DNA of 64,000 nucleotides from Salipiger bermudensis (lineage in GTDB: Bacteria; Pseudomonadota; Alphaproteobacteria; Rhodobacterales; Rhodobacteraceae). The stretch covers positions 434,001 through 498,000 of the forward strand of contig NZ_JAIUZY010000005.1 in the NCBI RefSeq assembly GCF_020171625.1. Direction: 5' to 3'. Below are positions 1-64,000 of this stretch, piece by piece. A model generated the notes under the pieces. It saw only the letters and a program-made list of their open reading frames with translations, had not been told where the DNA came from and searched no databases. Both the position numbers and the translations under genes were made by a program. The first letter of the stretch is position 1. Every line of letters begins with the position of its first letter.

Positions 1-2
1 CC

Positions 3-2753
3 GCCAGTCTGCCGCCGCGGCCGAACTGGTCGATCCCCGAGGTGACCGGGAACTGGGATGCCGGGCGCGGCGCGTTCGGCGATGCCGGGTTCGACGCGCT
101 CTGGATCACCCCGGCGAACTTCATCCAGTATCAGGCGCCCGACGCGCCCTATGATTACGACAACGCCGCGAACGAGAGCCCGATGGGCGCGATCCTGAGG
201 GTCGTCGACTGGATGCACAGCCGGATGCCCGACACCCCGATCTATCTCTACGAGGGCTGGTCCGAGATGAACTCGGTCTCGCGCAGCTACCCGCCCTCGG
301 CCCGCGCCTCGCGGCGCTACCACGAGATGAACCAGGGCGATTACCACGACTGGTATGAGACCCTGCGCGACGATCTGCGCTCCGAGCGGCCCGAAGCCGA
401 TATCCGGCTGATCCCGGTGGCGCGGATCCTGTCGGTGCTGCTGGGCGAGGGTGGCCCGCTCGAGGACGTCCCCGCCGAGGCGCTTTACGTGGACCTCGAT
501 CCGCACGGCACGCCGAGCCTCTATTTCCTCGCCGCGATGATCACCTATGCCGCGACCTTCGAGGCGCCGCCGCCCGCCGACTTCACCCCGCCCGAGACGC
601 TGCATCCCGAGATCGTCGCCAACTATCCCGAGCTTGCCGCGCTGGTCTGGGACGAGGTCTCGGCCTCGGGCGTGTTCGAAAGCGCCGGGCTTCCCCGGCA
701 GACCCCCGCCATCACGCGCAGCGCCGAAGCCACGCCCGAGCCGGAGGCCGCGCCCGCGACCGAGCCGATGCCGGCGCGCGGGGAGGTGGTGTTGCCCGAG
801 CCGGGCGCGCGCCCCGAGGGCGCGCCGGCGCTGGCGATGGGGCTGAACGGCATCGCCGACTGGTCGACGCAGACGCCCTTCCTCGACCATATGAAGACCG
901 CCCGGCAATGGGTCGGCCACCTGCCCGGTCAATGGGGCGGCGTCGAGGCCGAGGAGCTGCGCGCCGAAGGCGTGCTCGACGAGGCCGGCTGGCCGGTCCG
1001 TATCCCCGAGCGGGTGGAGCGGCTGGAGGCGCTGCTGCTCACCGATATCTCGTCAGAAGCGGCCTACCTGATCGGCACCTACCACGTGTTCTGGGAGGGC
1101 AAGGGCAAACTCGACATCACCGGTCGCGCGAGCCGGGTGCGGCTTGTCGAGGGGGAGGGCCAGTTCTGGTACACCCCGGGCGAGGGCGCGGTCGGGGTCG
1201 CGATCAGCGCCACCGATCCCGACGATCCGATCCGCAACATCCGCATCGTGCGTGAGGACCAGCTTGCGCTCTTCGAGGCCGGCGCCCTGTTCAACCCGCT
1301 CTGGATCGAGCGCATCCGCGACCTGCGCAGCCTGCGGTTCATGGACTGGATGAACACCAACGGCTCCCCGGTGCAGAGTTGGGACGACCGCCCGCGGATG
1401 AGCGATTACAGCTGGACCGCACGGGGCGTGCCGGCGGAAGTGATGCTGCGTCTGGCCAACCGGGTGGGCGCCGACCCGTGGTTCAACATCCCCCACATGG
1501 CCGACGACGAGTACGTGCGCCGGTTCGCCGAACTGGTGAAGGCCCGGCTCGACCCGAACCTCAAGGCCTATGTGGAATACTCCAACGAGGTGTGGAACCA
1601 CATCTTCGAACAGGCGCGCTGGGCCGAGGCGCAGGCCGATGCGCTCTGGGGCCGGTCCGAGGCCGGCTGGATGCAGTATTACGGCCTGCGCGCGGCGCAG
1701 GTCATGCAGATCTGGACCGATGTCTACGGCGACGAGGTTGAGGACCGGCTGGTGCGGGTGGTCTCGACCCATACCGGCTGGCCGGGGCTGGAGGAGAGCG
1801 TGCTGATGGCGCCGCTGGCGTATCTGCAGCTTGGCCACCCGCCGCAGGACCTGTTCGATGCCTACGCGGTGGCGGGGTATTTCGGCTACGAGATGGGCGG
1901 CGAGGAGATGGCGCCGCAGGTCGACGACTGGCTGGCGCGCTCTGAGGCGGCGGCGGTGGCCGCGGGCGAGGCCGAGGGGCTGCGCCGCGTGGCGCTGCGC
2001 GAATACGTCCGCGAGCACCGCTTTGACGCGGCGGTGGCGCCGGTGGCGCTGGCGCTGCTCGAGGGCTCGCTCAAGGAGCTGATCGAAGAGATCTTTCCCT
2101 ATCACGCCAGCGTCGCCGAGGCCGCCGGGCTCGAGATGGTGATGTACGAGGGCGGCACCCATGTCTCGGCCCAGATGGTGCGGGTCCAGGACGAGGCGCT
2201 GGCCGAGTTCTTCCAGTATTTCAACTACACTCCCGAGATGGCGAAGCTCTACGAAGAGCTGCTGACCGGCTGGGTGGCGAGCGGCGGCACGCTGTTCAAC
2301 GCCTTCGTCGACGTGGCCCCGGCCTCGCAATGGGGCAGCTGGGGGGCGCTGCGGCATCTGGGCGATGACAATCCGCGTTGGTCCATGCTGATGAACTACA
2401 ACGCCACCGCGCCCTCGGACTGGGAGGCGCGCGCGCCCGGCAGCTTCGACGACGGGCTGCTGCTCGAGGGGGATGGCGGTGGCGAGACGCTCGAGGGCAG
2501 CCCCAAGCCCGACATCCTTCTGGGCGCGGGCGGCGACGACACGCTGATCGGCGTGGGCGGCGACGACATCCTGCACGGCGGCGAGGGGCGCGACGTCGCG
2601 GTGCTGCCCGGCGCGCAGGCGGATTACAGCTTCTCGCGCGAGGAGGGCCGGCTCGTGGCCGATGGGCCGCAGGGCACCGTGCGGATGGTGCAGGTCGAGG
2701 CGCTGCGGTTCGCGCAGGCGCCCGACACCGAGGTCCCGACCGCGGGCCTCTGA
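3..2753 (+). CDS. Secreted RTX protein with glycoside-hydrolase-like domain, 5'-partial
   Basis: The reading frame is open to the window edge, so the true start lies upstream; the visible part is about 916 residues. Three parts can be seen. The first 230 residues end in a DLDPHGT motif that resembles the Asp-His block of SGNH hydrolases. A spacer rich in Ala, Pro and Glu follows (about DNA 700-830). A larger domain contains YVEYSNEVWN (near 1570) and MVMYEGGTH (near 2140), two Glu-bearing motifs that look like the acid/base and nucleophile of a TIM-barrel glycosidase. The C-terminus carries short glycine-aspartate nonapeptide repeats of the GGDDTLIGVGGDD type (2500-2600), the calcium-binding RTX signature of type I secretion substrates. 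Role inferred: secreted carbohydrate-active or surface protein, possibly linked to the neighbouring glycan genes. The substrate is unknown. It converges with the glycosyltransferase gene downstream. Confidence 0.75.
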   Translation, partial: ASLPPRPNWSIPEVTGNWDAGRGAFGDAGFDALWITPANFIQYQAPDAPYDYDNAANESPMGAILRVVDWMHSRMPDTPIYLYEGWSEMNSVSRSYPPSARASRRYHEMNQGDYHDWYETLRDDLRSERPEADIRLIPVARILSVLLGEGGPLEDVPAEALYVDLDPHGTPSLYFLAAMITYAATFEAPPPADFTPPETLHPEIVANYPELAALVWDEVSASGVFESAGLPRQTPAITRSAEATPEPEAAPATEPMPARGEVVLPEPGARPEGAPALAMGLNGIADWSTQTPFLDHMKTARQWVGHLPGQWGGVEAEELRAEGVLDEAGWPVRIPERVERLEALLLTDISSEAAYLIGTYHVFWEGKGKLDITGRASRVRLVEGEGQFWYTPGEGAVGVAISATDPDDPIRNIRIVREDQLALFEAGALFNPLWIERIRDLRSLRFMDWMNTNGSPVQSWDDRPRMSDYSWTARGVPAEVMLRLANRVGADPWFNIPHMADDEYVRRFAELVKARLDPNLKAYVEYSNEVWNHIFEQARWAEAQADALWGRSEAGWMQYYGLRAAQVMQIWTDVYGDEVEDRLVRVVSTHTGWPGLEESVLMAPLAYLQLGHPPQDLFDAYAVAGYFGYEMGGEEMAPQVDDWLARSEAAAVAAGEAEGLRRVALREYVREHRFDAAVAPVALALLEGSLKELIEEIFPYHASVAEAAGLEMVMYEGGTHVSAQMVRVQDEALAEFFQYFNYTPEMAKLYEELLTGWVASGGTLFNAFVDVAPASQWGSWGALRHLGDDNPRWSMLMNYNATAPSDWEARAPGSFDDGLLLEGDGGGETLEGSPKPDILLGAGGDDTLIGVGGDDILHGGEGRDVAVLPGAQADYSFSREEGRLVADGPQGTVRMVQVEALRFAQAPDTEVPTAGL

Positions 2754-2774
2754 GGCGCGTCGGGCGGGCTCTGT

Positions 2775-3989
2775 CTACGGCTCCTGCCGGGTCGCGAGGA
2801 TTTCCGAGACCAGCGTCTCCGCACCGAGGCTGGCGCGGAAATGGGTTTCCACATGGGCCCGGCCTGCGGCACTGAAATGCAGCGCGCTGTCGGGGTTCTG
2901 GGCCAGTTCGCGGATCGCGCGGGCCAGTGCGGTGGGGTCTTTCGGCGGCACCAGCTTGCCGGTGCTGCCATCGTCGATCAACTCGCGCACGCCGCCCGCA
3001 TCGGTGCCGATCGCCGGCACCCCGCAGGCCATCGCCTCCATGTAGGCCACGCCCAGCGGCTCGTGCCACGAGGCCAGCACGAAGGCGTGCGCCTCGAGCA
3101 GCTTCGCCTTCACCGCGTCGGCATCGATCGCGCCCAGCAGCTTGACGTGATCCTGCAGCCGCAGCTTGCGCAGATGCGCCTCGAGATCCTTGCGGAACCC
3201 CTCGCCGCCGGCATCATCCTCGCCGGCGATCTCGAGCCGCACGTCGACGCCCTGATCGAGCAGCTGGCGCATGGCCGACATCAGGTCCTGATGCCCCTTC
3301 ACCACGTTGAGCCGGCCGCAGGAAAACAGCCGGATCGGTCGGCCCTTTTCGGGCGGCTGGTAGGGGGTCTGGCGCTTCAGCACCTCGGTATCCACCCCCA
3401 TCGCACGCACGGTCAGGCGCTCGGGAAGATCCTCGGGCAGCGCCGCCTGCATCTCGTGCAGCAGCTTGTGGGTGATGATGGTGGCGAACGCCGCATTGCG
3501 CCACTTGAAGCGCTGGCCCGAGCCGTAATCCGACAGCGGGCCATGCAGGGTCAGCGAGTAGCTCGGCCCGCCGAGCTGACGCGACAGCGCCGCGATCAGC
3601 GCCGCGCGCGCGCAGGAATGCACGTGGACATGATCGAGACCGGCCTTCGCCGCGTGGGACTTCAGCTCCTGCGCCGCCGACAGCGTGACCGCCACGTCGC
3701 GGGCGAAGTCGGGCCCCTCCTTGAGCATCGTGCGCATCATCCCGCGCGGCAGCAGCCCGCTCAGGGCGCGCAGCGCGCTCAGCGGTTTGATCTGACCGAG
3801 ATAGGTGGTGCGCGCGATGGCGTCGTCCGACCAGTCATGCGCGATCAGTCCCGACGGCGGCATCCGCGTCGAAAGAAGGTCCACCACGTGGCCCATTTCC
3901 TCCAGCGCCTGGACTTCGCGCCAGAAGAATATGTGGGTCTGGCCCGGAAACTGGGGTACCAGGTATCCGATCCGCAATCTCTGCGACAC
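2775..3989 (-). CDS. Glycosyltransferase family 4 protein
   Basis: Predicted GT-B fold sugar transferase of 404 residues. The frame is open further upstream, but a GTG at 3989 is chosen because GGGGG lies about six bases before it and the family's N-terminal strand (RIGYLVPQFPG) starts just after. Family marks are the GRLNVVKGH segment of the nucleotide-sugar-binding half and the E-x7-E motif (E310 and E318 in HEPLGVAYMEAMACG), followed by the GG-x-x-E donor loop. GT4 enzymes move a sugar from an activated nucleotide donor to a lipid-linked or growing glycan in the cytoplasm. It is divergent from the GT2-flippase pair across an AT-richer gap and probably belongs to the same surface-glycan pathway. 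Sugar and acceptor cannot be read from sequence. Confidence 0.9.
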   Translation of the reverse strand: MSQRLRIGYLVPQFPGQTHIFFWREVQALEEMGHVVDLLSTRMPPSGLIAHDWSDDAIARTTYLGQIKPLSALRALSGLLPRGMMRTMLKEGPDFARDVAVTLSAAQELKSHAAKAGLDHVHVHSCARAALIAALSRQLGGPSYSLTLHGPLSDYGSGQRFKWRNAAFATIITHKLLHEMQAALPEDLPERLTVRAMGVDTEVLKRQTPYQPPEKGRPIRLFSCGRLNVVKGHQDLMSAMRQLLDQGVDVRLEIAGEDDAGGEGFRKDLEAHLRKLRLQDHVKLLGAIDADAVKAKLLEAHAFVLASWHEPLGVAYMEAMACGVPAIGTDAGGVRELIDDGSTGKLVPPKDPTALARAIRELAQNPDSALHFSAAGRAHVETHFRASLGAETLVSEILATRQEP

Positions 3990-4220
3990 GCATCCCCCGC
4001 TGTCAGCTCGTCCATACCAATGTGACCGGGATCGGCTGCGGTTTCCATCATGCCCTGCCGATTTCGGAAGAAGCCGCAGCACCGTGTTCGCGGCGCATCA
4101 GGCAGCCGTTATCAAATTGATTATAGCGTCTCGGCGCTTCTTACATTAAACACAATTTAGTGGCATGTGGGCGCCGAAAGGCGCGTGTTACACGTGTGGG
4201 TATCTGTTTGGTAATTTTTT
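3990..4220. promoter_or_regulatory. Divergent promoter region between glycan operons
   Basis: This 231-base gap separates two divergent glycan genes and is clearly richer in A and T than its surroundings, mainly at 4108-4165. It contains a perfect 5-bp hairpin with a GAAA loop (4171-4184) and an ACACGTGT palindrome (4190-4197) ahead of the downstream start. I infer that promoters for both directions lie here. No -35/-10 pair is convincing enough to name, and the short palindromes may be chance. Confidence 0.35.
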
Positions 4221-5078
4221 ATGACGGGATCATTTGAGGCTCCCGGGACGCCAGCCGTTTCGGTGATCGTGCCGGCAAGCAACGAGGCAGCGCTGATCGG
4301 CGGCTGCCTTGAGGCGTTGTGCGCCTCACATTGGCAGTCCGGGGCGCCTGTCGAGGGCATCGTCATCGCGAACGGATGCTGCGACGACACCGCAGAGCGT
4401 GCCCGTGCCAAGATTCCCGCCTTCGCGCAGCGCGGCTGGTCGCTGCGCGTGATCGAGCGGCAGGACGGCGGCAAGCTCGCGGCGCTCGATGCCGGGGATG
4501 CCGCTGCGCGCGGCGCCACGCGGGTCTATCTCGATGCCGACGTGACCGTGGCGCCGGAGCTGCTTGGAGAGCTGCACGAGGCGCTGTCCTGCCCCGAGCC
4601 GCGTTACGCCAGCGGCACCGTCAACATCACCGCCCGCAGCGCCGTGTCGCGCGCCTATGCACGGATCTGGCGGCAGGTGCCGTTCATGGCGCGCTGCGTG
4701 CCGGGCTGCGGCGTCTTCGCGGTCAACGCCGCCGGGCGCGGGCGCTGGGGGCGCTTTCCCGACATCATCTCGGACGACACATTCGTGCGGCTGAACTTCA
4801 CCCCCGAGGAGCGTGTCGGCGTGGCGGCGCGCTACGATTGGCCGATTGCCGAGGGGTTCGACCGGCTGGTGCGGGTGCGCCGGCGGCAGGATGCCGGCGT
4901 GGCCGAGATCGAGACGCGCTATCCCGCCCTTGTCGCCAATGACGACAAGCCCGCCTTTCCGGCCTCGGACAAGCTGGCGATGGCGCTGCGCGATCCGCTG
5001 GGCTTTGCCGTCTATACCGGCGTCGCGCTGAGCGTGCGCCTGCGCCCGGCCTCGGCCGACTGGAGCCGCGGCCGATGA
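4221..5078 (+). CDS. Glycosyltransferase family 2 protein
   Basis: GT-A fold enzyme of 285 residues. The N-terminus has the typical VSVIVPASNEA strand, and the metal-binding acidic motif is LDADV (near residue 96). GT2 enzymes transfer a sugar from a nucleotide donor, usually at the inner face of the membrane. The C-terminal part has no clear multi-helix membrane domain, so it is not a processive synthase. The start ATG follows a T-rich stretch with only a poor ribosome-binding site. The stop overlaps the flippase start by four bases (ATGA), so the two are translationally coupled. Role inferred: assembly of the repeat unit or glycolipid exported by the flippase. Confidence 0.88.
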   Translation: MTGSFEAPGTPAVSVIVPASNEAALIGGCLEALCASHWQSGAPVEGIVIANGCCDDTAERARAKIPAFAQRGWSLRVIERQDGGKLAALDAGDAAARGATRVYLDADVTVAPELLGELHEALSCPEPRYASGTVNITARSAVSRAYARIWRQVPFMARCVPGCGVFAVNAAGRGRWGRFPDIISDDTFVRLNFTPEERVGVAARYDWPIAEGFDRLVRVRRRQDAGVAEIETRYPALVANDDKPAFPASDKLAMALRDPLGFAVYTGVALSVRLRPASADWSRGR

Positions 5079-6439
5079 GCGTCGCGCTGCTCTCGCGCTT
5101 CCGCGGCGCCTCGCTGACCGCCCGGGTGATGCGCTCCTCGGCGCTGACCGTCGGCGGCTTCGCGTTCAGCCAGGGCCTGCGGCTGGCCTCGAACCTGATC
5201 CTGACGCGGCTGCTCTTTCCCGAGGCCTTTGGCCTGATGGCGCTGGTCTCGGTGTTCATGATGGGGCTGCAGCAATTCTCCGATGTCGGAGTCAGCCCGG
5301 CGATCCTGCAGAGCAAGCGCGGCGACGAACGCGATTTCCTCGACACCGCGTGGACCATTCAGGTGCTGCGCGGCGCGGGGCTGTTCCTCGTGGGGTGCGG
5401 CCTTGCGTGGCCGGCGGCGTATTTCTACGACGAGCCGCAGTTGCTCACGATCCTGCCGGCGGCGAGCTTCGCGCTGCTGATCGCGGGCTTCAAGCCGACC
5501 CGCATGGACAGCGCAAACCGGCACCTGAGTCTTGGTCTGGTGACGGCGCTCGACTTCGTCACGCAGACCACCGGCGTGGTGGCCGCAATCCTTCTGGCAT
5601 GGCTCACCGGCTCGGTCTGGGCGCTGGTGTTCAGCGGGCTGATCGCGGTGGCCGTGGAAGTCGTCATCAACTGGATCTTCCTGCCCGGCGCCGGCAACCG
5701 CTTCCGCTGGGAGGCGCCCGCCGCCAACGAGCTGATCAATTTCGGCAAGTGGATCTTCCTGTCGACGGTCTGCGGCTTCTTCTTCAGCCAGAGCGACAAG
5801 ATCCTGATGGGCAAGTACCTGAGCCTCGATCTGCTCGGGATCTACAATATCGGCTATTTCCTCGCCGCGTTCCCGATGCTGCTGGGCGGCATGGTGACGC
5901 GGCGCATCCTGATCCCGATCTACCGCGAGAGTCCGCCGACCGAGAGCCGCGAGAACTTCCTGCATCTTCGTAAGATGCGCTTCGTGGTGACCGCGGCGCT
6001 GATCGCGATGGTCGGCGTCTTCGCAGCTTTTGGCGACTGGATGGTCGACCTGCTCTATGACGAGCGCTACCTCGCCGCCGGGGCGGTGACGGTGATCGTC
6101 GCGTGCGTGCAGATGCCCCAGATCATCGTACAGACCTATGATCAGGCGGCGCTGGCCGCAGGCGACAGCCGCACCTTCTTCGTGCTCGCGCTGGCGCGGG
6201 CGGTGCTGATGGTGACCTGCATCCTCGTCGGGCTCGAGCTTGCCGGGCTGCTGGGGGCGCTGCTTGGAATCGGGGCGGCCTATGTGCTGGCTTATCCGGT
6301 GGTGGTCTGGCTCGCGCGGCGCATGGGGGCGTGGGATCCGCTGCACGACGCGCTGTTCACGCTGGTGGCGCTGGCGCTTGCGGCGATGGCGGCGGCACTC
6401 AACTGGGAGGCAATCGTGGCGCTCGCGCGGCTGGGTTGA
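5075..6439 (+). CDS. Oligosaccharide flippase family protein (Wzx-like, MOP superfamily)
   Basis: Integral membrane protein of 454 residues with about twelve hydrophobic segments. The N-terminal region (SQGLRLASNLILTRLLFPEAFG) is typical of the polysaccharide biosynthesis PST/Wzx branch of the MOP exporters, as is the hydrophilic QSKRGDERDFL loop. These proteins flip undecaprenyl-linked oligosaccharides or glycolipids across the inner membrane. It starts inside the stop of the preceding GT2 gene. Placed directly before the polyketide synthase gene, it makes the island look like one synthesis-and-export unit. A lipid II-type or other glycolipid substrate is an alternative that sequence alone cannot exclude. 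Confidence 0.9.
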   Translation: MSVALLSRFRGASLTARVMRSSALTVGGFAFSQGLRLASNLILTRLLFPEAFGLMALVSVFMMGLQQFSDVGVSPAILQSKRGDERDFLDTAWTIQVLRGAGLFLVGCGLAWPAAYFYDEPQLLTILPAASFALLIAGFKPTRMDSANRHLSLGLVTALDFVTQTTGVVAAILLAWLTGSVWALVFSGLIAVAVEVVINWIFLPGAGNRFRWEAPAANELINFGKWIFLSTVCGFFFSQSDKILMGKYLSLDLLGIYNIGYFLAAFPMLLGGMVTRRILIPIYRESPPTESRENFLHLRKMRFVVTAALIAMVGVFAAFGDWMVDLLYDERYLAAGAVTVIVACVQMPQIIVQTYDQAALAAGDSRTFFVLALARAVLMVTCILVGLELAGLLGALLGIGAAYVLAYPVVVWLARRMGAWDPLHDALFTLVALALAAMAAALNWEAIVALARLG

Positions 6440-6586
6440 TATCCTGACCCTGCTGACTTCGAGACAAATATTACAAGGGCGATCATTGTCCGCGATATGG
6501 CGACAATAATGGCCAATTTCACGGGAAACCGGGGTTATCGTTGCGCATATCGGCGACTCGCCCCATTTTCTCTTAACTCTTGGTTT

Positions 6587-6604
6587 ACGACGGCGGCCCG
6601 TCGT
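6587..6604 (+). other. Hairpin in the leader of the polyketide synthase gene
   Basis: A perfect 7-bp stem (ACGACGG / CCGTCGT) with a CGGC loop lies 20 bases before the synthase start. A second, weaker stem (ATTGTC at 6485-6490 with GACAAT at 6502-6507) lies in the same 185-base gap. Either could mark a leader structure or an operator. There is no T-run, so a terminator for the flippase gene is unlikely. Confidence 0.3.
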
Positions 6605-6624
6605 GGGTTGCGAGGTACTGGTTT

Positions 6625-9600
6625 ATGAGCACAGCATTGCCGCTGAACGGGCGTGAGAACGACATTGCCATCGTCGGGATGGCAGCCCACCTGCCCGGGG
6701 CCGACAGCATCCTCGCCTACTGGGACAACCTGCGCGCCGGACGCTCCTCGATCCGCCGCCTGACCGAGGACGAGCTGCGCGCCGCCGGAGAGGATCCCGG
6801 CCTGATGCGGCACAAGGATTACGTTCCCTTCGCCGCGCCGCTCGATGATTTCGAGATGTTCGATGCCGAGTTCTTCGGGTTCTCCCCGAAGGAGGCGGCG
6901 ATCATGGACCCGCAGCACCGCCAGTTCCTCGAGACCGCGTGGGAGGCGCTCGAGAATGCCGGGCACGTGCCCGACAGCTTCGACGGGCAGGTCGGGGTCT
7001 TTGCCGGCTGCGGCATGGGCTCGTATTTCTATTTCAACGTCTGCTCGAACCCGGACCTCGTCGAGAATACCGGCATGTTCCTGTTGCGCCATACCGGCAA
7101 CGACAAGGACTTCATGACCACCCGTCTGAGCCACGTGCTTGACCTGCACGGGCCGTCGATCAACCTCCAGACCGCGTGCTCCACCTCGCTCGTCGCCACG
7201 CATTACGCCGCGCAGGCGCTGCTGAACGGCGAATGCGACATGGCGCTGGCCGGCGGCGTGACCATCGAGCTGCCGCAGAACCGCGGCTATCTCTACAAGG
7301 AAAACGAGATCCTCTCGCCCGACGGCGCCTGCCATGCCTTCGACCACCGCGCGCAGGGCACGGTCTTTGGCTCGGGCGCGGGCGTGGTGGTGCTGCGCCG
7401 GCTGTCTGACGCCATCGCCGATGGCGACCACATCTGGGCCGTGATCAAGGGCACCGCCGTCAACAATGACGGCGCGCAGAAGGCCGGCTATCTTGCGCCC
7501 TCCGTCGACGGGCAGGCGCAGGCAGTGGCCGAGGCGCAGGCCATGGCGGGCATCACCTCGGACACGGTCGATTATGTCGAGTGCCACGGCACCGGCACCT
7601 ATCTGGGCGACCCAATCGAAGTCGCCGCCATGACGCAGGCCTTCCGCGAGAGCTCGGACGCGGTCGGGCATTGCCGCATCGGCTCGGTGAAGACCAATAT
7701 CGGCCATCTCGACACCGCCGCCGGGGTGGCGAGCCTGATCAAGGCCTCACTGGCGCTGCACGAGGGCGAGATGCCGCCCTCGCTGGGCTTCGAAGCCCCG
7801 AACCCGGCGATCGATTTCGACAGTTCGCCCTTCGTGGTCAACGATACGCTGACGCCGTGGCCGCAGACCGGCCATCCGCGCCGCGCCGGGGTCAACTCGC
7901 TGGGCGTGGGCGGCACCAACGCCCACGCGGTGCTCGAAGAGGCGCCCGCGCGGGCCGCGTCGGACGAGAGCGACTGGCCGTTCCAGATCCTGACGCTGTC
8001 GGCCCGCAGCAAGGCCGCGCTCGACGAGGGCGCAAAGCGCCTCGCGGCGCATCTGCGCACCCATCCCGAGCAGTCGCTCGCCGATGTCGCTTGGACGCTG
8101 CAGCAGGGCCGCCGCGCCTTCGACAAGCGCCGCATCGTGGTGGCCGAGAGCCACGAGGAGGCCGCGCGCCTGCTCGAGGAGGAGGCGCCGCGCCGGGTGC
8201 ATTCGCACAGCGCGCTCGACCGGCCCGAGACCGTGTTCATGTTCCCCGGCGGCGGGGCACAATATGCCGGCATGGCCCGCGATCTCTACGAGACCGAGCC
8301 GGTCTTTGCGGAATGGATGGATCGCGGCCTCGACGCGCTGGCCGAGATCACCGATGCCGACATCCGGGCGCTCTGGCTGCCCGACGAGGCCGACCGGCAG
8401 CGGGCCGACGAGGCGCTGACCCGGCCCTCGCTGCAACTGCCGCTGATCATGATTACCGAGTACGCGCTGGCGCAGCTCTGGATGAGCTGGGGCATTCAGC
8501 CGGTGGCGCTGGCCGGCCACTCGATGGGTGAGAATACCGCCGCCTGCCTGGCCGGCGTGATGAGCTTCGAGGATTGCATTGGTCTCGTGCACCTGCGCGG
8601 GCGCCTGTTCGACACCGTGCCGGCGGGGGGTATGCTGTCGGTCAATCTCTCCGCCGAGGCGCTGCAGCCGCTGCTGGGCGAGGATCTCGACCTCGGCGCG
8701 GTCAACGCCCCCGAGCTGACCGTCGCCTCCGGCCCGCAGGCGGCGCTCGACGCGCTCGAGGCGCGGCTGCGCGCCGAGGACATCGACTGCCAGCGCATTC
8801 CCATCGACATCGCCGCGCACAGCCACATGCTCGAGCCGATCCTTGCGGATTTCGGCGCCTACCTGCGCTCCATCGATCTCTTCGCGCCGCAGATCCCGCT
8901 GACCTCGAACCGCAGCGGCGCGCTGATGACCGACGAACAGGCGACCTCGCCCGACTACTGGGTCGCGCATCTGCGCGGCACCGTGCATTTCGCCGATTGC
9001 ATCGGCACGCTGGCGCGGCCCGAGCGCATCTATCTCGAGGTCGGGCCGGGCAAGGCGCTCTCGACGCTGGCGCGCCAGCACCCCGACGTGCAGGGGCAGG
9101 CGGTGCTGTCGTCGCTGCGCCACCGCGACGATGCCATCGCCGATGACAAGCACATGTTCGAGGTGCTGGGCCGGTTCTGGGCGCTGGGTGCCGCGTTCGA
9201 CTGGGCGCAGGTCTGGGGCGCGGCGCGGCGCAACCGCGTGGTGCTGCCCTCTTACGCCTTCCAGCGCGCGCCCTATTTCATCGCGCCGGGCAAGGCGCAG
9301 TCCGACACCGCGCCGCAGTTCCTGATGCGCAGCGACGACGTCGCGAGCTGGGGCTGGAAACCAGTCTGGCGCCCGCGCGCTGCCGCCGTCGAGGTCGATG
9401 TCGAGGCCGGCCTCGCGGAGGCCGAGCCGCAGAGCTGGCTGGTCTTCATGGACGAGGCCGGGCTCGCCGCCCGCGCGGTGGCAAAGCTGCGTGCCGCCGG
9501 TCACACGGTGATCGAGATCCGCCCCGGCGACAGCTTCACCCGCGTCTCCGACAGTGCCTATCTCCTGCCGCCCGAGCGGGGCCGCGAAGGCTATGACCTG

Positions 9601-12600
9601 CTGTTGCAGGATCTCGCCCTGCGCGGCCACGTGCCCACCCGGATCGCGTTTTTTTGGTTGGTGACCGAGGGCGAGAGCCATCGTCCCGGCTCGAGCTTCT
9701 TTCACCGCCTGCAGGAGCAGGGCTTCTACGCGCTGCTCTTCCTCGCGCAGGCGATCGCCGAGGAAAACCTCCCGCGCCCGCTGCACCTGACCGTGGTGAC
9801 CAGCGGTGCCGCGCGGGTCCGAGACGAGGCGCTGCCTTATCCCGCCAAGACCACCATCGCCGGCCCTGCCCGGGTGATCCCGCGCGAGTTGCCGGGCGTG
9901 ACGGTCTCGACCCTCGACCTCGCCCTGCCGCCGCAGCCCGAGGCCGGGCTCTTCGGGCGCGCCAAGGCCGAGGCGCAGCGGGATCAGGCGCTTGAGTCGC
10001 TGGGCCTTCAGGTGCTCGAGGAGCTGCTTTCAGAGCCCGCCAACGCCATCGCCGCGCTGCGCGGGGCCAAGCGCTTCGAATGCGCCATGAAGCCGGTCGA
10101 TCTGCCCGCACCCGCCCCGGTGGCCCGCGACGGCGGCACCTACCTGCTCACGGGCGGGTTTGGCGGCATCGGCCTGACCCTGGCGCAGGACTTCGCCGCG
10201 CGCGGCGCCAACCTCGTGCTGATCGCCCGCCGGGCGCTGCCCGAGCGAGAGACATGGCCCGACTACCTCGCCCGCCACGCGCCGCAGGACGGGCTGGCTC
10301 GACGCATCCGGGCCGTGCAGGCTCTGGAGGAGGCCGGGGCGCAGGTGATGATCGCCGCCGCCGATGTCTGCAACCCGGGCCAGATGCGTCAGGTCCGCGA
10401 AGAGGCCGAGGCCCGCTTCGGGCGGATCACCGGCGTGATCCACGGCGCCGGTGTCATCGATGACGCGCCGCTGCTTGCCAAGTCGCCTGCCAGCGTCGAG
10501 GACGTGTTCACGCCCAAGATCCACGGCACGCAGGTGCTGGGCGAGGTGTTCCCCGACGGCAGCGTCGACTGGATGGTGCTGTTCTCGTCCTCCTCGACCG
10601 TGACCGCGCCGGCGGGGCAGGTCGATTATGTCGCCGCCAACGAGTTTCTCAACGCCTTCGCGCAGGCCCGCGCGGGCGGTCGCACCAAGGTCCTTGCGAT
10701 CAACTGGGGCATCTGGAACGAGGTCGGCATGGCCGCCGAGGCGGTCGCCGCGCGCCGCGGCGAGGTGCCGCCCGCTCCGGTCGAGCCGGCGGGCGTTGCG
10801 ATGCTCGACGACAAGACCTTCGACGCGCAGGGCAACCGGCTGTTCACCGCGCGCTACTCGACCGACGACTGGTTCATCGACGAGCACCGCACCCGCGCGG
10901 GCGATGCGCTGCTGCCGGGCACCGGTTATCTCGCGCTTGCCGCCGAGGCGCTGCGCGCGCAGCACGAACCCGGCGCGTTCGAGATCCGCGACCTGACCTT
11001 CCTGCGCCCGCTGCGGGTGACCGAGGGCGGCGCGCGCGATGTGCGCCTGCGGCTCTCGCGCCGTGACGAAGGCTACGGTTTCGAGGTGCTGGCCGATGCC
11101 ACACTGGCCGGCAAGCGCGGCCACGCGCTGACCGCGCAGGGCACGCTGGCGCTGATGCCGATGCGCCGCCCCGACCCGCTCGACCTCGACGCGATCCGCG
11201 CCCGCTGCGGCAAGCCGATGGTGGCGGCCGATGGTGGCAAGCTCGCCACCGCGCAGGAGGTGCAGCTCGCCTTCGGCCCGCGCTGGCGCGTGCTCGACCG
11301 GCGCGCGCTTGGCCAAGGCGAGGGCATCGCCGAGCTGTCGCTGGCCGAGGCCGCGCGGGGCGACGGCTGCCTGCTGCATCCGGCGCTCTTGGACATCGCC
11401 ACCGGCTGGGCGATGGAGCTGATCGAAGGCTACCAGCCGACCCATCTCTGGGTGCCGGTGAGTTATGCCCGGGCGCGCGTGCACGCGCCGCTGACCGAGT
11501 GCATCGTCAGCTGGGTGCGCAACGCCGCCGAGAACCGCGCCGATGCCGAGACGGCGAGCTTCGACATCACGCTCGCAGCCCCCGACGGCACCGTGCTGGT
11601 CGAGATCTCGGGCTTCACCATCCACAAGCTCGCCCAGCCCGACATCCTGCACGCCGCGCCGCGCCTCACCGCCGCCGAGCTCGAGGTCGAGGGCGCGCAG
11701 GGCACGGCGCAGCCGCTTTCGGCTGCCGAGGAGCGGCTGGCCCACAACCTGAGTCAGGGCATCCTGCCCGACGAGGGCGTCAGCGCCTTCTCCCGCGCGC
11801 TGGCGCTGGGGCTGCCGCAGGTGGTGATCTCGTCGATGGATCTCGACCAGCTCACCCGCCAGACCGCCGCTTCCACCGCCGAGGCCGGCGAAGTGCAGAA
11901 GTTCGACCGCCCGCAGCTCGACGGCGACTACGTCGCGCCCGAGACCGATATCGAGCGCACGCTGGCGGGCTTCTGGGAAGAGTTGCTCGGGGTCCAGAAT
12001 GTCGGCGTCGAGGACAGCTTCTTCGACCTCGGGGGGCACAGCCTCATCGCGGTGCGGCTGTTCTCGATGGTCAAGAAGACCTACCGCGTCGAGTTCCCGA
12101 TCTCGGTGCTGTTCGAGGCGCCGACGATCCGCAAATGCGCCGCGATGATCGCCGAACAGGCCGGGATCACCGCCAGCGAGGACGGCTCCGAGCCCGCGCC
12201 GAAAGCGCCCGAGCGCCGCTTCACGCATCTCGTGCCGATGCATGACGGCGAGGGCGGGCCGCGCCGGCCGTTCTTCCTCGTGGCGGGCATGTTCGGCAAC
12301 GTACTGAACCTGCGCCACCTCGCCAACCTTCTGGGCGCCGACCGGCCGTTCTATGGCCTGCAGGCGCGCGGGCTTTACGGCGGCGAGGCGCCGCATGGCA
12401 GCATCGAGGAGGCGGCGCGCGACTACATCGCCGAGATGCGGCAGGTGCAGCCCGAGGGGCCATACATGGTCGGCGGCTTCTCCGGCGGTGGCATCACCGC
12501 CTTCGAGATCGCCCGCCAGCTCGAGGCGGCGGGCGAGGAGGTGGCGCTCTGCGTGCTGCTCGACACGCCGCTGCCCACGCGCCGGCCGCTCGAGCCGAAG

Positions 12601-13095
12601 GACCGGATGCTGATCCAGATGCAGGAGCTGAAGGCCAAGGGGCCGTTCTACCCGGTGATCTGGGCGCGCAACCGCGTCCGCTGGGAGATTGCCAAGCGTC
12701 AGGCGAAAGAGGACACCGCCGAACAGCACAGCTTCCACAACGCCGAGATCGAGGCCGCCTTCCTCGAGGCCGTGGCCCGCTACGAGGTCACGCCGTGGCA
12801 GGGCCGGCTGGTGCTCTACCGCCCGCCGCTGGTGGGCAAGTGGCAGGTCTCGCAGGGGCGCATGGTGAACTCCGAGCGCGCCTACGTGATGCCGGACAAC
12901 GACTGGCGCCAGTACGTGCCGCATGTCGAGGTCCACGAGGTGCCGGGCGATCACGACAGCATGGTGCTCGAGCCCAATGTGCGGGTGCTGGCGGCCCTGA
13001 TGCGCGAGGCCATCACCAGCGCCGAGGCGGAGATCGGCGGCGGCTCGGAGGTGGTCGAGTTCCCGGCCCGCTCCGGCTATCGGGCGGCGGAGTAG
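6625..13095 (+). CDS. Type I polyketide synthase, KS-AT-KR-DH-ACP-TE
   Basis: Single-module synthase of 2156 residues. ATG at 6625 is chosen over the in-frame ATG at 6580 because the KS domain starts right after it. Domains in order: KS (about 8-430; C185, H321, H361 intact), AT (about 535-845; GHSMG with S633, H732), KR (about 1170-1345; TGGFGGIG loop, S1322, Y1335), DH (about 1395-1660; H1421 in DEHRTRAGDALLPGTG, D1590 in HPALLDIATG), ACP (S1806 in LGGHSLIAV), and a type I thioesterase (about 1875-2150; GFSGG with S1953, H2110). It should condense an acyl starter with a malonyl-type unit, reduce and dehydrate it, then release it. AT specificity motifs are non-canonical, so the extender is uncertain. 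DH placed after KR, and an extra residue in the DH His motif, are unusual. Four bases separate it from the next gene. Confidence 0.93.
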   Translation: MSTALPLNGRENDIAIVGMAAHLPGADSILAYWDNLRAGRSSIRRLTEDELRAAGEDPGLMRHKDYVPFAAPLDDFEMFDAEFFGFSPKEAAIMDPQHRQFLETAWEALENAGHVPDSFDGQVGVFAGCGMGSYFYFNVCSNPDLVENTGMFLLRHTGNDKDFMTTRLSHVLDLHGPSINLQTACSTSLVATHYAAQALLNGECDMALAGGVTIELPQNRGYLYKENEILSPDGACHAFDHRAQGTVFGSGAGVVVLRRLSDAIADGDHIWAVIKGTAVNNDGAQKAGYLAPSVDGQAQAVAEAQAMAGITSDTVDYVECHGTGTYLGDPIEVAAMTQAFRESSDAVGHCRIGSVKTNIGHLDTAAGVASLIKASLALHEGEMPPSLGFEAPNPAIDFDSSPFVVNDTLTPWPQTGHPRRAGVNSLGVGGTNAHAVLEEAPARAASDESDWPFQILTLSARSKAALDEGAKRLAAHLRTHPEQSLADVAWTLQQGRRAFDKRRIVVAESHEEAARLLEEEAPRRVHSHSALDRPETVFMFPGGGAQYAGMARDLYETEPVFAEWMDRGLDALAEITDADIRALWLPDEADRQRADEALTRPSLQLPLIMITEYALAQLWMSWGIQPVALAGHSMGENTAACLAGVMSFEDCIGLVHLRGRLFDTVPAGGMLSVNLSAEALQPLLGEDLDLGAVNAPELTVASGPQAALDALEARLRAEDIDCQRIPIDIAAHSHMLEPILADFGAYLRSIDLFAPQIPLTSNRSGALMTDEQATSPDYWVAHLRGTVHFADCIGTLARPERIYLEVGPGKALSTLARQHPDVQGQAVLSSLRHRDDAIADDKHMFEVLGRFWALGAAFDWAQVWGAARRNRVVLPSYAFQRAPYFIAPGKAQSDTAPQFLMRSDDVASWGWKPVWRPRAAAVEVDVEAGLAEAEPQSWLVFMDEAGLAARAVAKLRAAGHTVIEIRPGDSFTRVSDSAYLLPPERGREGYDLLLQDLALRGHVPTRIAFFWLVTEGESHRPGSSFFHRLQEQGFYALLFLAQAIAEENLPRPLHLTVVTSGAARVRDEALPYPAKTTIAGPARVIPRELPGVTVSTLDLALPPQPEAGLFGRAKAEAQRDQALESLGLQVLEELLSEPANAIAALRGAKRFECAMKPVDLPAPAPVARDGGTYLLTGGFGGIGLTLAQDFAARGANLVLIARRALPERETWPDYLARHAPQDGLARRIRAVQALEEAGAQVMIAAADVCNPGQMRQVREEAEARFGRITGVIHGAGVIDDAPLLAKSPASVEDVFTPKIHGTQVLGEVFPDGSVDWMVLFSSSSTVTAPAGQVDYVAANEFLNAFAQARAGGRTKVLAINWGIWNEVGMAAEAVAARRGEVPPAPVEPAGVAMLDDKTFDAQGNRLFTARYSTDDWFIDEHRTRAGDALLPGTGYLALAAEALRAQHEPGAFEIRDLTFLRPLRVTEGGARDVRLRLSRRDEGYGFEVLADATLAGKRGHALTAQGTLALMPMRRPDPLDLDAIRARCGKPMVAADGGKLATAQEVQLAFGPRWRVLDRRALGQGEGIAELSLAEAARGDGCLLHPALLDIATGWAMELIEGYQPTHLWVPVSYARARVHAPLTECIVSWVRNAAENRADAETASFDITLAAPDGTVLVEISGFTIHKLAQPDILHAAPRLTAAELEVEGAQGTAQPLSAAEERLAHNLSQGILPDEGVSAFSRALALGLPQVVISSMDLDQLTRQTAASTAEAGEVQKFDRPQLDGDYVAPETDIERTLAGFWEELLGVQNVGVEDSFFDLGGHSLIAVRLFSMVKKTYRVEFPISVLFEAPTIRKCAAMIAEQAGITASEDGSEPAPKAPERRFTHLVPMHDGEGGPRRPFFLVAGMFGNVLNLRHLANLLGADRPFYGLQARGLYGGEAPHGSIEEAARDYIAEMRQVQPEGPYMVGGFSGGGITAFEIARQLEAAGEEVALCVLLDTPLPTRRPLEPKDRMLIQMQELKAKGPFYPVIWARNRVRWEIAKRQAKEDTAEQHSFHNAEIEAAFLEAVARYEVTPWQGRLVLYRPPLVGKWQVSQGRMVNSERAYVMPDNDWRQYVPHVEVHEVPGDHDSMVLEPNVRVLAALMREAITSAEAEIGGGSEVVEFPARSGYRAAE

Positions 13096-13099
13096 GCGC

Positions 13100-14122
13100 A
13101 TGGGTCCGAAGCTTCTGATCGTCTCGCTGAACTACCGCACGCCGGAGATGACGCTGCGCTCGGTGCGGGCGGCCCTGCGCGAGATGGCGGGGCTCAACGC
13201 CGAGCTGGTGATCGTCGACAATGACAGCGGCGACGGCTCGTTCGAGACGATGCAGGCGGCGCTCGGGTCCGAGGACTGGGCGCAGGGCGCGCCGATCCGG
13301 CTGATCCAGTCGGGCCATAACGGCGGCTTCGGCGCGGGCAACAACGTCGGCATCCGCGCCGGCTGGTCCGACGGCAGCGCGCCGGATTACGTCTACGCGC
13401 TGAACTCCGATGCCTTCCCGGACCCCGGCAGCCTGCGGGCGCTGCTCGACCATCTCGAGACGCACCCGGAGGCGGGCTTCGCCGGCAGCTACATCCACGG
13501 GGAGGAGGGCGAGCCACATATCACCGCCTTCCGCTTTCCCTCGATCGCCTCGGAGCTCGAGGGCGCGGCGCGGTTCGGCCCGATCTCGCGCCTGCTGCAT
13601 CGCCGGCGCGTACCGCTCGAGTTGCCATGGCAGACGCAGCGGGTCGACTGGCTGGCCGGGGCCTCGCTGATGATGCGGCAGAGCGTTCTGGACGAGATCG
13701 GCCTCTTCGACGAGACCTTCTTCCTTTATTTCGAGGAAACCGACCTCTGCCTGCGCGCTGCGCGGGCCGGGTACGAGACCCACTACGTCCGCGACAGCGA
13801 GGTGACCCATATCGGCTCGGTGTCGACGGGGATGAAGACGTGGGCGCGGGTGCCGGGCTTCTGGCTCGACAGCCGCTGGCACTATTTCACCAAGAGCCAC
13901 GGGCGCGCCTATGCGGCCGTGGCAACGCTCGCGCATCTGGCGGGCGGGCTGCTCTGGCGGCTGCGGCGGGTGCTGCAGCGCAAGCCGCAGGCCGATCCCG
14001 ACCACTTCCTGCGCGATCTCGTGTTTCATGACCTCGGTGCGATGGCCCGGCCTTTGCCGGTCACACGTGAAACCAAACCCGGCCCGGCGCCGGGGGCGGT
14101 GCTCGGGGCACAGTCGGAGTAG
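13100..14122 (+). CDS. Glycosyltransferase family 2 protein
   Basis: GT-A fold transferase of 340 residues, of the type often annotated as rhamnosyltransferase-like. The N-terminus reads LLIVSLNYRTPEMTLRSV, followed by VIVDNDSGDGS, and the DXD-equivalent is LNSDAFPDP. The acceptor-side motif is FLYFEETDLCLRA, typical of the family (ED-x-D/C). A GGAG lies about seven bases before the ATG and only four bases separate it from the polyketide synthase stop, so it is in the same operon. Sitting between the PKS and NRPS genes, it may glycosylate the assembly-line product or a lipid carrier. This role is inferred. Confidence 0.88.
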   Translation: MGPKLLIVSLNYRTPEMTLRSVRAALREMAGLNAELVIVDNDSGDGSFETMQAALGSEDWAQGAPIRLIQSGHNGGFGAGNNVGIRAGWSDGSAPDYVYALNSDAFPDPGSLRALLDHLETHPEAGFAGSYIHGEEGEPHITAFRFPSIASELEGAARFGPISRLLHRRRVPLELPWQTQRVDWLAGASLMMRQSVLDEIGLFDETFFLYFEETDLCLRAARAGYETHYVRDSEVTHIGSVSTGMKTWARVPGFWLDSRWHYFTKSHGRAYAAVATLAHLAGGLLWRLRRVLQRKPQADPDHFLRDLVFHDLGAMARPLPVTRETKPGPAPGAVLGAQSE

Positions 14123-14127
14123 GCAGT

Positions 14128-17100
14128 ATGGCGCAGTTTTCCAGCGTGGTGATCGGCAATGAATCCCTTCTCGTGCAGTGCAGCGAGAAGCTTCTGGCGA
14201 CGGGGCATCCGATCCGGGCGGTCGTGACCCGCAATCCGGATATCGCCGACTGGGCGACGGGCCGGGGGCTGACGGTCGTCGCGCCCGGCAAGGGGCTGGC
14301 CGAGCGGCTTGACGGTCTGGAGTTCGACTGGCTGCTGTCCATCGCCAATCTCGACATCATCCCCGCGGCGGTGCTGGCCCTGCCCGGCAAGGGCGCGATC
14401 AACTTCCACGACGGCCCGCTGCCGCGCCATGCCGGGCTCAACGCCCCGGTCTGGGCGCTGATCGAGGGCGAGAGCCGCCATGGCGTGACATGGCACATGA
14501 TCGAGGGCGGCGTCGACGAGGGCGACATCCTCGTATCGCGCGGCTTCGACATCGCGCCGTCCGACACCGCTCTGACGCTCAACACCAAGGCCTACGAAGC
14601 CGCGAGCGACAGTTTCGGCGACCTGATGGAGCAGCTCGAGCACGGGCTGCGCCGCTTTCCGCAGGACCTGTCGCTGCGCAGCTACCACGCGCTGGCCGAC
14701 CGGCCCTCGGCGCACGGGCTGCTCGACTTCACCCGCCCCGCGACCGAGCTGGCGCGGCTGGTGCGGGCGCTGGACCACGGCGGCTACGCCAACCCCCTCT
14801 CGGCGCCGAAGCTGCGGGCGCGTGGCGGGTTCTGGCTGGTCGGCGAGGCCCGCGCGGTCGAGGGCAGCGGCACGCCCGGCGCGGTGCTCGAGGCGACCGA
14901 CGATCACCTGACGGTGGCCTGCGGCAGCGGCGCACTGAGGATGGCGCATTTCGCCCATCCCTGCGGCACGCCTGCGCGGGTGGCGCAGGTCGGCAAGCCG
15001 GGCGAGGCGCTGGACCTCGTGCCGGGCGACGACCGGGCCGCCATCGCCGAGGCGGTGGCGCAGGTCGCACCGCATGAGGGCCATTGGCGCAAGCGCCTGA
15101 CCGAGCTGTCCCCGGCAGAGCTTCAGGGGCTGGGCAAGGCGGGTGGCGAGGTGGTCTCGCGGCCTCTGGTGTTGGGCGATGCGGTGCAGGCGCAGGTCAT
15201 CGCCAGCGCCTTCACGGCACGGCTCGACGGGCACGAGGTCTGCGATCTGGCCTATGCCGACACCGCGCTTGCCGCGTTGGCCGAGACCGGGGTCATCGCG
15301 CCGTGGGTGCCTCTGCGGGTCGAAGCTGCGGGCACCGTGGAGGCGCTGGCGCAGCGTCTCGAGGCGGAGCTGGCCGAGCTTCGCAAACGCAAGGGCTTTG
15401 CCTCCGACCTGCCGGCCCGTGAGCCGCAACTCACCGGCGCGCCGCCGGTCCCGGATATCGGCCTGAGCTTTGGGGCCGGCCCGATCGACGGCACCGCGAT
15501 CACCCTCGAACTGACCGAGGGCGGCGCCACGCTGCACGCCGATACCGGACGCATTCCGCAGGCGCAGGCCGAGCTCCTTGCCGCGCGGTTCGACCTGATG
15601 GCGCGCGAGGCGCAGAACCAGTCCGACCTTGCCAGCCTGCCGGTGCTGCCCGAGGCCGAGCGAGACATGGTGCTCAACCTCTGGAACGTCACCGCACAGG
15701 CGCATGACCGCGGCCTGACCATGCAGGCGGCGTTCGAGGCGCAGGTCGCCAAGACCCCCGACGCGGTGGCGCTGGTCTTCGAGGATCAGAGCCTGACCTA
15801 TGCCCAGCTCAATGCCCGCGCCAATCAGGCGGCGCGTGTGCTGCGCGGCATGGGCGTGGCGGCGGGTTCGGTCGTCGGGCTCTTCTGCCGCCGGTCGGTC
15901 GACCTGATGGTCGGCGCGCTCGGCATCCTGAAGGCGGGCGGCGCCTACCTGCCGCTCGATCCGTCCTACCCGGCGGACCGCCTGCGCCATTACATCGCCG
16001 ACAGCGGCGCGCCGGTGATCGTGACGCAATCGGCGCTGAAGGGCGACTTGCCCGAGCACACGGCCGAGCTGCTGGTGATCGACGCCGACCCGCGCCTGCC
16101 GCAGGCGCCGACCGGCAATCCCGACCCGGCGAGCGGGCCGGAGGATCTGGCCTACCTGATCTACACCAGCGGCTCGACCGGCACGCCCAAGGGCGTGATG
16201 ATCGAGCATCGCAACGTGCTGAACTTCTATCTCGGCATGGATGCGAACGTGCCGCACGACCCGGCGGGCACGTGGCTCGCGGTGACGTCGCTCAGCTTCG
16301 ATATCTCGGTGCTCGAGCTGTTCTATACCACCGCGCGCGGCTTCAAGGTGGTGCTGACCTCGGACGAGGACCGGGGGCTGATCTCGAACGGGCCGATGCC
16401 GCTGTCGGATCGCTCGATGCAGTTCTCGATCTATTACTGGGGCAACGATGACGGCGCGGGCCGCGACAAGTATCGGCTGCTGCTCGAAGGCGCCAAGTTC
16501 GCCGATCAGAACGGCTTCTGCGCGGTCTGGACCCCGGAGCGGCACTTCCACGCCTTCGGCGGGCCCTATCCCAACCCCTCGGTCACCGGGGCTGCCGTCG
16601 CAGCGGTGACGCAGAACATCGCGGTGCGCGCGGGCTCGGTGGTGGCGCCGCTGCACCATCCGTCGCGCATCGCCGAGGAATGGGCGGTGATCGACAACCT
16701 CACCAACGGGCGCGCGGGGCTGGCCATCGCCTCGGGCTGGCAGCCGGACGATTTCGTGCTGCGCCCCGAGAACACGCCGCCGAACAACAAGCCCGCCATG
16801 CTCGACAATATCGAGCAAGTGCGCCGCCTCTGGCGTGGCGAGCCGGTCGCCTTCCCGCGCAAGGACGGCTCGCTGCACGAGGTGGTGACGCAGCCGCGCC
16901 CGGTCTCGACCGAGCTGCCGGTCTGGGTGACCACCGCCGGCAACCCCGAGACCTGGAAAGAGGCGGGGCGGCTGGGCTGCAACGTGCTCACCCACCTGCT
17001 CGGCCAGTCGATCGACGAGGTGGCTGACAAGATCCGGCTCTATCACGGCGCGCTGCGCGATGCGGGGCACGATCCGGCGGACTTCACCGTCACGCTGATG

Positions 17101-18834
17101 CTGCACAGCTTCGTCGCCGCCACCCGCGAGGAGGCGCGCGAGGTCGCCCGCGAGCCGATGAAGGATTACCTGCGCTCGGCCGCCGGGCTGATCAAGCAGT
17201 ACGCCTGGGCCTTCCCGGCGTTCAAGCGGCCTCAGGGGCTCAACAACCCGTTCGAGCTCGATCTCGAGATCCTCACCCCCGAGGAGCTCGATGCGATCCT
17301 CGACTTCGCCTTCGAGCGCTACTTCAACGACAGCGGCCTGTTCGGCACCGTCGAGGATGCGCTGACACGCGCCGAGGAACTCAAGCGCATCGGCGTGGGC
17401 GAGATCGCCTGCCTCATCGACTACGGCCTCGAGACCGAGCGCGTCCTCGAGGGGCTGCGGCCGCTGGCGCAGGTGGTACAGGGGGCCAACGTGGCGCCCG
17501 AGCTCGATGCGGGGGATTTCTCCATCGCGGCGCAGATCCTGCGCCACGAGGTGACGCATCTGCAATGCACGCCCTCGATGGCGCGGATGATCGCGATGAA
17601 CGACGAGGCGCGCTATGCGCTGTCGAAGGTGCAGCACCTGTTCCTTGGCGGCGAGCCACTGCCCGGGGCGCTGGTGCAGGAGTTCGGCAAGATCACCGAG
17701 GCCAGCGTCACCAACATGTACGGCCCCACCGAGACCACGATCTGGTCCTCGACCGAAGCCGCCGGGCGCGGGGACGGCGTGGTCAATATCGGCCTGCCGC
17801 TGGCCAATCAGCAGCTCTACGTGCTCGACGAGGACATGCGCCCGGTGGGCGTGGGCCAGCCGGGTGAGCTGTGGATCGGCGGCGAGGGCGTGACCCGCGG
17901 CTACTGGGGCCGCGAGGACCTGACCGCCGAGCGCTTCGTGCCGAACCCGTTCCATGCCGGGCGGATGTATCGCACCGGCGATCTGGTGCGCCGCCGCATG
18001 GACGGGCGCATCGATTTCATCGGGCGCGTCGATCATCAGGTGAAGATCCGCGGCTTCCGGATCGAGCTTGGCGAGATCGAGGCGGCGATGGAGGCACAGC
18101 CGGGCGTGACGCAGGCGGTGGTCGTGGCGCGTGAGGATCAGCCGGGCGATATCCGGCTCGTGGGCTATTACAGGTCCGAGGCGCCGCTGGACGAGGCGGC
18201 GATGAAGGCGGCGATGGGCGCGGATCTTCCGGGCTTCATGGTGCCCGCGCACCTGATGCGGCTCGAGAGCTTCCCGCTGACGCCCAACAAGAAGGTCGAT
18301 CGCAAGGCGCTGCCCAAGCCGATGGCCAAGGTGCTTGCCCCGAAACCCGCCGCCAGCCCGGCCCCCGAAGGCAAACCCGCCGCGGCGCCGGTGGTGGCGC
18401 GTGCGGCAGGGCCGGGCAGCGCGCAGGTCGAGGCGCGGATCGCCGAGATCTGGTCCTCGGTGCTGGGTGTGGCCGGGATCACCGGGCGCGACAATTTCTT
18501 CGACCTCGGAGGCCACTCGCTGCTGGCGGTGCAGGCGCACCGCACGATCCGCGACGAGCTCGGCGCGAAGGGGCTGTCGATCACCGACATCTTCCGCTTC
18601 CCGGTGCTGGCCGACCTGACCGCCCGGGTGGCGGGGCTGGTCGACCCCGAGGCCGCCAAGGCCGCCGCGCCGAAGCGCGCTCCGGCGGCGCAACCCCAAC
18701 CTGCTGTAGCTGCGGCGCCGGCTGTCCCCGCGCCCGCACCCGAAGCGCCCGCGCCCGTCGCCAATGACCGGGCGCAGGCGCGCTCCGACGCCATGGCGCG
18801 CCGCCGCGAGATGCGGGCGCGGCGCAGCGGCTGA
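14128..18834 (+). CDS. NRPS module: formyltransferase, adenylation domain with inserted luciferase-like monooxygenase, carrier
   Basis: Protein of 1568 residues. The N-terminal domain (about 1-300) is a methionyl-tRNA/ArnA-type formyltransferase with N92, H94 and D130 in place. Residues about 320-530 look like the tail of a condensation domain without the HHxxxDG motif. The adenylation domain starts near 530 (A3 YTSGSTGTPKG at 679-689, A4 FDISVLELF near 726). A flavin-dependent luciferase-like monooxygenase of the MupA/Atu3671 kind fills about 764-1110. The A domain then resumes (NMYGPTETTIW near 1196, GRVDHQVKIRGFRIELGEIEA near 1300, NKKVDRKALP near 1388). The carrier serine is S1464. The tail (1500-1568) is Ala/Pro-rich and ends in an Arg-rich helix. 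Pocket residues read by hand as D-I-L-Q-F-G-M-I-W, close to the known glycine code. Likely role: load, N-formylate and oxidise an amino acid. Confidence 0.92.
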   Translation: MAQFSSVVIGNESLLVQCSEKLLATGHPIRAVVTRNPDIADWATGRGLTVVAPGKGLAERLDGLEFDWLLSIANLDIIPAAVLALPGKGAINFHDGPLPRHAGLNAPVWALIEGESRHGVTWHMIEGGVDEGDILVSRGFDIAPSDTALTLNTKAYEAASDSFGDLMEQLEHGLRRFPQDLSLRSYHALADRPSAHGLLDFTRPATELARLVRALDHGGYANPLSAPKLRARGGFWLVGEARAVEGSGTPGAVLEATDDHLTVACGSGALRMAHFAHPCGTPARVAQVGKPGEALDLVPGDDRAAIAEAVAQVAPHEGHWRKRLTELSPAELQGLGKAGGEVVSRPLVLGDAVQAQVIASAFTARLDGHEVCDLAYADTALAALAETGVIAPWVPLRVEAAGTVEALAQRLEAELAELRKRKGFASDLPAREPQLTGAPPVPDIGLSFGAGPIDGTAITLELTEGGATLHADTGRIPQAQAELLAARFDLMAREAQNQSDLASLPVLPEAERDMVLNLWNVTAQAHDRGLTMQAAFEAQVAKTPDAVALVFEDQSLTYAQLNARANQAARVLRGMGVAAGSVVGLFCRRSVDLMVGALGILKAGGAYLPLDPSYPADRLRHYIADSGAPVIVTQSALKGDLPEHTAELLVIDADPRLPQAPTGNPDPASGPEDLAYLIYTSGSTGTPKGVMIEHRNVLNFYLGMDANVPHDPAGTWLAVTSLSFDISVLELFYTTARGFKVVLTSDEDRGLISNGPMPLSDRSMQFSIYYWGNDDGAGRDKYRLLLEGAKFADQNGFCAVWTPERHFHAFGGPYPNPSVTGAAVAAVTQNIAVRAGSVVAPLHHPSRIAEEWAVIDNLTNGRAGLAIASGWQPDDFVLRPENTPPNNKPAMLDNIEQVRRLWRGEPVAFPRKDGSLHEVVTQPRPVSTELPVWVTTAGNPETWKEAGRLGCNVLTHLLGQSIDEVADKIRLYHGALRDAGHDPADFTVTLMLHSFVAATREEAREVAREPMKDYLRSAAGLIKQYAWAFPAFKRPQGLNNPFELDLEILTPEELDAILDFAFERYFNDSGLFGTVEDALTRAEELKRIGVGEIACLIDYGLETERVLEGLRPLAQVVQGANVAPELDAGDFSIAAQILRHEVTHLQCTPSMARMIAMNDEARYALSKVQHLFLGGEPLPGALVQEFGKITEASVTNMYGPTETTIWSSTEAAGRGDGVVNIGLPLANQQLYVLDEDMRPVGVGQPGELWIGGEGVTRGYWGREDLTAERFVPNPFHAGRMYRTGDLVRRRMDGRIDFIGRVDHQVKIRGFRIELGEIEAAMEAQPGVTQAVVVAREDQPGDIRLVGYYRSEAPLDEAAMKAAMGADLPGFMVPAHLMRLESFPLTPNKKVDRKALPKPMAKVLAPKPAASPAPEGKPAAAPVVARAAGPGSAQVEARIAEIWSSVLGVAGITGRDNFFDLGGHSLLAVQAHRTIRDELGAKGLSITDIFRFPVLADLTARVAGLVDPEAAKAAAPKRAPAAQPQPAVAAAPAVPAPAPEAPAPVANDRAQARSDAMARRREMRARRSG

Positions 18835-18838
18835 TCTG

Positions 18839-19510
18839 ATGGATGCGGCGGCGCTGAGACAGGCGCTCCGCACGGTCCGCTTCCCGGACGGGCTGGGCTG
18901 GGCCGTGCGCGAGGCGACCCACGATCCCGACCTGCTCTTCCCCGAGGAGCGCGCCGCCGTCGCGAAGGCGATCCCCACGCGCGTCGCGGAATTCGCCGGC
19001 GGGCGCAGCGCCGCGCGTGCCGCCATGGCGCGGCTCGGCCTCCCGCCCTCCGCCATTCCCGCCCGGCCCGACCGGGCGCCTGTCTGGCCCGCGGGGGTGA
19101 TCGGCAGCATCAGCCATGCCGGGCCGGTCTGCCTTGCGGTGGTCGGGCGCCGGGATGACTGGGAGATGATCGGCGTCGATCTCGAGCCCGACCGCCCGAT
19201 GGCGGCGGAGCTTGTGCCCGAGATCGCCTCCCCGGAGGAGCTGGGCGCCCTGGCGCCGCTGCCCGAGACTCGCGCCGCGACCCGGATCTTCAGCGCCAAG
19301 GAGGCCACCTACAAGGCGCAGTACCCGGTGACCGGCGCGCTGTTCGGCTTCGACGCAATGCGGGCGAATCTGCAAATCGGGCGCATGAATATGGCGAAAA
19401 ATGTCGGGCTCGGGCGCGGCGCGGCTTTGCCAATGTGGCAGCTTCTGGTCGCGAAACACGTGATATCGCTCTGCCTATGCGCGAGTAAAGGCCAAAAACC
19501 CCGATATTAA
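18839..19510 (+). CDS. 4'-phosphopantetheinyl transferase, Sfp/EntD type
   Basis: Enzyme of 223 residues that moves phosphopantetheine from coenzyme A to a carrier-protein serine. ATG at 18839 is chosen because it lies four bases after the NRPS stop; the open frame further upstream is inside the NRPS gene. Family motifs are GSISHAG, the metal-binding GVDLEPDRP and FSAKEATYKAQYP. The N-terminus (LLFPEERAAV, RVAEFAGGRSAAR) matches EntD-like members. It is the obvious activator of the ACP (S1806) and PCP (S1464) encoded just upstream, which completes the pathway. The coding region continues to the TAA at 19510; base composition becomes slightly less GC-rich near its end. Confidence 0.92.
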   Translation: MDAAALRQALRTVRFPDGLGWAVREATHDPDLLFPEERAAVAKAIPTRVAEFAGGRSAARAAMARLGLPPSAIPARPDRAPVWPAGVIGSISHAGPVCLAVVGRRDDWEMIGVDLEPDRPMAAELVPEIASPEELGALAPLPETRAATRIFSAKEATYKAQYPVTGALFGFDAMRANLQIGRMNMAKNVGLGRGAALPMWQLLVAKHVISLCLCASKGQKPRY

Positions 19511-19715
19511 GGCGAGAATGTGGTCCCGTTTCTCGATGTGGAGACGAATTGTTTCTATTCTGCGACCATTTGAACGTGGCCAAATTGGGGCAGCTTTGGT
19601 AGCTTACGGCTTGAAAGTGGCATGACCCCGACGTGTTTTGGTCCGAATTGGGTCGGTCGGGTCCAGCGCTTTTTCCGAGCGTAGGGTGGGGGCCAGACGT
19701 TGCCGGAGTAACGAG

Positions 19716-21041
19716 ATGAACCAGTTCCAGTCGATCGGCGAAGTGCTGTCCGCACTCAAGCGCCGCGCTCTGTTGATTTTGCTAGTAACCGTTCTTGGTA
19801 GCGTTGCCTCCGTCTGGGTCGCTCTCAACCAGGTCAAGGTGTATGAAGCGACCGCCGTGGTGCAGATCGAGGAGGGCCAGATGCCCGACTCTCTCGCCGG
19901 GGCCTCGGCCCAGACACAGGATGCCTCGCGTCGGGTGCGTCTGATCGAACAGCGCCTGATGTCGCGCGACAATCTCGTCAGCCTGATGGAACAGCATGAT
20001 CTGTTCTCCGGAGCCGCCGGGATGCCCATCGGTCAGCGCCTGTTTCAGATGCGTCAGGCCGTCTCGATCGAAGAGATCCGCGCCAACAACAACAGCTTCC
20101 TCGCTCAGCAGGAGATGCCCTCGGGCCTGCGCATCAGCGTCGTGCTTCCCGATCCGCAGAAAGCGGCCGACATCGCCAACGAGATGATGCATCAGGTCAT
20201 CAACCAGTCGCGCGACCGCAGCCTGAGCAGCGCGCGTGACACGCTGGCCTTCTTCGAAAGCGAAGAGGCCCGGGTCGAGACCGAGATCGAGGCGATGGAG
20301 GCGAAGATCGCCACCTTCAAGCGCGAGAATGCCGACGCCCTGCCGAGCGGCACAAGCGCGCTGCGCACGCAGCTCACCACGCTCGAGGACAGCCAGCTCA
20401 CCCTGGCGCGCAGCATCGTCGAGATGGAGGGCAATTCCACGCGTCAGCGCGAGGAAGTGCTGGCCCGTCAGCTTGGCCTGATGCGCGAGCAGCAGAGCCT
20501 GATCGAGCAACGCATCAGCGATATCAACGAAACGCTGCTGCAGGCCCCCGAGGTCGAGCGCGAGCTTTCGGCCCTCGAGCGCGATCTCGACCGGCTCAAG
20601 GATCAGTACAGCGTCATCACCCGTCGCAAGGCCGATGCCGAGATGGGCCAGATGCTCGAGGATCGCCAGCAGACGGACCGCTTCGAGGTGCTGGAATCCG
20701 CGCTCGTGCCCGAGGTTTCGGCCTCCAGCGGCCGCAAGAAGATCGTTATGGCCGGTGTCATGGCCAGCGTCCTCGCCGGTGTCGCACTCGGTTTCGTGCT
20801 GGAGCTTCTGAACCCGGCGATCCGCAGCGCGGCGCAGCTCGAGCGCGTGCTCGGCCTGCAGCCGGTGGTGTCGATCCCGGTGGTCGAGGCGCGCCGCGAC
20901 CGTCGCAGCCGACAGCTGCGGTCTGTCACCGCGGTCGGGCTGATCGTGGCGCTGACGCTGCTGCTTTACCGCGTCGTCACCGAGGTTCTGCCGTGGCACG
21001 GCCTTCTGGACAGGTTCCTGCCCAGCGTGGCCCGGTCCTGA
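19716..21041 (+). CDS. Polysaccharide chain-length determinant (Wzz/GumC-like)
   Basis: Inner-membrane protein of 441 residues. ATG at 19716 gives a protein that starts just before the first membrane helix (ALLILLVTVLGSVASVWVAL). A large periplasmic part with long charged, heptad-like helices (about 150-330) follows, then a second helix (VMAGVMASVLAGVALGFVL, about 345-365). A third hydrophobic stretch lies near 405-425. This is the layout of Wzz-N/GNVR proteins that set polymer length in Wzx/Wzy export. It lacks a fused kinase; the cognate ATPase is probably the convergent gene at 21122-22240. It is preceded by a 205-base gap that likely carries its own promoter, so it may be regulated apart from the PKS-NRPS genes. 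Confidence 0.85.
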   Translation: MNQFQSIGEVLSALKRRALLILLVTVLGSVASVWVALNQVKVYEATAVVQIEEGQMPDSLAGASAQTQDASRRVRLIEQRLMSRDNLVSLMEQHDLFSGAAGMPIGQRLFQMRQAVSIEEIRANNNSFLAQQEMPSGLRISVVLPDPQKAADIANEMMHQVINQSRDRSLSSARDTLAFFESEEARVETEIEAMEAKIATFKRENADALPSGTSALRTQLTTLEDSQLTLARSIVEMEGNSTRQREEVLARQLGLMREQQSLIEQRISDINETLLQAPEVERELSALERDLDRLKDQYSVITRRKADAEMGQMLEDRQQTDRFEVLESALVPEVSASSGRKKIVMAGVMASVLAGVALGFVLELLNPAIRSAAQLERVLGLQPVVSIPVVEARRDRRSRQLRSVTAVGLIVALTLLLYRVVTEVLPWHGLLDRFLPSVARS

Positions 21042-21048
21042 TCGTCGC

Positions 21049-21073
21049 AGGGGCCGGGCCGGAACCGGCCCCT
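21049..21073. terminator. GC-rich hairpin between convergent glycan genes
   Basis: A perfect 9-bp stem (AGGGGCCGG / CCGGCCCCT) with a 7-base loop lies eight bases after the wzz-like stop, in the 80-base gap between convergent genes. A second GC-rich imperfect stem follows at about 21085-21112. Neither has a U-run, so a Rho-assisted or bidirectional stop is the best guess. Confidence 0.45.
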
Positions 21074-21121
21074 CAGCGACGCTGAGGCCGGGCTATAACC
21101 GGCGCGGCCCCTGACGAACGA

Positions 21122-22240
21122 TCAATAGGTATACTGGCGGATCTTGCTGCCTTCGGCCTTGTTGAGCACGGTGCCGAGCAAGGGCACGTCGTCGCCGAGG
21201 CGGCGCTGGGTTTCGCGGATATCCTTCTCGGTGGTGATCCCGCCACCGACGACGAGGATCACCCCGTCGAACTGGCCGCCGAAGGCCATGACATCATCAT
21301 AGTAAAGCGCCGGCGGCAGGTCGAAGAGCATCACGTCGGGCGCGAAGGCGTCCTCGATGTGCCTCAGCACGCTGCGGCTCTGCGGCGCTTGCAGAAGCTC
21401 CGACGCATAGGGCTCGGCGGTGCCATTGAAGCCGAAGGCGATGTTGCGACCGGCGTGGATCTCGTTCTCGCCCATGCGGATGAAGTGATCTTCCGGCGGC
21501 ACGAGGCCGCGCAGCACGTCGCCCATCGCGCCGGGGTTCTTCACTCCCATCACCTTGTGCAGCGAGGGGCGGCGCAAATCGCAATCGACGAGCATCGTGC
21601 GGCAATTCTGCTGCCGCGACAGGCTGATCGCGAGGTTCGCCGCGGTGAAGGTCTTGCCGCAATCCTTGGTCGGCGAGGTGATCGCCACCCGCGTCCAGCC
21701 GCGCGCGTCCAGCGCCTGCAGCAGACGCGTGCGTAGCACGTCGAACGCGGCGTGGGCCGGGTCCTGACGTTCTGCCGTGATGATGCGGTTCCGCTCGAGA
21801 TGACGCCGGTTGACGCTGAACTCCTGCAGCCGGTGCCAAAGCGGCGTCGGCTTGCGCGCCGGGCTTCGAGGCTCCGCTTCGGGCGAGGGTTCGGGCGCGG
21901 ACGGCGCTGCGACGGAGGCCGGTGCGCTGACCTTGTCGCCCTCATGCACGCGCAGCCGCTTGCGGATTTCCTCGCGGTTGGCGCTGGCCTGGCGCTGCGC
22001 GTCCGCGCGCGCCTCGGCCTCGCGCTTCGCCTGCAGGCGGGCCTCGTCCTCGGCGTTGCGCCGCGCGGCCTCTTCGGCGGCGAGCGCGGTTTCCTCGGCG
22101 AGGGCAGCCTGGTCCTCGGCGCGCCGGCGCTCGAGGCGTCGACCGCGGGATTCCAGCGGCTCGATGGGGGGCTCTTCGGGGCCGTCGTCGACGGTGTCGC
22201 GGTTCCTGCGACGGAACTTGCGCCGTTCAATCGTGGTCAT
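21122..22240 (-). CDS. CpsD/CapB-family exopolysaccharide P-loop ATPase (BY-kinase-like)
   Basis: Predicted cytoplasmic partner of a Wzz-type protein, 372 residues. ATG at 22240 is chosen because GGAGGG lies about seven bases before it. The first 130 residues are highly charged, rich in Arg, Glu and Ala, and probably coiled coil. The nucleotide-binding domain has the deviant Walker A SPTKDCGKT, the Walker A' strand MLVDCDLRRPSLHKVMG and Walker B VMLFDLPP, as in bacterial tyrosine kinases and their relatives. The C-terminus ends RQYTY with only two tyrosines rather than the usual Tyr cluster, so autophosphorylation in the normal way is doubtful. Its neighbour is the convergent wzz-like gene, with which it likely controls polymer export. 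Confidence 0.82.
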   Translation of the reverse strand: MTTIERRKFRRRNRDTVDDGPEEPPIEPLESRGRRLERRRAEDQAALAEETALAAEEAARRNAEDEARLQAKREAEARADAQRQASANREEIRKRLRVHEGDKVSAPASVAAPSAPEPSPEAEPRSPARKPTPLWHRLQEFSVNRRHLERNRIITAERQDPAHAAFDVLRTRLLQALDARGWTRVAITSPTKDCGKTFTAANLAISLSRQQNCRTMLVDCDLRRPSLHKVMGVKNPGAMGDVLRGLVPPEDHFIRMGENEIHAGRNIAFGFNGTAEPYASELLQAPQSRSVLRHIEDAFAPDVMLFDLPPALYYDDVMAFGGQFDGVILVVGGGITTEKDIRETQRRLGDDVPLLGTVLNKAEGSKIRQYTY

Positions 22241-22320
22241 GATTTTGCCCTCCGCAGATCGCGCAGCGCCCCATAGACGACCAGAACCTTGAAAACCATT
22301 ATCGACCAACCCGTTTACAG

Positions 22321-22362
22321 GCGCGCCGGTCCCTGGGTCTCTTAAACAGGGATTCGGCGCGC
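22321..22362. other. Long two-part inverted repeat upstream of the CpsD-type gene
   Basis: An 8-bp outer stem (GCGCGCCG / CGGCGCGC) and a 6-bp inner stem (TCCCTG / CAGGGA) stack with only a one-by-two-base internal loop around an 11-base loop. It lies between the MHYT gene stop and the CpsD-type gene start, both on the minus strand. No U-run follows on that strand, so it is not a classical terminator. It may be an operator or a leader structure for the ATPase gene. The word GACCAGAA also occurs three times nearby (22279, 22382, 22396). Confidence 0.5.
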
Positions 22363-22451
22363 ATTACTACTCAGAATAATAGACCAGAAAAATTTGACCA
22401 GAATGAGGAAGGTATATCGCCACTGCGGTCGCGGCGACAGACCTGGCGTGA

Positions 22452-23195
22452 TTATAGCCGATCGAACTCCGATTCGCCCCAGTAGCCGGCGCGGCGCATC
22501 GCGAGCGACCGGCGACAGCCCATCGTGGCGATCACCGTCACCGCGAACACCCCGAGCGAGATGGTGGCGACGAGGGTGGACATGAACGAGCCGCCAATCC
22601 CGTAGGCGATGCCGTCGATCAGATCGATCGAGACGCTGCCCATGGCGATGAAGTGCAGCGCGCACACCCCGGCGACCATGCCGAGCCCCTTGCGCAGCTG
22701 GCTGCGCAGGTCGTCGCCCTCCTGCAGCATGGCAAGCACGAACCCCGCGATGCCGGCGGTGATGCCGATCAGGAGGGTCAGCGGGTTATAGATCGCGAGG
22801 CAGTTCTCAAGCGCCGACATCCCGGTCAGGTGCATGGCTGCGACGCCAAGCCCGGCCACGACACCGAGCCCGACGCGCTTGTGTTCGCTTTCGACGAAGA
22901 GGCTTGCCGCCATCGGCAGGCCGACCAGCCCCACGCCGACGAGGATCGAGATCGCGGTGAGCGGCAGATCGTAGGTCAGCGCCGCATCCGGGCGGTAGCC
23001 GATCATGGCGACGAAATGCGTGGTCCAGACGCCGACCCCGGCGACCAGCGCTACCCAGACCGCCACAAGACAGCGCTGGTCGCGGGTGGCGTACGCGCTG
23101 TTGCGCATCAGGAGCACGAGCATTCCGGCGGTGATCACGCAGACCCCCGCGGCGGCGGCGATGAAGTTGGTTTGGGTCTCGAAAATGCCCTGCAT
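22452..23195 (-). CDS. MHYT-domain integral membrane sensor protein
   Basis: Membrane protein of 247 residues with about seven hydrophobic helices. Three copies of the MHYT-type motif are visible (THFVAMIGY, MHLTGM, LHFIAMG), the hallmark of a putative metal- or gas-sensing membrane domain. There is no fused GGDEF, EAL or kinase domain, so it is a stand-alone sensor. The start is uncertain: ATG at 23195 gives the compact protein, while a GTG at 23210 has a GGAG nine bases upstream and could be the real start. Function is unknown. Its position next to glycan-export genes may suggest control of surface behaviour, which is speculation. Confidence 0.8.
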   Translation of the reverse strand: MQGIFETQTNFIAAAAGVCVITAGMLVLLMRNSAYATRDQRCLVAVWVALVAGVGVWTTHFVAMIGYRPDAALTYDLPLTAISILVGVGLVGLPMAASLFVESEHKRVGLGVVAGLGVAAMHLTGMSALENCLAIYNPLTLLIGITAGIAGFVLAMLQEGDDLRSQLRKGLGMVAGVCALHFIAMGSVSIDLIDGIAYGIGGSFMSTLVATISLGVFAVTVIATMGCRRSLAMRRAGYWGESEFDRL

Positions 23196-23547
23196 TAGGG
23201 TGCCTAGCACTGTGTCTCGCTCCGCTGGTCGAATCTCAATCAAAGTTAATGGGAAATGGACCTATGGATGCGGCGCAAACATGGCTTCGACATGATGCTT
23301 TGGTGGCTTGGGGGAGCGCAGCACTTCTCGGTCAACGCCCGCGGGTGCGCGTGCGCTGAGGTTTTGCTGTTGGTCGCGTTCAACCGAAACTGTTGTGTGG
23401 TGCTGGCTAGGGGCGCGCCAGATAGGGGCGATCAGCGCCGGGGGCGCCCGCACAGGTCGAAGCATGGCCCGAGCTGAGACTTGTGCGACCGCCGCGACTG
23501 CCCGGCAGGTCGGCGCCGCGCCCATTTGGTCGGGCGCGGCGGAGGGG
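23196..23547. other. Intergenic stretch without a recognisable gene
   Basis: This 352-base gap lies between two minus-strand genes. Open frames in it show no family motif and look like chance. The part near 23200-23300 is AT-richer and probably holds the promoter of the MHYT gene. The part near 23515-23540 holds a hairpin at the end of the metallo-hydrolase gene, listed separately. Nothing else was seen. Confidence 0.5.
23515..23540 (-). terminator. Hairpin after the metallo-hydrolase gene
   Basis: A perfect 9-bp stem (GCCGCGCCC / GGGCGCGGC) with an 8-base loop begins eight bases after the stop of the minus-strand gene. There is no U-run after it. It is the most likely transcription end or 3' stabiliser for that gene. 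Confidence 0.45.
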
Positions 23548-24474
23548 TCAGAGCATCAGCTGGTAGCTGTGCGGCACGTAGCGGAAGCCGTCGTCGCGGG
23601 TCTCGGCATAGCCGAGGGCCGGGAACGGCATGTGGTAGCCGATGAACGGGATCTTGTCTGCGGCCAGCATGTCGAGCGTCTTGCGGCGGGTCTGCGCGGC
23701 GGCTTCCTTGTCGGTGTCGAAGCTGACTTCCCAATCGGGATGGGCCAGCGAGAACACGTAGTGATTGGCCAGATCGGCGATCAACATCAGCTGCTTGCCG
23801 CCGCTCTCGAGCATGTAGCTCATGTGGCCCGGGGTGTGGCCCGGGGTCATCACCGAGGTGATGCCCGATGCGACGCTCTCGCCGTTGCCGATGAAGCTGA
23901 ACTGCTCGGCCAGGGGCTCGATCTTGTTGGTGAAGGTGTCGTTGGCGACGCCGGACCAGTGGTCGTACTCGGCCTGCCCGGTCACGTGCTGGGCGTTGGC
24001 GAAGGTCGGACCGTCGCCGCCGGTGAGGCCGCCGACGTGATCGCCATGCATGTGGGTGATGACCACGTGGCTCACATCGCCGGGCGCGTAGCCCGCCGCC
24101 TCGACCGCGGCGACGATGCCCTCGGGGTCGAGACCGGTGTCGAACAGGATCAGCTCGTTGCCGGTGTTGACCAGCGTCGGCGTGAAGAAGAACTGCGCCT
24201 TGTCGGTGGGGATGTTCGCGGCCTCGGCGGCGTCGGCGAATTCCTCGTCCGAGGCGTTCAGGCCGAAGATCGAATGCGGATCCTCGCGCGTGGCGGTGCC
24301 GGCCATCAGCGCATTGACCTCGAAATCGCCAAGCATGACGCGGTTGACCCTGGGCACCATCGGCCCCTGCTTGGCCACCTGCGCTCGCAGCGGCGCGGCG
24401 CCGGCCGCGACGAAGGGCATGGCCACGGCACCGGCAAGGGCGGCGCGGCGGCTGAATGTCGTCTGTTCCGTCAT
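23548..24474 (-). CDS. Exported MBL-fold metallo-hydrolase
   Basis: Protein of 308 residues from ATG at 24474, which has GGAGGG seven to ten bases upstream. The N-terminus carries a twin-arginine signal (SRRAALAG, then a hydrophobic stretch ending near PLRAQ), so it is exported folded. The zinc site is clear: THMHGDHVGG, PGHTPGH, the bridging Asp in IADLANH, and a late His in GYHMPFP. The family includes lactonases, arylsulfatase-like and alkylsulfatase-like hydrolases; quorum-quenching lactonase activity is possible but not shown. It is divergent from a two-gene unit of unknown function, with promoters for both in the 120-base gap. Confidence 0.88.
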   Translation of the reverse strand: MTEQTTFSRRAALAGAVAMPFVAAGAAPLRAQVAKQGPMVPRVNRVMLGDFEVNALMAGTATREDPHSIFGLNASDEEFADAAEAANIPTDKAQFFFTPTLVNTGNELILFDTGLDPEGIVAAVEAAGYAPGDVSHVVITHMHGDHVGGLTGGDGPTFANAQHVTGQAEYDHWSGVANDTFTNKIEPLAEQFSFIGNGESVASGITSVMTPGHTPGHMSYMLESGGKQLMLIADLANHYVFSLAHPDWEVSFDTDKEAAAQTRRKTLDMLAADKIPFIGYHMPFPALGYAETRDDGFRYVPHSYQLML

Positions 24475-24597
24475 GTCTGTGTCTCCCTCCAGTTGGTGTG
24501 CGGAAGATAGACCGGCGGGGGTGTCTTGCCAGTTCCGGCTTTGCATCCCGTTAAGACACCCCGGGCTAAGCAGCGGCACCTCAAGACGGAGATGCCG

Positions 24598-24807
24598 ATG
24601 ATTCCTGACACCACCAACCCCTGCTGGCGCCGCGTTCTCACCTCCGAGAGCGACCTGTCCGGCGCCGTGCTCGCAACGAAGCTGCTGGTCACGCGGCTCC
24701 GGCGCGAAGTCCGGACACAGCCCGCGGCGCTCGGCTCCAAGATCGCCGAGCTGCGCGACTATTGCGCGAAAAATGCCTTTGCGGCGAAGGACATCGCCCT
24801 CTTCTGA
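24598..24807 (+). CDS. Small conserved-looking hypothetical protein
   Basis: Protein of 69 residues, not recognised. ATG at 24598 is favoured over the ATG six bases earlier because GGAG then sits six bases away. It is soluble and mildly basic in the middle (TRLRREVR), with two cysteines (NPCWRR and DYCAKNA). It ends eleven bases before the next gene, whose start has its own ribosome-binding site, so the two are an operon. It may serve as a partner of the downstream protein. No function is claimed. Confidence 0.55.
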   Translation: MIPDTTNPCWRRVLTSESDLSGAVLATKLLVTRLRREVRTQPAALGSKIAELRDYCAKNAFAAKDIALF

Positions 24808-24818
24808 AAGGACTGGCC

Positions 24819-25817
24819 ATGAAGAATGCAATGATGAGCGTGACCGAGGCCGCCGCCCTGATCGAGGCCGGCAAGGTGCTGGTCGTCGCCGGATCCGAGG
24901 CGGCGCTGTCGCAACTGCCCAAAGGGTGCTGGATCGGCGGCACCTCGGTCTATTTCATGACCGATACCGGCGGGCGGGTGGATCGCGATAACCTCTTCGT
25001 GACCGAGATCGACGCGGCCCAAGAGGCGCGCCCTGTGCTCTATGCCGGCGAGGATCTCCCGAGCCTGACGATGAACCGCTTCGACAACGGCCTGTCGGTG
25101 ATCCTGATCCCGGCCTTCAGCAATGCGCACGAGTCGTTTGCCATTCACGGCAGCAGCTACGCGGGGGTGTTCGACCAGCCCCTGATGGGCTGGGTCACCG
25201 GCGTGCATCTCGACGATCTCGAAACAGCCAAGCCCAAGGTGTTCGACGGCGCGCGCGGCATGGCCTTCGAAGAAGGCGCGATGGTGCTGCATGTGAAACT
25301 GCCCCCCACGCAGGTCGCGGATATCGACATCCTGACCCTCTTCGAGCCCGACCAGACCGCCGACGAGATCACCTTTGCCAGCACCGGCTTCTCGGTGAAG
25401 ACCGCGCTGGTCAATGGCGAAGAGGTCGATTTCGCGAGCTACCTTTCGGAGAAGGGCGCGGATCAGCGCTGCCCGCTCTTGGCGAATTTCGCCGGCGCGA
25501 TGATCAACGTCTCGTTCCAGTCGGTCGAGCCGGGCAAGCCGGTGAGCTTCTACGCCCCGGTGATCGAAGGGGTGAGCTACCGCATCGCGCGGCTGCCGGG
25601 CGATTATGCCACCGAATTCGCCGCGCGGGCGCAGGGCGAGGGCAGTCGCGAGCTGTCGTGCAACTGCATCCTCAACTACCTCTACGGAGAGCTGGAGTCG
25701 AAAACCACGGGCAGCTTCACCGGCCCTGCCACCTTTGGCGAGATCGCCTATATGCTGCTGAACCAGACCATGGTTCGGCTGAACATCCAGCCGGCCGAGG
25801 CCGCAAAGGTGGCATGA
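24819..25817 (+). CDS. Hypothetical protein, possibly DUF6976-like
   Basis: Protein of 332 residues without signal peptide or membrane helix. ATG at 24819 follows GAAAGGA at suitable distance. The N-terminal part contains a glycine-rich stretch (LPKGCWIGGTSVYFMTDTGG) and later IPAFSNAHESFAIHGSSY, and the C-terminal half has LSCNCILNYLYGELE. The general look recalls FIST-type sensory proteins and I think it corresponds to DUF6976, but this is from memory and unsure. It follows the 69-residue protein gene in an operon and converges with the PfkB kinase gene. Confidence 0.65.
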   Translation: MKNAMMSVTEAAALIEAGKVLVVAGSEAALSQLPKGCWIGGTSVYFMTDTGGRVDRDNLFVTEIDAAQEARPVLYAGEDLPSLTMNRFDNGLSVILIPAFSNAHESFAIHGSSYAGVFDQPLMGWVTGVHLDDLETAKPKVFDGARGMAFEEGAMVLHVKLPPTQVADIDILTLFEPDQTADEITFASTGFSVKTALVNGEEVDFASYLSEKGADQRCPLLANFAGAMINVSFQSVEPGKPVSFYAPVIEGVSYRIARLPGDYATEFAARAQGEGSRELSCNCILNYLYGELESKTTGSFTGPATFGEIAYMLLNQTMVRLNIQPAEAAKVA

Positions 25818-25823
25818 GCGTGG

Positions 25824-25851
25824 GGCCTCCGTCGCAGCGGCGCCGGAGGCC
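25824..25851. terminator. Hairpin between convergent genes
   Basis: An 8-bp stem (GGCCTCCG / CGGAGGCC) with a 12-base loop fills most of the 34-base gap between two convergent genes. It lacks a clean U-run on either side. It probably acts as a shared, weak bidirectional stop. Confidence 0.45.
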
Positions 25852-26805
25852 TCAGTCCTCGATCAGGCTCGCACCGCATTGCGGCAGGTGGGCCAAGACC
25901 ATCTCGTGCGTGCATAGCGATGTGGCAGGGGTGGTGACGGTCGCGCTTGCGGCGGCCGCGCCAAGCGCCAGCGCCTCGGGGCCGCTCAGGCCGGAGGCGA
26001 GGCCATAGGCAAAGGCCCCGACAAAGCTGTCGCCCGCGCCGACGGCGGACACGACCGCGACATCGGCGGCGCTCACCTGCACCAGCCCGTCCGGCCCGGC
26101 CATCACCGAGCCATCCGCGCCGCGCGCCACGATGACTCGCTCGGCGGCCCCGCGCGCCACCAGCTCGGCGGCGAACTCCGCCGACTCGCGCCGGGTCACC
26201 AGCGGACGGCCGGCAAGCCCCTCGGCCTCTTCGGTGTCCATGCGCAGCACCGCGGGGGCCGGGGTGGTGCCCTTCGACAGGTGCTCCAGCGCCGGGCCGG
26301 AGGTGTCGACGATCACCATGGGGTTGCGCGCGGCCAGCGCCGTGCAGAGTTGCGTCGCGAAGACCGCCGAGACGCCGGGCGGCTGGCTGCCGCTCAGCAC
26401 CACGATGCCGCCATCGGGCACCGCCTCCGCGATCGCCGCGAGCGCCTCGCTCACCTGTGCCTCGGTCCAGAGCGGGCCGGGCATGACGAAGCGATACTGC
26501 TGGCCGGTCTCGCGATCGTGCACGGCCATGCTTTCGCGCGTGTCGCCCGGGGCCTGCATCCGCACCAGCGGAATGCCCTGTTCGGCCATCGCCGCCTCGA
26601 GCCGCATCCCGCTCGGGCCGCCGAGGGCCACGAAGGCGCGGGCCTGTCCGCCAAGCGCCGCGACCACGCGGGCCACGTTGATGCCGCCGCCACCGGGATC
26701 CACGGTCAGGGGATCACAGCGCAGCTTGGGTCCGGCGACGACGCGGTCGGCGGTCGTGGTCAGGTCGAGCGCGGGGTTCAGAGTGACGGTCAGAATGTCG
26801 GTCAT
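25852..26805 (-). CDS. 1-phosphofructokinase family sugar kinase (PfkB)
   Basis: Ribokinase-fold enzyme of 317 residues that phosphorylates a sugar or sugar phosphate with ATP. The N-terminal LTVTLNPALDLT and GGGGINVARVVAALGG segments are typical of the FruK/PfkB/LacC branch. The catalytic C-terminal signature is SAVGAGDSFVGAF, with the Asp as base. Candidates are fructose-1-phosphate, tagatose-6-phosphate or fructose-6-phosphate. There is no PTS gene nearby, which argues against a dedicated fructose-uptake role. It is divergent from gltX with 100 bases between the two starts. Confidence 0.85.
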   Translation of the reverse strand: MTDILTVTLNPALDLTTTADRVVAGPKLRCDPLTVDPGGGGINVARVVAALGGQARAFVALGGPSGMRLEAAMAEQGIPLVRMQAPGDTRESMAVHDRETGQQYRFVMPGPLWTEAQVSEALAAIAEAVPDGGIVVLSGSQPPGVSAVFATQLCTALAARNPMVIVDTSGPALEHLSKGTTPAPAVLRMDTEEAEGLAGRPLVTRRESAEFAAELVARGAAERVIVARGADGSVMAGPDGLVQVSAADVAVVSAVGAGDSFVGAFAYGLASGLSGPEALALGAAAASATVTTPATSLCTHEMVLAHLPQCGASLIED

Positions 26806-26905
26806 GGCAGGACCATGTCACTCAACCGGCGGTTCGCCAAGAGCCTCGAACTGGACAAATGACCGCGCTTGTGGGAAGTGCCGTCGGCGTAAGCAGGAGC
26901 CTCCC

Positions 26906-28243
26906 ATGACCGTCACCCGTTTTGCCCCTTCGCCCACCGGCCACATCCATGTGGGCAACCTTCGCACGGCACTGTTCAACTACCTGATCGCCCGTAAGGC
27001 CGGCGGGACGTTCATTCTGCGCATCGACGACACCGATCCCGAGCGCAGCAAGGAAGAATATGTCGACGGCATCAAGCGCGACCTCGAGTGGCTGGGCCTG
27101 ACATGGGACCGGATCGAGCGGCAGAGCGAGCGGCTCGACCGCTACCACGCCGCCGCCGACCAGCTGCGCGGGATCGGCCGCTTCTACGAGGCATGGGAAA
27201 CTCCGACCGAGCTTGACCTGAAGCGCAAGAAGCAGCTCAACATGGGCAAGCCGCCGGTCTACGACCGTGCCGCGCTTGCGCTGTCCGACGACGAGAAGGC
27301 CGCCCTGCGGGCCGAGCGTGGCGACGGTGTCTGGCGCTTCAAGCTCGATCAGGAGCGCATCGAGTGGACCGACGGCATCCTCGGCGACATCTCGATCGAC
27401 GCCGCCTCGGTCTCGGACCCGGTGCTGATCCGCGGCGACGGCCAGATCCTCTACACGCTGGCCTCGGTGGTCGACGACACCGAGATGGGCGTGACCCATG
27501 TGGTGCGCGGCTCGGACCATGTGACCAACACCGCGACCCAGATCCAGATCATCAACGCGCTCGGCGGCACCGTCCCGAGCTTTGCCCACCACTCGCTGCT
27601 CACAGGCCCGCAGGGCGAGTCGCTGTCGAAGCGTCTTGGCGTGCTGTCGATCCGTGACCTGCGCGAAAGCGGCGTCGAGCCGGAGGCGCTGCTGTCGCTG
27701 ATGGCGCGGCTCGGTTCGAGCCAGCCGGTGGAGCTGCGCCTGTCGCTCGAGGAGATCGCCGAGGGCTTCGACCTGTCGCAGTTCGGCTCGGCGCCGACCA
27801 AGTTCGACGTCAACGACCTCTACCCCCTGACCGCGCGCAAGTTGCATGGCCTGCCGCTGTCGGCGGTGGCCGACGAGATCACCGCCCTGGGCGTGCCGGC
27901 GGACAAGGCCGAGCTGTTCTGGAGCGTCACGCGCGAGAACATCGAGACCCGCAAGGATCTTGCCGGCTGGTGGGAGCTGTTCCGCGACGGTGCCGAGCCG
28001 GTGGTCGCCGACGAGGACCGTGACTTCATCGCCGAGGCGATGGCGATCCTGCCCGAAGGCCCGCTCACCCAGGAAAGCTGGGGGGAATGGACCAAGGCGG
28101 TGAAAGAGCAGACCGGCCGCAAGGGCAAGGGCCTGTTCATGCCGCTGCGCAAGGCGCTCACCGGGCGCGAGCGCGGGCCCGAGATGGCCGACGTGCTGCC
28201 GCTGTTGCAGACCATCCCGGCGCGCAAGCTCGCCAAGGGCTGA
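26906..28243 (+). CDS. gltX: Glutamyl-tRNA synthetase
   Basis: Class I aminoacyl-tRNA synthetase of 445 residues that charges tRNA-Glu in the cytoplasm. ATG at 26906 is chosen because AGGAG lies just before and the family starts with TRFAPSPTGHIHVGN. The HIGH motif appears as HVGN and the KMSKS loop as SLSKR. The frame upstream of 26906 is non-coding. Many alphaproteobacteria carry two gltX genes, one of them specialised or non-discriminating. At 445 residues this copy is somewhat shorter than usual, so it could be the second paralogue. Stop codons of this gene and the convergent DUF2254 gene are only three bases apart. Confidence 0.95.
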   Translation: MTVTRFAPSPTGHIHVGNLRTALFNYLIARKAGGTFILRIDDTDPERSKEEYVDGIKRDLEWLGLTWDRIERQSERLDRYHAAADQLRGIGRFYEAWETPTELDLKRKKQLNMGKPPVYDRAALALSDDEKAALRAERGDGVWRFKLDQERIEWTDGILGDISIDAASVSDPVLIRGDGQILYTLASVVDDTEMGVTHVVRGSDHVTNTATQIQIINALGGTVPSFAHHSLLTGPQGESLSKRLGVLSIRDLRESGVEPEALLSLMARLGSSQPVELRLSLEEIAEGFDLSQFGSAPTKFDVNDLYPLTARKLHGLPLSAVADEITALGVPADKAELFWSVTRENIETRKDLAGWWELFRDGAEPVVADEDRDFIAEAMAILPEGPLTQESWGEWTKAVKEQTGRKGKGLFMPLRKALTGRERGPEMADVLPLLQTIPARKLAKG

Positions 28244-28246
28244 GCC

Positions 28247-29476
28247 TCAGACGCGACGCGCCAGCGCGTCGCGATCCTCTTGCACCACGATGTTTTCCTG
28301 CGCGTGATGCAGCGCGTAGGCGCGGGTGCGCCGCGCCGCCGCGGCGAGGTCGCGCCATTCGGCATGTTCGAGCTTGGCCAGCGTGTCGAGCACCGTGCCG
28401 ATCACCTCCGGGTGGCCGGCGCCGGCGCGGATCAGTGGCTCGAACCCGTCTTCCATCAACTGGGTCGCGGTCAGCGCCGGGGCCTCGATGCGGGGGAACT
28501 CCGGCGGTCGGGTCTTGGGAGGCTCGGCCTCGGAGAACAGCCGCGCCAGCCGGTGCACCACGTCGACGGCGGTGCCGGGGTCATTGATCCCCGGGGACAG
28601 CGCCCGCACCGCGGTCTCGTTCAGCACCACCACGCCGAAGCGGGCGTCCTGCTCGGCGGTGCGCATATCGCCGAAGGTGAAGCAATTACTCAACGCCTCG
28701 CGGTCCTCGATGTCGCCCAGCACCCAGCCGAGCGGGACGCCCTTGAGCATATGCGCGCCGGGTGAGGCGCGCAGGGTGATCGAGGCATCGCTCGCGGCCA
28801 GCGCGTCGTTCAGCGCCTCCATGTTGATGAATTGCAGATAGCCGCTCGAGGGCGCGGGCAGGGGCCACGCGGCCTCGGGGATTTCGGCATCCGGCGCCAC
28901 GGGCAACCCGCCGAGCGCCGGGCGACTGAGGGCGCGATAGAGCGGGTCGCGGGCCTGCCGATCGACCATCTGAAGCGTGTCGTCCATGCTGCCCAGCGTG
29001 CTCAGATGCTCGATCCAGCGCAGGATCGAGACGACGATCGCCACGATCACCAGCACCGTCACCCCAAGGATCACCACCGCGGCGTTGTCCGCGTACAGCC
29101 CGGCGCGGAACATCACCAGCGCGGTCAGCGAATAGAGGAACGCCCCGGTGAACACCGACAGAACCGTGTGGGTCGTGGTGTCCGACAGGTGCAGCCGGTA
29201 GGCGCGGGGCGTCGCCTGGCTGGCGGCGGCCTGGTAGGCCTGCACCATCACCGACAGCGAGAAGGTGGTCACCGTGAGCATCGTCGTGGCGAGGATGTTG
29301 AGGATCGGGATCACCGCTTCGGGGCCGATCTTGATCTCCCACTCATCCGGCAGCAGCGGCTCGAAGAGCGGCGAGAGGAAGGCCATGGCAAAGGCCAGCA
29401 GCGCGCCGAACAGGACCCGCGCCGTGAGGTTGCGCGCCACGCGGCGCAGCAGCAGCAGGGTTTTCGAGATCATCAT
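28247..29476 (-). CDS. DUF2254 family membrane protein
   Basis: Membrane protein of 409 residues. Four hydrophobic helices are seen in the first 170 residues (near 15-35, 60-85, 105-125 and 135-155), followed by a soluble C-terminal half of about 230 residues. The TTMLTVTTFSLSVMVQAYQAAASQATPR stretch (shown in part as TVTTFSLSVMVQAYQ) and LSPGINDPGTA are typical of DUF2254, a widespread family without known function. ATG at 29476 overlaps the TGA of the upstream GGCT-fold gene (ATGA), so the two are coupled. Confidence 0.85.
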   Translation of the reverse strand: MMISKTLLLLRRVARNLTARVLFGALLAFAMAFLSPLFEPLLPDEWEIKIGPEAVIPILNILATTMLTVTTFSLSVMVQAYQAAASQATPRAYRLHLSDTTTHTVLSVFTGAFLYSLTALVMFRAGLYADNAAVVILGVTVLVIVAIVVSILRWIEHLSTLGSMDDTLQMVDRQARDPLYRALSRPALGGLPVAPDAEIPEAAWPLPAPSSGYLQFINMEALNDALAASDASITLRASPGAHMLKGVPLGWVLGDIEDREALSNCFTFGDMRTAEQDARFGVVVLNETAVRALSPGINDPGTAVDVVHRLARLFSEAEPPKTRPPEFPRIEAPALTATQLMEDGFEPLIRAGAGHPEVIGTVLDTLAKLEHAEWRDLAAAARRTRAYALHHAQENIVVQEDRDALARRV

Positions 29477-30039
29477 GCCGCCACCTTGCGGGCGCCGAGC
29501 CCGGCCAGACGGTCATCGACAAAGCACCGTTCGTCATCGCTTAGACGCTGGGCGCGCGGGTAGCGCGGATCGGCGCGGTCGTCGAGGATCGGGGCCTCCC
29601 ATCCGGTGGTGGTGGCAAAGAACCGGTCGGCCCCGTGGGCGCCGAACTCGGCCAGGTAGCCCTGCACCACCACGTCGAGATAGCTGAGCAGCACCGGGTG
29701 CCGCGCGTCGGGCGCAAAGATGCGCTCGGGCGGGATGGCATATATCGCCAGCTGTTCGACGCCGGGGGCTTCGTGAGTGACGCTGTGCAGCGCGTCGAGC
29801 CGGTCATAGGCGTGCTCGCGCAGGTCGAGCGCCGCCCAGCCATCCGGCGGCACCGGGGCGATCAGCCCCTCGATCTCGCAGTCGGGGTCGGGAACCGCGG
29901 TGAGAAAGGCCACGTCGCGCGCCTCGGTCCAGCGCCAGGCCCGGCGCCAGCCGCGGGCACGGGCGGTGTGGGTGGGGGCGAAGCCGTGGGTCAGACGGTT
30001 CACGAGGGACCCGTAACCGAAGAAAAAAGCGCTGCTCAT
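29473..30039 (-). CDS. Gamma-glutamylcyclotransferase-fold protein
   Basis: Protein of 188 residues starting at ATG 30039; the ribosome-binding site is weak. The N-terminal FFFGYGSLVN is the GGCT/AIG2-like substrate-loop signature, and REHAYDRL carries a Glu placed like the family's catalytic residue. GGCT-fold enzymes cyclise gamma-glutamyl amines or amino acids to 5-oxoproline, including glutathione breakdown by the ChaC branch. Whether this one acts on glutathione is not evident. Its gene overlaps the DUF2254 gene and is divergent from the Rrf2 regulator gene, with an FNR-type box between them. Confidence 0.75.
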   Translation of the reverse strand: MSSAFFFGYGSLVNRLTHGFAPTHTARARGWRRAWRWTEARDVAFLTAVPDPDCEIEGLIAPVPPDGWAALDLREHAYDRLDALHSVTHEAPGVEQLAIYAIPPERIFAPDARHPVLLSYLDVVVQGYLAEFGAHGADRFFATTTGWEAPILDDRADPRYPRAQRLSDDERCFVDDRLAGLGARKVAA

Positions 30040-30060
30040 ACCAGTTTTACGGGTCCCGGA

Positions 30061-30074
30061 TTGATGTACGTCAA
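30061..30074. promoter_or_regulatory. FNR/Dnr-type operator candidate
   Basis: The sequence TTGATGTACGTCAA matches the FNR-family consensus TTGAT-N4-ATCAA with one mismatch. It lies 22 bases before the GGCT-fold gene start and 59 bases before the Rrf2 regulator start, well placed to control either. The regulator bound (FnrL, Nnr/Dnr) is not determined. Confidence 0.55.
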
Positions 30075-30132
30075 ATCGATATTTCCCAAGCCATGTATAA
30101 CGCCGGCATCCTTTGAAAATGGAGGGCGGGCC

Positions 30133-30612
30133 GTGCGCGTCACAAAAAGAACCAACATCGCCATTCGGGTCCTGATGCATTGCGCGGCCAACACCGGCCG
30201 TCTGGTGACCAAATCCGAGATTGCCAGGCGATGCAACGCCTCTGAAAACCACCTCGCCCAGGTGATCAACCAGTTGGCGCAGCTAGGCTACCTGCACACC
30301 CAGCGCGGGCGCAACGGCGGGCTCGAGCTGTCCCGCCCGGCCAGCCAGATCCGGATCGGTGACGTGTTCCGCGCGCTCGAGGCGCCGGTGCCGCTGGCCG
30401 AGTGCTTCGCCGATGTCGACAACACCTGCCCGCTGACCGAGGCCTGCCGGCTGAAGATCGCGCTCAGCGACGCCGCCCATGCCTTCTACGCAACGCTCGA
30501 TCCGATCACGCTCGACACGCTGGTGTGCGACAATGCCCCTTTAATGGACATTCTCGCGCCACAGGGGCGCTGCGCGATGGCCAAGGTGCCTCCGGTCCTT
30601 GCGGCGCAATGA
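30133..30612 (+). CDS. Rrf2 family transcriptional regulator, NsrR-like
   Basis: DNA-binding protein of 159 residues. GTG at 30133 is chosen because GGAGG sits eight bases before it and the family begins with RVTKRTNIAIRVLMH. The winged-helix region covers about 1-80. Three cysteines in the pattern C-x7-C-x5-C (ECFADVDNTCPLTEAC) fit the Fe-S cluster site of NsrR-type nitric-oxide sensors. A fourth cysteine is near the C-terminus (GRCAMAK). NsrR proteins repress NO-defence genes until the cluster is nitrosylated. No NO reductase or flavohaemoglobin gene is in the window, so its targets are elsewhere or are its divergent neighbours. IscR-like function is less likely from the Cys spacing. Confidence 0.8.
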   Translation: MRVTKRTNIAIRVLMHCAANTGRLVTKSEIARRCNASENHLAQVINQLAQLGYLHTQRGRNGGLELSRPASQIRIGDVFRALEAPVPLAECFADVDNTCPLTEACRLKIALSDAAHAFYATLDPITLDTLVCDNAPLMDILAPQGRCAMAKVPPVLAAQ

Positions 30613-30629
30613 CAAACATCGTAACCTGA

Positions 30630-30792
30630 GACCGACCGCAGAGGGAGAACCGGCATCGCCGGTGCCGAAGGAGCAACCGCCCCGGAAACTCTCAGGCCCA
30701 CGGACCTTTGCGGAGGCAGAACTCTGGAGAGTGGCGCGTGACAGCGCGCCCGCCGAAGGGATAACGATCTCAGGCTGACGGACAGAGGGGGC
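30630..30792 (+). promoter_or_regulatory. Tandem glycine riboswitch upstream of gcvT
   Basis: Two aptamers lie head to tail. The first (about 30634-30713) has AGAGGGAGAACC, CCGAAGGAGCAA and AAACTCTCAGG. The second (about 30719-30790) has CTCTGGAGAG, CCGAAGGGATAAC and ATCTCAGGC, ending in GGACAGAGG. These are the conserved cores of glycine-binding RNAs, which in bacteria usually turn on the glycine cleavage operon. The downstream region forms one long hairpin (30792-30827) and a second small stem around the ribosome-binding site (30849-30869). This suggests control of translation rather than of a terminator. Confidence 0.93.
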
Positions 30793-30877
30793 ATTTCGCG
30801 CGCAGGGCCGTCCTGCGCCTTGAAATGTCCGGGGCTGCGCCACGCGCCACATCCGGGCAAGAGGGATGTGAGACCGC

Positions 30878-32005
30878 ATGGACGAGTTGAAACGCACGCC
30901 ACTACATGACCTGCACCTCGCGCTCGGCGCGAAGATGGTGCCGTTTGCCGGCTACGAGATGCCGGTTCAGTACAAACTCGGCGTGATGAAAGAGCACCTG
31001 CACACCCGTGCCGCGGCCGGGCTCTTCGACGTGAGCCACATGGGGCAGGTGATCCTGCACGGCGACGATCCGCAAGCGGTGGCGCTGGCGCTCGAGACTC
31101 TGGTGCCGGTGTCGGTGGCGGGGCTGGCCGAGGGCCGGCAGCGCTACGGGCTCTTCACCAACGATCAGGGCGGCATCGAGGATGACCTGATGATCGCCAA
31201 TCGCGGCGATCACCTGTTCCTCGTGGTCAACGCCGCCTGCAAGGAGGCCGATGTCGCGCGGCTGCGCGCCGGGCTCGAGCCGGCTGGCGTGCGTGTCGAG
31301 TATATCGAGGACCGGGCGCTGCTGGCGCTGCAGGGGCCGGGCGCCGAGGCGGCGCTGTCGGCGCTGAACCCGGCGGTGGCCGAGATGCGCTTCATGGACG
31401 TCGCCACGGTCGAGCTGATGGGGGCCGAGGCGTGGGTCTCGCGCTCGGGCTACACCGGCGAGGACGGCTACGAGATCTCGGTGCGGGAGGGGGACGCCGT
31501 GGCGCTGGCCGAGGCGCTGCTGGCGCAGGAGGCGGTCGAGCCGATCGGTTTGGGCGCGCGGGATTCGCTGCGGCTCGAGGCGGGGCTTTGCCTTTACGGC
31601 CACGACATCGACACCACCACGACACCGGCGGCGGCCAACCTGCTCTGGGCGATCCAGAAGGTGCGCCGCGCCGATGGCGCGCGCGCCGGGGGCTTCCCGG
31701 GCGCCGATATCATCCTGCCGGAGATCGCCACCGGCGCGCCGAGCGTCCGGGTCGGGCTGAAGCCCGAGGGCCGCGCGCCGATGCGCGAAGGCATCGATCT
31801 TTACGACACCGACACCGGCGGCGAGGCTGTCGGGCGCATCACCTCGGGCGGATTCGGGCCGACGGTGGGCGGCCCGGTGGCGATGGGGTATGTTCCGGCG
31901 GAACGCTCCGTGCCGGGCACGCGTCTTTACGGAGAAGTGCGCGGCAAGCGTCTGCCGGTCGAAGTGGTGACGCTGCCGCACGTGAAACAAAGCTACAAGC
32001 GCTGA
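30878..32005 (+). CDS. gcvT: Glycine cleavage system T protein (aminomethyltransferase)
   Basis: Enzyme of 375 residues that takes the aminomethyl group from lipoyl-GcvH, releases ammonia and forms 5,10-methylene-tetrahydrofolate. N-terminal features are LHLALGAKMVPFAGYEMPVQY and FDVSHMGQ. The family's folate-binding region contains SGYTGEDGYEIS and GLGARDSLRLEAGLCLYGHD. Length is normal. The start follows AGAGGG about ten bases upstream, inside a small hairpin of the riboswitch platform. It is the first gene of gcvT-gcvH-gcvP, and the glycine riboswitch shows that the operon responds to glycine. Confidence 0.96.
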   Translation: MDELKRTPLHDLHLALGAKMVPFAGYEMPVQYKLGVMKEHLHTRAAAGLFDVSHMGQVILHGDDPQAVALALETLVPVSVAGLAEGRQRYGLFTNDQGGIEDDLMIANRGDHLFLVVNAACKEADVARLRAGLEPAGVRVEYIEDRALLALQGPGAEAALSALNPAVAEMRFMDVATVELMGAEAWVSRSGYTGEDGYEISVREGDAVALAEALLAQEAVEPIGLGARDSLRLEAGLCLYGHDIDTTTTPAAANLLWAIQKVRRADGARAGGFPGADIILPEIATGAPSVRVGLKPEGRAPMREGIDLYDTDTGGEAVGRITSGGFGPTVGGPVAMGYVPAERSVPGTRLYGEVRGKRLPVEVVTLPHVKQSYKR

Positions 32006-32023
32006 CAAAAGGGAACCAGCGAG

Positions 32024-32383
32024 ATGAAATTCACCGAAGAACATGAATGGCTGCGCGTCGAGGACGATCTGGTCGTGGTGGGGATCACCAGCCACGCCGC
32101 CGAGCAGCTTGGCGATGTGGTCTTCGTCGAACTGCCTGACGCCGGCACCACGGTCAGCAAGGATGACGAAGTGGTGGTGATCGAGTCGGTCAAGGCCGCC
32201 TCCGACATCCTCGCCCCGGTCGATGGCGAGATTGCCGAGGTCAACGACGCTCTGGTCGACGATCCCGGCAAGGTCAACGAGGACCCCGAGGGCGATGCGT
32301 GGTTCTTCAAGCTCAAGATCGAGGACCTCTCGGTGCTCGACGAGCTGATGGACGAGGCCGCCTACAAGAAGTTCGTCGGCTGA
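32024..32383 (+). CDS. gcvH: Glycine cleavage system H protein
   Basis: Small carrier protein of 119 residues that shuttles the aminomethyl group between the P, T and L proteins on a lipoyl arm. The lipoylation site is K57 in [11 protein letters not shown], at the usual place. The N-terminus ([14 protein letters not shown]) and the C-terminal [12 protein letters not shown] are typical. It starts 18 bases after the gcvT stop with its own ribosome-binding site (GCGAG). A 170-base gap with a hairpin and a dispersed repeat separates it from gcvP, which may lower gcvP read-through. Confidence 0.96.
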
Positions 32384-32443
32384 TGCGGCGCGCCGGCCGT
32401 CCTCCGTGGCGGCTGGCGGTGCGGTCGCCCGAAAGACGAGATC

Positions 32444-32489
32444 CCGACCCCGTCCCGGCGCCTGCGCGGGACGGGCACGGTCGGATTTT
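32444..32489 (+). terminator. Terminator-like hairpin between gcvH and gcvP
   Basis: The arms CCGACC + CCGTCCC pair with GGGACGG + GGTCGG across an 11-base loop, with a four-base bulge on the 3' side, and ATTTTG follows. It resembles an imperfect intrinsic terminator inside the operon. It could set the ratio of GcvH to GcvP, or act as an RNA-stability element. Confidence 0.5.
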
Positions 32490-32512
32490 GAGTATTAGAA
32501 ACGTAGAGAAGC
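32483..32512 (+). repeat. Dispersed intergenic repeat, copy 1
   Basis: The 30-base segment GGATTTTGAGTATT...ACGTAGAGAAGC occurs again at 56128-56157 with three differences, each time after a GC-rich inverted region and upstream of a gene start. I recall similar TTTTGAGTATT words as common intergenic repeats in Rhodobacteraceae. Its T-run doubles as the tail of the hairpin before it. Confidence 0.7.
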
Positions 32513-32553
32513 ACAGCGGTGCGCCCTGTCCGCCGCGCTGCAAGAGGTGAGAG

Positions 32554-35400
32554 ATGGCCTTCACGCCCACTGACTACCAGCCCTATGACTTTGCCAACCG
32601 TCGCCATATCGGCCCGTCGCCCGCCGAGATGGACGAGATGTTCGCGGCGCTGGGGGTGTCGGACCTCGACGCGCTGATCGCGCAGACCGTGCCGGAGGGC
32701 ATCCGTCAGGCCGAGCCGCTCGATTTCGGCGCGCCGCTGTCGGAGCGCGAGATGCTCTGGCGCCTGCAGGAGGTGGCCGAGAAGAACAAGGTGCTGACCT
32801 CGCTGATCGGGCAGGGCTATCACAACACGATCACCCCGCCGGCGATCCAGCGCAACATCTTCGAGAACCCGGCCTGGTACACCGCCTACACCCCTTACCA
32901 GCCCGAGATTTCGCAGGGCCGGCTCGAGGCCTTGCTGAACTACCAGACCATGGTCTCGGACCTGACCGGGCTGGAGATCGCCAACGCCTCGCTGCTCGAC
33001 GAGGCCACCGCCTGCGCCGAGGCGATGACCATGGCCAAGCGGGTGGCCAAGTCGAAGGCCGGCGCCTTCTTCGTGGACGAGAACTGCCATCCGCAGAACA
33101 TCGCGGTGATGCAAACCCGCGCCGCGCCGCTGGGCATCGAGGTGATCGTCGGCGCGCCGGAGGCGCTCGAGGCCGACAAGGTGTTCGGGGCGATCTTCCA
33201 GTATCCCGGCACCCATGGCGCGCTGCGCGATCTCTCAGCCGAGATGGAGGCGCTGCACGAGGCCCGTGCGATCGGCATCGTCGCCGCCGACATCATGGCG
33301 CTGTGTCTGGTCAAGGAGCCGGGCGCGATGGGGGCCGATATCGCGGTGGGCTCGACCCAGCGCTTCGGCGTGCCGCTGGGCTATGGCGGCCCGCACGCCG
33401 CCTACATGGCCACCAAGGACGCCTACAAGCGCGCCATGCCGGGGCGTATCGTCGGTGTGTCGGTCGACGCGCTGGGCAACCGCGCCTACCGCCTTGCCCT
33501 GCAGACCCGCGAGCAGCACATCCGACGCGAAAAGGCGACCTCGAATGTCTGCACCGCGCAGGCGCTGCTGGCGGTGATGGCGGGCTTTTACGCGGTGTTC
33601 CACGGGCCGAGCGGGCTCAAGGCGATTGCGCAGCGCATCCATCTCAAGACCGCGCGGCTGGCCAAGGGGCTCGAGGATGCGGGCTACGAGGTACAGCCCG
33701 AGGCGTTCTTCGACACGCTGACCGTCGAGGTCGGGCTGCTGCAGAAAGGCATTCTGCAGGCGGCGGTGAAGGAGGGCATCAACCTGCGCCGCGTCGGCAA
33801 GACCAAGATCGGCATCACGCTGGACGAGGCCACCCGCCCGGCGCAGATCGAGGCGGTCTGGCGCGCCTTCGGTCTGGTGCGCAAGGACGAGGGAGAGGAG
33901 GCGTACCGCCTGCCCGACGCGCTGCTGCGCCAGAGCGATTACCTCACCCACGAGGTGTTCCACATGAACCGCGCCGAGACCGAGATGATGCGCTACATGC
34001 GCCGTCTTGCCGACCGCGATCTGGCGCTCGACCGGGCGATGATCCCGCTGGGCTCGTGCACCATGAAGCTCAACGCCGCAGCCGAGATGATGCCGGTGAG
34101 CTGGCGCGAGTTCGCCGAGCTGCACCCCTATGCCCCGGCCGATCAGGCCAAGGGCTACGCCGAGATGATCGCGGACCTGTCGCAGAAGTTCTGTGCCATC
34201 ACCGGCTATGACGATTTCTCGATGCAGCCGAACTCGGGCGCGCAGGGCGAATATGCCGGCCTGCTGACCATCGCCTCGTGGCAGACGGCGCGCGGCGAGG
34301 GCCAGCGCAATGTCTGCCTGATCCCGGTCAACGCGCACGGCACCAACCCGGCCTCGGCGCAGATGGTCGGCTGGAAAGTGGTGCCGGTGAAATGCGACGC
34401 ACAGGGCTCCATCGACCTCGCCGATTTCCGCGAAAAGGCCGAGGCGCACAGCGACACGCTGGCGGCCTGCATGATCACCTACCCCTCGACCCACGGGGTT
34501 TTCGAGGAGACGGTGAAGGAGGTCTGCGCCATCACCCACGAGCATGGCGGGCAGGTCTATATCGACGGCGCCAACATGAACGCCATGGTCGGGCTGTCGC
34601 GCCCGGGCGATCTGGGCGGCGACGTGAGCCACCTCAACCTGCACAAGACCTTCTGCATTCCGCATGGCGGCGGCGGCCCCGGCATGGGTCCGATCGGCGT
34701 CAAGGACCACCTTGTGCCGCACCTGCCGTCGGACCCGCTCAACGGCGGCGTCGCGGGGCCGGTCTCGGCCGCGGCCTTCGGCTCGCCCTCGCTGCTGCCG
34801 ATCTCGTGGGGCTACATCCTGATGATGGGCGGCGAGGGGCTGACGCAGGCGACGCGGGCGGCGATCCTGAGCGCCAACTACATCGCCGCGCGGCTCTCGG
34901 GGGCGTACGAGATCCTCTATACCGGGCCGCAGGGCCGGGTGGCGCATGAATGCATCATCGATGTGCGTCCGTTCGAGAAATCCGCCGGGGTCACGGTAGA
35001 GGACATCGCCAAGCGCCTCGTCGATTGCGGCTTCCACGCGCCGACCATGAGCTGGCCGGTGGCCGGCACGCTGATGGTGGAGCCGACGGAATCGGAGACC
35101 AAGGCCGAGCTCGACCGGTTCTGCGACGCCATGCTGGCGATCCGCGAGGAGATCCGCGACATCGAGGAAGGCCGCATCGATGCCGAGGCCAACCCGCTGA
35201 AGCACGCCCCGCACACGATGGAAGACCTCGTGCGCGACTGGGACCGACCCTATTCGCGCGAACAGGGCTGCTTCCCGCCCGGCGCGTTCCGGGTCGACAA
35301 GTACTGGCCCCCGGTCAACCGCGTCGACAATGCCTATGGCGACCGGCATCTCGTGTGCACCTGCCCGCCGATGAGCGACTATGCCGAAGCGGCGGAGTAG
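32554..35400 (+). CDS. gcvP: Glycine dehydrogenase (decarboxylating), P protein
   Basis: Single-chain PLP enzyme of 948 residues that decarboxylates glycine and passes the aminomethyl group to lipoyl-GcvH. The N-terminal half starts with [17 protein letters not shown]. The C-terminal half holds the PLP lysine K698 in [23 protein letters not shown] (shown in part as [17 protein letters not shown]). SYTPYQ-type dimer motifs appear as [14 protein letters not shown]. Length is standard for the fused alpha/beta form. RBS AGAGGTGAGAG precedes the ATG. No lpd (L protein) gene is adjacent, so lipoamide dehydrogenase is shared with other complexes. Confidence 0.97.
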
Positions 35401-35417
35401 GTTGTGAGAGACCGGGA

Positions 35418-35790
35418 GTGAGGGGCCAGCCCCTCACGCTCCCCGGGATACTTGCGGCCAGAAGAAGACAGGGGCCCCGCTCTCCGGTTCGGAGGGCGGG
35501 GCGTTTTGGTTTGGGAGGGGCTGTGTTTGTCCCTTGGCGTCGCTCCGCGTGTTCGGCGCCGGAGCGAGGGGCCAGCCCCTCGCGCTCCCCGGGATATTTC
35601 TAGCCAGAAGAAGCAGGGGCGCCGCTCTCCGGTTTGGGGGGCAGCGCCGCCTGTATTGGGAGGGGCTGTGTTTGTCCTTTGGCGTCGCCCGGCGTGTTCG
35701 GTGCCGGAGCGAGGGGCCGGCCCCTCGCGCTCCCCGGGATATTTTGGGCCAGAAGAAGCATGGGCGCCGGTCTTTGACGGGGAGGGGCGG
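35418..35790. repeat. Tandem 145-bp intergenic repeat, two full copies and one partial
   Basis: Units start at 35418, 35564 and 35709. The last is cut short at the end of the inositol-phosphatase-family gene. Each begins with a 20-bp inverted repeat (arms G-y-GAGGGGC / GCCCCTC-r-C), then GCTCCCCGGGATA, then GCCAGAAGAAG, followed by a GC hairpin and a tail with GGGAGGGGCTGTGTTTGTC. Arms differ between units in a compensatory way: GTG...CAC in unit 1, GCG...CGC in units 2 and 3. This 390-base gap (35401-35790) holds no gene; short frames in it are repeat artefacts. Confidence 0.85.
35474..35507 (+). terminator. Intrinsic terminator of the gcvTHP operon
   Basis: A 13-bp stem with one G-U pair (GCCCCGCTCTCCG with CGGAGGGCGGGGC, loop GTT) is followed by GTTTT. 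It lies 74 bases after the gcvP stop, within the first 145-bp repeat unit. The equivalent site in unit 2 keeps a stem with one mismatch but has lost the T-run. Confidence 0.8.
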
Positions 35791-36666
35791 TCAGGGGTTG
35801 GGCAGGTCGAGGAGAAAGGCGAAGGTGTCGCGGATGCGGCCCCATGTGGCGGGGTCGGAGGCGCAGAGCAGGTAGCCGTCGCGCTTGGAGGCGTTGTACT
35901 CGGAGCCGTCGAGCATGGCGACATGGCCGCCGGCGCATTGGCAGAGCAGGGCGCCCGCGGCGTGGTCCCACGGCGTGAGCGCGGCGGAGAGCACGAAATC
36001 CACGTGGCCCTGTGCCAGCATGCGCATCTCGTGCGCCGAGCATCGCAGCGACAGCACGCGCTCGAAGCGCGGCAGCAGGGCGGCCATCTCGCCCTGCTTG
36101 TCGGCGGGCAGCATGTAGAGCGGCAGGTAACCCTGCAGCGCCTCGACCGGGCCGCCCGCGGAGACCGAGAGCGTGCGGCGCTTGCGGCGTTTGGGCATGA
36201 CCAGCTCGGCCGGGCCGCCGGTCTCGCCCAGCACCACGTCGTCCATGACGGGATCGTAGATCAGCCCGAAGACCGGGGTGCCGAAGCGCAGCGCCGAGAC
36301 GATGACGCCGAAGGTGGCGAGCCCGTGGGCGTAGTTCCACGTGCCGTCGACCGGGTCGATGGTGAAGGCAAGCTCGGCCTCGGCGACCTTGTCGAGCACC
36401 TCGGGGTGCTCGGCCACGTTCTCCTCGCCGATGATCAGCGCATTGGGAAACAGCGCCAGCAGGCCGCGCGCGATCATTCGCTCGGCGGCGCGGTCGGCCT
36501 CGGTCACCAGGTCTTGATGGCTTTTCTTCTGGTCGATCTCGCTGCGCTCGAGATTGCGGAAGCGGGGCAGGATCTCGGCCCGGGCGGCGCGGCGCACGAG
36601 GTTGAGGATCGAGCTGCGCTGCGCCTTGCTCAGGGTCGAGACCGGCATCGGGAGGGTGTCGCTCAT
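35791..36666 (-). CDS. Inositol monophosphatase family protein
   Basis: Mg2+-dependent phosphatase of 291 residues. Metal-site motifs are in place: DLVTEADRAAE, the GEEN segment, IDPVDGTWNYAHG and TPWDHAAGALL. The family hydrolyses inositol phosphates, fructose-1,6-bisphosphate, histidinol phosphate or 3'-phosphoadenosine 5'-phosphate; the sequence does not decide among them. ATG at 36666 has AAAGGA upstream; an internal ATG at residue 7 is an alternative. It is followed on its 3' side by the tandem repeat region and converges with gcvP. The ABC transporter genes on its other side are on the same strand, 70 bases away, and may be co-transcribed. Confidence 0.88.
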   Translation of the reverse strand: MSDTLPMPVSTLSKAQRSSILNLVRRAARAEILPRFRNLERSEIDQKKSHQDLVTEADRAAERMIARGLLALFPNALIIGEENVAEHPEVLDKVAEAELAFTIDPVDGTWNYAHGLATFGVIVSALRFGTPVFGLIYDPVMDDVVLGETGGPAELVMPKRRKRRTLSVSAGGPVEALQGYLPLYMLPADKQGEMAALLPRFERVLSLRCSAHEMRMLAQGHVDFVLSAALTPWDHAAGALLCQCAGGHVAMLDGSEYNASKRDGYLLCASDPATWGRIRDTFAFLLDLPNP

Positions 36667-36736
36667 CGGTCGGGTCCTTTGTCAGCCAGGGGTCGCGTCA
36701 GGCTGTGCCAGCCTAAGCAGAGGGGTGCAAGCCGGG

Positions 36737-39262
36737 CTATTCGCGCGCCCGCAGGACCCGGGCCGGACGGGCGGAAAGTGGCCGCCAGGCGAAGCCGAGC
36801 CCGGCCAACAGCGTGGCGATGACGCCGCCGGCGATGATGCCGAGCGCAGAGGGCCACATCACGGTGAAGGTGGTCTCCATGATGAACCGGCTGATCCCCC
36901 AGCCGCCGAGGATGCCCGCCCCGAGCGCCACCACCCCGGCCCCGGCGCCGAGCAGCGCCGAGCGCAACGCGAAGCTCTGCAGGATGCGGGCGCGGCTGGC
37001 GCCCAGCGTCTTGAGCACCGCCGCCTCGTAGGTGCGCGCGCCTTCGCCCGCCGCCGCCGCGCCGATCAGCACCAGGAAGCCGGTGAGCAGGGTCGCCACC
37101 GCGCCCCAACGGATGGCACTTCCGACGCCCTCGAGCAGCTCGGCCACCCGGTCGATGGCGTCCTTGACGCGGATCGCGGTGATGTTGGGATAGCTGGAGG
37201 CGAGATCGCGCAGGATCTGCGCCTCGGCCTCGGGCTCGGCATAGACCGTCGAGATGAAGGTGTGCGGGGCGCCCTGCAGGGCGGCGGGGTTCAGGGTCAT
37301 CACGAAGCCGATCCCGGCGGTGGAGAAATCCACATCGCGGAAGCTGGTGATGGTGGCGGTGATGTCGCGGCCCAGCACGTTGAAGGTGATCTCGTCGCCC
37401 AGCGACAGGCCGATCTCCTCGGCCTCTTCGCGGGCAAAGCTGATCTGCGGCGGGCCGTCGTAGTCCTCGGGCCACCATTCGCCCTCGGTGAGGATGGTGC
37501 GCGAGTCGGGTTGCGCGGCATAGGTGATGCCACGATCGCCGCGCACCACCCAGTGATCGCCCGCCACCTGTTGCGCGTCGACGCCGTTGATCTCGGTGAT
37601 CACGCCACGCAGCATGGGGGCGGTGTCGACCCGGGTCACCGCGTCGTCGCCCTCGAGCCGGGCGAGATAGCCGTCGATCTGGCCCGGCTGGATGTCGACG
37701 AAGAAATACGACGGCGCAATCTCGGGCAGGTCTCGGTTGATCGCGGCGCGCAGGTTGCCGTCGATCTGGCCGATGGCGGCGAGCACCGACAGTCCCAGCC
37801 CCAGCGACAGAACGACCGAGGCCGCGGTCTCGCGCGGGCCGCCGATGGCGCCGAGCGCCCAGCGCCAGACCGGGCGGCCACGGGCGGCGCCGGTGGCGCG
37901 GCGGGCGATCGCGCGGATGCCGGTGGCGGCGACGGTTAGGATCAGCAGCGCGCCGAAGATGCCACCAGCGGTCCACAGCGTAATGCGCGGATCGCCGGAG
38001 AACAGCATCGCCACGCCGACGAGCAGCGCGATCAGCAGGGCGGTGGCGACGAGGTATCGCGCGGCCGGCAGGGCGCGGGCGCTATCGAGCGCATCGCGGA
38101 ACAGGGCCGCGGCACGCACCTCCTCGGTGCGGGCGAGCGGCCAGAGCGTGAAGAGCAGCGCCGTCAGCACGCCGTAGATCGCCGCTTCGGCCAGGGGGCC
38201 GGGGTAGAGCGTGAAGAGCACCGGGATCGGCAGCGACTGGGTGATGAGCGGGGCGAAGATCAGCGGCACCCCGGCGCCGAGGATCAGCCCGAGCGCGATG
38301 CCCAGCAGGCTCAGCGCGCCGATTTGCAGGAAATAGGTCTGGAAGATCACGGCCCGGCTGGCGCCGAGGGTGCGCAGCGTGGCGATCACCGGCGTCTTGC
38401 GCGCGAGGTAGGACCGCACCGCCGCCGAGACGCCGATGCCCCCCACCGCGAGGCCCGAGAGCCCGACCAGCACGAGGAAGCTGCCCAGCCGGTCGACGAA
38501 GCGCGCCACGCCGGGCGCGCCGTTGCGGGCGTCCCGCCAGCGGATGCCGGTGTCGCGGAAACGCTCCACGGCCTGCGCCTTCAGCGCATCGAGATCGGCG
38601 CCCTCGGGCAGCCGCATCCGGTACTCGGTTTCGAACAGGGAACCGGGTGCGAGCAGGCCCGAGCCCTCGAGGTCTGCGGTGCGCACCAGCGTGCGCGGAC
38701 CAAGGCCGAAGCCGTCGCCGGCGTCGTCGGGCTCCTTGACGATGGTGGCGCTGAGGGTGAAGTCCTGCGTGCCGAGGCGGAAGCTGTCGCCGGGGGCGAG
38801 GCCCAGCCGGTCGGCCAGCACCGGCGCCATCACCGCCCCGGGATGCTCGGCCCCGTCGAGCGCCTTCGCCAGCGGCATCGGCGGGTCGAGCACCATCTCG
38901 CCCAGCAGCGGATAGCCGTCATCGACGGACTTGATCTGCGTGAGCCCGCGTTCCGAGCCGGCCTCGGTGTCGACCACCGCCATGGAGCGGAAATCGGTGA
39001 TCTCGGACAGCGCCGTCGAGATCCCTGCGAGCCAGGCACGCTCCTCCTCGGAGGCGAAGCGATAGGTGAATTCCGCCTGCGCGTCGCCGCCCAGCAGGAT
39101 GGCGCCCTGATCGGCCAGCCCGGCCTGAATCGCCGAGCGCACCGAGCCGACGCCGGCGATGGCGGCGACGCCAAGGGTCAGGCAGGCGAGGAAGATGCGA
39201 AAGCCGCGCAGGCCGCCGCGCAGCTCGCGGCGGGCGAAGCGGGCCGAGATGGCAAGGCTCAT
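36737..39262 (-). CDS. ABC transporter permease, YbbP/FtsX type
   Basis: Membrane protein of 841 residues with a tandem FtsX-like (MacB-type) layout. An N-terminal helix (residues about 20-40) is followed by a large periplasmic domain. Three helices near 255-390 form the first FtsX block, further helices follow around 400-470, and a second periplasmic domain leads to a last set of three helices at 725-825. The start overlaps the stop of the ATPase gene (ATGA), so transporter halves are coupled. YbbP-type proteins work as mechanotransmission complexes or lipid/lipoprotein exporters rather than as classical pumps. Substrate unknown. The tesA-ybbA-ybbP neighbourhood is also seen in enterobacteria. 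Confidence 0.9.
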   Translation of the reverse strand: MSLAISARFARRELRGGLRGFRIFLACLTLGVAAIAGVGSVRSAIQAGLADQGAILLGGDAQAEFTYRFASEEERAWLAGISTALSEITDFRSMAVVDTEAGSERGLTQIKSVDDGYPLLGEMVLDPPMPLAKALDGAEHPGAVMAPVLADRLGLAPGDSFRLGTQDFTLSATIVKEPDDAGDGFGLGPRTLVRTADLEGSGLLAPGSLFETEYRMRLPEGADLDALKAQAVERFRDTGIRWRDARNGAPGVARFVDRLGSFLVLVGLSGLAVGGIGVSAAVRSYLARKTPVIATLRTLGASRAVIFQTYFLQIGALSLLGIALGLILGAGVPLIFAPLITQSLPIPVLFTLYPGPLAEAAIYGVLTALLFTLWPLARTEEVRAAALFRDALDSARALPAARYLVATALLIALLVGVAMLFSGDPRITLWTAGGIFGALLILTVAATGIRAIARRATGAARGRPVWRWALGAIGGPRETAASVVLSLGLGLSVLAAIGQIDGNLRAAINRDLPEIAPSYFFVDIQPGQIDGYLARLEGDDAVTRVDTAPMLRGVITEINGVDAQQVAGDHWVVRGDRGITYAAQPDSRTILTEGEWWPEDYDGPPQISFAREEAEEIGLSLGDEITFNVLGRDITATITSFRDVDFSTAGIGFVMTLNPAALQGAPHTFISTVYAEPEAEAQILRDLASSYPNITAIRVKDAIDRVAELLEGVGSAIRWGAVATLLTGFLVLIGAAAAGEGARTYEAAVLKTLGASRARILQSFALRSALLGAGAGVVALGAGILGGWGISRFIMETTFTVMWPSALGIIAGGVIATLLAGLGFAWRPLSARPARVLRARE

Positions 39263-39951
39263 TTGGCCGCCCTCGCCACCTCGCCGGCGACGCTACCGTC
39301 GGTCAGCCGCACCACCCGGTCGCAGCGTTGCGCGAGGGTGTTGGAGTGGGTGACGAGCACCAGCGTGGCGCCGTGGCGGTCGCGCAGTCCAAAGAGCAGG
39401 TCCATGATCGCGTCGCCGGTCTTGCCGTCGAGATTGCCGGTCGGCTCGTCGGCCAGCAGGATGTCGGGGCGCGGCGCCGAGGCGCGGGCCAGCGCCACGC
39501 GCTGTTGCTCGCCACCTGACATCTGCGCCGGGTAATGGTCGGCACGGTGGCCCAGCCCCACCGCCTCGAGCTCGGCCGCGGCCTTGTCGAAGGCCGCCTT
39601 GTCACCGGCAAGCTCCAGCGGGGTGGCGACGTTTTCCAGCGCGGTCATGGTGGGGATCAGGTTGAAGCTCTGGAACACGACGCCCATGTGATCGCGGCGA
39701 AAGCGCGCCAGCCGGTCCTCGTCCATCGCCGTCAGATCGCTGCCCAGCACCGAGACCGCGCCGGAGCTTGCGCTCTCGAGCCCGCCCATCACCATCAGCA
39801 GCGAGGACTTGCCGCTGCCCGACGGCCCGACCAGCGCCAGCGTTTCGCCCTTCGCCACCTCGAGCGAGATGCCGTGGAGGATTTCCACCATTCCGGCATT
39901 GCCGCGCAGGCTGAGTGTGACATCTTTCAGGGCAATGACTGGATCAGGCAT
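39259..39951 (-). CDS. ABC transporter ATP-binding protein, YbbA/LolD type
   Basis: Nucleotide-binding subunit of 230 residues. Walker A is GPSGSGKSS, the signature motif is MSGGEQQRVALARA and Walker B is DILLADEPTGNLDG. The H-loop is VTHS. The GNLDGKTG stretch is the mark of the MacB/LolD/FtsE subfamily. It pairs with the overlapping permease gene. Only 18 bases separate its start from that of the divergent esterase gene. The ribosome-binding site on this strand is poor, while GAAGGAG in the gap serves the other strand. Confidence 0.92.
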   Translation of the reverse strand: MPDPVIALKDVTLSLRGNAGMVEILHGISLEVAKGETLALVGPSGSGKSSLLMVMGGLESASSGAVSVLGSDLTAMDEDRLARFRRDHMGVVFQSFNLIPTMTALENVATPLELAGDKAAFDKAAAELEAVGLGHRADHYPAQMSGGEQQRVALARASAPRPDILLADEPTGNLDGKTGDAIMDLLFGLRDRHGATLVLVTHSNTLAQRCDRVVRLTDGSVAGEVARAAK

Positions 39952-39969
39952 GAAGGAGCGTCCGGGAAA

Positions 39970-40656
39970 ATGATGCGTTCGCTTACATATGGGCTGCGTG
40001 CTTGGCGCAGCAAGCCGCTGGCCGTCACGTTGGTGCTAGGCACGGTGGCGGCGCTGCCGGCGCGCGCTGAAACGGTGCATATTCTGGCACTGGGGGACAG
40101 CCTCACGCAGGGCTATGGGCTGGCCCAGGGCGAGGGCTTCGTGCCGCAGATGCAGGCGTGGCTGGCCGAGCGCGGCCATGACGTGCAGCTGGTGAATGGC
40201 GGCGTCTCGGGCGACACCACCGCCGGCGGGTTGTCGCGGGTCGAATGGTCGCTGACGCCGGAGATCGAGGGGATGATCGTGGCGCTGGGCGGCAACGACC
40301 TGCTGCGCGGGCTGCCACCAGAGACTGCGCGCGCCAATCTCGACGGCATTCTCGAGGTGGCCGAGGCGCAGGAGATCGAGGTCCTGATGGTGGGGATGAG
40401 CGCGCCCGGAAACTATGGCGCCGACTACAAGGCGGGGTTCGATGCGATCTACCCCGAGCTCGCCGAACAATACGATACGCTGTATTTTCCGGATTTCTTC
40501 CGTGGCCTCGTGCCCGAGGGTGGCACGCCGCAGGATGCGGCGGGCATGATGCAGGGAGACGGCATCCATCCAAACGCCGACGGCGTGGCTCTGATCGTCG
40601 ACGCGATGGGGCCCTCGGTCGAAGAGCTGATTTCGCAGGTTCATAGCGGCGACTGA
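39970..40656 (+). CDS. tesA: Arylesterase / lysophospholipase of the SGNH family (TesA-like)
   Basis: Periplasmic esterase of 228 residues. A signal peptide with a basic N-terminus (RAWRSKP) and hydrophobic core ends at PARA-ET, near residue 33. SGNH blocks follow: LALGDSLTQGYG with the nucleophile Ser, NGGVSGDTTAGG, LGGNDLLRG and the catalytic DGIHPNADG. TesA-type enzymes hydrolyse acyl-CoA, lysophospholipids and aryl esters. GAAGGAG lies about 12 bases before the ATG pair. The divergent ybbA-ybbP genes are the same partners as in E. coli, which suggests a lipid-related function for the whole unit. Confidence 0.88.
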   Translation: MMRSLTYGLRAWRSKPLAVTLVLGTVAALPARAETVHILALGDSLTQGYGLAQGEGFVPQMQAWLAERGHDVQLVNGGVSGDTTAGGLSRVEWSLTPEIEGMIVALGGNDLLRGLPPETARANLDGILEVAEAQEIEVLMVGMSAPGNYGADYKAGFDAIYPELAEQYDTLYFPDFFRGLVPEGGTPQDAAGMMQGDGIHPNADGVALIVDAMGPSVEELISQVHSGD

Positions 40657-40695
40657 CCTTCGCCGACCATGGCCGCGCGCCGTCCGGACAGTGGC

Positions 40696-40899
40696 TTACT
40701 GCGCCGTGGTCGCCGCAAGCGCCTGTTCGTCATCGTCGCCGCGCGCACCGGTCGAGAGCGACGGCAGCAGGCCGAAACTGAGGGCGGTGGCAAAGTAGAG
40801 CACGACGGCGGAATTGAAGGGCACATCAAGCGCGAGCCAGCTTGTGAGGGCGCCGATCAGGCCAAGAATGCTGCCGACGAGAATTCCGATTACTGCCAT
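40696..40899 (-). CDS. Small membrane protein of unknown function
   Basis: Protein of 67 residues. ATG at 40899 is chosen because AAAGGG lies seven to twelve bases upstream. Two hydrophobic helices are visible (VIGILVGSILGLIGALTSW and AVVLYFATALSFGLLPSL) with a short polar loop, followed by an acidic tail (GDDDEQ). The glycine pattern in the first helix resembles small CTP/XapX-like membrane proteins, but no family is claimed. It converges with the esterase gene and stands 200 bases upstream, on the same strand, of the L,D-transpeptidase terminator. Confidence 0.6.
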   Translation of the reverse strand: MAVIGILVGSILGLIGALTSWLALDVPFNSAVVLYFATALSFGLLPSLSTGARGDDDEQALAATTAQ

Positions 40900-41029
40900 T
40901 TGACACCCTTTGAACACTGGAACTGATTACCTTGGCGCAAGGGCATGTAGCGCTGCAAATCCGGCTGGAATGTGGCTCGGGCGCGGCCATATCCGAGCCA
41001 TTTCAGTAGGGGCACAACCCTAGGTGCTA

Positions 41030-41061
41030 CAACGCAAAACGGCGCGCCCGAAGGCGCGCCG
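41030..41061 (-). terminator. Intrinsic terminator of the L,D-transpeptidase gene
   Basis: Read on the minus strand, a perfect 9-bp stem (CGGCGCGCC / GGCGCGCCG) closes a UUCG tetraloop and is followed by TTTTGCGTTG. It starts 34 bases after the gene's stop. This is the cleanest terminator in the window. Confidence 0.88.
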
Positions 41062-41094
41062 CTTGCAGGGTCGTCGTGATCGGATCTTCGGCGG

Positions 41095-41655
41095 TCAGAG
41101 CACCGTCACCGGCGTGCCGACCGGCACCCGGTTGTAGAGGTCGATCACGTGCTCGTTCAACATGCGGATGCAGCCATTCGAGACCGAGCGACCGATCGTT
41201 TCCGGCGCGGTGGTGCCGTGGATGCGGTAATATGTGTCGCGCCCGTTCTGGAACAGATACAGCGCGCGGGCGCCGAGCGGGTTGCCCGGGCCGCCGGGCT
41301 GGACATAGTCGTTGTCGATGAACTTGCTGTAGGCCTGCGGCTCGCGCTCGATCATCTCGTTGGTCGGGCGCCAGGTCGGCCATTCCTTCTTCACCTGGAT
41401 GATCGCGTCACCCGTGAACTCGAGCCCGGCACGACCGACGCCGACGCCGTAGCGGATCGCCTGACCCGGTGCGGTGACGTAGTACAGGAAGTGCGCGCGG
41501 GGCAGGATCAGGATCTGACCCGGCGGCAGGGTATTCTTGATGCCGACCTGCTGGGGCCGGAATTTCGGTTCGACCTCGAAAGCGAGGGCGGGCGCTGCGG
41601 TGGCGAGCGCGAGGCCGGCCGTGGCGCTGGCGACGAAGTTGCGGCGGGTAATCAT
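41095..41655 (-). CDS. L,D-transpeptidase (YkuD domain), exported
   Basis: Cell-wall enzyme of 186 residues. The N-terminus (MITRRNFVASATAGLALATAA) is a twin-arginine-type signal, so export in folded form is likely, with cleavage near ALAF. The YkuD catalytic motif is IHGTTAPETIGRSVSNGCIRM, with H146 and the nucleophile C162. Such enzymes form 3-3 cross-links in peptidoglycan or attach lipoproteins to it. Length matches the short, single-domain Rhodobacteraceae type. The gene is monocistronic with its own terminator, and the long 576-base gap upstream must contain its promoter. Confidence 0.92.
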   Translation of the reverse strand: MITRRNFVASATAGLALATAAPALAFEVEPKFRPQQVGIKNTLPPGQILILPRAHFLYYVTAPGQAIRYGVGVGRAGLEFTGDAIIQVKKEWPTWRPTNEMIEREPQAYSKFIDNDYVQPGGPGNPLGARALYLFQNGRDTYYRIHGTTAPETIGRSVSNGCIRMLNEHVIDLYNRVPVGTPVTVL

Positions 41656-42231
41656 GGGCAGTACTCGGATCTCATTAGGACAGCGGGGCTATTCTCATCA
41701 CCCCCAACCTGAAAGCAATGATGTGTTTCCACAGGAAATTGTCACAATGGCGTGGGAAGCACATATAATACCGCCGGAATGTAACCCGGCAGCGGACAAT
41801 GGTCAAACCCGACGGCCTTGACGTTCGGTCAGCCTGACAATGGTTCAGAAGCAAACCTCCCTGCCGGGAGAAACGCGCCACGCGTGGTGCCGCGCTTGCG
41901 ACCGGCACCGCCAGTTGGAGCGGTCTTGAGCGGCTCACCACGTCGATCCGGAGTGAGGGTCCGACGCGGGCGGTGGCCTTCCGGGCGCCTTCGTCTGGCC
42001 AGTGCCGGGATATGGCGGTTGCAGGCTGGCGTCCGGCGCCTCCAAGCCGCCGCATCCGATGACCGCGCGCGCCGCGCACCCAGAGAGCGCGTCGCGGCGC
42101 AGGATGTCCCGGCTTTCGGTCGAAGCCTCCAGCCGCATTGTCTTACCCCCTGCGGCGAACCCACCCGCCGATCTGTTGCTTTCCCGACAGCGCGGTTGCC
42201 GCTGCCGCCTTCGATGCCGGGCCGGTACGCC
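41656..42231. other. Long intergenic gap, no convincing gene
   Basis: This 576-base region lies between the L,D-transpeptidase start and the motE-like stop, both minus-strand. Its first 150 bases (41690-41810) are AT-richer and probably contain the transpeptidase promoter. From 41850 on it is GC-rich. All open frames give Arg/Pro/Ala-rich products with no motif and no good ribosome-binding site. A CCACGCGTGG palindrome lies at 41878-41887. A decayed gene or an unannotated RNA could be here. Confidence 0.45.
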
Positions 42232-42867
42232 TCATTCTCGAGGCGCCGCGGCGTTGCGTCCGGCCAGCATGACGCTGATCGTGTAGGCCTTTTGCGGGCT
42301 GAGCCCGGCCATGATGGCCGCCGCCGCATCGGGGCGCATCCGCCCGAGGAAACCGGCGGCGAAATCCGGCTCCATCTCCTCGAACAGGGCCGCGGCCTGC
42401 TTGGGCTTCATCGTGGCATAGACCTGCGTCAACTGGGCCACGTCCTCCTCGGCGGCGGTCTTGGCAATGGCCAGCGTCTCGCGCAAGCGGCGCTCGGCGT
42501 CTTCCATGGCGCTCATCCTGCGATCGATCTCGGCCTCTGCCACCGACAGGGCCTGCATCCGCGCCCGCAGATCCGATTCGCGCTTGCTCACACGGTCTTC
42601 GCGGGTCTTGAGCGCCTCGAGAATGGGCCCGATATCCGAAGCGACCGGGCAGCCCGCAGACGCAGTCTCGGCCTCTGCGCCAATTGTCGGATCCTGCATC
42701 GCGACGGCCTCGGGTGCGGGCTCGGTGTTTTCGAGCGCCAGCGCGGCCCCCGCCTGCATCCCGATGCGGGCCAGCGCCGAGGCGATCAGCAGCGCCCCGA
42801 TCACCGCGAGCACGCCCATGCCGCGGCGGGTCCGGGGCGCCTTGGGTGTCTTCCGGGCAAACATCAT
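42232..42867 (-). CDS. MotE-like flagellar protein with FliG/MgtE-N-like C-terminus
   Basis: Protein of 211 residues with an N-terminal membrane helix (GMGVLAVIGALLIASALARIG), a periplasmic acidic linker, a long charged coiled coil (about 85-145), and a C-terminal helical repeat. That repeat (VYATMKPKQAAALFEEMEPDFAAGFLGRM, seen as MKPKQAAALFEEM and AAAAIMAGLSPQKA) resembles the MgtE-N/FliG middle domain. MotE is a periplasmic chaperone for MotC in alphaproteobacteria. The start overlaps the stop of the upstream gene, so this is the third gene of a fliL-led operon. The exact name motE rests on context and is probable rather than certain. Confidence 0.72.
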   Translation of the reverse strand: MMFARKTPKAPRTRRGMGVLAVIGALLIASALARIGMQAGAALALENTEPAPEAVAMQDPTIGAEAETASAGCPVASDIGPILEALKTREDRVSKRESDLRARMQALSVAEAEIDRRMSAMEDAERRLRETLAIAKTAAEEDVAQLTQVYATMKPKQAAALFEEMEPDFAAGFLGRMRPDAAAAIMAGLSPQKAYTISVMLAGRNAAAPRE

Positions 42868-43217
42868 CGCGAGCCCTCCGTATGGCGGACAAACCTCGGC
42901 TCTTCGTCCTTGCGGGGCGGCGGCGGGGGCTGTTCCGGAAGGTCATGCAACGAAGCGAGCATCAGTTCGAGCCGTTTCGCGGCATCCTCTGCGCGCACGG
43001 TGAGCGACTCGAGCCGGGCGGTCGATTCGCCCGCCGTGCCCTGCGCCTCTCCGAGCGTGCGGGTGAGATCGTCGACCTGCGCAGACAGCACCGCCACGGC
43101 CCCGCCGACGCCGTTCTCGAGATTGGTGAAGCGCGATAGGCGGCGCGACAGGACAAAGCAGTAGAAGCCGGCGCCGAGCGCCCCGGCGGCAAGTAGGATA
43201 TCGGCGATCAGGTTCAT
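42864..43217 (-). CDS. Flagellar-locus membrane protein of unknown function
   Basis: Protein of 117 residues with a single N-terminal helix (IADILLAAGALGAGFYCFVLS), followed by a polar helical region with heptad-like spacing (about 30-90) and a proline-rich tail (EQPPPPPRKDEE). It may correspond to DUF6468, which I recall next to fliL in alphaproteobacteria, but this is unsure. It starts 11 bases after the fliL stop and ends inside the start of the motE-like gene (four-base overlap). An accessory role near the motor is inferred from position only. Confidence 0.6.
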   Translation of the reverse strand: MNLIADILLAAGALGAGFYCFVLSRRLSRFTNLENGVGGAVAVLSAQVDDLTRTLGEAQGTAGESTARLESLTVRAEDAAKRLELMLASLHDLPEQPPPPPRKDEEPRFVRHTEGSR

Positions 43218-43228
43218 ACGGTCCCCCT

Positions 43229-43777
43229 TCAGTTCAGCACGAATTCCATCACCAGCAGGTCGTGTATGCGGTCCTCGCCCGCGACCATCTGGATCCGCCG
43301 CAGCATCTGCGAGCGCAGGCGGATCAGCGCCCCCGGAGCCGCGACATCGGAGGGGCGCAGCGCCCGGAGATAGCTGTTAAGCACGTCGATCACCCGCGGT
43401 GCGAGGGTTTCGACCTCGGCCACGTATTGCGGCGGAACCTCGAGGCTGGCGCGGAACCGCAGGTGGTGCAGATCGGCCATCGTGCCCATCGAGATGACCA
43501 GCGGCTCCAGCTCGACGAACGCGACGTCGGCGCCGGGCAGCGGCAGCGCGGACTCGCCGCCATGGTCCCCGGCTTCGCCGTGCGCGCCGTCGCCATCGGC
43601 GGCCTCGGCCGGCGCATGGCCGCCCCCGAACGGCAACAGGCCGGACCAGGCCGCAAAGAACCCACCGCCGCCGCCGGCAAGCGCCAGCACCAACCCGATC
43701 AGCATCGGCAGCTTCGATCCCTTTTTCTTCGGCGTGCCCTCGTCCTCGGCGGGGGCGTCGGCCGTGGCGTCGGTCAT
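43229..43777 (-). CDS. fliL: Flagellar basal body-associated protein FliL
   Basis: Inner-membrane protein of 182 residues that supports stator function. ATG at 43777 is chosen because GAGAGGT lies seven bases upstream. A short Lys/Glu-rich cytoplasmic N-terminus (EDEGTPKKKGSK) precedes one membrane helix (LPMLIGLVLALAGGGGGFFAAW). A low-complexity periplasmic linker rich in Gly, Ala, Asp and His follows, then the conserved stomatin-like domain (VAFVELEPLVISM, LHHLRFRASLEV, and the C-terminal LLVMEFVLN). It leads a three-gene operon divergent from fliF, and a CtrA-like box lies between. Confidence 0.88.
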   Translation of the reverse strand: MTDATADAPAEDEGTPKKKGSKLPMLIGLVLALAGGGGGFFAAWSGLLPFGGGHAPAEAADGDGAHGEAGDHGGESALPLPGADVAFVELEPLVISMGTMADLHHLRFRASLEVPPQYVAEVETLAPRVIDVLNSYLRALRPSDVAAPGALIRLRSQMLRRIQMVAGEDRIHDLLVMEFVLN

Positions 43778-43822
43778 GACGGACCTCTCTTTCAATCCGT
43801 CATGGGTATAGCCGCACAGGAA

Positions 43823-43837
43823 CTAACCGATTGTTAA
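43823..43837. promoter_or_regulatory. CtrA-type operator candidate between fliL and fliF
   Basis: The sequence CTAACCGATTGTTAA fits the CtrA consensus TTAA-N7-TTAA with one mismatch. It lies in the 110-base gap between two divergent flagellar operons. CtrA controls flagellar genes in many alphaproteobacteria, which makes this a fitting but unproven site. Confidence 0.5.
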
Positions 43838-43887
43838 GTCTGATGCTCCAAAGATGAGCGCACCGGGCAGAACGGTCGGAACGGAGG

Positions 43888-45528
43888 ATGGTCTTGCAGC
43901 AGCTTGCGACAATCTGGGGGTCTTTGGGGGCGCGCCGGCGGGTGCTGGTGATCGCGGCGACGCTGGCGACCATCGCCGCGGTGCTGGCGCTCGGCCGCAT
44001 GGCCTCTCAGCCGTCGATGTCGCTGCTCTATGCCGGCCTTGAACAAGGCGCCGCCGGCGAGGTCGTCGCGGCGCTGGAGGCGCGCGGCATACCCTACGAG
44101 GTGCGCGGCGGTGCGATCCTGGTGCCGGACATGCAGCGCGATTCCCTGCGCATGACGCTGGCGAGCGAGGGGCTGCCGGCCAATTCCAACCAAGGCTACG
44201 AACTGCTCGACGGGCTCTCGGGCTTCGGCACCACCTCGCAGATGTTCGATGCCGCCTACTGGCGCGCCAAGGAAGGGGAACTGGCGCGCACCATCGTTGC
44301 CAGCCCCCATATCGCCACCGCGCGGGTCCATATCGCCAATTCCACCGCGAATCCCTTCCAGCGCGATGTCTCGCCGTCGGCCTCGATCTCGGTCACCACC
44401 AATGGCGACGTTCTGTCGCCGGTGCAGGCCCGGGCGCTGAAATACCTCGTGGCCTCGGCGGTGCCGGGTCTGATGCCCGAGGATGTGGCAGTGATCGACG
44501 GCAAGGGCGGTCTCATCGGGGCGGAGGACGACAGCGGCGCCGGGCCGACGGCCGAGGATCGCGCCGCGCTGCTGCGCGACCGGGTGCAGCGTCTGGTCGA
44601 GGCGCGGGTGGGCCTCGGCAATGCGGTGGTCGAGGTCAGCGTCGACACCGTCACCGAAAGCGAGACCATCCGCCAGCGGCAGTTCGATCCCGAAGGCCGG
44701 GTGGTGATCTCGACCGATACCGAGGAAGAGAGCAGCAGTTCCCAGGACAGCGGCGGCGGCGATGTGACGGTCGCCTCCAACCTGCCGGATGGCGAGGCCG
44801 GCGGCGGCGACAGCTCGCAAAGCCAGAGCAGTGAAACGCGCGAGCGGGTGAATTACGAGGTTTCCGAAACCATGCGCGAGGTCACCCGCGTGCCCGGTGC
44901 CATCAAGCGCCTGACCGTGGCCGTGCTGGTGAACGGCACACTGGCCCCGGGCGCCGACGGCGCGGAAGAGTTCGTGCCGTTGCCCGAGGAGGAGCTTGCG
45001 GCGCTGCGCGATCTGGTCGCCTCGGCGGTCGGCTTTGAGGAGGCGCGCGGCGACGCGATCACCATCCGCTCGATGCCGTTCGAACGGCCCGAAGGGCTGG
45101 GCACCGGCCCGGTCGAGCCGGGGTGGTTCTCCATGTCGCTCGATCCGATGACGCTGATCCAGATCGGGGTGCTCGCGATGGTGGCGCTGATCCTCGGGCT
45201 GTTCGTGGTGCGCCCGATCCTCGCCGCTCCGGCGCAGGCGGCGCTCCCCGGCGCGAGTGACGGCGCGCTGGCACTGCCCGGAGGCGCGAGCGAGGCGGGC
45301 GGGGTGGCGCTCGATGGCGAGATCGAGGACGATGATTTCGGCGGACTGCCGGCGCTGGGCGGCGGCGGCGATTTCGGCGGCATGGGCATGGTCGATTTCG
45401 ACAGCCCGGCCGAGGAAGACCCGGTCGACCGCCTGCGCGGCCTGATCGAAGAGCGCAAGAGCGAGACGGTCGAGATCCTGCGCAGCTGGCTCGACGACAG
45501 CGAAGATCGCGCGGAGGAGGTGCAATGA
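43888..45528 (+). CDS. fliF: Flagellar MS-ring protein FliF
   Basis: Protein of 546 residues (as started here) that forms the membrane ring of the basal body. One helix is near residues 18-36 (VLVIAATLATIAAVLAL) and the second near 415-440 (IQIGVLAMVALILGLFVV). The conserved periplasmic part includes YEVRGGAILVPDMQRDSLRMTLASEGLP (seen as AILVPDMQRDSLRM) and ANPFQRDVSPSASISV. The C-terminus (DPVDRLRGLIEERKSETVEILRSWLDD, in part) is the FliG-binding tail. GGAGG directly touches the ATG at 43888, so the TTG at 43894, six bases from it, may be the true start. It leads fliF-fliH-fliN-fliP. Confidence 0.92.
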   Translation: MVLQQLATIWGSLGARRRVLVIAATLATIAAVLALGRMASQPSMSLLYAGLEQGAAGEVVAALEARGIPYEVRGGAILVPDMQRDSLRMTLASEGLPANSNQGYELLDGLSGFGTTSQMFDAAYWRAKEGELARTIVASPHIATARVHIANSTANPFQRDVSPSASISVTTNGDVLSPVQARALKYLVASAVPGLMPEDVAVIDGKGGLIGAEDDSGAGPTAEDRAALLRDRVQRLVEARVGLGNAVVEVSVDTVTESETIRQRQFDPEGRVVISTDTEEESSSSQDSGGGDVTVASNLPDGEAGGGDSSQSQSSETRERVNYEVSETMREVTRVPGAIKRLTVAVLVNGTLAPGADGAEEFVPLPEEELAALRDLVASAVGFEEARGDAITIRSMPFERPEGLGTGPVEPGWFSMSLDPMTLIQIGVLAMVALILGLFVVRPILAAPAQAALPGASDGALALPGGASEAGGVALDGEIEDDDFGGLPALGGGGDFGGMGMVDFDSPAEEDPVDRLRGLIEERKSETVEILRSWLDDSEDRAEEVQ

Positions 45529-46130
45529 CCGGACTGGCGGCATTTCTGGAGGATTTCGGCGCACCGCGGGCGGGCGCCGGCCCTGCGGTCGCGGTGCCGG
45601 ACGATGGCGCCCTCGAGGCCGCGAAGCTCGAAGGGTTCGATGGCGGCTATCGCGCCGGCTGGGACGACGCGATCAAGGCCCAGACCGACGACCAGTCGCG
45701 TATCTCGAGCGATTTCGCGCAGAACCTGCAGGATTTGTCCTTCACCTACCACGAAGCCTGCAATCAGGTTCTGCACGCCATCTCGCCGCTGCTGGAAGAG
45801 GTCGTCGCCAAGCTGCTCCCGGCCACGATTCACCAGACGCTCGGGCTGCACCTGAGCGAACAGCTTCGCGCCATGGCCGCCGACATCGGCCGGCTCGACG
45901 TGGTCATCGCGGTGGCGCCGGGCGGGCAAGAGGCCGTGGCGCCCTTGATCGAAGAGGATTTCGGCTTCCCGCTGAGCGTTGTCGAGGATCCGACGCTGGC
46001 CGAGGGCCAGGCCGACATCCGCTTCGGCGACAGCGAGACACAGGTCGACCTCGGAGGTCTCGCCCGCGAGGTCGCCGAGGCGGTGCAGGGATTCGTGCAG
46101 GACAACCGGAGGAAGGCCGCGCATGGCTGA
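45525..46130 (+). CDS. FliH-like flagellar export regulator
   Basis: Protein of 201 residues. It starts in the fliF stop (ATGA overlap) and overlaps fliN by eight bases, so translation is coupled. A disordered N-terminus (residues 1-35) is followed by a long helical region (AAKLEGFDGGYRAGWDDAIKAQ, seen as GYRAGWDDAIKAQ) and a compact C-terminal domain like that of FliH/YscL (VVAKLLPATIHQTLGLHLSEQL). FliH binds and restrains the export ATPase FliI. No fliI is present in the window. Identification rests on both position and weak sequence features, since the family is very divergent in this lineage. Confidence 0.68.
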   Translation: MTGLAAFLEDFGAPRAGAGPAVAVPDDGALEAAKLEGFDGGYRAGWDDAIKAQTDDQSRISSDFAQNLQDLSFTYHEACNQVLHAISPLLEEVVAKLLPATIHQTLGLHLSEQLRAMAADIGRLDVVIAVAPGGQEAVAPLIEEDFGFPLSVVEDPTLAEGQADIRFGDSETQVDLGGLAREVAEAVQGFVQDNRRKAAHG

Positions 46131-46410
46131 GCAGAGCGAAACCGCACGCCCTGAGGGGGCAACGCCCTTCACCGCCGTGCCGATCGAAATCACCGTCTCG
46201 GTCGGGCGGGCCAGACCGCTGGTGCGGGACCTTCTCAAGCTCGGTGCCGGCTCGGTGCTGACGTTGGACAAGCGGCTCGAGGATCCGGTCGAGCTCTATG
46301 TCGGCGACCGGCTGATCGGCATCGGCGCGCTCGAGGTGGTCGATGGCGGCGAGAACGGGCAGCTCGCGGTGCGGCTGACCGAGGTCGTGGATTTCCGGAG
46401 CCCGACCTGA
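46123..46410 (+). CDS. fliN: Flagellar switch protein FliN
   Basis: Protein of 95 residues, close to the minimal length of the SpoA/FliN domain. Motifs are PIEITVSVGRARPLVRDLLKLGAGSVLTL (seen as VPIEITVSVGRARPLVRDLL), then VELYVGDRLIGIGALEVVD, and RLTEVVDF at the end. FliN forms the lower C-ring and binds CheY-P with FliM. Ribosome-binding GGAGGAA lies about 10 bases before ATG 46123. Neither fliM nor fliG is visible here, so the rest of the switch is elsewhere. Confidence 0.92.
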   Translation: MAEQSETARPEGATPFTAVPIEITVSVGRARPLVRDLLKLGAGSVLTLDKRLEDPVELYVGDRLIGIGALEVVDGGENGQLAVRLTEVVDFRSPT

Positions 46411-46413
46411 AGG

Positions 46414-47139
46414 ATGCGGCGCGCGGCCCTTTCGGCGCTGATCTTCATCGCCTTCGCCGGCGCAGCCACGGCGCAAGAGCTGCGGCTCGACCTCGGCGAA
46501 GGCGGCTCGCTCACCGCGACCTCGCTCCAGCTCATCGCGCTGATCACGCTGCTGAGCCTCGCGCCCGGCATCGCGATCATGGTGACCTGCTTTCCTTTCC
46601 TCGTGACCGTGCTCGCGATCCTGCGGCAGGCGGTTGGGCTGCAACAGTCGCCGCCCAACATGCTGATCGTCAGCCTGGCGCTGTTCCTCACCTATTTCGT
46701 CATGGAGCCGACCTTCACCGCCGCCTGGCAGGACGGTCTCAGGCCGCTGATCGACGAGGAGATCAGCGTCGAAGAGGGTGTGGCGCGCACGCTGGGGCCG
46801 TTCCGCGGCTTCATGGCCGGGCGCACCGACGTCTCCACCTTCGCGAGCATGGCCGACCTGCGCCCCGATGCTTCGGGCGAGACACTGCGGCCCGAAGCGC
46901 CGCTGTCGCTGCTGATCCCCAGCTTCATGCTGTCCGAGATCGCGCGCGCCTTCCAGGTCGGCTTCCTGATCTTCCTGCCGTTCCTGATCATCGACCTCGT
47001 GGTGGCCGCGATCCTGATGTCGATGGGCATGATGATGGTGCCGCCGGCGATCGTGTCGCTGCCGTTCAAGCTCGCCTTCTTCGTGATCGCCGATGGCTGG
47101 TCACTGCTCGCCGGGGCGCTGGTGCGCAGCTACTTCTAG
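46414..47139 (+). CDS. fliP: Flagellar type III export gate protein FliP
   Basis: Membrane protein of 241 residues. A cleavable signal (MRRAALSALIFIAFAGAATAQ) is followed by four helices. Family signatures are TSLQLIALITLLSLAPGIAIMVTCF (seen as IALITLLSLAPGIAIM), LRQAVGLQQSPPNMLIV and IPSFMLSEIARAFQVGFLIFLPF (seen as SEIARAFQVGFLIFLPF). FliP forms the export gate with FliQ and FliR. It starts three bases after the fliN stop and is the last gene of the plus-strand run. Its stop lies ten bases from the stop of the convergent trhO gene, so there is no room for a classical terminator. Confidence 0.96.
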   Translation: MRRAALSALIFIAFAGAATAQELRLDLGEGGSLTATSLQLIALITLLSLAPGIAIMVTCFPFLVTVLAILRQAVGLQQSPPNMLIVSLALFLTYFVMEPTFTAAWQDGLRPLIDEEISVEEGVARTLGPFRGFMAGRTDVSTFASMADLRPDASGETLRPEAPLSLLIPSFMLSEIARAFQVGFLIFLPFLIIDLVVAAILMSMGMMMVPPAIVSLPFKLAFFVIADGWSLLAGALVRSYF

Positions 47140-47149
47140 CGTCGCAGGC

Positions 47150-48091
47150 TCAGAACTCGGGCGCGTCGTCGGGCACATCCGCGTGCAGGTGGCGCTCGCC
47201 TCGGGCGCGGGCCAGCGCGATCTGTTTCTGGCGTTCGCGGAAGCGGGCCTTGTCCTCGTCCGACGTCTCGTCGATGCAAAGATGGCAGGAGACGCCGTGC
47301 TCGTACTCGGGGCGCGCGCGATCCGCGGGCAGGATCGGGCGGCGGCAGGCGTGGCACAGCAGGTGCGGCCCCTCGCGCAGACCATGCTCGACCGAGACGC
47401 GCCCGTCGAAGACGAAGCAGCTGCCCTGCCAGCTGCTGTCCTCCGCCGGCACCTCCTCGAGGTATTTCAGGATCCCGCCCTTGAGGTGGTAGACCTCCTC
47501 GACCCCCTGGCTCATCAGCCAGTTGGTGGATTTCTCGCAGCGGATCCCGCCGGTGCAGAACATCGCGATGCGCTTGTTGTGAAAGCGATCCTTGTTCTTC
47601 TCCCACCATTCCGGGAAATCGCGGAAGCTCTCGGTTTGCGGATCGACCGCGCCCTCGAAGGTGCCGATGGCGACCTCGTAGTCGTTGCGGGTGTCGATCA
47701 CCGCCACATCCGGCGCGCGGATCAGCGCGTTCCAGTCGGCGGGCTCGACATAATGGCCGACCCGGGCGCGGGGATCGACATCGGGCTGCCCCATGGTGAC
47801 GATCTCGCGCTTCAGCCGGACCTTCATCCGCGCGAAGGGGCGCTCCTGCGCCGTCGAGAGTTTCCACTCGAGCGCCTCGCAGCCGGGCAGGGCGCGCAGA
47901 TGCGCCAGCACCGCGTCGATGCCGTCACGGGGCCCGGCGATGGTGCCGTTGATGCCTTCGCCGGCGAGCAGAAGCGTGCCGGTGACCTGCCGGGCGCGGC
48001 AGAGCTCGAGCAGCGGCGCGCGCAGCGCGTCCGGATCGTCGAAGCGGGTGAAGTGGTAGAGGGCGCAGACGGTAAACATGGGCGCAGACAT
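47150..48091 (-). CDS. trhO: tRNA uridine(34) hydroxylase (rhodanese-family)
   Basis: Protein of 313 residues of the YceA/TrhO family, which makes 5-hydroxyuridine at the wobble base of tRNA using oxygen. Domains in order: N-terminal UPF0176-type domain ([27 protein letters not shown]), rhodanese domain ([17 protein letters not shown] and the active-site [12 protein letters not shown]), and a C-terminal cysteine-rich section ([19 protein letters not shown]) that may bind zinc. The ATG at 48091 has a weak ribosome-binding site; an internal ATG at 48079 is an alternative. It converges with fliP. Confidence 0.93.
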
Positions 48092-48410
48092 AGGCCCAAG
48101 CCCGTGTCGCGCGCAAGCGGACAGGATGGCGCGCCCCCGCCCGCGCAGGCGGGTCCGGACAAACGGCGGGGTTCCCGGCGAAAACCGAGGCGATCCACGC
48201 GTCTGTCACATGCGAGGTGACGCGTCGCCGCGCTCGGCCCGGGCTGGCAGGGCCAGAGGGGGCGGCGCCAAGGTCGTCCGGGGCGCGGTGGCACCTCCCT
48301 TCGAAGGACAAAACGCGCCGTCGCGGGGGGTGGAGTGAGGGCATCGGCCCGCCTTGACCCTGCCTCCGGGCGGGGTCAGGGTCGGCCCGAAACCAAAGGG
48401 AGTCTCCGCC
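48092..48410. other. Intergenic region between trhO and pncA
   Basis: This 319-base gap separates two divergent starts. It is GC-rich, and open frames in it resemble no protein. The most ordered part is a 10-bp stem with one G-U pair and a TCCG loop (48355-48378) that stands directly before the pncA ribosome-binding site. It may be a leader structure or an operator linked to NAD salvage. Promoters for both genes must lie here. Confidence 0.4.
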
Positions 48411-49004
48411 ATGCACGCGCTCGTCGTGATCGATGTCCAGAACGACTTCTGCCCCGGGGGCGCGCTCGCCGTGACCGGGGGAGACGAGATCGTCGCCCCG
48501 ATCAACGCCATGATGGCCGAGTTCGACGCGGTGATCCTGACCCAGGACTGGCACCCGGCGGGGCATTCCTCCTTTGCCAGCCAGCACCCGGGCAAGGTGC
48601 CGCTCGAGATGACCGAGATGCCCTACGGTCCGCAGGTGCTCTGGCCCGACCATTGCGTGCAGGGCTCGATGGGCGCAGCGTTCCACCCGCAGCTCGCCAC
48701 CGACCGCGCCGAGCTGATCATCCGCAAGGGCTTTCGCGCCGGCATCGACAGCTATTCGGCCTTCTTCGAGAACGACCACGAGACCCCGACCGGGCTCGAG
48801 GGCTACCTGCGCACGCGCGGCATCGAGCGGCTGACGCTGGTGGGGCTGGCGACCGATTTCTGCGTCAACTTCTCGGCACTCGATGCCGCGAGGCTCGGCT
48901 TCGAGGTGACGGTGCACGAAGCCGCCTGCCGCGGCATCGATCTCGACGGCTCGCTGGCGGCGGCGCGCAAAGGGATGCAGGAGGCCGGCGTCACGCTGGC
49001 CTGA
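48411..49004 (+). CDS. pncA: Nicotinamidase
   Basis: Enzyme of 197 residues that hydrolyses nicotinamide to nicotinate and ammonia in NAD salvage. ATG at 48411 is chosen because AAGGGAG lies nine bases upstream; the longer frame has no such site. Catalytic residues of the isochorismatase fold are visible: D8 in [13 protein letters not shown], the Lys in IIRKGF, and C151 in [13 protein letters not shown]. The zinc-binding [10 protein letters not shown] segment is also present. Its neighbour pncB uses the product directly, and the two genes are on the same strand, 100 bases apart. Confidence 0.95.
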
Positions 49005-49104
49005 ACCGGCTTTCGGGGCGGAAAATCCCGTCCGAGAAAGCGCTTGGCCCCCTCGCCAAGGATGGCGTATCAGGGGCGTCGACGTTGCGAACGAGGAAAC
49101 GCCC

Positions 49105-50394
49105 GTGGAAATCGCCACCCGAGTCTGGAACCATAAGTGGAAGATCGACCCGATCGTCCGCTCGTTGATCGACACCGATTTCTACAAGCTGCTGATGTGC
49201 CAGTCGGTGTTTCACAACCGCCCCGACGTGCAGGTGACCTTCAGCCTGATCAACCGCTCGCACCACGTGCCGCTCGCCAAGCTGATCGACGAGGGGGAAC
49301 TGCGCGAGCAGCTCGACCACATCCGCTCGCTGTCGCTGACCCGGGGCGAGAGCACCTGGCTGCGCGGCAACACGTTTTACGGCAAGCGCCAGATGTTCCG
49401 CCCCGACTTCATGGAGTGGTTCGAGAACCTGCGCCTGCCGCCCTATTTCCTCGAGCGCGTCGGGGACCAGTACGAGCTGACCTTCGAGGGCTCGTGGCCC
49501 GAGGTCATGCTGTGGGAGATCCCGGCGCTGGCGGTGCTGATGGAACTGCGCAGCCGCGCCGTGCTCGACGACATGAAGAAATTCGAGCTTCAGGTGCTCT
49601 ATGCCCGCGCCACCGCCAAGCTCTGGGAGAAGATCGAGCGCCTGCGCGACCAGCCCGGCCTCAAGATCGCCGATTTCGGCACCCGCCGCCGGCACAGCTT
49701 CCTCTGGCAGGACTGGTGCGTGCAGGCGATGAGCGAAGGGCTGGGCGATCGCTTCACCGGCACCTCGAACTGCCTGATCGCGAAGAACCGCGATCTCGAG
49801 GCCATCGGTACCAACGCGCACGAGCTGCCGATGGTCTATGCCGCGCTGGCCGAGGATGACGCGGCGCTGGCCCGCGCGCCCTATGACGTGCTGGCCGACT
49901 GGCACGACGAGCACGAGGGCAACCTGCGCATCATCCTGCCCGACACCTACGGCACCGAGGGGTTCCTCGAGCGCGCCCCGGACTGGCTGGCGGGATGGAC
50001 CGGCATCCGCATCGACAGCGGCGACCCCGAGCGCGGCGCTGAAACGGCGATCGCGTGGTGGAAGACCCGCGGCGAGGATCCGACCCAGAAGCTGGTGATC
50101 TTCTCGGACGGGCTCGACGAGGACAAGATCCTCGAGCTGTCCCGCAAGTTCGCGGGCCGGGTGCGGGTCTCGTTCGGCTGGGGCACGCTGCTGACCAATG
50201 ATTTCCGCGGCCTCACGCCCGATGACCGGCTGGCGCCGTTCAGCCTCGTGTGCAAGGCGGTCAGCGCCAATGGCCGGCCCACGGTGAAACTGTCGGACAA
50301 CCCCAACAAGGCGATGGGCCCCGAGAGCGAGATCGCGCGCTACAAGCGGGTCTTCGAGGTCGGCGAGCAGGAGCGCCGCGCCGTCGTGGTGTGA
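49105..50394 (+). CDS. pncB: Nicotinate phosphoribosyltransferase
   Basis: Enzyme of 429 residues that joins nicotinate to PRPP to give nicotinate mononucleotide, coupled to ATP hydrolysis. GTG at 49105 is used; GAGGAAA lies about five bases upstream. Family features: [13 protein letters not shown] near the N-terminus, the phosphorylated His in [11 protein letters not shown], and substrate-binding GTSNCLIAK and RIDSGD. Length is typical for the proteobacterial PncB. It completes the salvage pair with pncA. Two AT-rich palindromes just downstream probably end its transcript. Confidence 0.95.
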
Positions 50395-50405
50395 TCCCGC
50401 CGCCC

Positions 50406-50429
50406 AAGAATTTTTGGACGAAAATTCTT
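50406..50429. terminator. AT-rich inverted repeat after pncB, first of two
   Basis: A perfect 9-bp stem (AAGAATTTT / AAAATTCTT) with a 6-base loop lies 11 bases after the pncB stop. It stands out in a GC-rich setting. The stem itself supplies U-rich tails, so it may terminate in both directions. Confidence 0.5.
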
Positions 50430-50448
50430 CGCGCCCCCCGACGAAGTC

Positions 50449-50470
50449 AAAATCTTTGGCCAAAGATTTT
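50449..50470. repeat. Perfect 22-bp palindrome after pncB
   Basis: Bases 50449-50470 (AAAATCTTTGG / CCAAAGATTTT) are identical to their own reverse complement. It is the second AT-rich inverted repeat in 65 bases. I recall similar AAAATCTT...AAGATTTT elements as dispersed repeats in this family. A role in termination or as a protein-binding site is possible. Confidence 0.7.
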
Positions 50471-50557
50471 GCGGCACCGCGCCGCAGCTCTGGTCTAGGC
50501 TGGCCATGGCGCATGGCGCGGGCTAGAAGGGCGCGGCAGTATCTGTAAGGTGGCATC

Positions 50558-51643
50558 ATGGCTGGTATCGAACCGCAGCCCGGGATCATGGACATCGCGC
50601 TCTACGAGGGCGGGAAATCCAGCGTCGCGGGCGTGTCGAACGTCGTCAAGCTGAGCTCGAACGAGAACCCGTTCGGCCCGTCTCCCGCCGCGCAGGAGGC
50701 GGTGAAGCGCGTCGTCCACGAGATGCATCGCTACCCCTCGACCGACCATGCCGAGCTGCGCGCCGCCATCGCCGAGGTGCACGGGCTCGATGCCGACCGC
50801 ATCATCTGCGGCGTGGGCTCCGACGAGGTGCTGCAGTTCCTGTGCCACGCCTATGCCGGCGAGGGCGACGAGGTGATCCACACCGAGCATGGCTTCGCGA
50901 TGTACAGGATCCTCGCCCACGCGGTCGGCGCGACACCGGTCGAGGTGGCCGAGACCGAGCGCGTGGTCTCGGTCGACAACATCCTCGCCGCCTGCAACGA
51001 CCGCACCAAGCTGGTGTTCATCGCCAACCCCAACAACCCGACCGGCACGATGATCGGTCTGGCCGAGATCGAGCGTCTGGCCGAGAACCTGCCGCCGCAG
51101 GCGATCCTCGTGCTCGACGGTGCCTATGCCGAATATGTCGAGGGCTACGATGGCGGCGCGCAGCTCGTCGAATCGCGCGGCAATGTGGTGATGACCCGCA
51201 CCTTCTCCAAGCTCTACGGGCTGGGCGGAATGCGCGTCGGCTGGGGCTACGGGCCGAAACAGATCATCGACGTGCTGACCCGCATCCGCCAGCCCTTCAA
51301 CCTGTCGAACGTGGCGCTCGTCGCCGCCGAGGCGGCGATCCGCGACACCGCGCATGTGGAGAAGAGTCGCGAGGACAATTCCCGCCTGCGCGCCTGGCTG
51401 GCCGAGGCGCTGGCCGAGCATGGCGTGCCCTCGGATTCCTCGACGGCGAATTTCGTGCTGGCGCGCTTCACCAGCCCCGACGAAGCCGCGGCCTGCGACA
51501 CCTACCTGCAGAGCCAGGGCGTCATCGTGCGCCGGGTCACCGGCTACAAGCTGCCGGCGGCGCTGCGCATCACCGTCGGCGACGAGGCGTCGTGCCGCCG
51601 GGTGGCGCATTGCATCGGGCTGTTCAAGGCAGGTGCCCGATGA
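50558..51643 (+). CDS. hisC: Histidinol-phosphate aminotransferase
   Basis: PLP-dependent class I/II aminotransferase of 361 residues. Features are [18 protein letters not shown] near the N-terminus, [11 protein letters not shown] and the PLP lysine in [16 protein letters not shown], and the C-terminal RITVGDE. It makes L-histidinol phosphate; in this group such enzymes also serve as aromatic aminotransferases. Placement directly before tyrA (four-base overlap) supports a role in tyrosine and phenylalanine synthesis as well. RBS TAAGGTGG precedes the ATG at 50558. Confidence 0.93.
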
Positions 51644-52548
51644 GCTACGGCAAGGTCGCCCTGATCGGCCTCGGCCTGATCGCGTCCTCGATGTACTGGG
51701 CGATGAAGCGGGCCGGCATGACGGCGCATGTGTCGGGCTATGCCCGCAGCAGCGAAACGCGCGAGACCGCGCGCCGCATCGGCCTGTGCGACACGGTCTG
51801 CGACAGCGCCGAAGAGGCGGTGAAGGATGCTGACCTGATCGTTCTGGCGGTGCCGGTGGGCGCCATGGGCGCCGTCGCCGAGGCCATCGCGCCGCATCTC
51901 AAGCCCGGTGCCACCGTGACCGACGTGGGCTCGGTCAAGAAGGCGGTGATCGACGAGGTCGGCCCGCACATCCCCGAGGGCGTGCACTTCGTTCCGGCCC
52001 ACCCGATGGCGGGCACCGAGCATTCCGGCCCCGAATCGGGCTTTGCCTCGCTCTACGACAACCGCTGGTGCCTGATCGTGCCGCAGGACGCCTCGGAGGA
52101 GGCCACCGCCGCGCTCGAGACCTACTGGCAGGCGCTGGGCGCCAACACCCAGCGCATGGAGCCGGCGCATCATGATCTCGTCTGCGCCGTGGTGAGCCAC
52201 GTGCCGCACCTCATCGCCTACACCATGGTGGGCGTCGCCGACGATCTGCGCCGGGTCTCGGACCAGGAGGTGATCAAGTTCTCCGCCGCGGGCTTCCGGG
52301 ATTTCACCCGCATCGCGGCCTCGGACCCGACCATGTGGCGCGACGTCTTCCTGACCAACAAGGAAGCCTCGCTCGAGATCCTCGGCCGCTTCACCGAAGA
52401 GCTTTTCGCCCTGCAACGGGCGATCCGCACCGGCGACGGCGACACGTTGTTCGACTACTTCACCCATACGCGCGAGATCCGGCGCGGCATCCTGCAGGCC
52501 GGGCAGGACACCGACGCGCCGGACTTCGGCCGGATCCGGAAGGAATGA
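51640..52548 (+). CDS. tyrA: Prephenate/arogenate dehydrogenase family protein
   Basis: NAD(P)-dependent enzyme of 302 residues for tyrosine synthesis. The Rossmann motif is [17 protein letters not shown], and the family signature is [31 protein letters not shown] and the C-terminal helical dimer domain are also typical. Whether prephenate or arogenate is preferred cannot be read here; in Rhodobacteraceae the cyclohexadienyl type is common. Its ATG overlaps the hisC stop (ATGA). No chorismate mutase or ACT domain is fused. Confidence 0.92.
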
Positions 52549-52550
52549 GG

Positions 52551-53468
52551 ATGCGGGGCCTCGGGACGCTGATCTGTCTTCTGACACTTGCGTCGCAGGC
52601 CCCGGCCTCCGCTCCCGACCACTCGCCGCGCCCGCTGGCCCGGCAGGCCGTCGCGCAGGCGGCTCCGGCGCCCAGGCCTTCCGTCGTCGTCACCGCCGCG
52701 CCCGATGGCACGCTGTCGCGCCTCCGGCCGGAGGCGCGCCCGTCGGCGCCCGCCGCCGCGCCGGCGCAGGACCCGCGCGCTGTCGAGGAGCCGGCAGTCA
52801 CGCCCGACGTGTCCACCGCAGGCAGCGCTCTGGTCAAGGCCTTTGCGGCGCGCTCACCGCAGGCCATTGCGCTGTCGGTGCGGCCGCTGGTGCGGCCGAA
52901 AGCGCTGGTCGAAAAGGCGATGGCACGGCGGCGGGAGCGCGCCCGCGGCGCGGTCTGCGGCGATCTGGCGATCCAGGGGCAGGAGGTGGGCTTCGTTCCG
53001 GGCCGTATTCCCGCCTGCGGCATCGACAACGCGGTGAAGCTGCGGTCGGTCGCTGGGGTCTCGCTGAGCCAGCAGGCGCTGGTGGACTGCACCACCGCCA
53101 GGACCCTGAAGCGCTGGATCGAGGAGGGGCTGAAGCCCGCCGTCGGCAGCCAGGGCGGCGGCGTCGCGGGGCTGCGGGTGGCGGCGCATTACGCCTGCCG
53201 GACCCGCAACAACCGCCCCGGCGGCAAGGTCAGCGAACACGGCAAGGGCCGCGCCATCGACATCGCGGGCGTCATGCTGCGCGACGGCTCCGAGATCAGC
53301 GTGCTGCGCGACTGGGGCGGTGGGGCGAAGGGGCGCGCGCTGAAGCAGATGCACCGCACCGCCTGCGGGCGGTTCGGCACGGTGCTCGGGCCGGGCTCGG
53401 ACGGCTATCACCGAGACCACCTGCATTTCGACACCGCGCGCTACCGCAGCGGCTCCTACTGTCGCTGA
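52551..53468 (+). CDS. Extensin-like family protein, exported
   Basis: Protein of 305 residues. A signal peptide ([19 protein letters not shown]) is followed by a long disordered Ala/Pro/Arg-rich region (about 20-120). The C-terminal extensin-like domain begins with [11 protein letters not shown] and contains [23 protein letters not shown] and DHLHFD. The last two His/Asp motifs look like a zinc peptidase of the D-Ala-D-Ala carboxypeptidase/LAS type, so a cell-wall role is plausible. ATG at 52551 is used with AAGGA six bases upstream; an ATG at 52545 overlapping the tyrA stop is the alternative. It is third in the hisC-tyrA unit. Confidence 0.85.
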
Positions 53469-53568
53469 GGCGGCGCATCCGGCGCGCCCGCGATGGTCTT
53501 TTGACGGTCACTCGGCGCCCGTGGGGGCGGGCGGGCCGAAGCATATCCCGCACTGCCCGCGCCAGCCG

Positions 53569-54129
53569 TCAGCTCTCCGGGCCGATCAGCGCGCCGATCA
53601 CCGCATGGGCGCTTTCGGAATCCCAGTCCGCGTCGCCGCGCAGCCGCGCGACCTCTTCGCCCTCGGGGTTCAGGATCACCGTGATCGGCAGGCCGAGCAC
53701 GCCCATCTCGCGCGCCAGCGCCGAGCCGGGATCGCGGTGCAGCGGCAGGCTGTCGACGCCGATCTCCTCGAAGAACGCCTCCATCGCCGGCGGCGGGTTG
53801 CGCCCGGTGGCGATGGTCACGACCTCGAAGCGCTCGCCGCCAAGCGCGTCCTGCAGCGCCGCCAGCGCCGGCATCTCCTTGCGGCAGGGCGCGCACCAAG
53901 TGGCCCAGAAGTTCACCAGCACCCATTTGCCCTGCCAGTCCGACAACGCGAGGGGCTCCCCGCCGAAGGTCTCGAAGGCGGCCGTCCCGGAGGGCTTGGC
54001 CTCGGAGTGGAAGTTCAGCTTCTTCATGTCGCCGTCGCGCAGCGCCTCGGCGGCGCTGGGATCGGCAAGCGCCGGATTTGCAAGCGCCGCGGTGGCGGTA
54101 TAGAGGAGCGCAAGCGCCAGTTTTCTCAT
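53569..54129 (-). CDS. TlpA-family thioredoxin-like disulfide reductase
   Basis: Periplasmic thioredoxin-fold protein of 186 residues. The N-terminus is a signal peptide ([20 protein letters not shown], cleaved near ALA-DP). The active site is [12 protein letters not shown]. The [12 protein letters not shown] segment carries the cis-proline. TlpA/ResA/CcmG-like proteins reduce disulfides in cytochrome c or cytochrome oxidase assembly. GGGAGGGA lies two to nine bases before the ATG. The gene is divergent from argH with only 21 bases between start codons. Confidence 0.9.
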
Positions 54130-54150
54130 GATCCCTCCCGGAGTGATGCC

Positions 54151-55542
54151 ATGTCCGACAAGTCCTCGAACCAGATGTGGGGCGGCCGCTTTGCCGCTGG
54201 TCCAGACGCGATCATGGAGGCGATCAACGCCTCGATCGGGTTCGACAAGCGGCTCGCGGCGCAGGATATCGCCGGATCTCGGGCCCATGCCGCCATGCTG
54301 GCCGCCACGGGCATCATCAGTGATAGCGATGCCGAGACCATTCGGGAAGGTCTGCTCACGGTACTGTCAGAGATCGAGGAGGGGCGGTTCGAATTCTCCA
54401 CCGCGCTCGAGGACATCCACATGAACGTGGAGGCCCGGCTCAAGGAGATCGTCGGCGAGCCGGCAGGCCGCCTGCACACCGCGCGCTCCCGCAACGACCA
54501 GGTGGCGACCGATTTCAAACTCTGGACCCGCGACCAGTTCGACGCGTTCGAGCAGGGGCTGCTGGCGCTGATCCGGGCGCTGGTCGACCAGGCCGAGGCG
54601 GGTGCCGCGTGGGTGATGCCGGGCTTCACCCACCTGCAGACCGCGCAGCCGGTGACCTGGGGCCACCACATGCTGGCCTATGTCGAGATGTTCGCCCGCG
54701 ACCTCTCCCGGGTGCGCGACGCGCGCAAGCGGATGAACGAATGCCCTCTGGGCGCGGCGGCGCTGGCCGGAACCGGCTTTGCCATCGACCGCCACATGAC
54801 CGCCGAGGCGCTGGGGTTCGACCGGCCGACCGAGAACTCGCTCGACGCGGTCTCCGACCGCGATTTCGCGCTCGACTTCCTGAGCACCGCGAGCATCTGC
54901 GCCATGCACCTGTCGCGCTTTGCAGAGGAGCTGGTGATCTGGTCCTCGGCCCAGTTCCGCTTCGTGACGCTGTCGGACCGGTTCTCCACCGGCTCCTCGA
55001 TCATGCCGCAGAAGAAGAACCCCGACGCCGCCGAGCTGATCCGCGCCAAGATCGGCCGCATCTTCGGCGCCAACGTGGCGCTGATGACGGTGATGAAGGG
55101 CCTGCCGCTGGCCTATTCCAAGGACATGCAGGAAGACAAGGAACAGGTCTTCGACGCTGCCGACAACCTGATGCTTGCGCTGGCCGCGATGGAAGGCATG
55201 GTCAAGGACATGTCGGCCAATGTCGACACCCTCGAGGCGGCGGCCTCGGCGGGTTTCTCGACCGCGACCGACCTTGCCGACTGGCTGGTGCGTGAGACCG
55301 GCTTGCCGTTCCGCGACGCCCATCACGTCACCGGCTCGCTGGTGGCGATGGCCGAGGCCAAGGGCTGCGACCTGCCGGACCTGACGCTCGAGGAGATGCA
55401 GTCGGTGAGCGGTGCGATCACCGGGGGTATCTATGACGTTCTTGGTGTGCATAACTCGGTGGCGAGCCGCCTGAGTCATGGCGGCACCGCCCCTGTGCGC
55501 GTGCGCGAGCAGGTGGCCCGCTGGAAGGAGATCCTTGCATGA
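54151..55542 (+). CDS. argH: Argininosuccinate lyase
   Basis: Enzyme of 463 residues that splits argininosuccinate into arginine and fumarate. The start ATG follows CGGAGTG at good distance, and the family begins with [11 protein letters not shown]. The fumarase-superfamily signature is [18 protein letters not shown], with the catalytic Ser. [13 protein letters not shown] and [16 protein letters not shown] are also typical. It is first in a run of coupled genes (small lipoprotein, DUF2834 protein) followed by lysA. The frame upstream of 54151 is antisense to the tlpA-like gene and is not coding. Confidence 0.96.
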
Positions 55543-55691
55543 GCCGTGTCATCCTGAGCCTCGGGCTCGTCGCCGTGCTTGCCGCCTGCGGCGCCGACGG
55601 CGCACCGATCGCGCCCGAGCCGGAGCCCGAGACCCCGCCGCCGGGCGTGTCGATCTCGGGCACCGCATCGGTGGGGATCTCCAACCGGTGA
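55539..55691 (+). CDS. Small predicted lipoprotein
   Basis: Protein of 50 residues. It starts in the argH stop (ATGA) and its TGA overlaps the next start (GTGA), so the three genes are translationally coupled. The N-terminus is a lipoprotein signal with the lipobox LAAC (Cys17). The mature part is a short Pro/Glu-rich tail ([11 protein letters not shown]) ending SVGISNR. It is easily missed because of its size. I recall a small lipoprotein at this place in other Rhodobacteraceae. Function unknown. Confidence 0.75.
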
Positions 55692-56005
55692 GCCTGCGGC
55701 TGCGGCACCTCTGGCTGGCACTTGCGCTCTGGGGCGCGGTGCACCCGATGGTCTATCTCGTGTCGTGGCTGGCGCGGAACGGCTGGTCGCCCGGCAGCCT
55801 GATCGACGCGTGGTTCGCCAACGCCGCCACCACCGGCCTGACCTGGGATCTGATGATCAGCGCCACGGTGCTGACGCTCTGGGTGCTGGCCGAGGTCGCG
55901 GTGCGGCGCAACTGGGAGGCGCTCTGGGCGGTTCCCGCCACGTTCCTGATCGGCGTGAGCTGCGGCTTGCCGCTGTATCTCTGGCTGCGCTCGCGGCCCG
56001 TCTGA
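55688..56005 (+). CDS. DUF2834 domain-containing membrane protein
   Basis: Protein of 105 residues with three hydrophobic helices (LWLALALWGAVHPMVYLVSWL, LMISATVLTLWVLAEVAV and AVPATFLIGVSCGLPLYLWL). This three-helix layout, with a YLVSWLARNGW-type first loop, fits DUF2834. GTG at 55688 overlaps the lipoprotein stop. No enzymatic function is known. It closes the argH unit, and a repeat-containing gap follows before lysA. Confidence 0.75.
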   Translation: MSLRLRHLWLALALWGAVHPMVYLVSWLARNGWSPGSLIDAWFANAATTGLTWDLMISATVLTLWVLAEVAVRRNWEALWAVPATFLIGVSCGLPLYLWLRSRPV

Positions 56006-56127
56006 GGCTGCGGAGCGCGCCCTGCGGGGCGCGCGCAGGTCGTCTTGCCGGCGGCCTTTGGCCTCCGGCGCGGCGGCCGTGGCGGGCGTGACGCCTCTGC
56101 CTTGGGGCGCCGCGTGTGGTGCGGCCG

Positions 56128-56157
56128 GGATTTTGAGTATTTGGGACGTAGAGAAGC
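56128..56157 (+). repeat. Dispersed intergenic repeat, copy 2
   Basis: This is the second copy of the GGATTTTGAGTATT...ACGTAGAGAAGC element (copy 1 at 32483-32512). It lies in the 256-base gap between the DUF2834 gene and lysA. As in copy 1, a GC-rich partly self-complementary stretch (about 56075-56127, GGCC ends) precedes it, so hairpin plus TTTT may terminate the upstream transcript. The rest of this gap shows nothing recognisable. Confidence 0.7.
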
Positions 56158-56261
56158 CAGGGTTGCTGTGCGGGGCGGAGGGGGCGCGCCGGGGGCGTGG
56201 CCGGGGCTGGTGAAAGCGTGCGGGCTGCGCTATGGCGGCGCGTGTAGTGCAGGAGGCCGGT

Positions 56262-57527
56262 ATGGACCATTTTCTCTATCGTGACGGGCAGCTCTATGCC
56301 GAGGACGTGCCGGTGGCCGAGATCGCCGCCGCGGTTGGCACGCCGGTCTATGTCTATTCCAGCGCCACGCTGCTGCGCCATTTCCGGCTGTTCGACGAGG
56401 CGCTGGCCTGGGGGCCGCACCTTGTCTGCTATGCCATGAAGGCGGCGTCGAACCAGGCCATCCTGAAGACGCTGGCCGAGGCCGGCGCCGGGATGGACGT
56501 GGTCTCGGGCGGCGAGTACGCCCGGGCGAAAGCCGCCGGCGTGCCCGGCGAGCGCATCGTGTTCTCGGGCGTGGGCAAGACCCGCGCCGAGATCCGCACC
56601 GCGCTCGAGGGCGGGCTGCGCCAGTTCAACATCGAGAGCGAGCCCGAGATGCGGGTGATCTCGGAAGTGGCCTCGGAGCTGGGTCTGGTGGCGCCGGTCA
56701 CCGTGCGGGTGAACCCCGACGTCGACGCCAAGACCCATGCCAAGATCGCCACCGGCAAGAGCGAGAACAAGTTCGGCATCCCGATCGCCCGGGCGCGCGA
56801 GGTCTATGCCGAGGCCGCGGCGCTGCCGGGGCTGAAGGTCGTTGGCATCGACGTGCATATCGGCTCGCAGCTCACCGAGCTCGAGCCCTTCGCCATGGCC
56901 TATCGCAAGGTCGCCGAGCTCACCGAGGCGTTGCGCGGCGACGGGCACGAGATCACCCGGCTCGACCTTGGCGGCGGGCTGGGGATTCCCTACACCCGCA
57001 GCAACGAGGCGCCGCCCCTGCCGGTGGAATACGGCGCCATGATCGAGCGCGAGCTGGGCCATCTGGGTTGCGAGATCGAGATCGAGCCGGGCCGGCTGAT
57101 CGTCGGCAATGCCGGCATCCTGGTGTCGGAGGTGATCTATCTCAAGCAGGGCGAGGGGCGGGATTTCCTGATCCTTGACGCGGCGATGAACGACCTGATC
57201 CGCCCGGCCATGTACGAGGCGCATCACGACATCGTGCCGGTCATCGAACCCGAGGCCGGGCTGGAGCAGCGCCCGTTCGACATCGTCGGCCCGGTCTGCG
57301 AATCCGGCGACACCTTCGCCAAGGGCCGGATGATGCCGGCGCTGGGGGCGGGCGATCTCGTGGCGTTTCGCTCTGCCGGCGCTTACGGTGCGGTGATGTC
57401 TTCGGAGTACAACACGCGGGCGCTGATTCCGGAGGTTCTGGTGAAGGGCGATCAATTCGCTGTCATCCGCCGGAGACCGAGCTTTGACGAAATCATAAAC
57501 CGCGATAGCCTTCCGGAGTGGCTGTAG
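56262..57527 (+). CDS. lysA: Diaminopimelate decarboxylase
   Basis: PLP enzyme of 421 residues that makes L-lysine from meso-diaminopimelate. The PLP lysine is in VCYAMKAASNQAIL. Other motifs are GMDVVSGGE, the phosphate-binding GGGLGIPY and the late active-site GPVCESGDTFAKGR. AGGAGG sits eight bases before the ATG. Length is normal. It is preceded by a dispersed repeat and followed 37 bases later by the TIGR02302 gene. Confidence 0.96.
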   Translation: MDHFLYRDGQLYAEDVPVAEIAAAVGTPVYVYSSATLLRHFRLFDEALAWGPHLVCYAMKAASNQAILKTLAEAGAGMDVVSGGEYARAKAAGVPGERIVFSGVGKTRAEIRTALEGGLRQFNIESEPEMRVISEVASELGLVAPVTVRVNPDVDAKTHAKIATGKSENKFGIPIARAREVYAEAAALPGLKVVGIDVHIGSQLTELEPFAMAYRKVAELTEALRGDGHEITRLDLGGGLGIPYTRSNEAPPLPVEYGAMIERELGHLGCEIEIEPGRLIVGNAGILVSEVIYLKQGEGRDFLILDAAMNDLIRPAMYEAHHDIVPVIEPEAGLEQRPFDIVGPVCESGDTFAKGRMMPALGAGDLVAFRSAGAYGAVMSSEYNTRALIPEVLVKGDQFAVIRRRPSFDEIINRDSLPEWL

Positions 57528-57564
57528 GGCATCCCTCCTGCAGTCCCGACCGCAGGAGACCTCC

Positions 57565-60132
57565 ATGCCCGAGACGGGATCGCCGCCGGACATCCTGAAA
57601 CCCATCAAGTGGCCGCTGCGTCTCACCCTCTGGGGGATGGGCGCGGAGCGCATCACCCGTGCCTTCTGGCCGCTCTGGTCGCTGCTGATCGCGGCGCTGG
57701 GGCTGCTGATGCTGGGGGTGCAGGATCTCGTGCCGGTGGAATGGGTCTGGGCCGCGGGCGCCGTGTTCGTGGCGGCCCTGGGCTGGGCGGTCTGGCGCGG
57801 CGCGCGGATGCTGGTGTGGCCCTCGCGGATCGAGGCGATGGCGCGGCTCGACGGCAGCCTGCGCGGCAATCCGATCCAGGCGGCGCTCGACGATCAGGCG
57901 ATCGGGGCGGCGGACACCGGCTCGCAGGCGGTCTGGCGGGCGCACCAGGAACGGATGCGGGCGCGGCTGGCCGAGGCGAAAGCGGTGGAGCCCGACCTTC
58001 GGGTCGCCAGGGCCGATCCCTTCGCATTGCGCTACGTGGCGCTTCTGGCCTTTGCCGCGGCGCTGGTCTTCGGCTCTTTCCTGCGGGTCTCGTCGGTGAC
58101 CGCGATGGGGCCGAGCGGCGTCGATCTGGCCGCCGGGCCGGCGTGGGAGGGCTGGATGGAGCCGCCGGGCTACACCCGCCTGCCGTCGGTCTATCTCAAC
58201 GACATCACCGCGCCGGGGCTGAGCGTGCCCGAGGGCGCGCAGATCACCCTGCGCATGTATGGCGAGGTGGGCGCGCTGTCGGTCGATGAAAGCGTCTCGG
58301 GCCGGGCGCTCTCGGACGAGGCGGCGCAGGAGACGGCGCAGGATTTCGCCGTGCTGCAGTCGGGACGGCTGGCGATCGACGGCCCCGGGGGCCGGGCCTG
58401 GGAGGTCAGCGTCACCGCCGATGCCGCCCCCAGCGTGCGCCGCGACGGCGAGATCTCCTCGAGCTACGAGGGCGAGGCGCAGATCCCCTTTGCCGCCAGC
58501 GACGATTATGGCGTGGTGGCGGGCCATGCGCGGATCGAGCTGGCCCTCGACGCGGTCGAGCGCGACTACCTGCTTTCCGCCGAGCCGGAAGCGCGCCCCG
58601 CCATCGAGGTGCCGCTGCCGATGCCCATCGCCGGCGACCGGTCCGACTTCACCGAGACGCTGGTCGAGAACTTCTCGGAGCACCCCTGGGCCAACCTGCC
58701 GGTGCGCCTGACCATCAGCGTCGAGGACGAGGCTGGCCAGACCGGGCAATCCGAGGTCGAGACCATCACCCTGCCGGGGCGGCGCTTCTTCGATCCGATG
58801 GCCGCGGCGGTGATCGAGCAGCGCCAGGCGCTGCTCTGGACCCGCGACAACATCCCCGAGATCACCCGCATCATTCGTGCCGTCAGCCACCTGCCCGACG
58901 AGGTCTTCCGCTCGGCGGTGCCTTATCTGCGGCTGCGCACCATCCTGCGCCAGCTCGAGGCGGCGGGGCCGTCGCTGGGCGAGGACCAGCAGGCCGAGAT
59001 CGCCAAGGCGATGTGGGACCTCGCCATCCTCCTCGAGGAGGGCGATCTGGCTTCGGCGCTGGAACGCCTCGAGCGGGCACAGGAGCGGCTCAACGAGGCG
59101 ATGAAGAACGGCGCCTCGGAGCAGGAGATCGCCGAGCTGATGCAGGAGCTGCGCGACGCGACGGACGACTACCTCAGGCAGCTCTCGCGGCAGGCGCAGG
59201 AGCAGTCCGAGCAGAACCCCGAAATGGCGCAGTCCCAGGACAGCATGGAGATGAGCCAGAACGATCTGCAGCGGATGATGGACCGGATCCAGGAGCTGAT
59301 GGAGGAGGGCCGCATGGCCGAGGCGCAGGAAGCCCTGCGCCAGCTTCAGGAGATGATGGAGAACATGCAGGTCACCCAGGGGCAGCAGGGGCAGTCTCCG
59401 GGGGAGCAGGCGATGGAAGGTCTGGGTGAGACGCTGCGCGAGCAGCAGGGTCTGTCGGACGAGGCCTTCCGTGAGTTGCAGGACCAGTTCAACCAAGGTC
59501 AGCAGGGGCAGCCGGGCCAGCAGGGTGAGCCGCAGGGGCAGCAGGGCCAACAGGGTCAGGATGGTCAGCAGCAGGGGCAGGGCCAGGGGCCGCAGCAAGG
59601 TCAGCAGGGGCAGGGCGGCGAACAGTCGCTCGAGGACAGCCTCGCCAGCCGCCAGCAGCAGCTGCGCGACGAGCTGAACCGCCAGCGCCAGAACCTGCCC
59701 GGGGCCGGCACCGATCCGGGCGAGGCCGCGCGCGAGGCGCTGCGCCGCGCCGAGGAGGCGATGGACGGCGCCGAAGAGGCGCTGCGTGGCGACGATCTTG
59801 CCGGGGCCATCGACCAGCAGAGCCAGGCGATGGAGGCGCTGCGAGAAGGAATGCGCAGCCTTGGCGAGGCGATGGCGCAGCAACAGCAGCAGAGCCAGAG
59901 CCCCGGCCAGCAGGGGCAGCAGCAGGGCGGAGAGCCCGGCCAGCAGCGCGACCCGCTGGGGCGCAACGCCGGCGCCAACGGCAATATCGGCACCGACGAG
60001 AGCATGGTGCAGGACGAAGACGTCTACCGCCGCGCCCGTGAGTTGCTCGACGAGATCCGCCGCCGCTCCGGCGAGGGCGAGCGCCCGCAGGAAGAGCTCG
60101 ACTATCTCGAGCGTCTGCTCGAGCGGTTCTGA
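57565..60132 (+). CDS. TIGR02302 family protein (DUF4175)
   Basis: Large protein of 855 residues. Two membrane helices lie in residues about 31-80 and a third near 155-173; the rest is outside or peripheral. The C-terminal half is helical and acidic and contains two Gln/Gly-rich low-complexity stretches (about 603-692 and 771-796) with QQGQ-type repeats. The length, membrane layout and position after lysA fit the alphaproteobacterial TIGR02302 family of unknown function. AGGAG lies nine bases before the ATG. The low-complexity part is encoded by CAGCAGGGGCAG-like repeats, so its length may vary between strains. Confidence 0.85.
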   Translation: MPETGSPPDILKPIKWPLRLTLWGMGAERITRAFWPLWSLLIAALGLLMLGVQDLVPVEWVWAAGAVFVAALGWAVWRGARMLVWPSRIEAMARLDGSLRGNPIQAALDDQAIGAADTGSQAVWRAHQERMRARLAEAKAVEPDLRVARADPFALRYVALLAFAAALVFGSFLRVSSVTAMGPSGVDLAAGPAWEGWMEPPGYTRLPSVYLNDITAPGLSVPEGAQITLRMYGEVGALSVDESVSGRALSDEAAQETAQDFAVLQSGRLAIDGPGGRAWEVSVTADAAPSVRRDGEISSSYEGEAQIPFAASDDYGVVAGHARIELALDAVERDYLLSAEPEARPAIEVPLPMPIAGDRSDFTETLVENFSEHPWANLPVRLTISVEDEAGQTGQSEVETITLPGRRFFDPMAAAVIEQRQALLWTRDNIPEITRIIRAVSHLPDEVFRSAVPYLRLRTILRQLEAAGPSLGEDQQAEIAKAMWDLAILLEEGDLASALERLERAQERLNEAMKNGASEQEIAELMQELRDATDDYLRQLSRQAQEQSEQNPEMAQSQDSMEMSQNDLQRMMDRIQELMEEGRMAEAQEALRQLQEMMENMQVTQGQQGQSPGEQAMEGLGETLREQQGLSDEAFRELQDQFNQGQQGQPGQQGEPQGQQGQQGQDGQQQGQGQGPQQGQQGQGGEQSLEDSLASRQQQLRDELNRQRQNLPGAGTDPGEAAREALRRAEEAMDGAEEALRGDDLAGAIDQQSQAMEALREGMRSLGEAMAQQQQQSQSPGQQGQQQGGEPGQQRDPLGRNAGANGNIGTDESMVQDEDVYRRARELLDEIRRRSGEGERPQEELDYLERLLERF

Positions 60133-60150
60133 CCTCCCGACAGATTTGAT

Positions 60151-60173
60151 ACCCGCGCGTTCTGTGCGCGGGT
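60151..60173 (+). terminator. Hairpin after the TIGR02302 gene
   Basis: A perfect 8-bp stem (ACCCGCGC / GCGCGGGT) with a 7-base loop starts 18 bases after the stop. Only a CCGATTCCC tail follows, so termination would be weak or Rho-assisted. Confidence 0.5.
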
Positions 60174-60318
60174 CCGATTCCCTCCCGCCTGCGTGTCACG
60201 CGCGCAGAAGCGAATGCCGCCCGCGTGCCACGCGCGCCGGGCCGCCTGCCATGACGCGCCTTGCCCCGTGCCCGTCCGCATGGGTATAGCGGGGACAAGC
60301 GGTAGGGATTTGAATGGC

Positions 60319-61092
60319 ATGGCCAATCGGGCGGTCGACACTTTGCGAGAGCTCTACGAGGGCGACAGCGACCGGGCGCACCGCTTCCGCTACGCTGTGC
60401 TGGCCTTCGACATCGGCACGATCCTTTACGTGGTCGCCACCTCGTTCGGCAGTCATGGCCGCGTCGTCGGGATGTTCGACATGCTGTTCGGAGTGGTCTT
60501 CCTCGCGGATTTCCTCGCCCGGCTGGCGATCGAGCCGCAGAAGCTCCGCTTCCTGATCCGTCCGGTCACGCTGGCCGACATGGTCTCGATCGTCTCGTTC
60601 CTCGCACCGCTCGCCGGCGAGGGGCTGGGCTTCCTGCGGGTGGTGCGGACCCTGCGCTTCCTGCACACCTACCAGCTGTTCCGGCGGCTGCGCGAGGATT
60701 TCCCCTTCTTCCGCCGCTATCAGGACGTGATCAGCGCAAGCCTCAATCTTCTGGTCTTCATCTTCATCATGACCGGGCTGGTCTATGCCACCCAGCACCG
60801 CACCAACCCGCAGATCGAGAACTATGCCGACGCGCTCTATTTCACCGTCACCGCGCTGACCACCACGGGCTTCGGCGACATCACCCTGACCGGATCGCTG
60901 GGCCGGATGATCTCGGTGGTGGTGATGATCTGCGGCGTGACACTGTTCCTGCGGCTGGCGCAGGTGCTGTTCCGGCCCGTCAAGGTACGCGAGACCTGCC
61001 GCACGTGCGGCCTGTCGCTGCATGATGCCGACGCGGTGCATTGCAAGCATTGCGGTGACACCATCCATATCGAGACCGACGGCGGCTACTGA
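60319..61092 (+). CDS. Voltage-gated-type K+ channel with C-terminal zinc ribbon
   Basis: Six-helix ion channel of 257 residues. ATG at 60319 keeps the family N-terminus; an overlapping ATG at 60314 is in another frame. The S4 segment carries spaced arginines (LRVVRTLRFLHTYQLFRRL), and the pore filter is LTTTGFGDIT, where GFGD stands in place of the usual GYGD. The C-terminus adds a four-Cys zinc ribbon (CRTCGLSLHDADAVHCKHCG), a less usual cytoplasmic module. The stop TGA overlaps the next ATG by one base, so it is coupled to the GNAT gene. Confidence 0.88.
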   Translation: MANRAVDTLRELYEGDSDRAHRFRYAVLAFDIGTILYVVATSFGSHGRVVGMFDMLFGVVFLADFLARLAIEPQKLRFLIRPVTLADMVSIVSFLAPLAGEGLGFLRVVRTLRFLHTYQLFRRLREDFPFFRRYQDVISASLNLLVFIFIMTGLVYATQHRTNPQIENYADALYFTVTALTTTGFGDITLTGSLGRMISVVVMICGVTLFLRLAQVLFRPVKVRETCRTCGLSLHDADAVHCKHCGDTIHIETDGGY

Positions 61093-61592
61093 TGACCGAG
61101 GTGGCGATCCGTCCGTATCTTCCCGGCGACGACGCGGCGCTGTGGCGCATCCTCGAGCCGGTGTTCCGGGCCGGCGAGACCTATGCCATCGATGCCGACA
61201 TCCCGCGCGCCGAGGCGCTGGCCTACTGGTGCGGCCCCGAGCGCCGGGTGTTCTCGGCGCTGGTCGATGGCGCCGTGGCGGGCAGCTACTACATCGTGCG
61301 CAACCAGAAGGGCGGCGGCAGCCATGTCTGCAATTGCGGCTTCGCCACCGATCCGGCGCGGTCCGGCAGGGGGGTGGCCCGTGCCATGCTGGCCCACGCG
61401 CTCGACACCGCCCGCAGCCTCGGCTTCCGCGCCATGCAGTTCAACTTCGTGATCTCCTCCAACACCCGCGCGGTGGACATCTGGCAGCGTGCGGGCTTCG
61501 AGATCGTCGGTCGGCTGCCCGATGCCTTCCATCACCCCGAAAAGGGTTATGTCGACGCGCTGGTCATGTATAAGGCTCTCGAAACGGACTGA
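61092..61592 (+). CDS. GNAT family N-acetyltransferase
   Basis: Acetyl-CoA-dependent transferase of 166 residues. The acetyl-CoA-binding pattern is ATDPARSGRGVARAMLAHAL, which corresponds to the R/Q-x-x-G-x-G/A motif. The C-terminal segment IWQRAGFEIVGRLPDAFHHP resembles L-amino-acid or PhnO-like acetyltransferases. The substrate is unknown. It is coupled to the channel gene by a TGATG overlap and followed 17 bases later by the NYN-domain gene. Confidence 0.85.
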   Translation: MTEVAIRPYLPGDDAALWRILEPVFRAGETYAIDADIPRAEALAYWCGPERRVFSALVDGAVAGSYYIVRNQKGGGSHVCNCGFATDPARSGRGVARAMLAHALDTARSLGFRAMQFNFVISSNTRAVDIWQRAGFEIVGRLPDAFHHPEKGYVDALVMYKALETD

Positions 61593-61609
61593 TTTCAGGA
61601 GCATTTTCC

Positions 61610-62320
61610 GTGGCCGAAGACACCCGCCTCCTCGCCGTCCTGATCGACGCCGACAACACCTCTCCGAAATACGCCAAGGCGATCTTCGACGAGATCGCTT
61701 CGCTGGGCGAGGCCAGCGTGCGGCGCGTCTACGGCGATTTCGCCAGCCAGCAGATCTCGGGCTGGTCGAAGATCTCGGCCGAGTTCGGTCTGGTGCCGCA
61801 TCACTCGCCCGCCAACACCGTGGGCAAGAACTCTTCCGACATTTCGCTGGTGATCGATGCCATGGACCTGATGCACACCGGCCGCTTCGACGGCTTCGTG
61901 GTGGTCAGCTCCGACAGCGACTTCACCCGCCTTGCCAGCCGAATCCGCGAGCAGGGCCTCGACGTCTACGGCATGGGGATGCAGAAGACGCCGGACGCCT
62001 TCCGCAAGGCCTGCAAGCGGTTCATCTTCCTCGAGAACCTCGACGGCGCGCCGGAGCAGAAGACCGGGGATCGCACGCCGCGCGCCACCGGCAAGCTTGA
62101 GGAGGCGCGCAACCTCATCTTCACCGCGATGGACGCCATCGAGCAGGAGGATGACTGGTACACGCTGGGTCAGCTCGGCCAGTTCATCACCGCGGCGAAC
62201 CCCGATTTCGACACCCGCAGCTACGGCAAGCGCAAGCTGTCGGACCTCGTCTCGGATCTGAAGGTGTTCGAGACCCAGCGCGGGCCGGGCAACCAGCTTC
62301 TGGTGCGCCGGCTGGACTGA
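61610..62320 (+). CDS. NYN-domain ribonuclease-like protein with OST-HTH/LOTUS domain
   Basis: Protein of 236 residues. GTG at 61610 has CAGGAG nine bases upstream. The N-terminal NYN (LabA-like, PIN-fold) domain has the acidic residues expected of a nuclease: LIDADNTSPKYA, LVIDAMDLM and VSSDSDFTRLASRI. The C-terminal part (about 160-230; LGQLGQFITAANPDFDTRSYG) fits an OST-HTH/LOTUS RNA-binding domain. This pairing is typical of bacterial MARF1/LabA-like proteins that are thought to act on RNA. It ends 45 bases from the convergent TetR gene. Confidence 0.87.
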   Translation: MAEDTRLLAVLIDADNTSPKYAKAIFDEIASLGEASVRRVYGDFASQQISGWSKISAEFGLVPHHSPANTVGKNSSDISLVIDAMDLMHTGRFDGFVVVSSDSDFTRLASRIREQGLDVYGMGMQKTPDAFRKACKRFIFLENLDGAPEQKTGDRTPRATGKLEEARNLIFTAMDAIEQEDDWYTLGQLGQFITAANPDFDTRSYGKRKLSDLVSDLKVFETQRGPGNQLLVRRLD

Positions 62321-62365
62321 CGCCCCGGCGCCGGTGACCGGGACCGCCACGGCGGCGCGGGAGGC

Positions 62366-62986
62366 TCAGGACGGGCCGAAGCGCGCCATGAAGGTGTCGA
62401 CCGCGGCCTCGATCACGCGGGTGATCTCGTCCTCGGCGAACTGGTCCCGGATGCCGAACAGCCGCTTGATCCAGAGATCGGCCTTGCAGAGCTCGATGAA
62501 CTGCTCGGCGGCAAGGCCGAGATCGTCGATCTCGACCTCTCCCCGCGCCATCGCGGCGGCGAGATAGGAGTGCAGCTCGCGCCGGACGAGCAGGGGGCCG
62601 CACTCGTAGAACTGCGCGCCGAGCTCCGGGAAGCGGTCGGCTTCGGCGGCGCAGATCCGGAACACCTTCTGGCCAAGGTCCGACAGCAGGAAGTCGAGGA
62701 CACCGCGACCGATATAGGGCAGCACGACCCGTGGCGGCTTGTCTCTGTCGAGCGCGACCAGAACCTCGGCCCCTTGTGCCTCGCACTGGGCGGTCGCCAT
62801 CTCCATGAAAAGCAGGCGCTTGTCGGGAAAGTAGCTGTAGAGCGTGGCCTTCGACACCCCGGCGGCCCTGGCGATCTCGTCGACGCTCGCGCCCTCGAAG
62901 CCGTCGCGCAGGAAGATCTCGCGCGCGCCCTCCAAAACCTGGTCGTACTTGCGCCCGCGCCGGACGTTTGCCGTGTTGCCCGGCAT
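62366..62986 (-). CDS. TetR/AcrR family transcriptional regulator
   Basis: Repressor-type regulator of 206 residues. The N-terminal helix-turn-helix (about 12-58) reads ILEGAREIFLRDGFEGASVDEIARAAGVSKATLYSYFPDK in type, with VSKATLYSYFPDK as the recognition part. The C-terminal domain (about 80-206) is the ligand-binding helical part, of the AefR-like C-terminal type. AGAGGAGA lies seven bases before the ATG. It is divergent from mbfA, 174 bases apart, and may regulate itself or mbfA. Its ligand is unknown. Confidence 0.88.
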   Translation of the reverse strand: MPGNTANVRRGRKYDQVLEGAREIFLRDGFEGASVDEIARAAGVSKATLYSYFPDKRLLFMEMATAQCEAQGAEVLVALDRDKPPRVVLPYIGRGVLDFLLSDLGQKVFRICAAEADRFPELGAQFYECGPLLVRRELHSYLAAAMARGEVEIDDLGLAAEQFIELCKADLWIKRLFGIRDQFAEDEITRVIEAAVDTFMARFGPS

Positions 62987-63130
62987 CCAATGTCTCCTCT
63001 GGTGATATGGATCATAACCCCCGGGGTTCAGATCCGGCAAGCTTGGCGCGGCCCCCCCGCCGGGGCCTGCAGCGATAGGCAGCGCACCGGGCCTGCGGAA
63101 GGGCATTGCATCCGGCCTGCTTTCGATTAC

Positions 63131-63147
63131 TTTAGAATCATTCCAAA
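63131..63147. promoter_or_regulatory. Iron control element (Irr-binding site) in front of mbfA
   Basis: TTTAGAATCATTCCAAA fits the alphaproteobacterial ICE consensus TTTRGAAYNRTTCYAAA at every position. It ends 13 bases before the mbfA start codon. In rhizobia mbfA is known to be repressed by Irr through such a site when iron is scarce. A TAGAAT word inside it could serve as the -10 box. Confidence 0.82.
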
Positions 63148-63160
63148 GTGAGGCTCTTCC

Positions 63161-64000
63161 ATGCGTTTCTTCACCCAGCGTCGCCAGTTCAAGGATCTCA
63201 GCGAGCAGGAAGTGCTCGCGCTGGCGATTTCGTCCGAGGAGGACGACGCCCGGATCTACCGCAGCTACGCCGAGATGCTGCGCGCCGATTTCCCCGACAG
63301 CGCACGGGTGTTCGACGGCATGGCGGTGGAGGAGGACGGCCACCGACAGGCGCTGATCTCGGCGCACCGCATCCGCTTCGGCGAGGTGATCCCGCTCATC
63401 CGGCGCGAGCACGTGGCGGGGTTTTACGCCCGCCGCCCGGTCTGGCTGATGCAGAACCTCGGTCTCGAGCGCATCCGCGAGGAGGCCGAGGTCATGGAGC
63501 GCGATGCGGCGCGGTTCTATCTCGAGGCCGCGAATCGCAGCTCCGACGCCGGAACGCGCAAGCTGCTTGGCGACCTCGCCGCCGCCGAGGCGGGCCATGA
63601 GAGCCGCGCCGCCGCGCTGACCGCGGAGAACCTCGACAGCGACAGCCGCAGCGACGAGGACCGGCTCGCGCACCGGCAATTCGTGCTGACATGGGTGCAG
63701 CCGGGCCTGGCGGGCCTGATGGACGGCTCGGTCTCGACGCTGGCGCCGATCTTCGCGACGGCCTTTGCCACGCAGGACACCTGGACGACCTTCCTCGTCG
63801 GGCTCGCGGCCTCGGTGGGGGCGGGGATTTCAATGGGGTTTACCGAGGCGGCATCGGATGATGGCGAACTGTCGGGCCGCGGCTCGCCGCTCAAGCGCGG
63901 CATCGCGTCGGGGGTGATGACCACGGTGGGCGGGCTCGGCCACGCGCTGCCCTACCTGATTCCGCATTTCTGGACCGCCACGAGCATCGCGTGGATCATC
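63161..64000 (+). CDS. mbfA: Membrane-bound ferritin / iron exporter MbfA, 3'-partial
   Basis: The frame is open to the window edge; 280 residues are visible. The N-terminal half is a ferritin-like (rubrerythrin-type) di-iron domain with metal ligands in AISSEEDDARIYRSYAEML, VEEDGHR, EEAEVMERDAARFYLEAA and AEAGHES. The C-terminal part is the start of a VIT1/CCC1-type membrane domain (GLAGLMDGSVSTLAPIFATAF and later helices). MbfA exports iron and protects against peroxide and high iron. TGAGG lies eight bases before the ATG. An exact iron control element lies just upstream, in line with known Irr control. Confidence 0.92.
   Translation, partial: MRFFTQRRQFKDLSEQEVLALAISSEEDDARIYRSYAEMLRADFPDSARVFDGMAVEEDGHRQALISAHRIRFGEVIPLIRREHVAGFYARRPVWLMQNLGLERIREEAEVMERDAARFYLEAANRSSDAGTRKLLGDLAAAEAGHESRAAALTAENLDSDSRSDEDRLAHRQFVLTWVQPGLAGLMDGSVSTLAPIFATAFATQDTWTTFLVGLAASVGAGISMGFTEAASDDGELSGRGSPLKRGIASGVMTTVGGLGHALPYLIPHFWTATSIAWII

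What the first reader, a model, noticed from the sequence alone, without database searches (positions are those of the whole stretch)
2775..22240. Combined PKS-NRPS and glycan-export island as one candidate pathway
Seen directly: three glycosyltransferases, a Wzx-type flippase, a single-module PKS, a formyltransferase-NRPS-monooxygenase protein, a phosphopantetheinyl transferase, a Wzz-like protein and a CpsD-like ATPase in 19 kb, with the core genes four or five bases apart. Known: PKS/NRPS lines and Wzx/Wzz systems are normally separate pathways. Inferred: an N-formylated amino-acyl/polyketide group is built on the carriers and joined to a sugar or lipid, then exported. This is the best candidate for an undescribed system in the window.
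Basis: partly seen in the sequence, partly recalled or inferred. Interest (0 to 1): 0.85.

Follow-up and report, generated by a model that had tools for sequence, protein, structure and literature searches.

The report
Assembly-line enzymes inside a sugar-coat cluster
Many Rhodobacteraceae-type bacteria keep a two-enzyme assembly line, predicted to build a small formyl-glycine-based polyketide, inside a gene cluster for an exported sugar polymer and beside one dedicated sugar-transferring enzyme, which hints at an unrecognised kind of decorated surface sugar whose chemistry is undetermined.

Summary
In detail: GT4, two GT2s, flippase, PKS (KS-AT-KR-DH-ACP-TE), NRPS (formyltransferase, truncated condensation domain, glycine-type A domain with nested monooxygenase, PCP), PPTase, Wzz, CpsD-like ATPase; core gaps 4-5 bases. 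The grouping is not chance: the core has another glycan gene nearby in 58 of 60 full 20-kb family loci, against 0 of 20 random segments (profiles built from the core loci). The middle GT2 and the NRPS co-occur in 63 of 198 genomes, with 4 and 5 exceptions; all 4 genomes with 'GT2 only' carry the NRPS, two at contig ends, two without the monooxygenase. So 'one pathway' is supported at the level of evolution. But the assembly line is no obligate glycan system: 11 of 17 more distant loci show no glycan gene by those profiles. The cluster is in print as an orphan 'NRPS-like/T1PKS' region of Roseibaca domitiana; the main text has no word for glycans. Best reading: a formyl-glycine-primed short polyketide made for a Wzx/Wzy-type glycan. 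Product and joining step are inferred. New variant of a known kind.

The parts
2775..3977 (-). GT4 glycosyltransferase, EpsE family (exopolysaccharide biosynthesis); ORF extends to 4082
   Evidence: NF041876 633.8 bits over cut-off 400; PF00534; gene call
4221..5078 (+). GT2a, family 2 glycosyltransferase
   Evidence: PF00535 52.2 bits; conserved in type A neighbourhoods
5075..6439 (+). MOP/Wzx-type flippase
   Evidence: PF13440 168.7 bits; NCBIfam MOP flippase hits below their cut-offs
6625..13095 (+). Single-module type I PKS, KS-AT-KR-DH-ACP-TE (ORF opens at 6580; ATG at 6625 preferred by eye)
   Evidence: Pfam domains: KS 6658-7791, AT 8233-9048, KR 10135-10722, DH 10804-11637, ACP 11959-12150, TE 12274-12963; catalytic residues
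13100..14122 (+). GT2b, family 2 glycosyltransferase placed between PKS and NRPS; the tightest partner of the NRPS
   Evidence: PF00535 47.9 bits; co-occurrence; GT-A-like model pLDDT 91.4
14128..14997 (+). NRPS: N-terminal formyltransferase domain (N92, H94, D130)
   Evidence: PF00551/PF02911; ArnA/FMT-like, AlphaFold model of residues 1-532 pLDDT 95.9; triad conserved
15025..15717 (+). NRPS: C-terminal half of a condensation domain, without the HHxxxDG half
   Evidence: Profile A2 positions about 320-543 match C domains of microcystin synthetase B, Txo2 and EntF at chain residues 202-471; pattern HH...D[GA] in the first 620 aa in 1 of 122 Rhodobacteraceae rows. By sequence only: the 50 Foldseek rows shown cover the formyltransferase part
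15733..18294 (+). NRPS: adenylation domain, glycine-type code DILQFGMIWK, split by the nested monooxygenase
   Evidence: PF00501 307.9 bits in two stretches; 8 of 10 code positions equal the Gly code DILQLGLIWK in PMC4831472 Table 1
16423..17475 (+). NRPS: nested FMN luciferase-like monooxygenase (MupA/Atu3671 family)
   Evidence: TIGR04020 477.7 bits, cut-off 244.45; PuwE domain 6ket matches this stretch with 343 bits (60 of 260 rows shown)
18436..18630 (+). NRPS: peptidyl carrier domain
   Evidence: PF00550 43.3 bits; Ser in 119 of 122 Rhodobacteraceae rows, 3 gaps
18839..19510 (+). Sfp/EntD-type 4'-phosphopantetheinyl transferase
   Evidence: PF17837 81.0 and PF01648 45.4 bits
19716..21041 (+). 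Wzz-like polysaccharide co-polymerase
   Evidence: PF02706 33.4 bits; TIGR03007 133.2 bits, below its cut-off
21122..22240 (-). CpsD/BY-kinase-like ATPase
   Evidence: PF01656 32.6 bits over cut-off 25.4; TIGR03018 93.9 and TIGR01007 62.3 bits, both below cut-off

Best explanation
A minimal NRPS-PKS assembly line recruited into a Wzx/Wzy-type polysaccharide cluster. The PPTase arms both carriers. The A domain loads glycine on the PCP and the FT domain formylates its amine, so glycine serves as a starter (the condensation domain in front is truncated). The nested monooxygenase hydroxylates the glycyl alpha-carbon. The PKS KS takes this unit, adds at least one extender unit (kind not predictable), KR and DH reduce and dehydrate it, and the TE releases it. 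The resulting small formamido-polyketide is joined, by the TE or by way of the dedicated GT2b, to a glycan repeat unit that the flippase, Wzz and BY-kinase-like protein help to export. Shown: gene content, domain order, conserved catalytic residues, linkage and co-occurrence. Inferred from family knowledge: formyl-glycine starter, alpha-hydroxylation, order of action. Pure inference: the number of extension rounds, the joining step, the structure and role of the product.
For: Domain annotation. Gly code 8 of 10 positions. FT triad in 117-118 of 122 Rhodobacteraceae rows per position, the rest 3-4 gaps and at most one substitution. KS Cys/His/His, KR Tyr/Asn and DH His in 107 of 107 Rhodobacteraceae PKS rows. 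Block gaps with medians of 1-4 bases. A glycan gene other than GT2b in 58 of 60 full 20-kb family loci against 0 of 20 random segments. The same core in two glycan contexts: type A (EpsE, GT2a, flippase / Wzz, BYK) and type B (GT2, WecG, Wzy-like). GT2b and NRPS: 63 both, 4 GT2b only, 5 NRPS only, 126 neither of 198; the 4 'GT2b only' genomes do carry the NRPS. Plasmid records of Ruegeria, Parasedimentitalea, Paracoccus, Aminobacter and Shinella are annotated with polysaccharide genes around the pair. The genome holds the other parts of a Wzx/Wzy system: WecG-WcaJ fusion and Wza 12-17 kb upstream of the window, a Wzy-like protein at C5:270 kb.
Against: No product, no mutant, and no enzyme that visibly attaches an acyl group to sugar. 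No glycan gene was found by my profiles in 11 of 17 distant loci or in L087, and 20 neighbour proteins scanned by Pfam at eight such or sparse loci were not glycosyltransferases or exporters. A flippase or GT next to an NRPS can serve a free glycosylated metabolite. The glycan profiles were built from the core loci, which favours those loci. Only 1 of 9 Rhizobiales-group loci has GT2b, and the KR nucleotide-binding motif is altered in the Rhizobiales rows listed (5 of 7), so the chemistry need not be the same there.
Confidence: 0.5

Rival explanations
1. A free-standing glycosylated secondary metabolite. The NRPS-PKS makes a small molecule, GT2b adds one sugar, the flippase or another pump exports it; the polymer genes around it are neighbours that share regulation only.
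For: The line occurs without detected glycan genes (11 of 17 outside loci). GT2b, not the EPS genes, is the tightest partner. A GT2b relative stays near the pair in two deltaproteobacterial MAGs (L150 47%, L178 53% identity).
Against: The surrounding genes are polymer genes (Wzz, BY-kinase-like, Wzy-like, WecG, sugar transferase), and two different polymer contexts are used.
Confidence: 0.28
2. A lipid or primer anchor, in the manner of the RkpA/WcbR PKS of capsule clusters: the PKS acts iteratively and its product anchors or primes the glycan.
For: Type I PKS genes (wcbR/rkpA) inside capsule clusters are documented (PMC3908369, passages). The PKS here is one module and could iterate.
Against: A formyl-glycine starter with alpha-hydroxylation is a poor lipid. 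No ER domain found. A standard polyprenyl sugar-transferase is present to start the glycan.
Confidence: 0.12
3. Hitch-hiking: the NRPS-PKS island sits in an EPS region only because such regions exchange genes often.
For: Relatives occur on plasmids (29 records, 14 with at least 80% of the NRPS in one place); L087, L094 and L154 carry NRPS and PKS without GT2b between them.
Against: 58 of 60 and 103 of 104 loci keep the link over about one genome per genus, with close gene junctions and a near one-to-one GT2b partnership.
Confidence: 0.08

Closest known systems
Orphan 'NRPS-like/T1PKS' cluster of Roseibaca domitiana V10 and relatives (PMC10584327, passages read)
   Same: It is this cluster: the paper's NRPS is 350,790-355,316, and the NRPS start that I placed in L164 (same strain) falls on base 355,316. 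The paper reports the hybrid type in 18 of 37 species with no or low similarity to known clusters.
   Different: 'glycosyltransferase', 'exopolysaccharide', 'formyl', 'luciferase' and 'monooxygenase' have 0 occurrences in the main text; supplements were not seen. That all 18 species hold the same cluster was not checked.
Monooxygenase nested in a glycine A domain: myxothiazol, melithiazol, SolF of solanimycin, some crz-like clusters (PMC10204066, PMC11342130, passages)
   Same: FMN monooxygenase inside a glycine-activating A domain.
   Different: There the module extends or ends a peptide chain and hydroxylates or cleaves at a glycyl residue; here it starts the chain after an FT domain and probably feeds a PKS.
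FT-A-PCP loading modules: linear gramicidin LgrA, oxazolomycin OzmO, conglobatin CongA (PMC4504003, PMC8949500, passages)
   Same: FT-initiated loading; OzmO and CongA also load glycine and hand to a PKS.
   Different: Truncated condensation domain between FT and A, nested monooxygenase, a single PKS module, polysaccharide genes around it.
RkpA/WcbR PKS of rhizobial and Burkholderia capsule clusters (PMC3908369, passages)
   Same: A type I PKS belongs to a polysaccharide export cluster.
   Different: No NRPS partner is mentioned in the passages; here the context is Wzx/Wzz/BY-kinase-like and the PKS has a TE and an NRPS starter module.

Membership tests
FT-initiated NRPS loading module | Formyltransferase domain with catalytic Asn-His-Asp | tested here: met
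   N92/H94/D130 conserved; ArnA/FMT-like model. Residue roles recalled.
FT-initiated NRPS loading module | FT followed by A-PCP without an active condensation domain | tested here: met
   Only the C-terminal half of a C domain lies between FT and A; HH...D[GA] in 1 of 122 family rows
FT-initiated NRPS loading module | N-formylated starter in the product | not testable with these tools
   No product known
Monooxygenase nested in a glycine A domain (myxothiazol type) | LLM monooxygenase inserted in the A domain | tested here: met
   TIGR04020 477.7 bits at 766-1116, AMP-binding on both sides
Monooxygenase nested in a glycine A domain (myxothiazol type) | Glycine-activating A domain | tested here: met
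   DILQFGMIWK against DILQLGLIWK, 8 of 10; prediction only
Monooxygenase nested in a glycine A domain (myxothiazol type) | Peptide chain upstream that is cleaved to an amide | tested here: not met
   The module has an FT in front and a truncated C domain, so it starts the line
Wzx/Wzy-dependent polysaccharide system | Wzx, Wzy, Wzz/PCP, BY-kinase, OPX (Wza) and polyprenyl sugar transferase in the genome | tested here: met
   Window genes; WecG-WcaJ fusion C5:421 kb and Wza C5:417 kb; Wzy-like C5:270 kb, 45% identical to a type B protein whose Wzy_C hit (20.5 bits) is below the cut-off 31.7
Wzx/Wzy-dependent polysaccharide system | Polymer actually made through these genes | not testable with these tools
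   Needs mutants
RkpA/WcbR capsule PKS system | PKS inside a polysaccharide cluster | tested here: met
RkpA/WcbR capsule PKS system | Sequence membership in the WcbR/RkpA PKS group | not tested
   No RkpA/WcbR sequence was fetched

The most novel reading that the evidence does not exclude
A new class of bacterial surface glycan decorated with (or built upon) a formyl-glycine-primed, monooxygenase-tailored polyketide made by a dedicated NRPS-PKS-GT2 block, present in roughly a third of the sampled genera of this family (monooxygenase NRPS in 68 of 198 genomes) and, with other glycan genes, in a Rhizobiales-rich group (9 of 9 loci of at least 17 kb).
Probability: 0.42. Interest if true: 0.85.

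Novelty: new variant of a known kind. Interest (0 to 1): 0.66.

Why it matters
Formyltransferase domains in NRPSs are called very scarce (three peptides named in a 2022 review, PMC8949500, passages), yet this FT-started line is in 68 of 198 sampled genomes of the family, about one per genus. If its product sits on a surface polymer, a large group of bacteria carries a glycan modification that neither natural-product nor polysaccharide surveys look for, and the genes give a direct handle on it. Even if the product is a free glycoside, it would be a common unassigned assembly-line product of this family.

Tried and rejected
Chance adjacency: rejected by conservation. Reading the pair as glycan-specific everywhere: rejected, because no glycan gene was found beside it in several phyla. 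GT2b without NRPS as a counter-example: the four genomes (G085, G097, G114, G155) were fetched and all carry the NRPS, two on contig ends, two without the monooxygenase.

No paper on the glycan link was found. The ten paper searches were made; aimed at the link itself were 47 (8 listed), (20 of 116 listed; 15 of 18 listed). The library lacks most subscription papers, so absence there is weak. 'Atu3671' and the glycine code string each gave no paper. PMC4359443 (passages) held nothing on this cluster.

GT2b: no solved relative by single sequence, weak GT2 profile hits and a fold search with generic GT-A relatives (GalNAc-T, TM about 0.58, rmsd near 10): donor and acceptor stay unknown. The AT motif IAAH could not be assigned to an extender unit.

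Weak points. The glycan profiles were built from the core loci, so they favour those loci and may miss foreign GTs outside. My gene calls come from a codon-score script; at least five loci gave poor calls (L053, L084, L085, L095, L103) and were read by tblastn. Sampling is about one genome per genus and phylogenetically nested, so p-values overstate independence. Five pairs of duplicates between the two collections were merged. The tree is one FastTree run on the A-monooxygenase region, rooted at midpoint; support 0.85-0.90 at the two key nodes. Of 159 loci given to it, 157 had a usable sequence. Of seven plasmid loci opened, two (L202, L203) carry no distributed annotation.
Full report
1. The observation. 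The window is G000:C5:434001-498000 of a 4.74-Mb genome. The PKS is one module, KS-AT-KR-DH-ACP-TE. The NRPS is richer than described: formyltransferase; the C-terminal half of a condensation domain (profile match at positions about 320-543 to solved C domains); an A domain; a luciferase-like monooxygenase nested between A-domain motifs A4 and A5 (TIGR04020, 477.7 bits; position by eye); and a PCP. An AlphaFold model of residues 1-532 has pLDDT 95.9. The 50 Foldseek rows shown match its formyltransferase part, ArnA and FMT first, so the condensation-domain reading rests on sequence.

2. Predicted chemistry. The A-domain code read by motif is DILQFGMIWK; eight of ten positions equal the glycine code DILQLGLIWK listed for kalimantacin Bat2 (PMC4831472, section 11 read). 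In 110 of 122 other Rhodobacteraceae rows, those with the eight commonest codes that the call lists, it is DILQ-x-GMIW with x = M in 61, L in 32, F in 13 and Y in 4 (the tenth letter there is one residue off the lysine K1389, invariant in 17 sequences). The formyltransferase residues N92, H94 and D130 and the PCP serine are kept in 117-119 of 122 rows, nearly all the rest being gaps. In the PKS, KS Cys/His/His, KR Tyr/Asn and DH His are present in 107 of 107 Rhodobacteraceae rows (window included) and the AT motif is IAAH in 104. Against uniform chemistry: the KR nucleotide-binding motif is altered in the 5 Rhizobiales types listed of 7 rows, and of 16 outside rows 4 have a gap at the TE serine and 1 lacks the DH His. 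Nested monooxygenases in glycine A domains are described as hydroxylating the glycyl alpha-carbon in myxothiazol, melithiazol and solanimycin lines (PMC10204066, PMC11342130, passages). FT-glycine loading modules that feed a PKS are described for conglobatin and oxazolomycin (PMC4504003, passages). Since the condensation domain is truncated, glycine is most likely the starter. The order FT-glycyl, hydroxylation, PKS extension, TE release is a family-based inference, not a result.

3. Is it one unit? TIGR04020 over its cut-off is in 68 of 198 genomes drawn from the family, about one per genus. I fetched 69 neighbourhoods of other genomes. PKS-GT2b-NRPS recurs in the same order and strand, with median gaps of 4, 3 and, to the PPTase, 1 base. 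Around it there are two glycan settings. Type A, as in the window: EpsE, GT2a and flippase upstream, Wzz and BY-kinase-like downstream. Type B: a GT2, a WecG/TagA transferase and a Wzy-like protein upstream (one member of each checked; Wzy_C below its cut-off), often a second EPS block downstream. The flippase and the Wzy-like families occur in 26 and 27 of 71 gene-called entries (two of the 71 cover the window itself). At least one glycan gene other than GT2b is present in 58 of 60 full 20-kb loci (not in L039 and L087), and GT2b in 56 of 60; 20 random 20-kb segments, one from each of 20 of these genomes, have none. The profiles were built from the core loci, so the contrast is somewhat flattering.

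4. The GT2b partnership. An orthologue of GT2b (E at most 1e-100) and the NRPS occur together in 63 of 198 genomes, GT2b alone in 4, NRPS alone in 5, neither in 126 (Fisher 1.9e-40). The four 'GT2b alone' genomes were fetched: all carry the NRPS, two cut by contig ends and two without the monooxygenase. Of the five 'NRPS alone' genomes, three have the NRPS on a short contig or at a contig end (G022, G118, G158) and two (G144, G185) are loci without detected glycan genes. EpsE (NF041876) is in 34 genomes, 31 of them with the monooxygenase NRPS; of the other three, G085 has the monooxygenase-less form and for G067 and G137 no NRPS was found near EpsE.

5. Outside the family. In 385 genomes of the class, 11 carry the monooxygenase family at E at most 1e-60, five of them in the window's own family, the window's genome included. 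A scan of named genomes, capped at the best 80 of 589 stretches, gave relatives in Rhizobiales and in MAGs or genomes labelled Gemmatimonadota, Acidobacteria, Planctomycetes, Chloroflexi and others (phylum of Rhodopirellula recalled), many with the PKS next to the NRPS. On a tree of 157 sequences, 123 Rhodobacteraceae (support 0.85) and a Rhizobiales-rich set of 12 form one clade (0.90). With duplicates merged, loci of at least 17 kb have a glycan gene, GT2b counted, in 103 of 104, 9 of 9 and, outside the clade, 6 of 17. Of the 11 outside loci with none, 10 show the PKS in the locus and L160 does not. Twenty neighbour proteins of eight loci without or with few glycan hits were scanned by Pfam: metabolism, transport and signalling, and in L153 a GDSL/AlgX-like and a hexapeptide protein; no glycosyltransferase or polysaccharide exporter. 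So the pair looks like a self-sufficient two-gene line that was taken into polysaccharide clusters in the Rhodobacteraceae/Rhizobiales clade, and perhaps separately in two deltaproteobacterial MAGs with a GT2b relative beside it (L150, also with Wzz- and BY-kinase-like genes; L178, also with a BY-kinase-like gene). Annotated plasmids show the link in the submitters' own terms: sugar transferase (Ruegeria, Parasedimentitalea, Paracoccus), flippase (Paracoccus, Aminobacter, Shinella), O-antigen ligase family and polysaccharide export (Aminobacter), polysaccharide export (Shinella).

6. Completing the pathway in this genome. A WecG-WcaJ fusion and Wza lie 12-17 kb before the window, with a further flippase and a GT2 beyond them and CMP-Kdo-type genes 5-8 kb before it. 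A Wzy-like protein (45% identical to the type B one) with an epimerase-like gene, GTs and WecG lies at C5:256-272 kb; in L108, L109, L111, L165 and others the epimerase-GT2-GT4 part follows directly after the BY-kinase-like gene. The parts of a Wzx/Wzy system are therefore present, though split in this strain.

7. A natural variant. In L252 the NRPS is 1114 aa, FT-C'-A-PCP without the monooxygenase, and its PKS gives KS, AT, KR, ACP and TE but no DH match. The monooxygenase and DH steps thus look like optional tailoring of the oxidation state. In L254 the monooxygenase is also missing, but FT and PCP motifs are lost and the PKS is in two frames: it looks decayed.

8. What is known. The cluster is in print as an orphan: in Roseibaca domitiana the 'NRPS-like/T1PKS' region has its NRPS at 350,790-355,316, and the NRPS start that I placed in L164 falls on 355,316. 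That paper reports the type in 18 of 37 species; words for glycans do not occur in its main text. Paracoccus marcusii CP157 is described with a large HSR-NRPS-PKS hybrid on a 225-kb plasmid, shared with Arc7-R13, the record of L201; that the hybrid includes this NRPS is likely, not checked. A PKS in a capsule cluster has a precedent in rkpA/wcbR. I therefore rate this a new variant of a known kind.

9. Verdict. Observation confirmed. Interpretation partly supported: one conserved unit in this family, yes; joined product, unproven; obligate coupling, contradicted by the stand-alone pairs. Most likely: an acyl unit made for the glycan (0.5); a free glycoside is the main rival (0.28).

Noticed in passing
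L252:10198-15489 and 16487-19831 (genome G085): Natural variant of the pair: NRPS without the nested monooxygenase and PKS without a DH match, in the same glycan setting.
   Followed up: yes
L254:6190-16512 (genome G097): Apparently decayed copy: no monooxygenase, FT and PCP motifs lost, PKS in two frames, glycan genes around it.
   Followed up: partly
window 42-2753: RTX calcium-binding protein (PF00353) that recurs beside the cluster; its family groups 20 of 71 gene-called entries.
   Followed up: no
G000:C5:256000-272000 (L260): Second half of the EPS cluster (epimerase-like, GT2, GT4s, WecG, Wzy-like) lies about 165 kb away here but its first part follows the BY-kinase-like gene in several relatives: a rearrangement.
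   Followed up: partly
L007:12345-14868, that is C5:426345-428868, 5-8 kb before the window: Genes of the CMP-Kdo type (DAHP-synthase-like, cytidylyltransferase, SIS-CBS protein; Kds names recalled) between the Wza/WecG-WcaJ genes and the window.
   Followed up: no
L072:2583-3518 (-) and relatives: Conserved family of about 311 aa after the NRPS or PPTase, mostly in type B loci (22 of 71 entries); the member tested has no Pfam match.
   Followed up: no
L042 and L094 (genome G126): One genome holds two copies of the NRPS, one with PKS and GT2b in a glycan setting and one without GT2b beside it.
   Followed up: partly
L201:1-552: A second NRPS gene next to the EPS genes on the Paracoccus sp. Arc7-R13 plasmid.
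   Followed up: no
window 22452-23243: MHYT-domain signalling membrane protein next to the BY-kinase-like gene.
   Followed up: no
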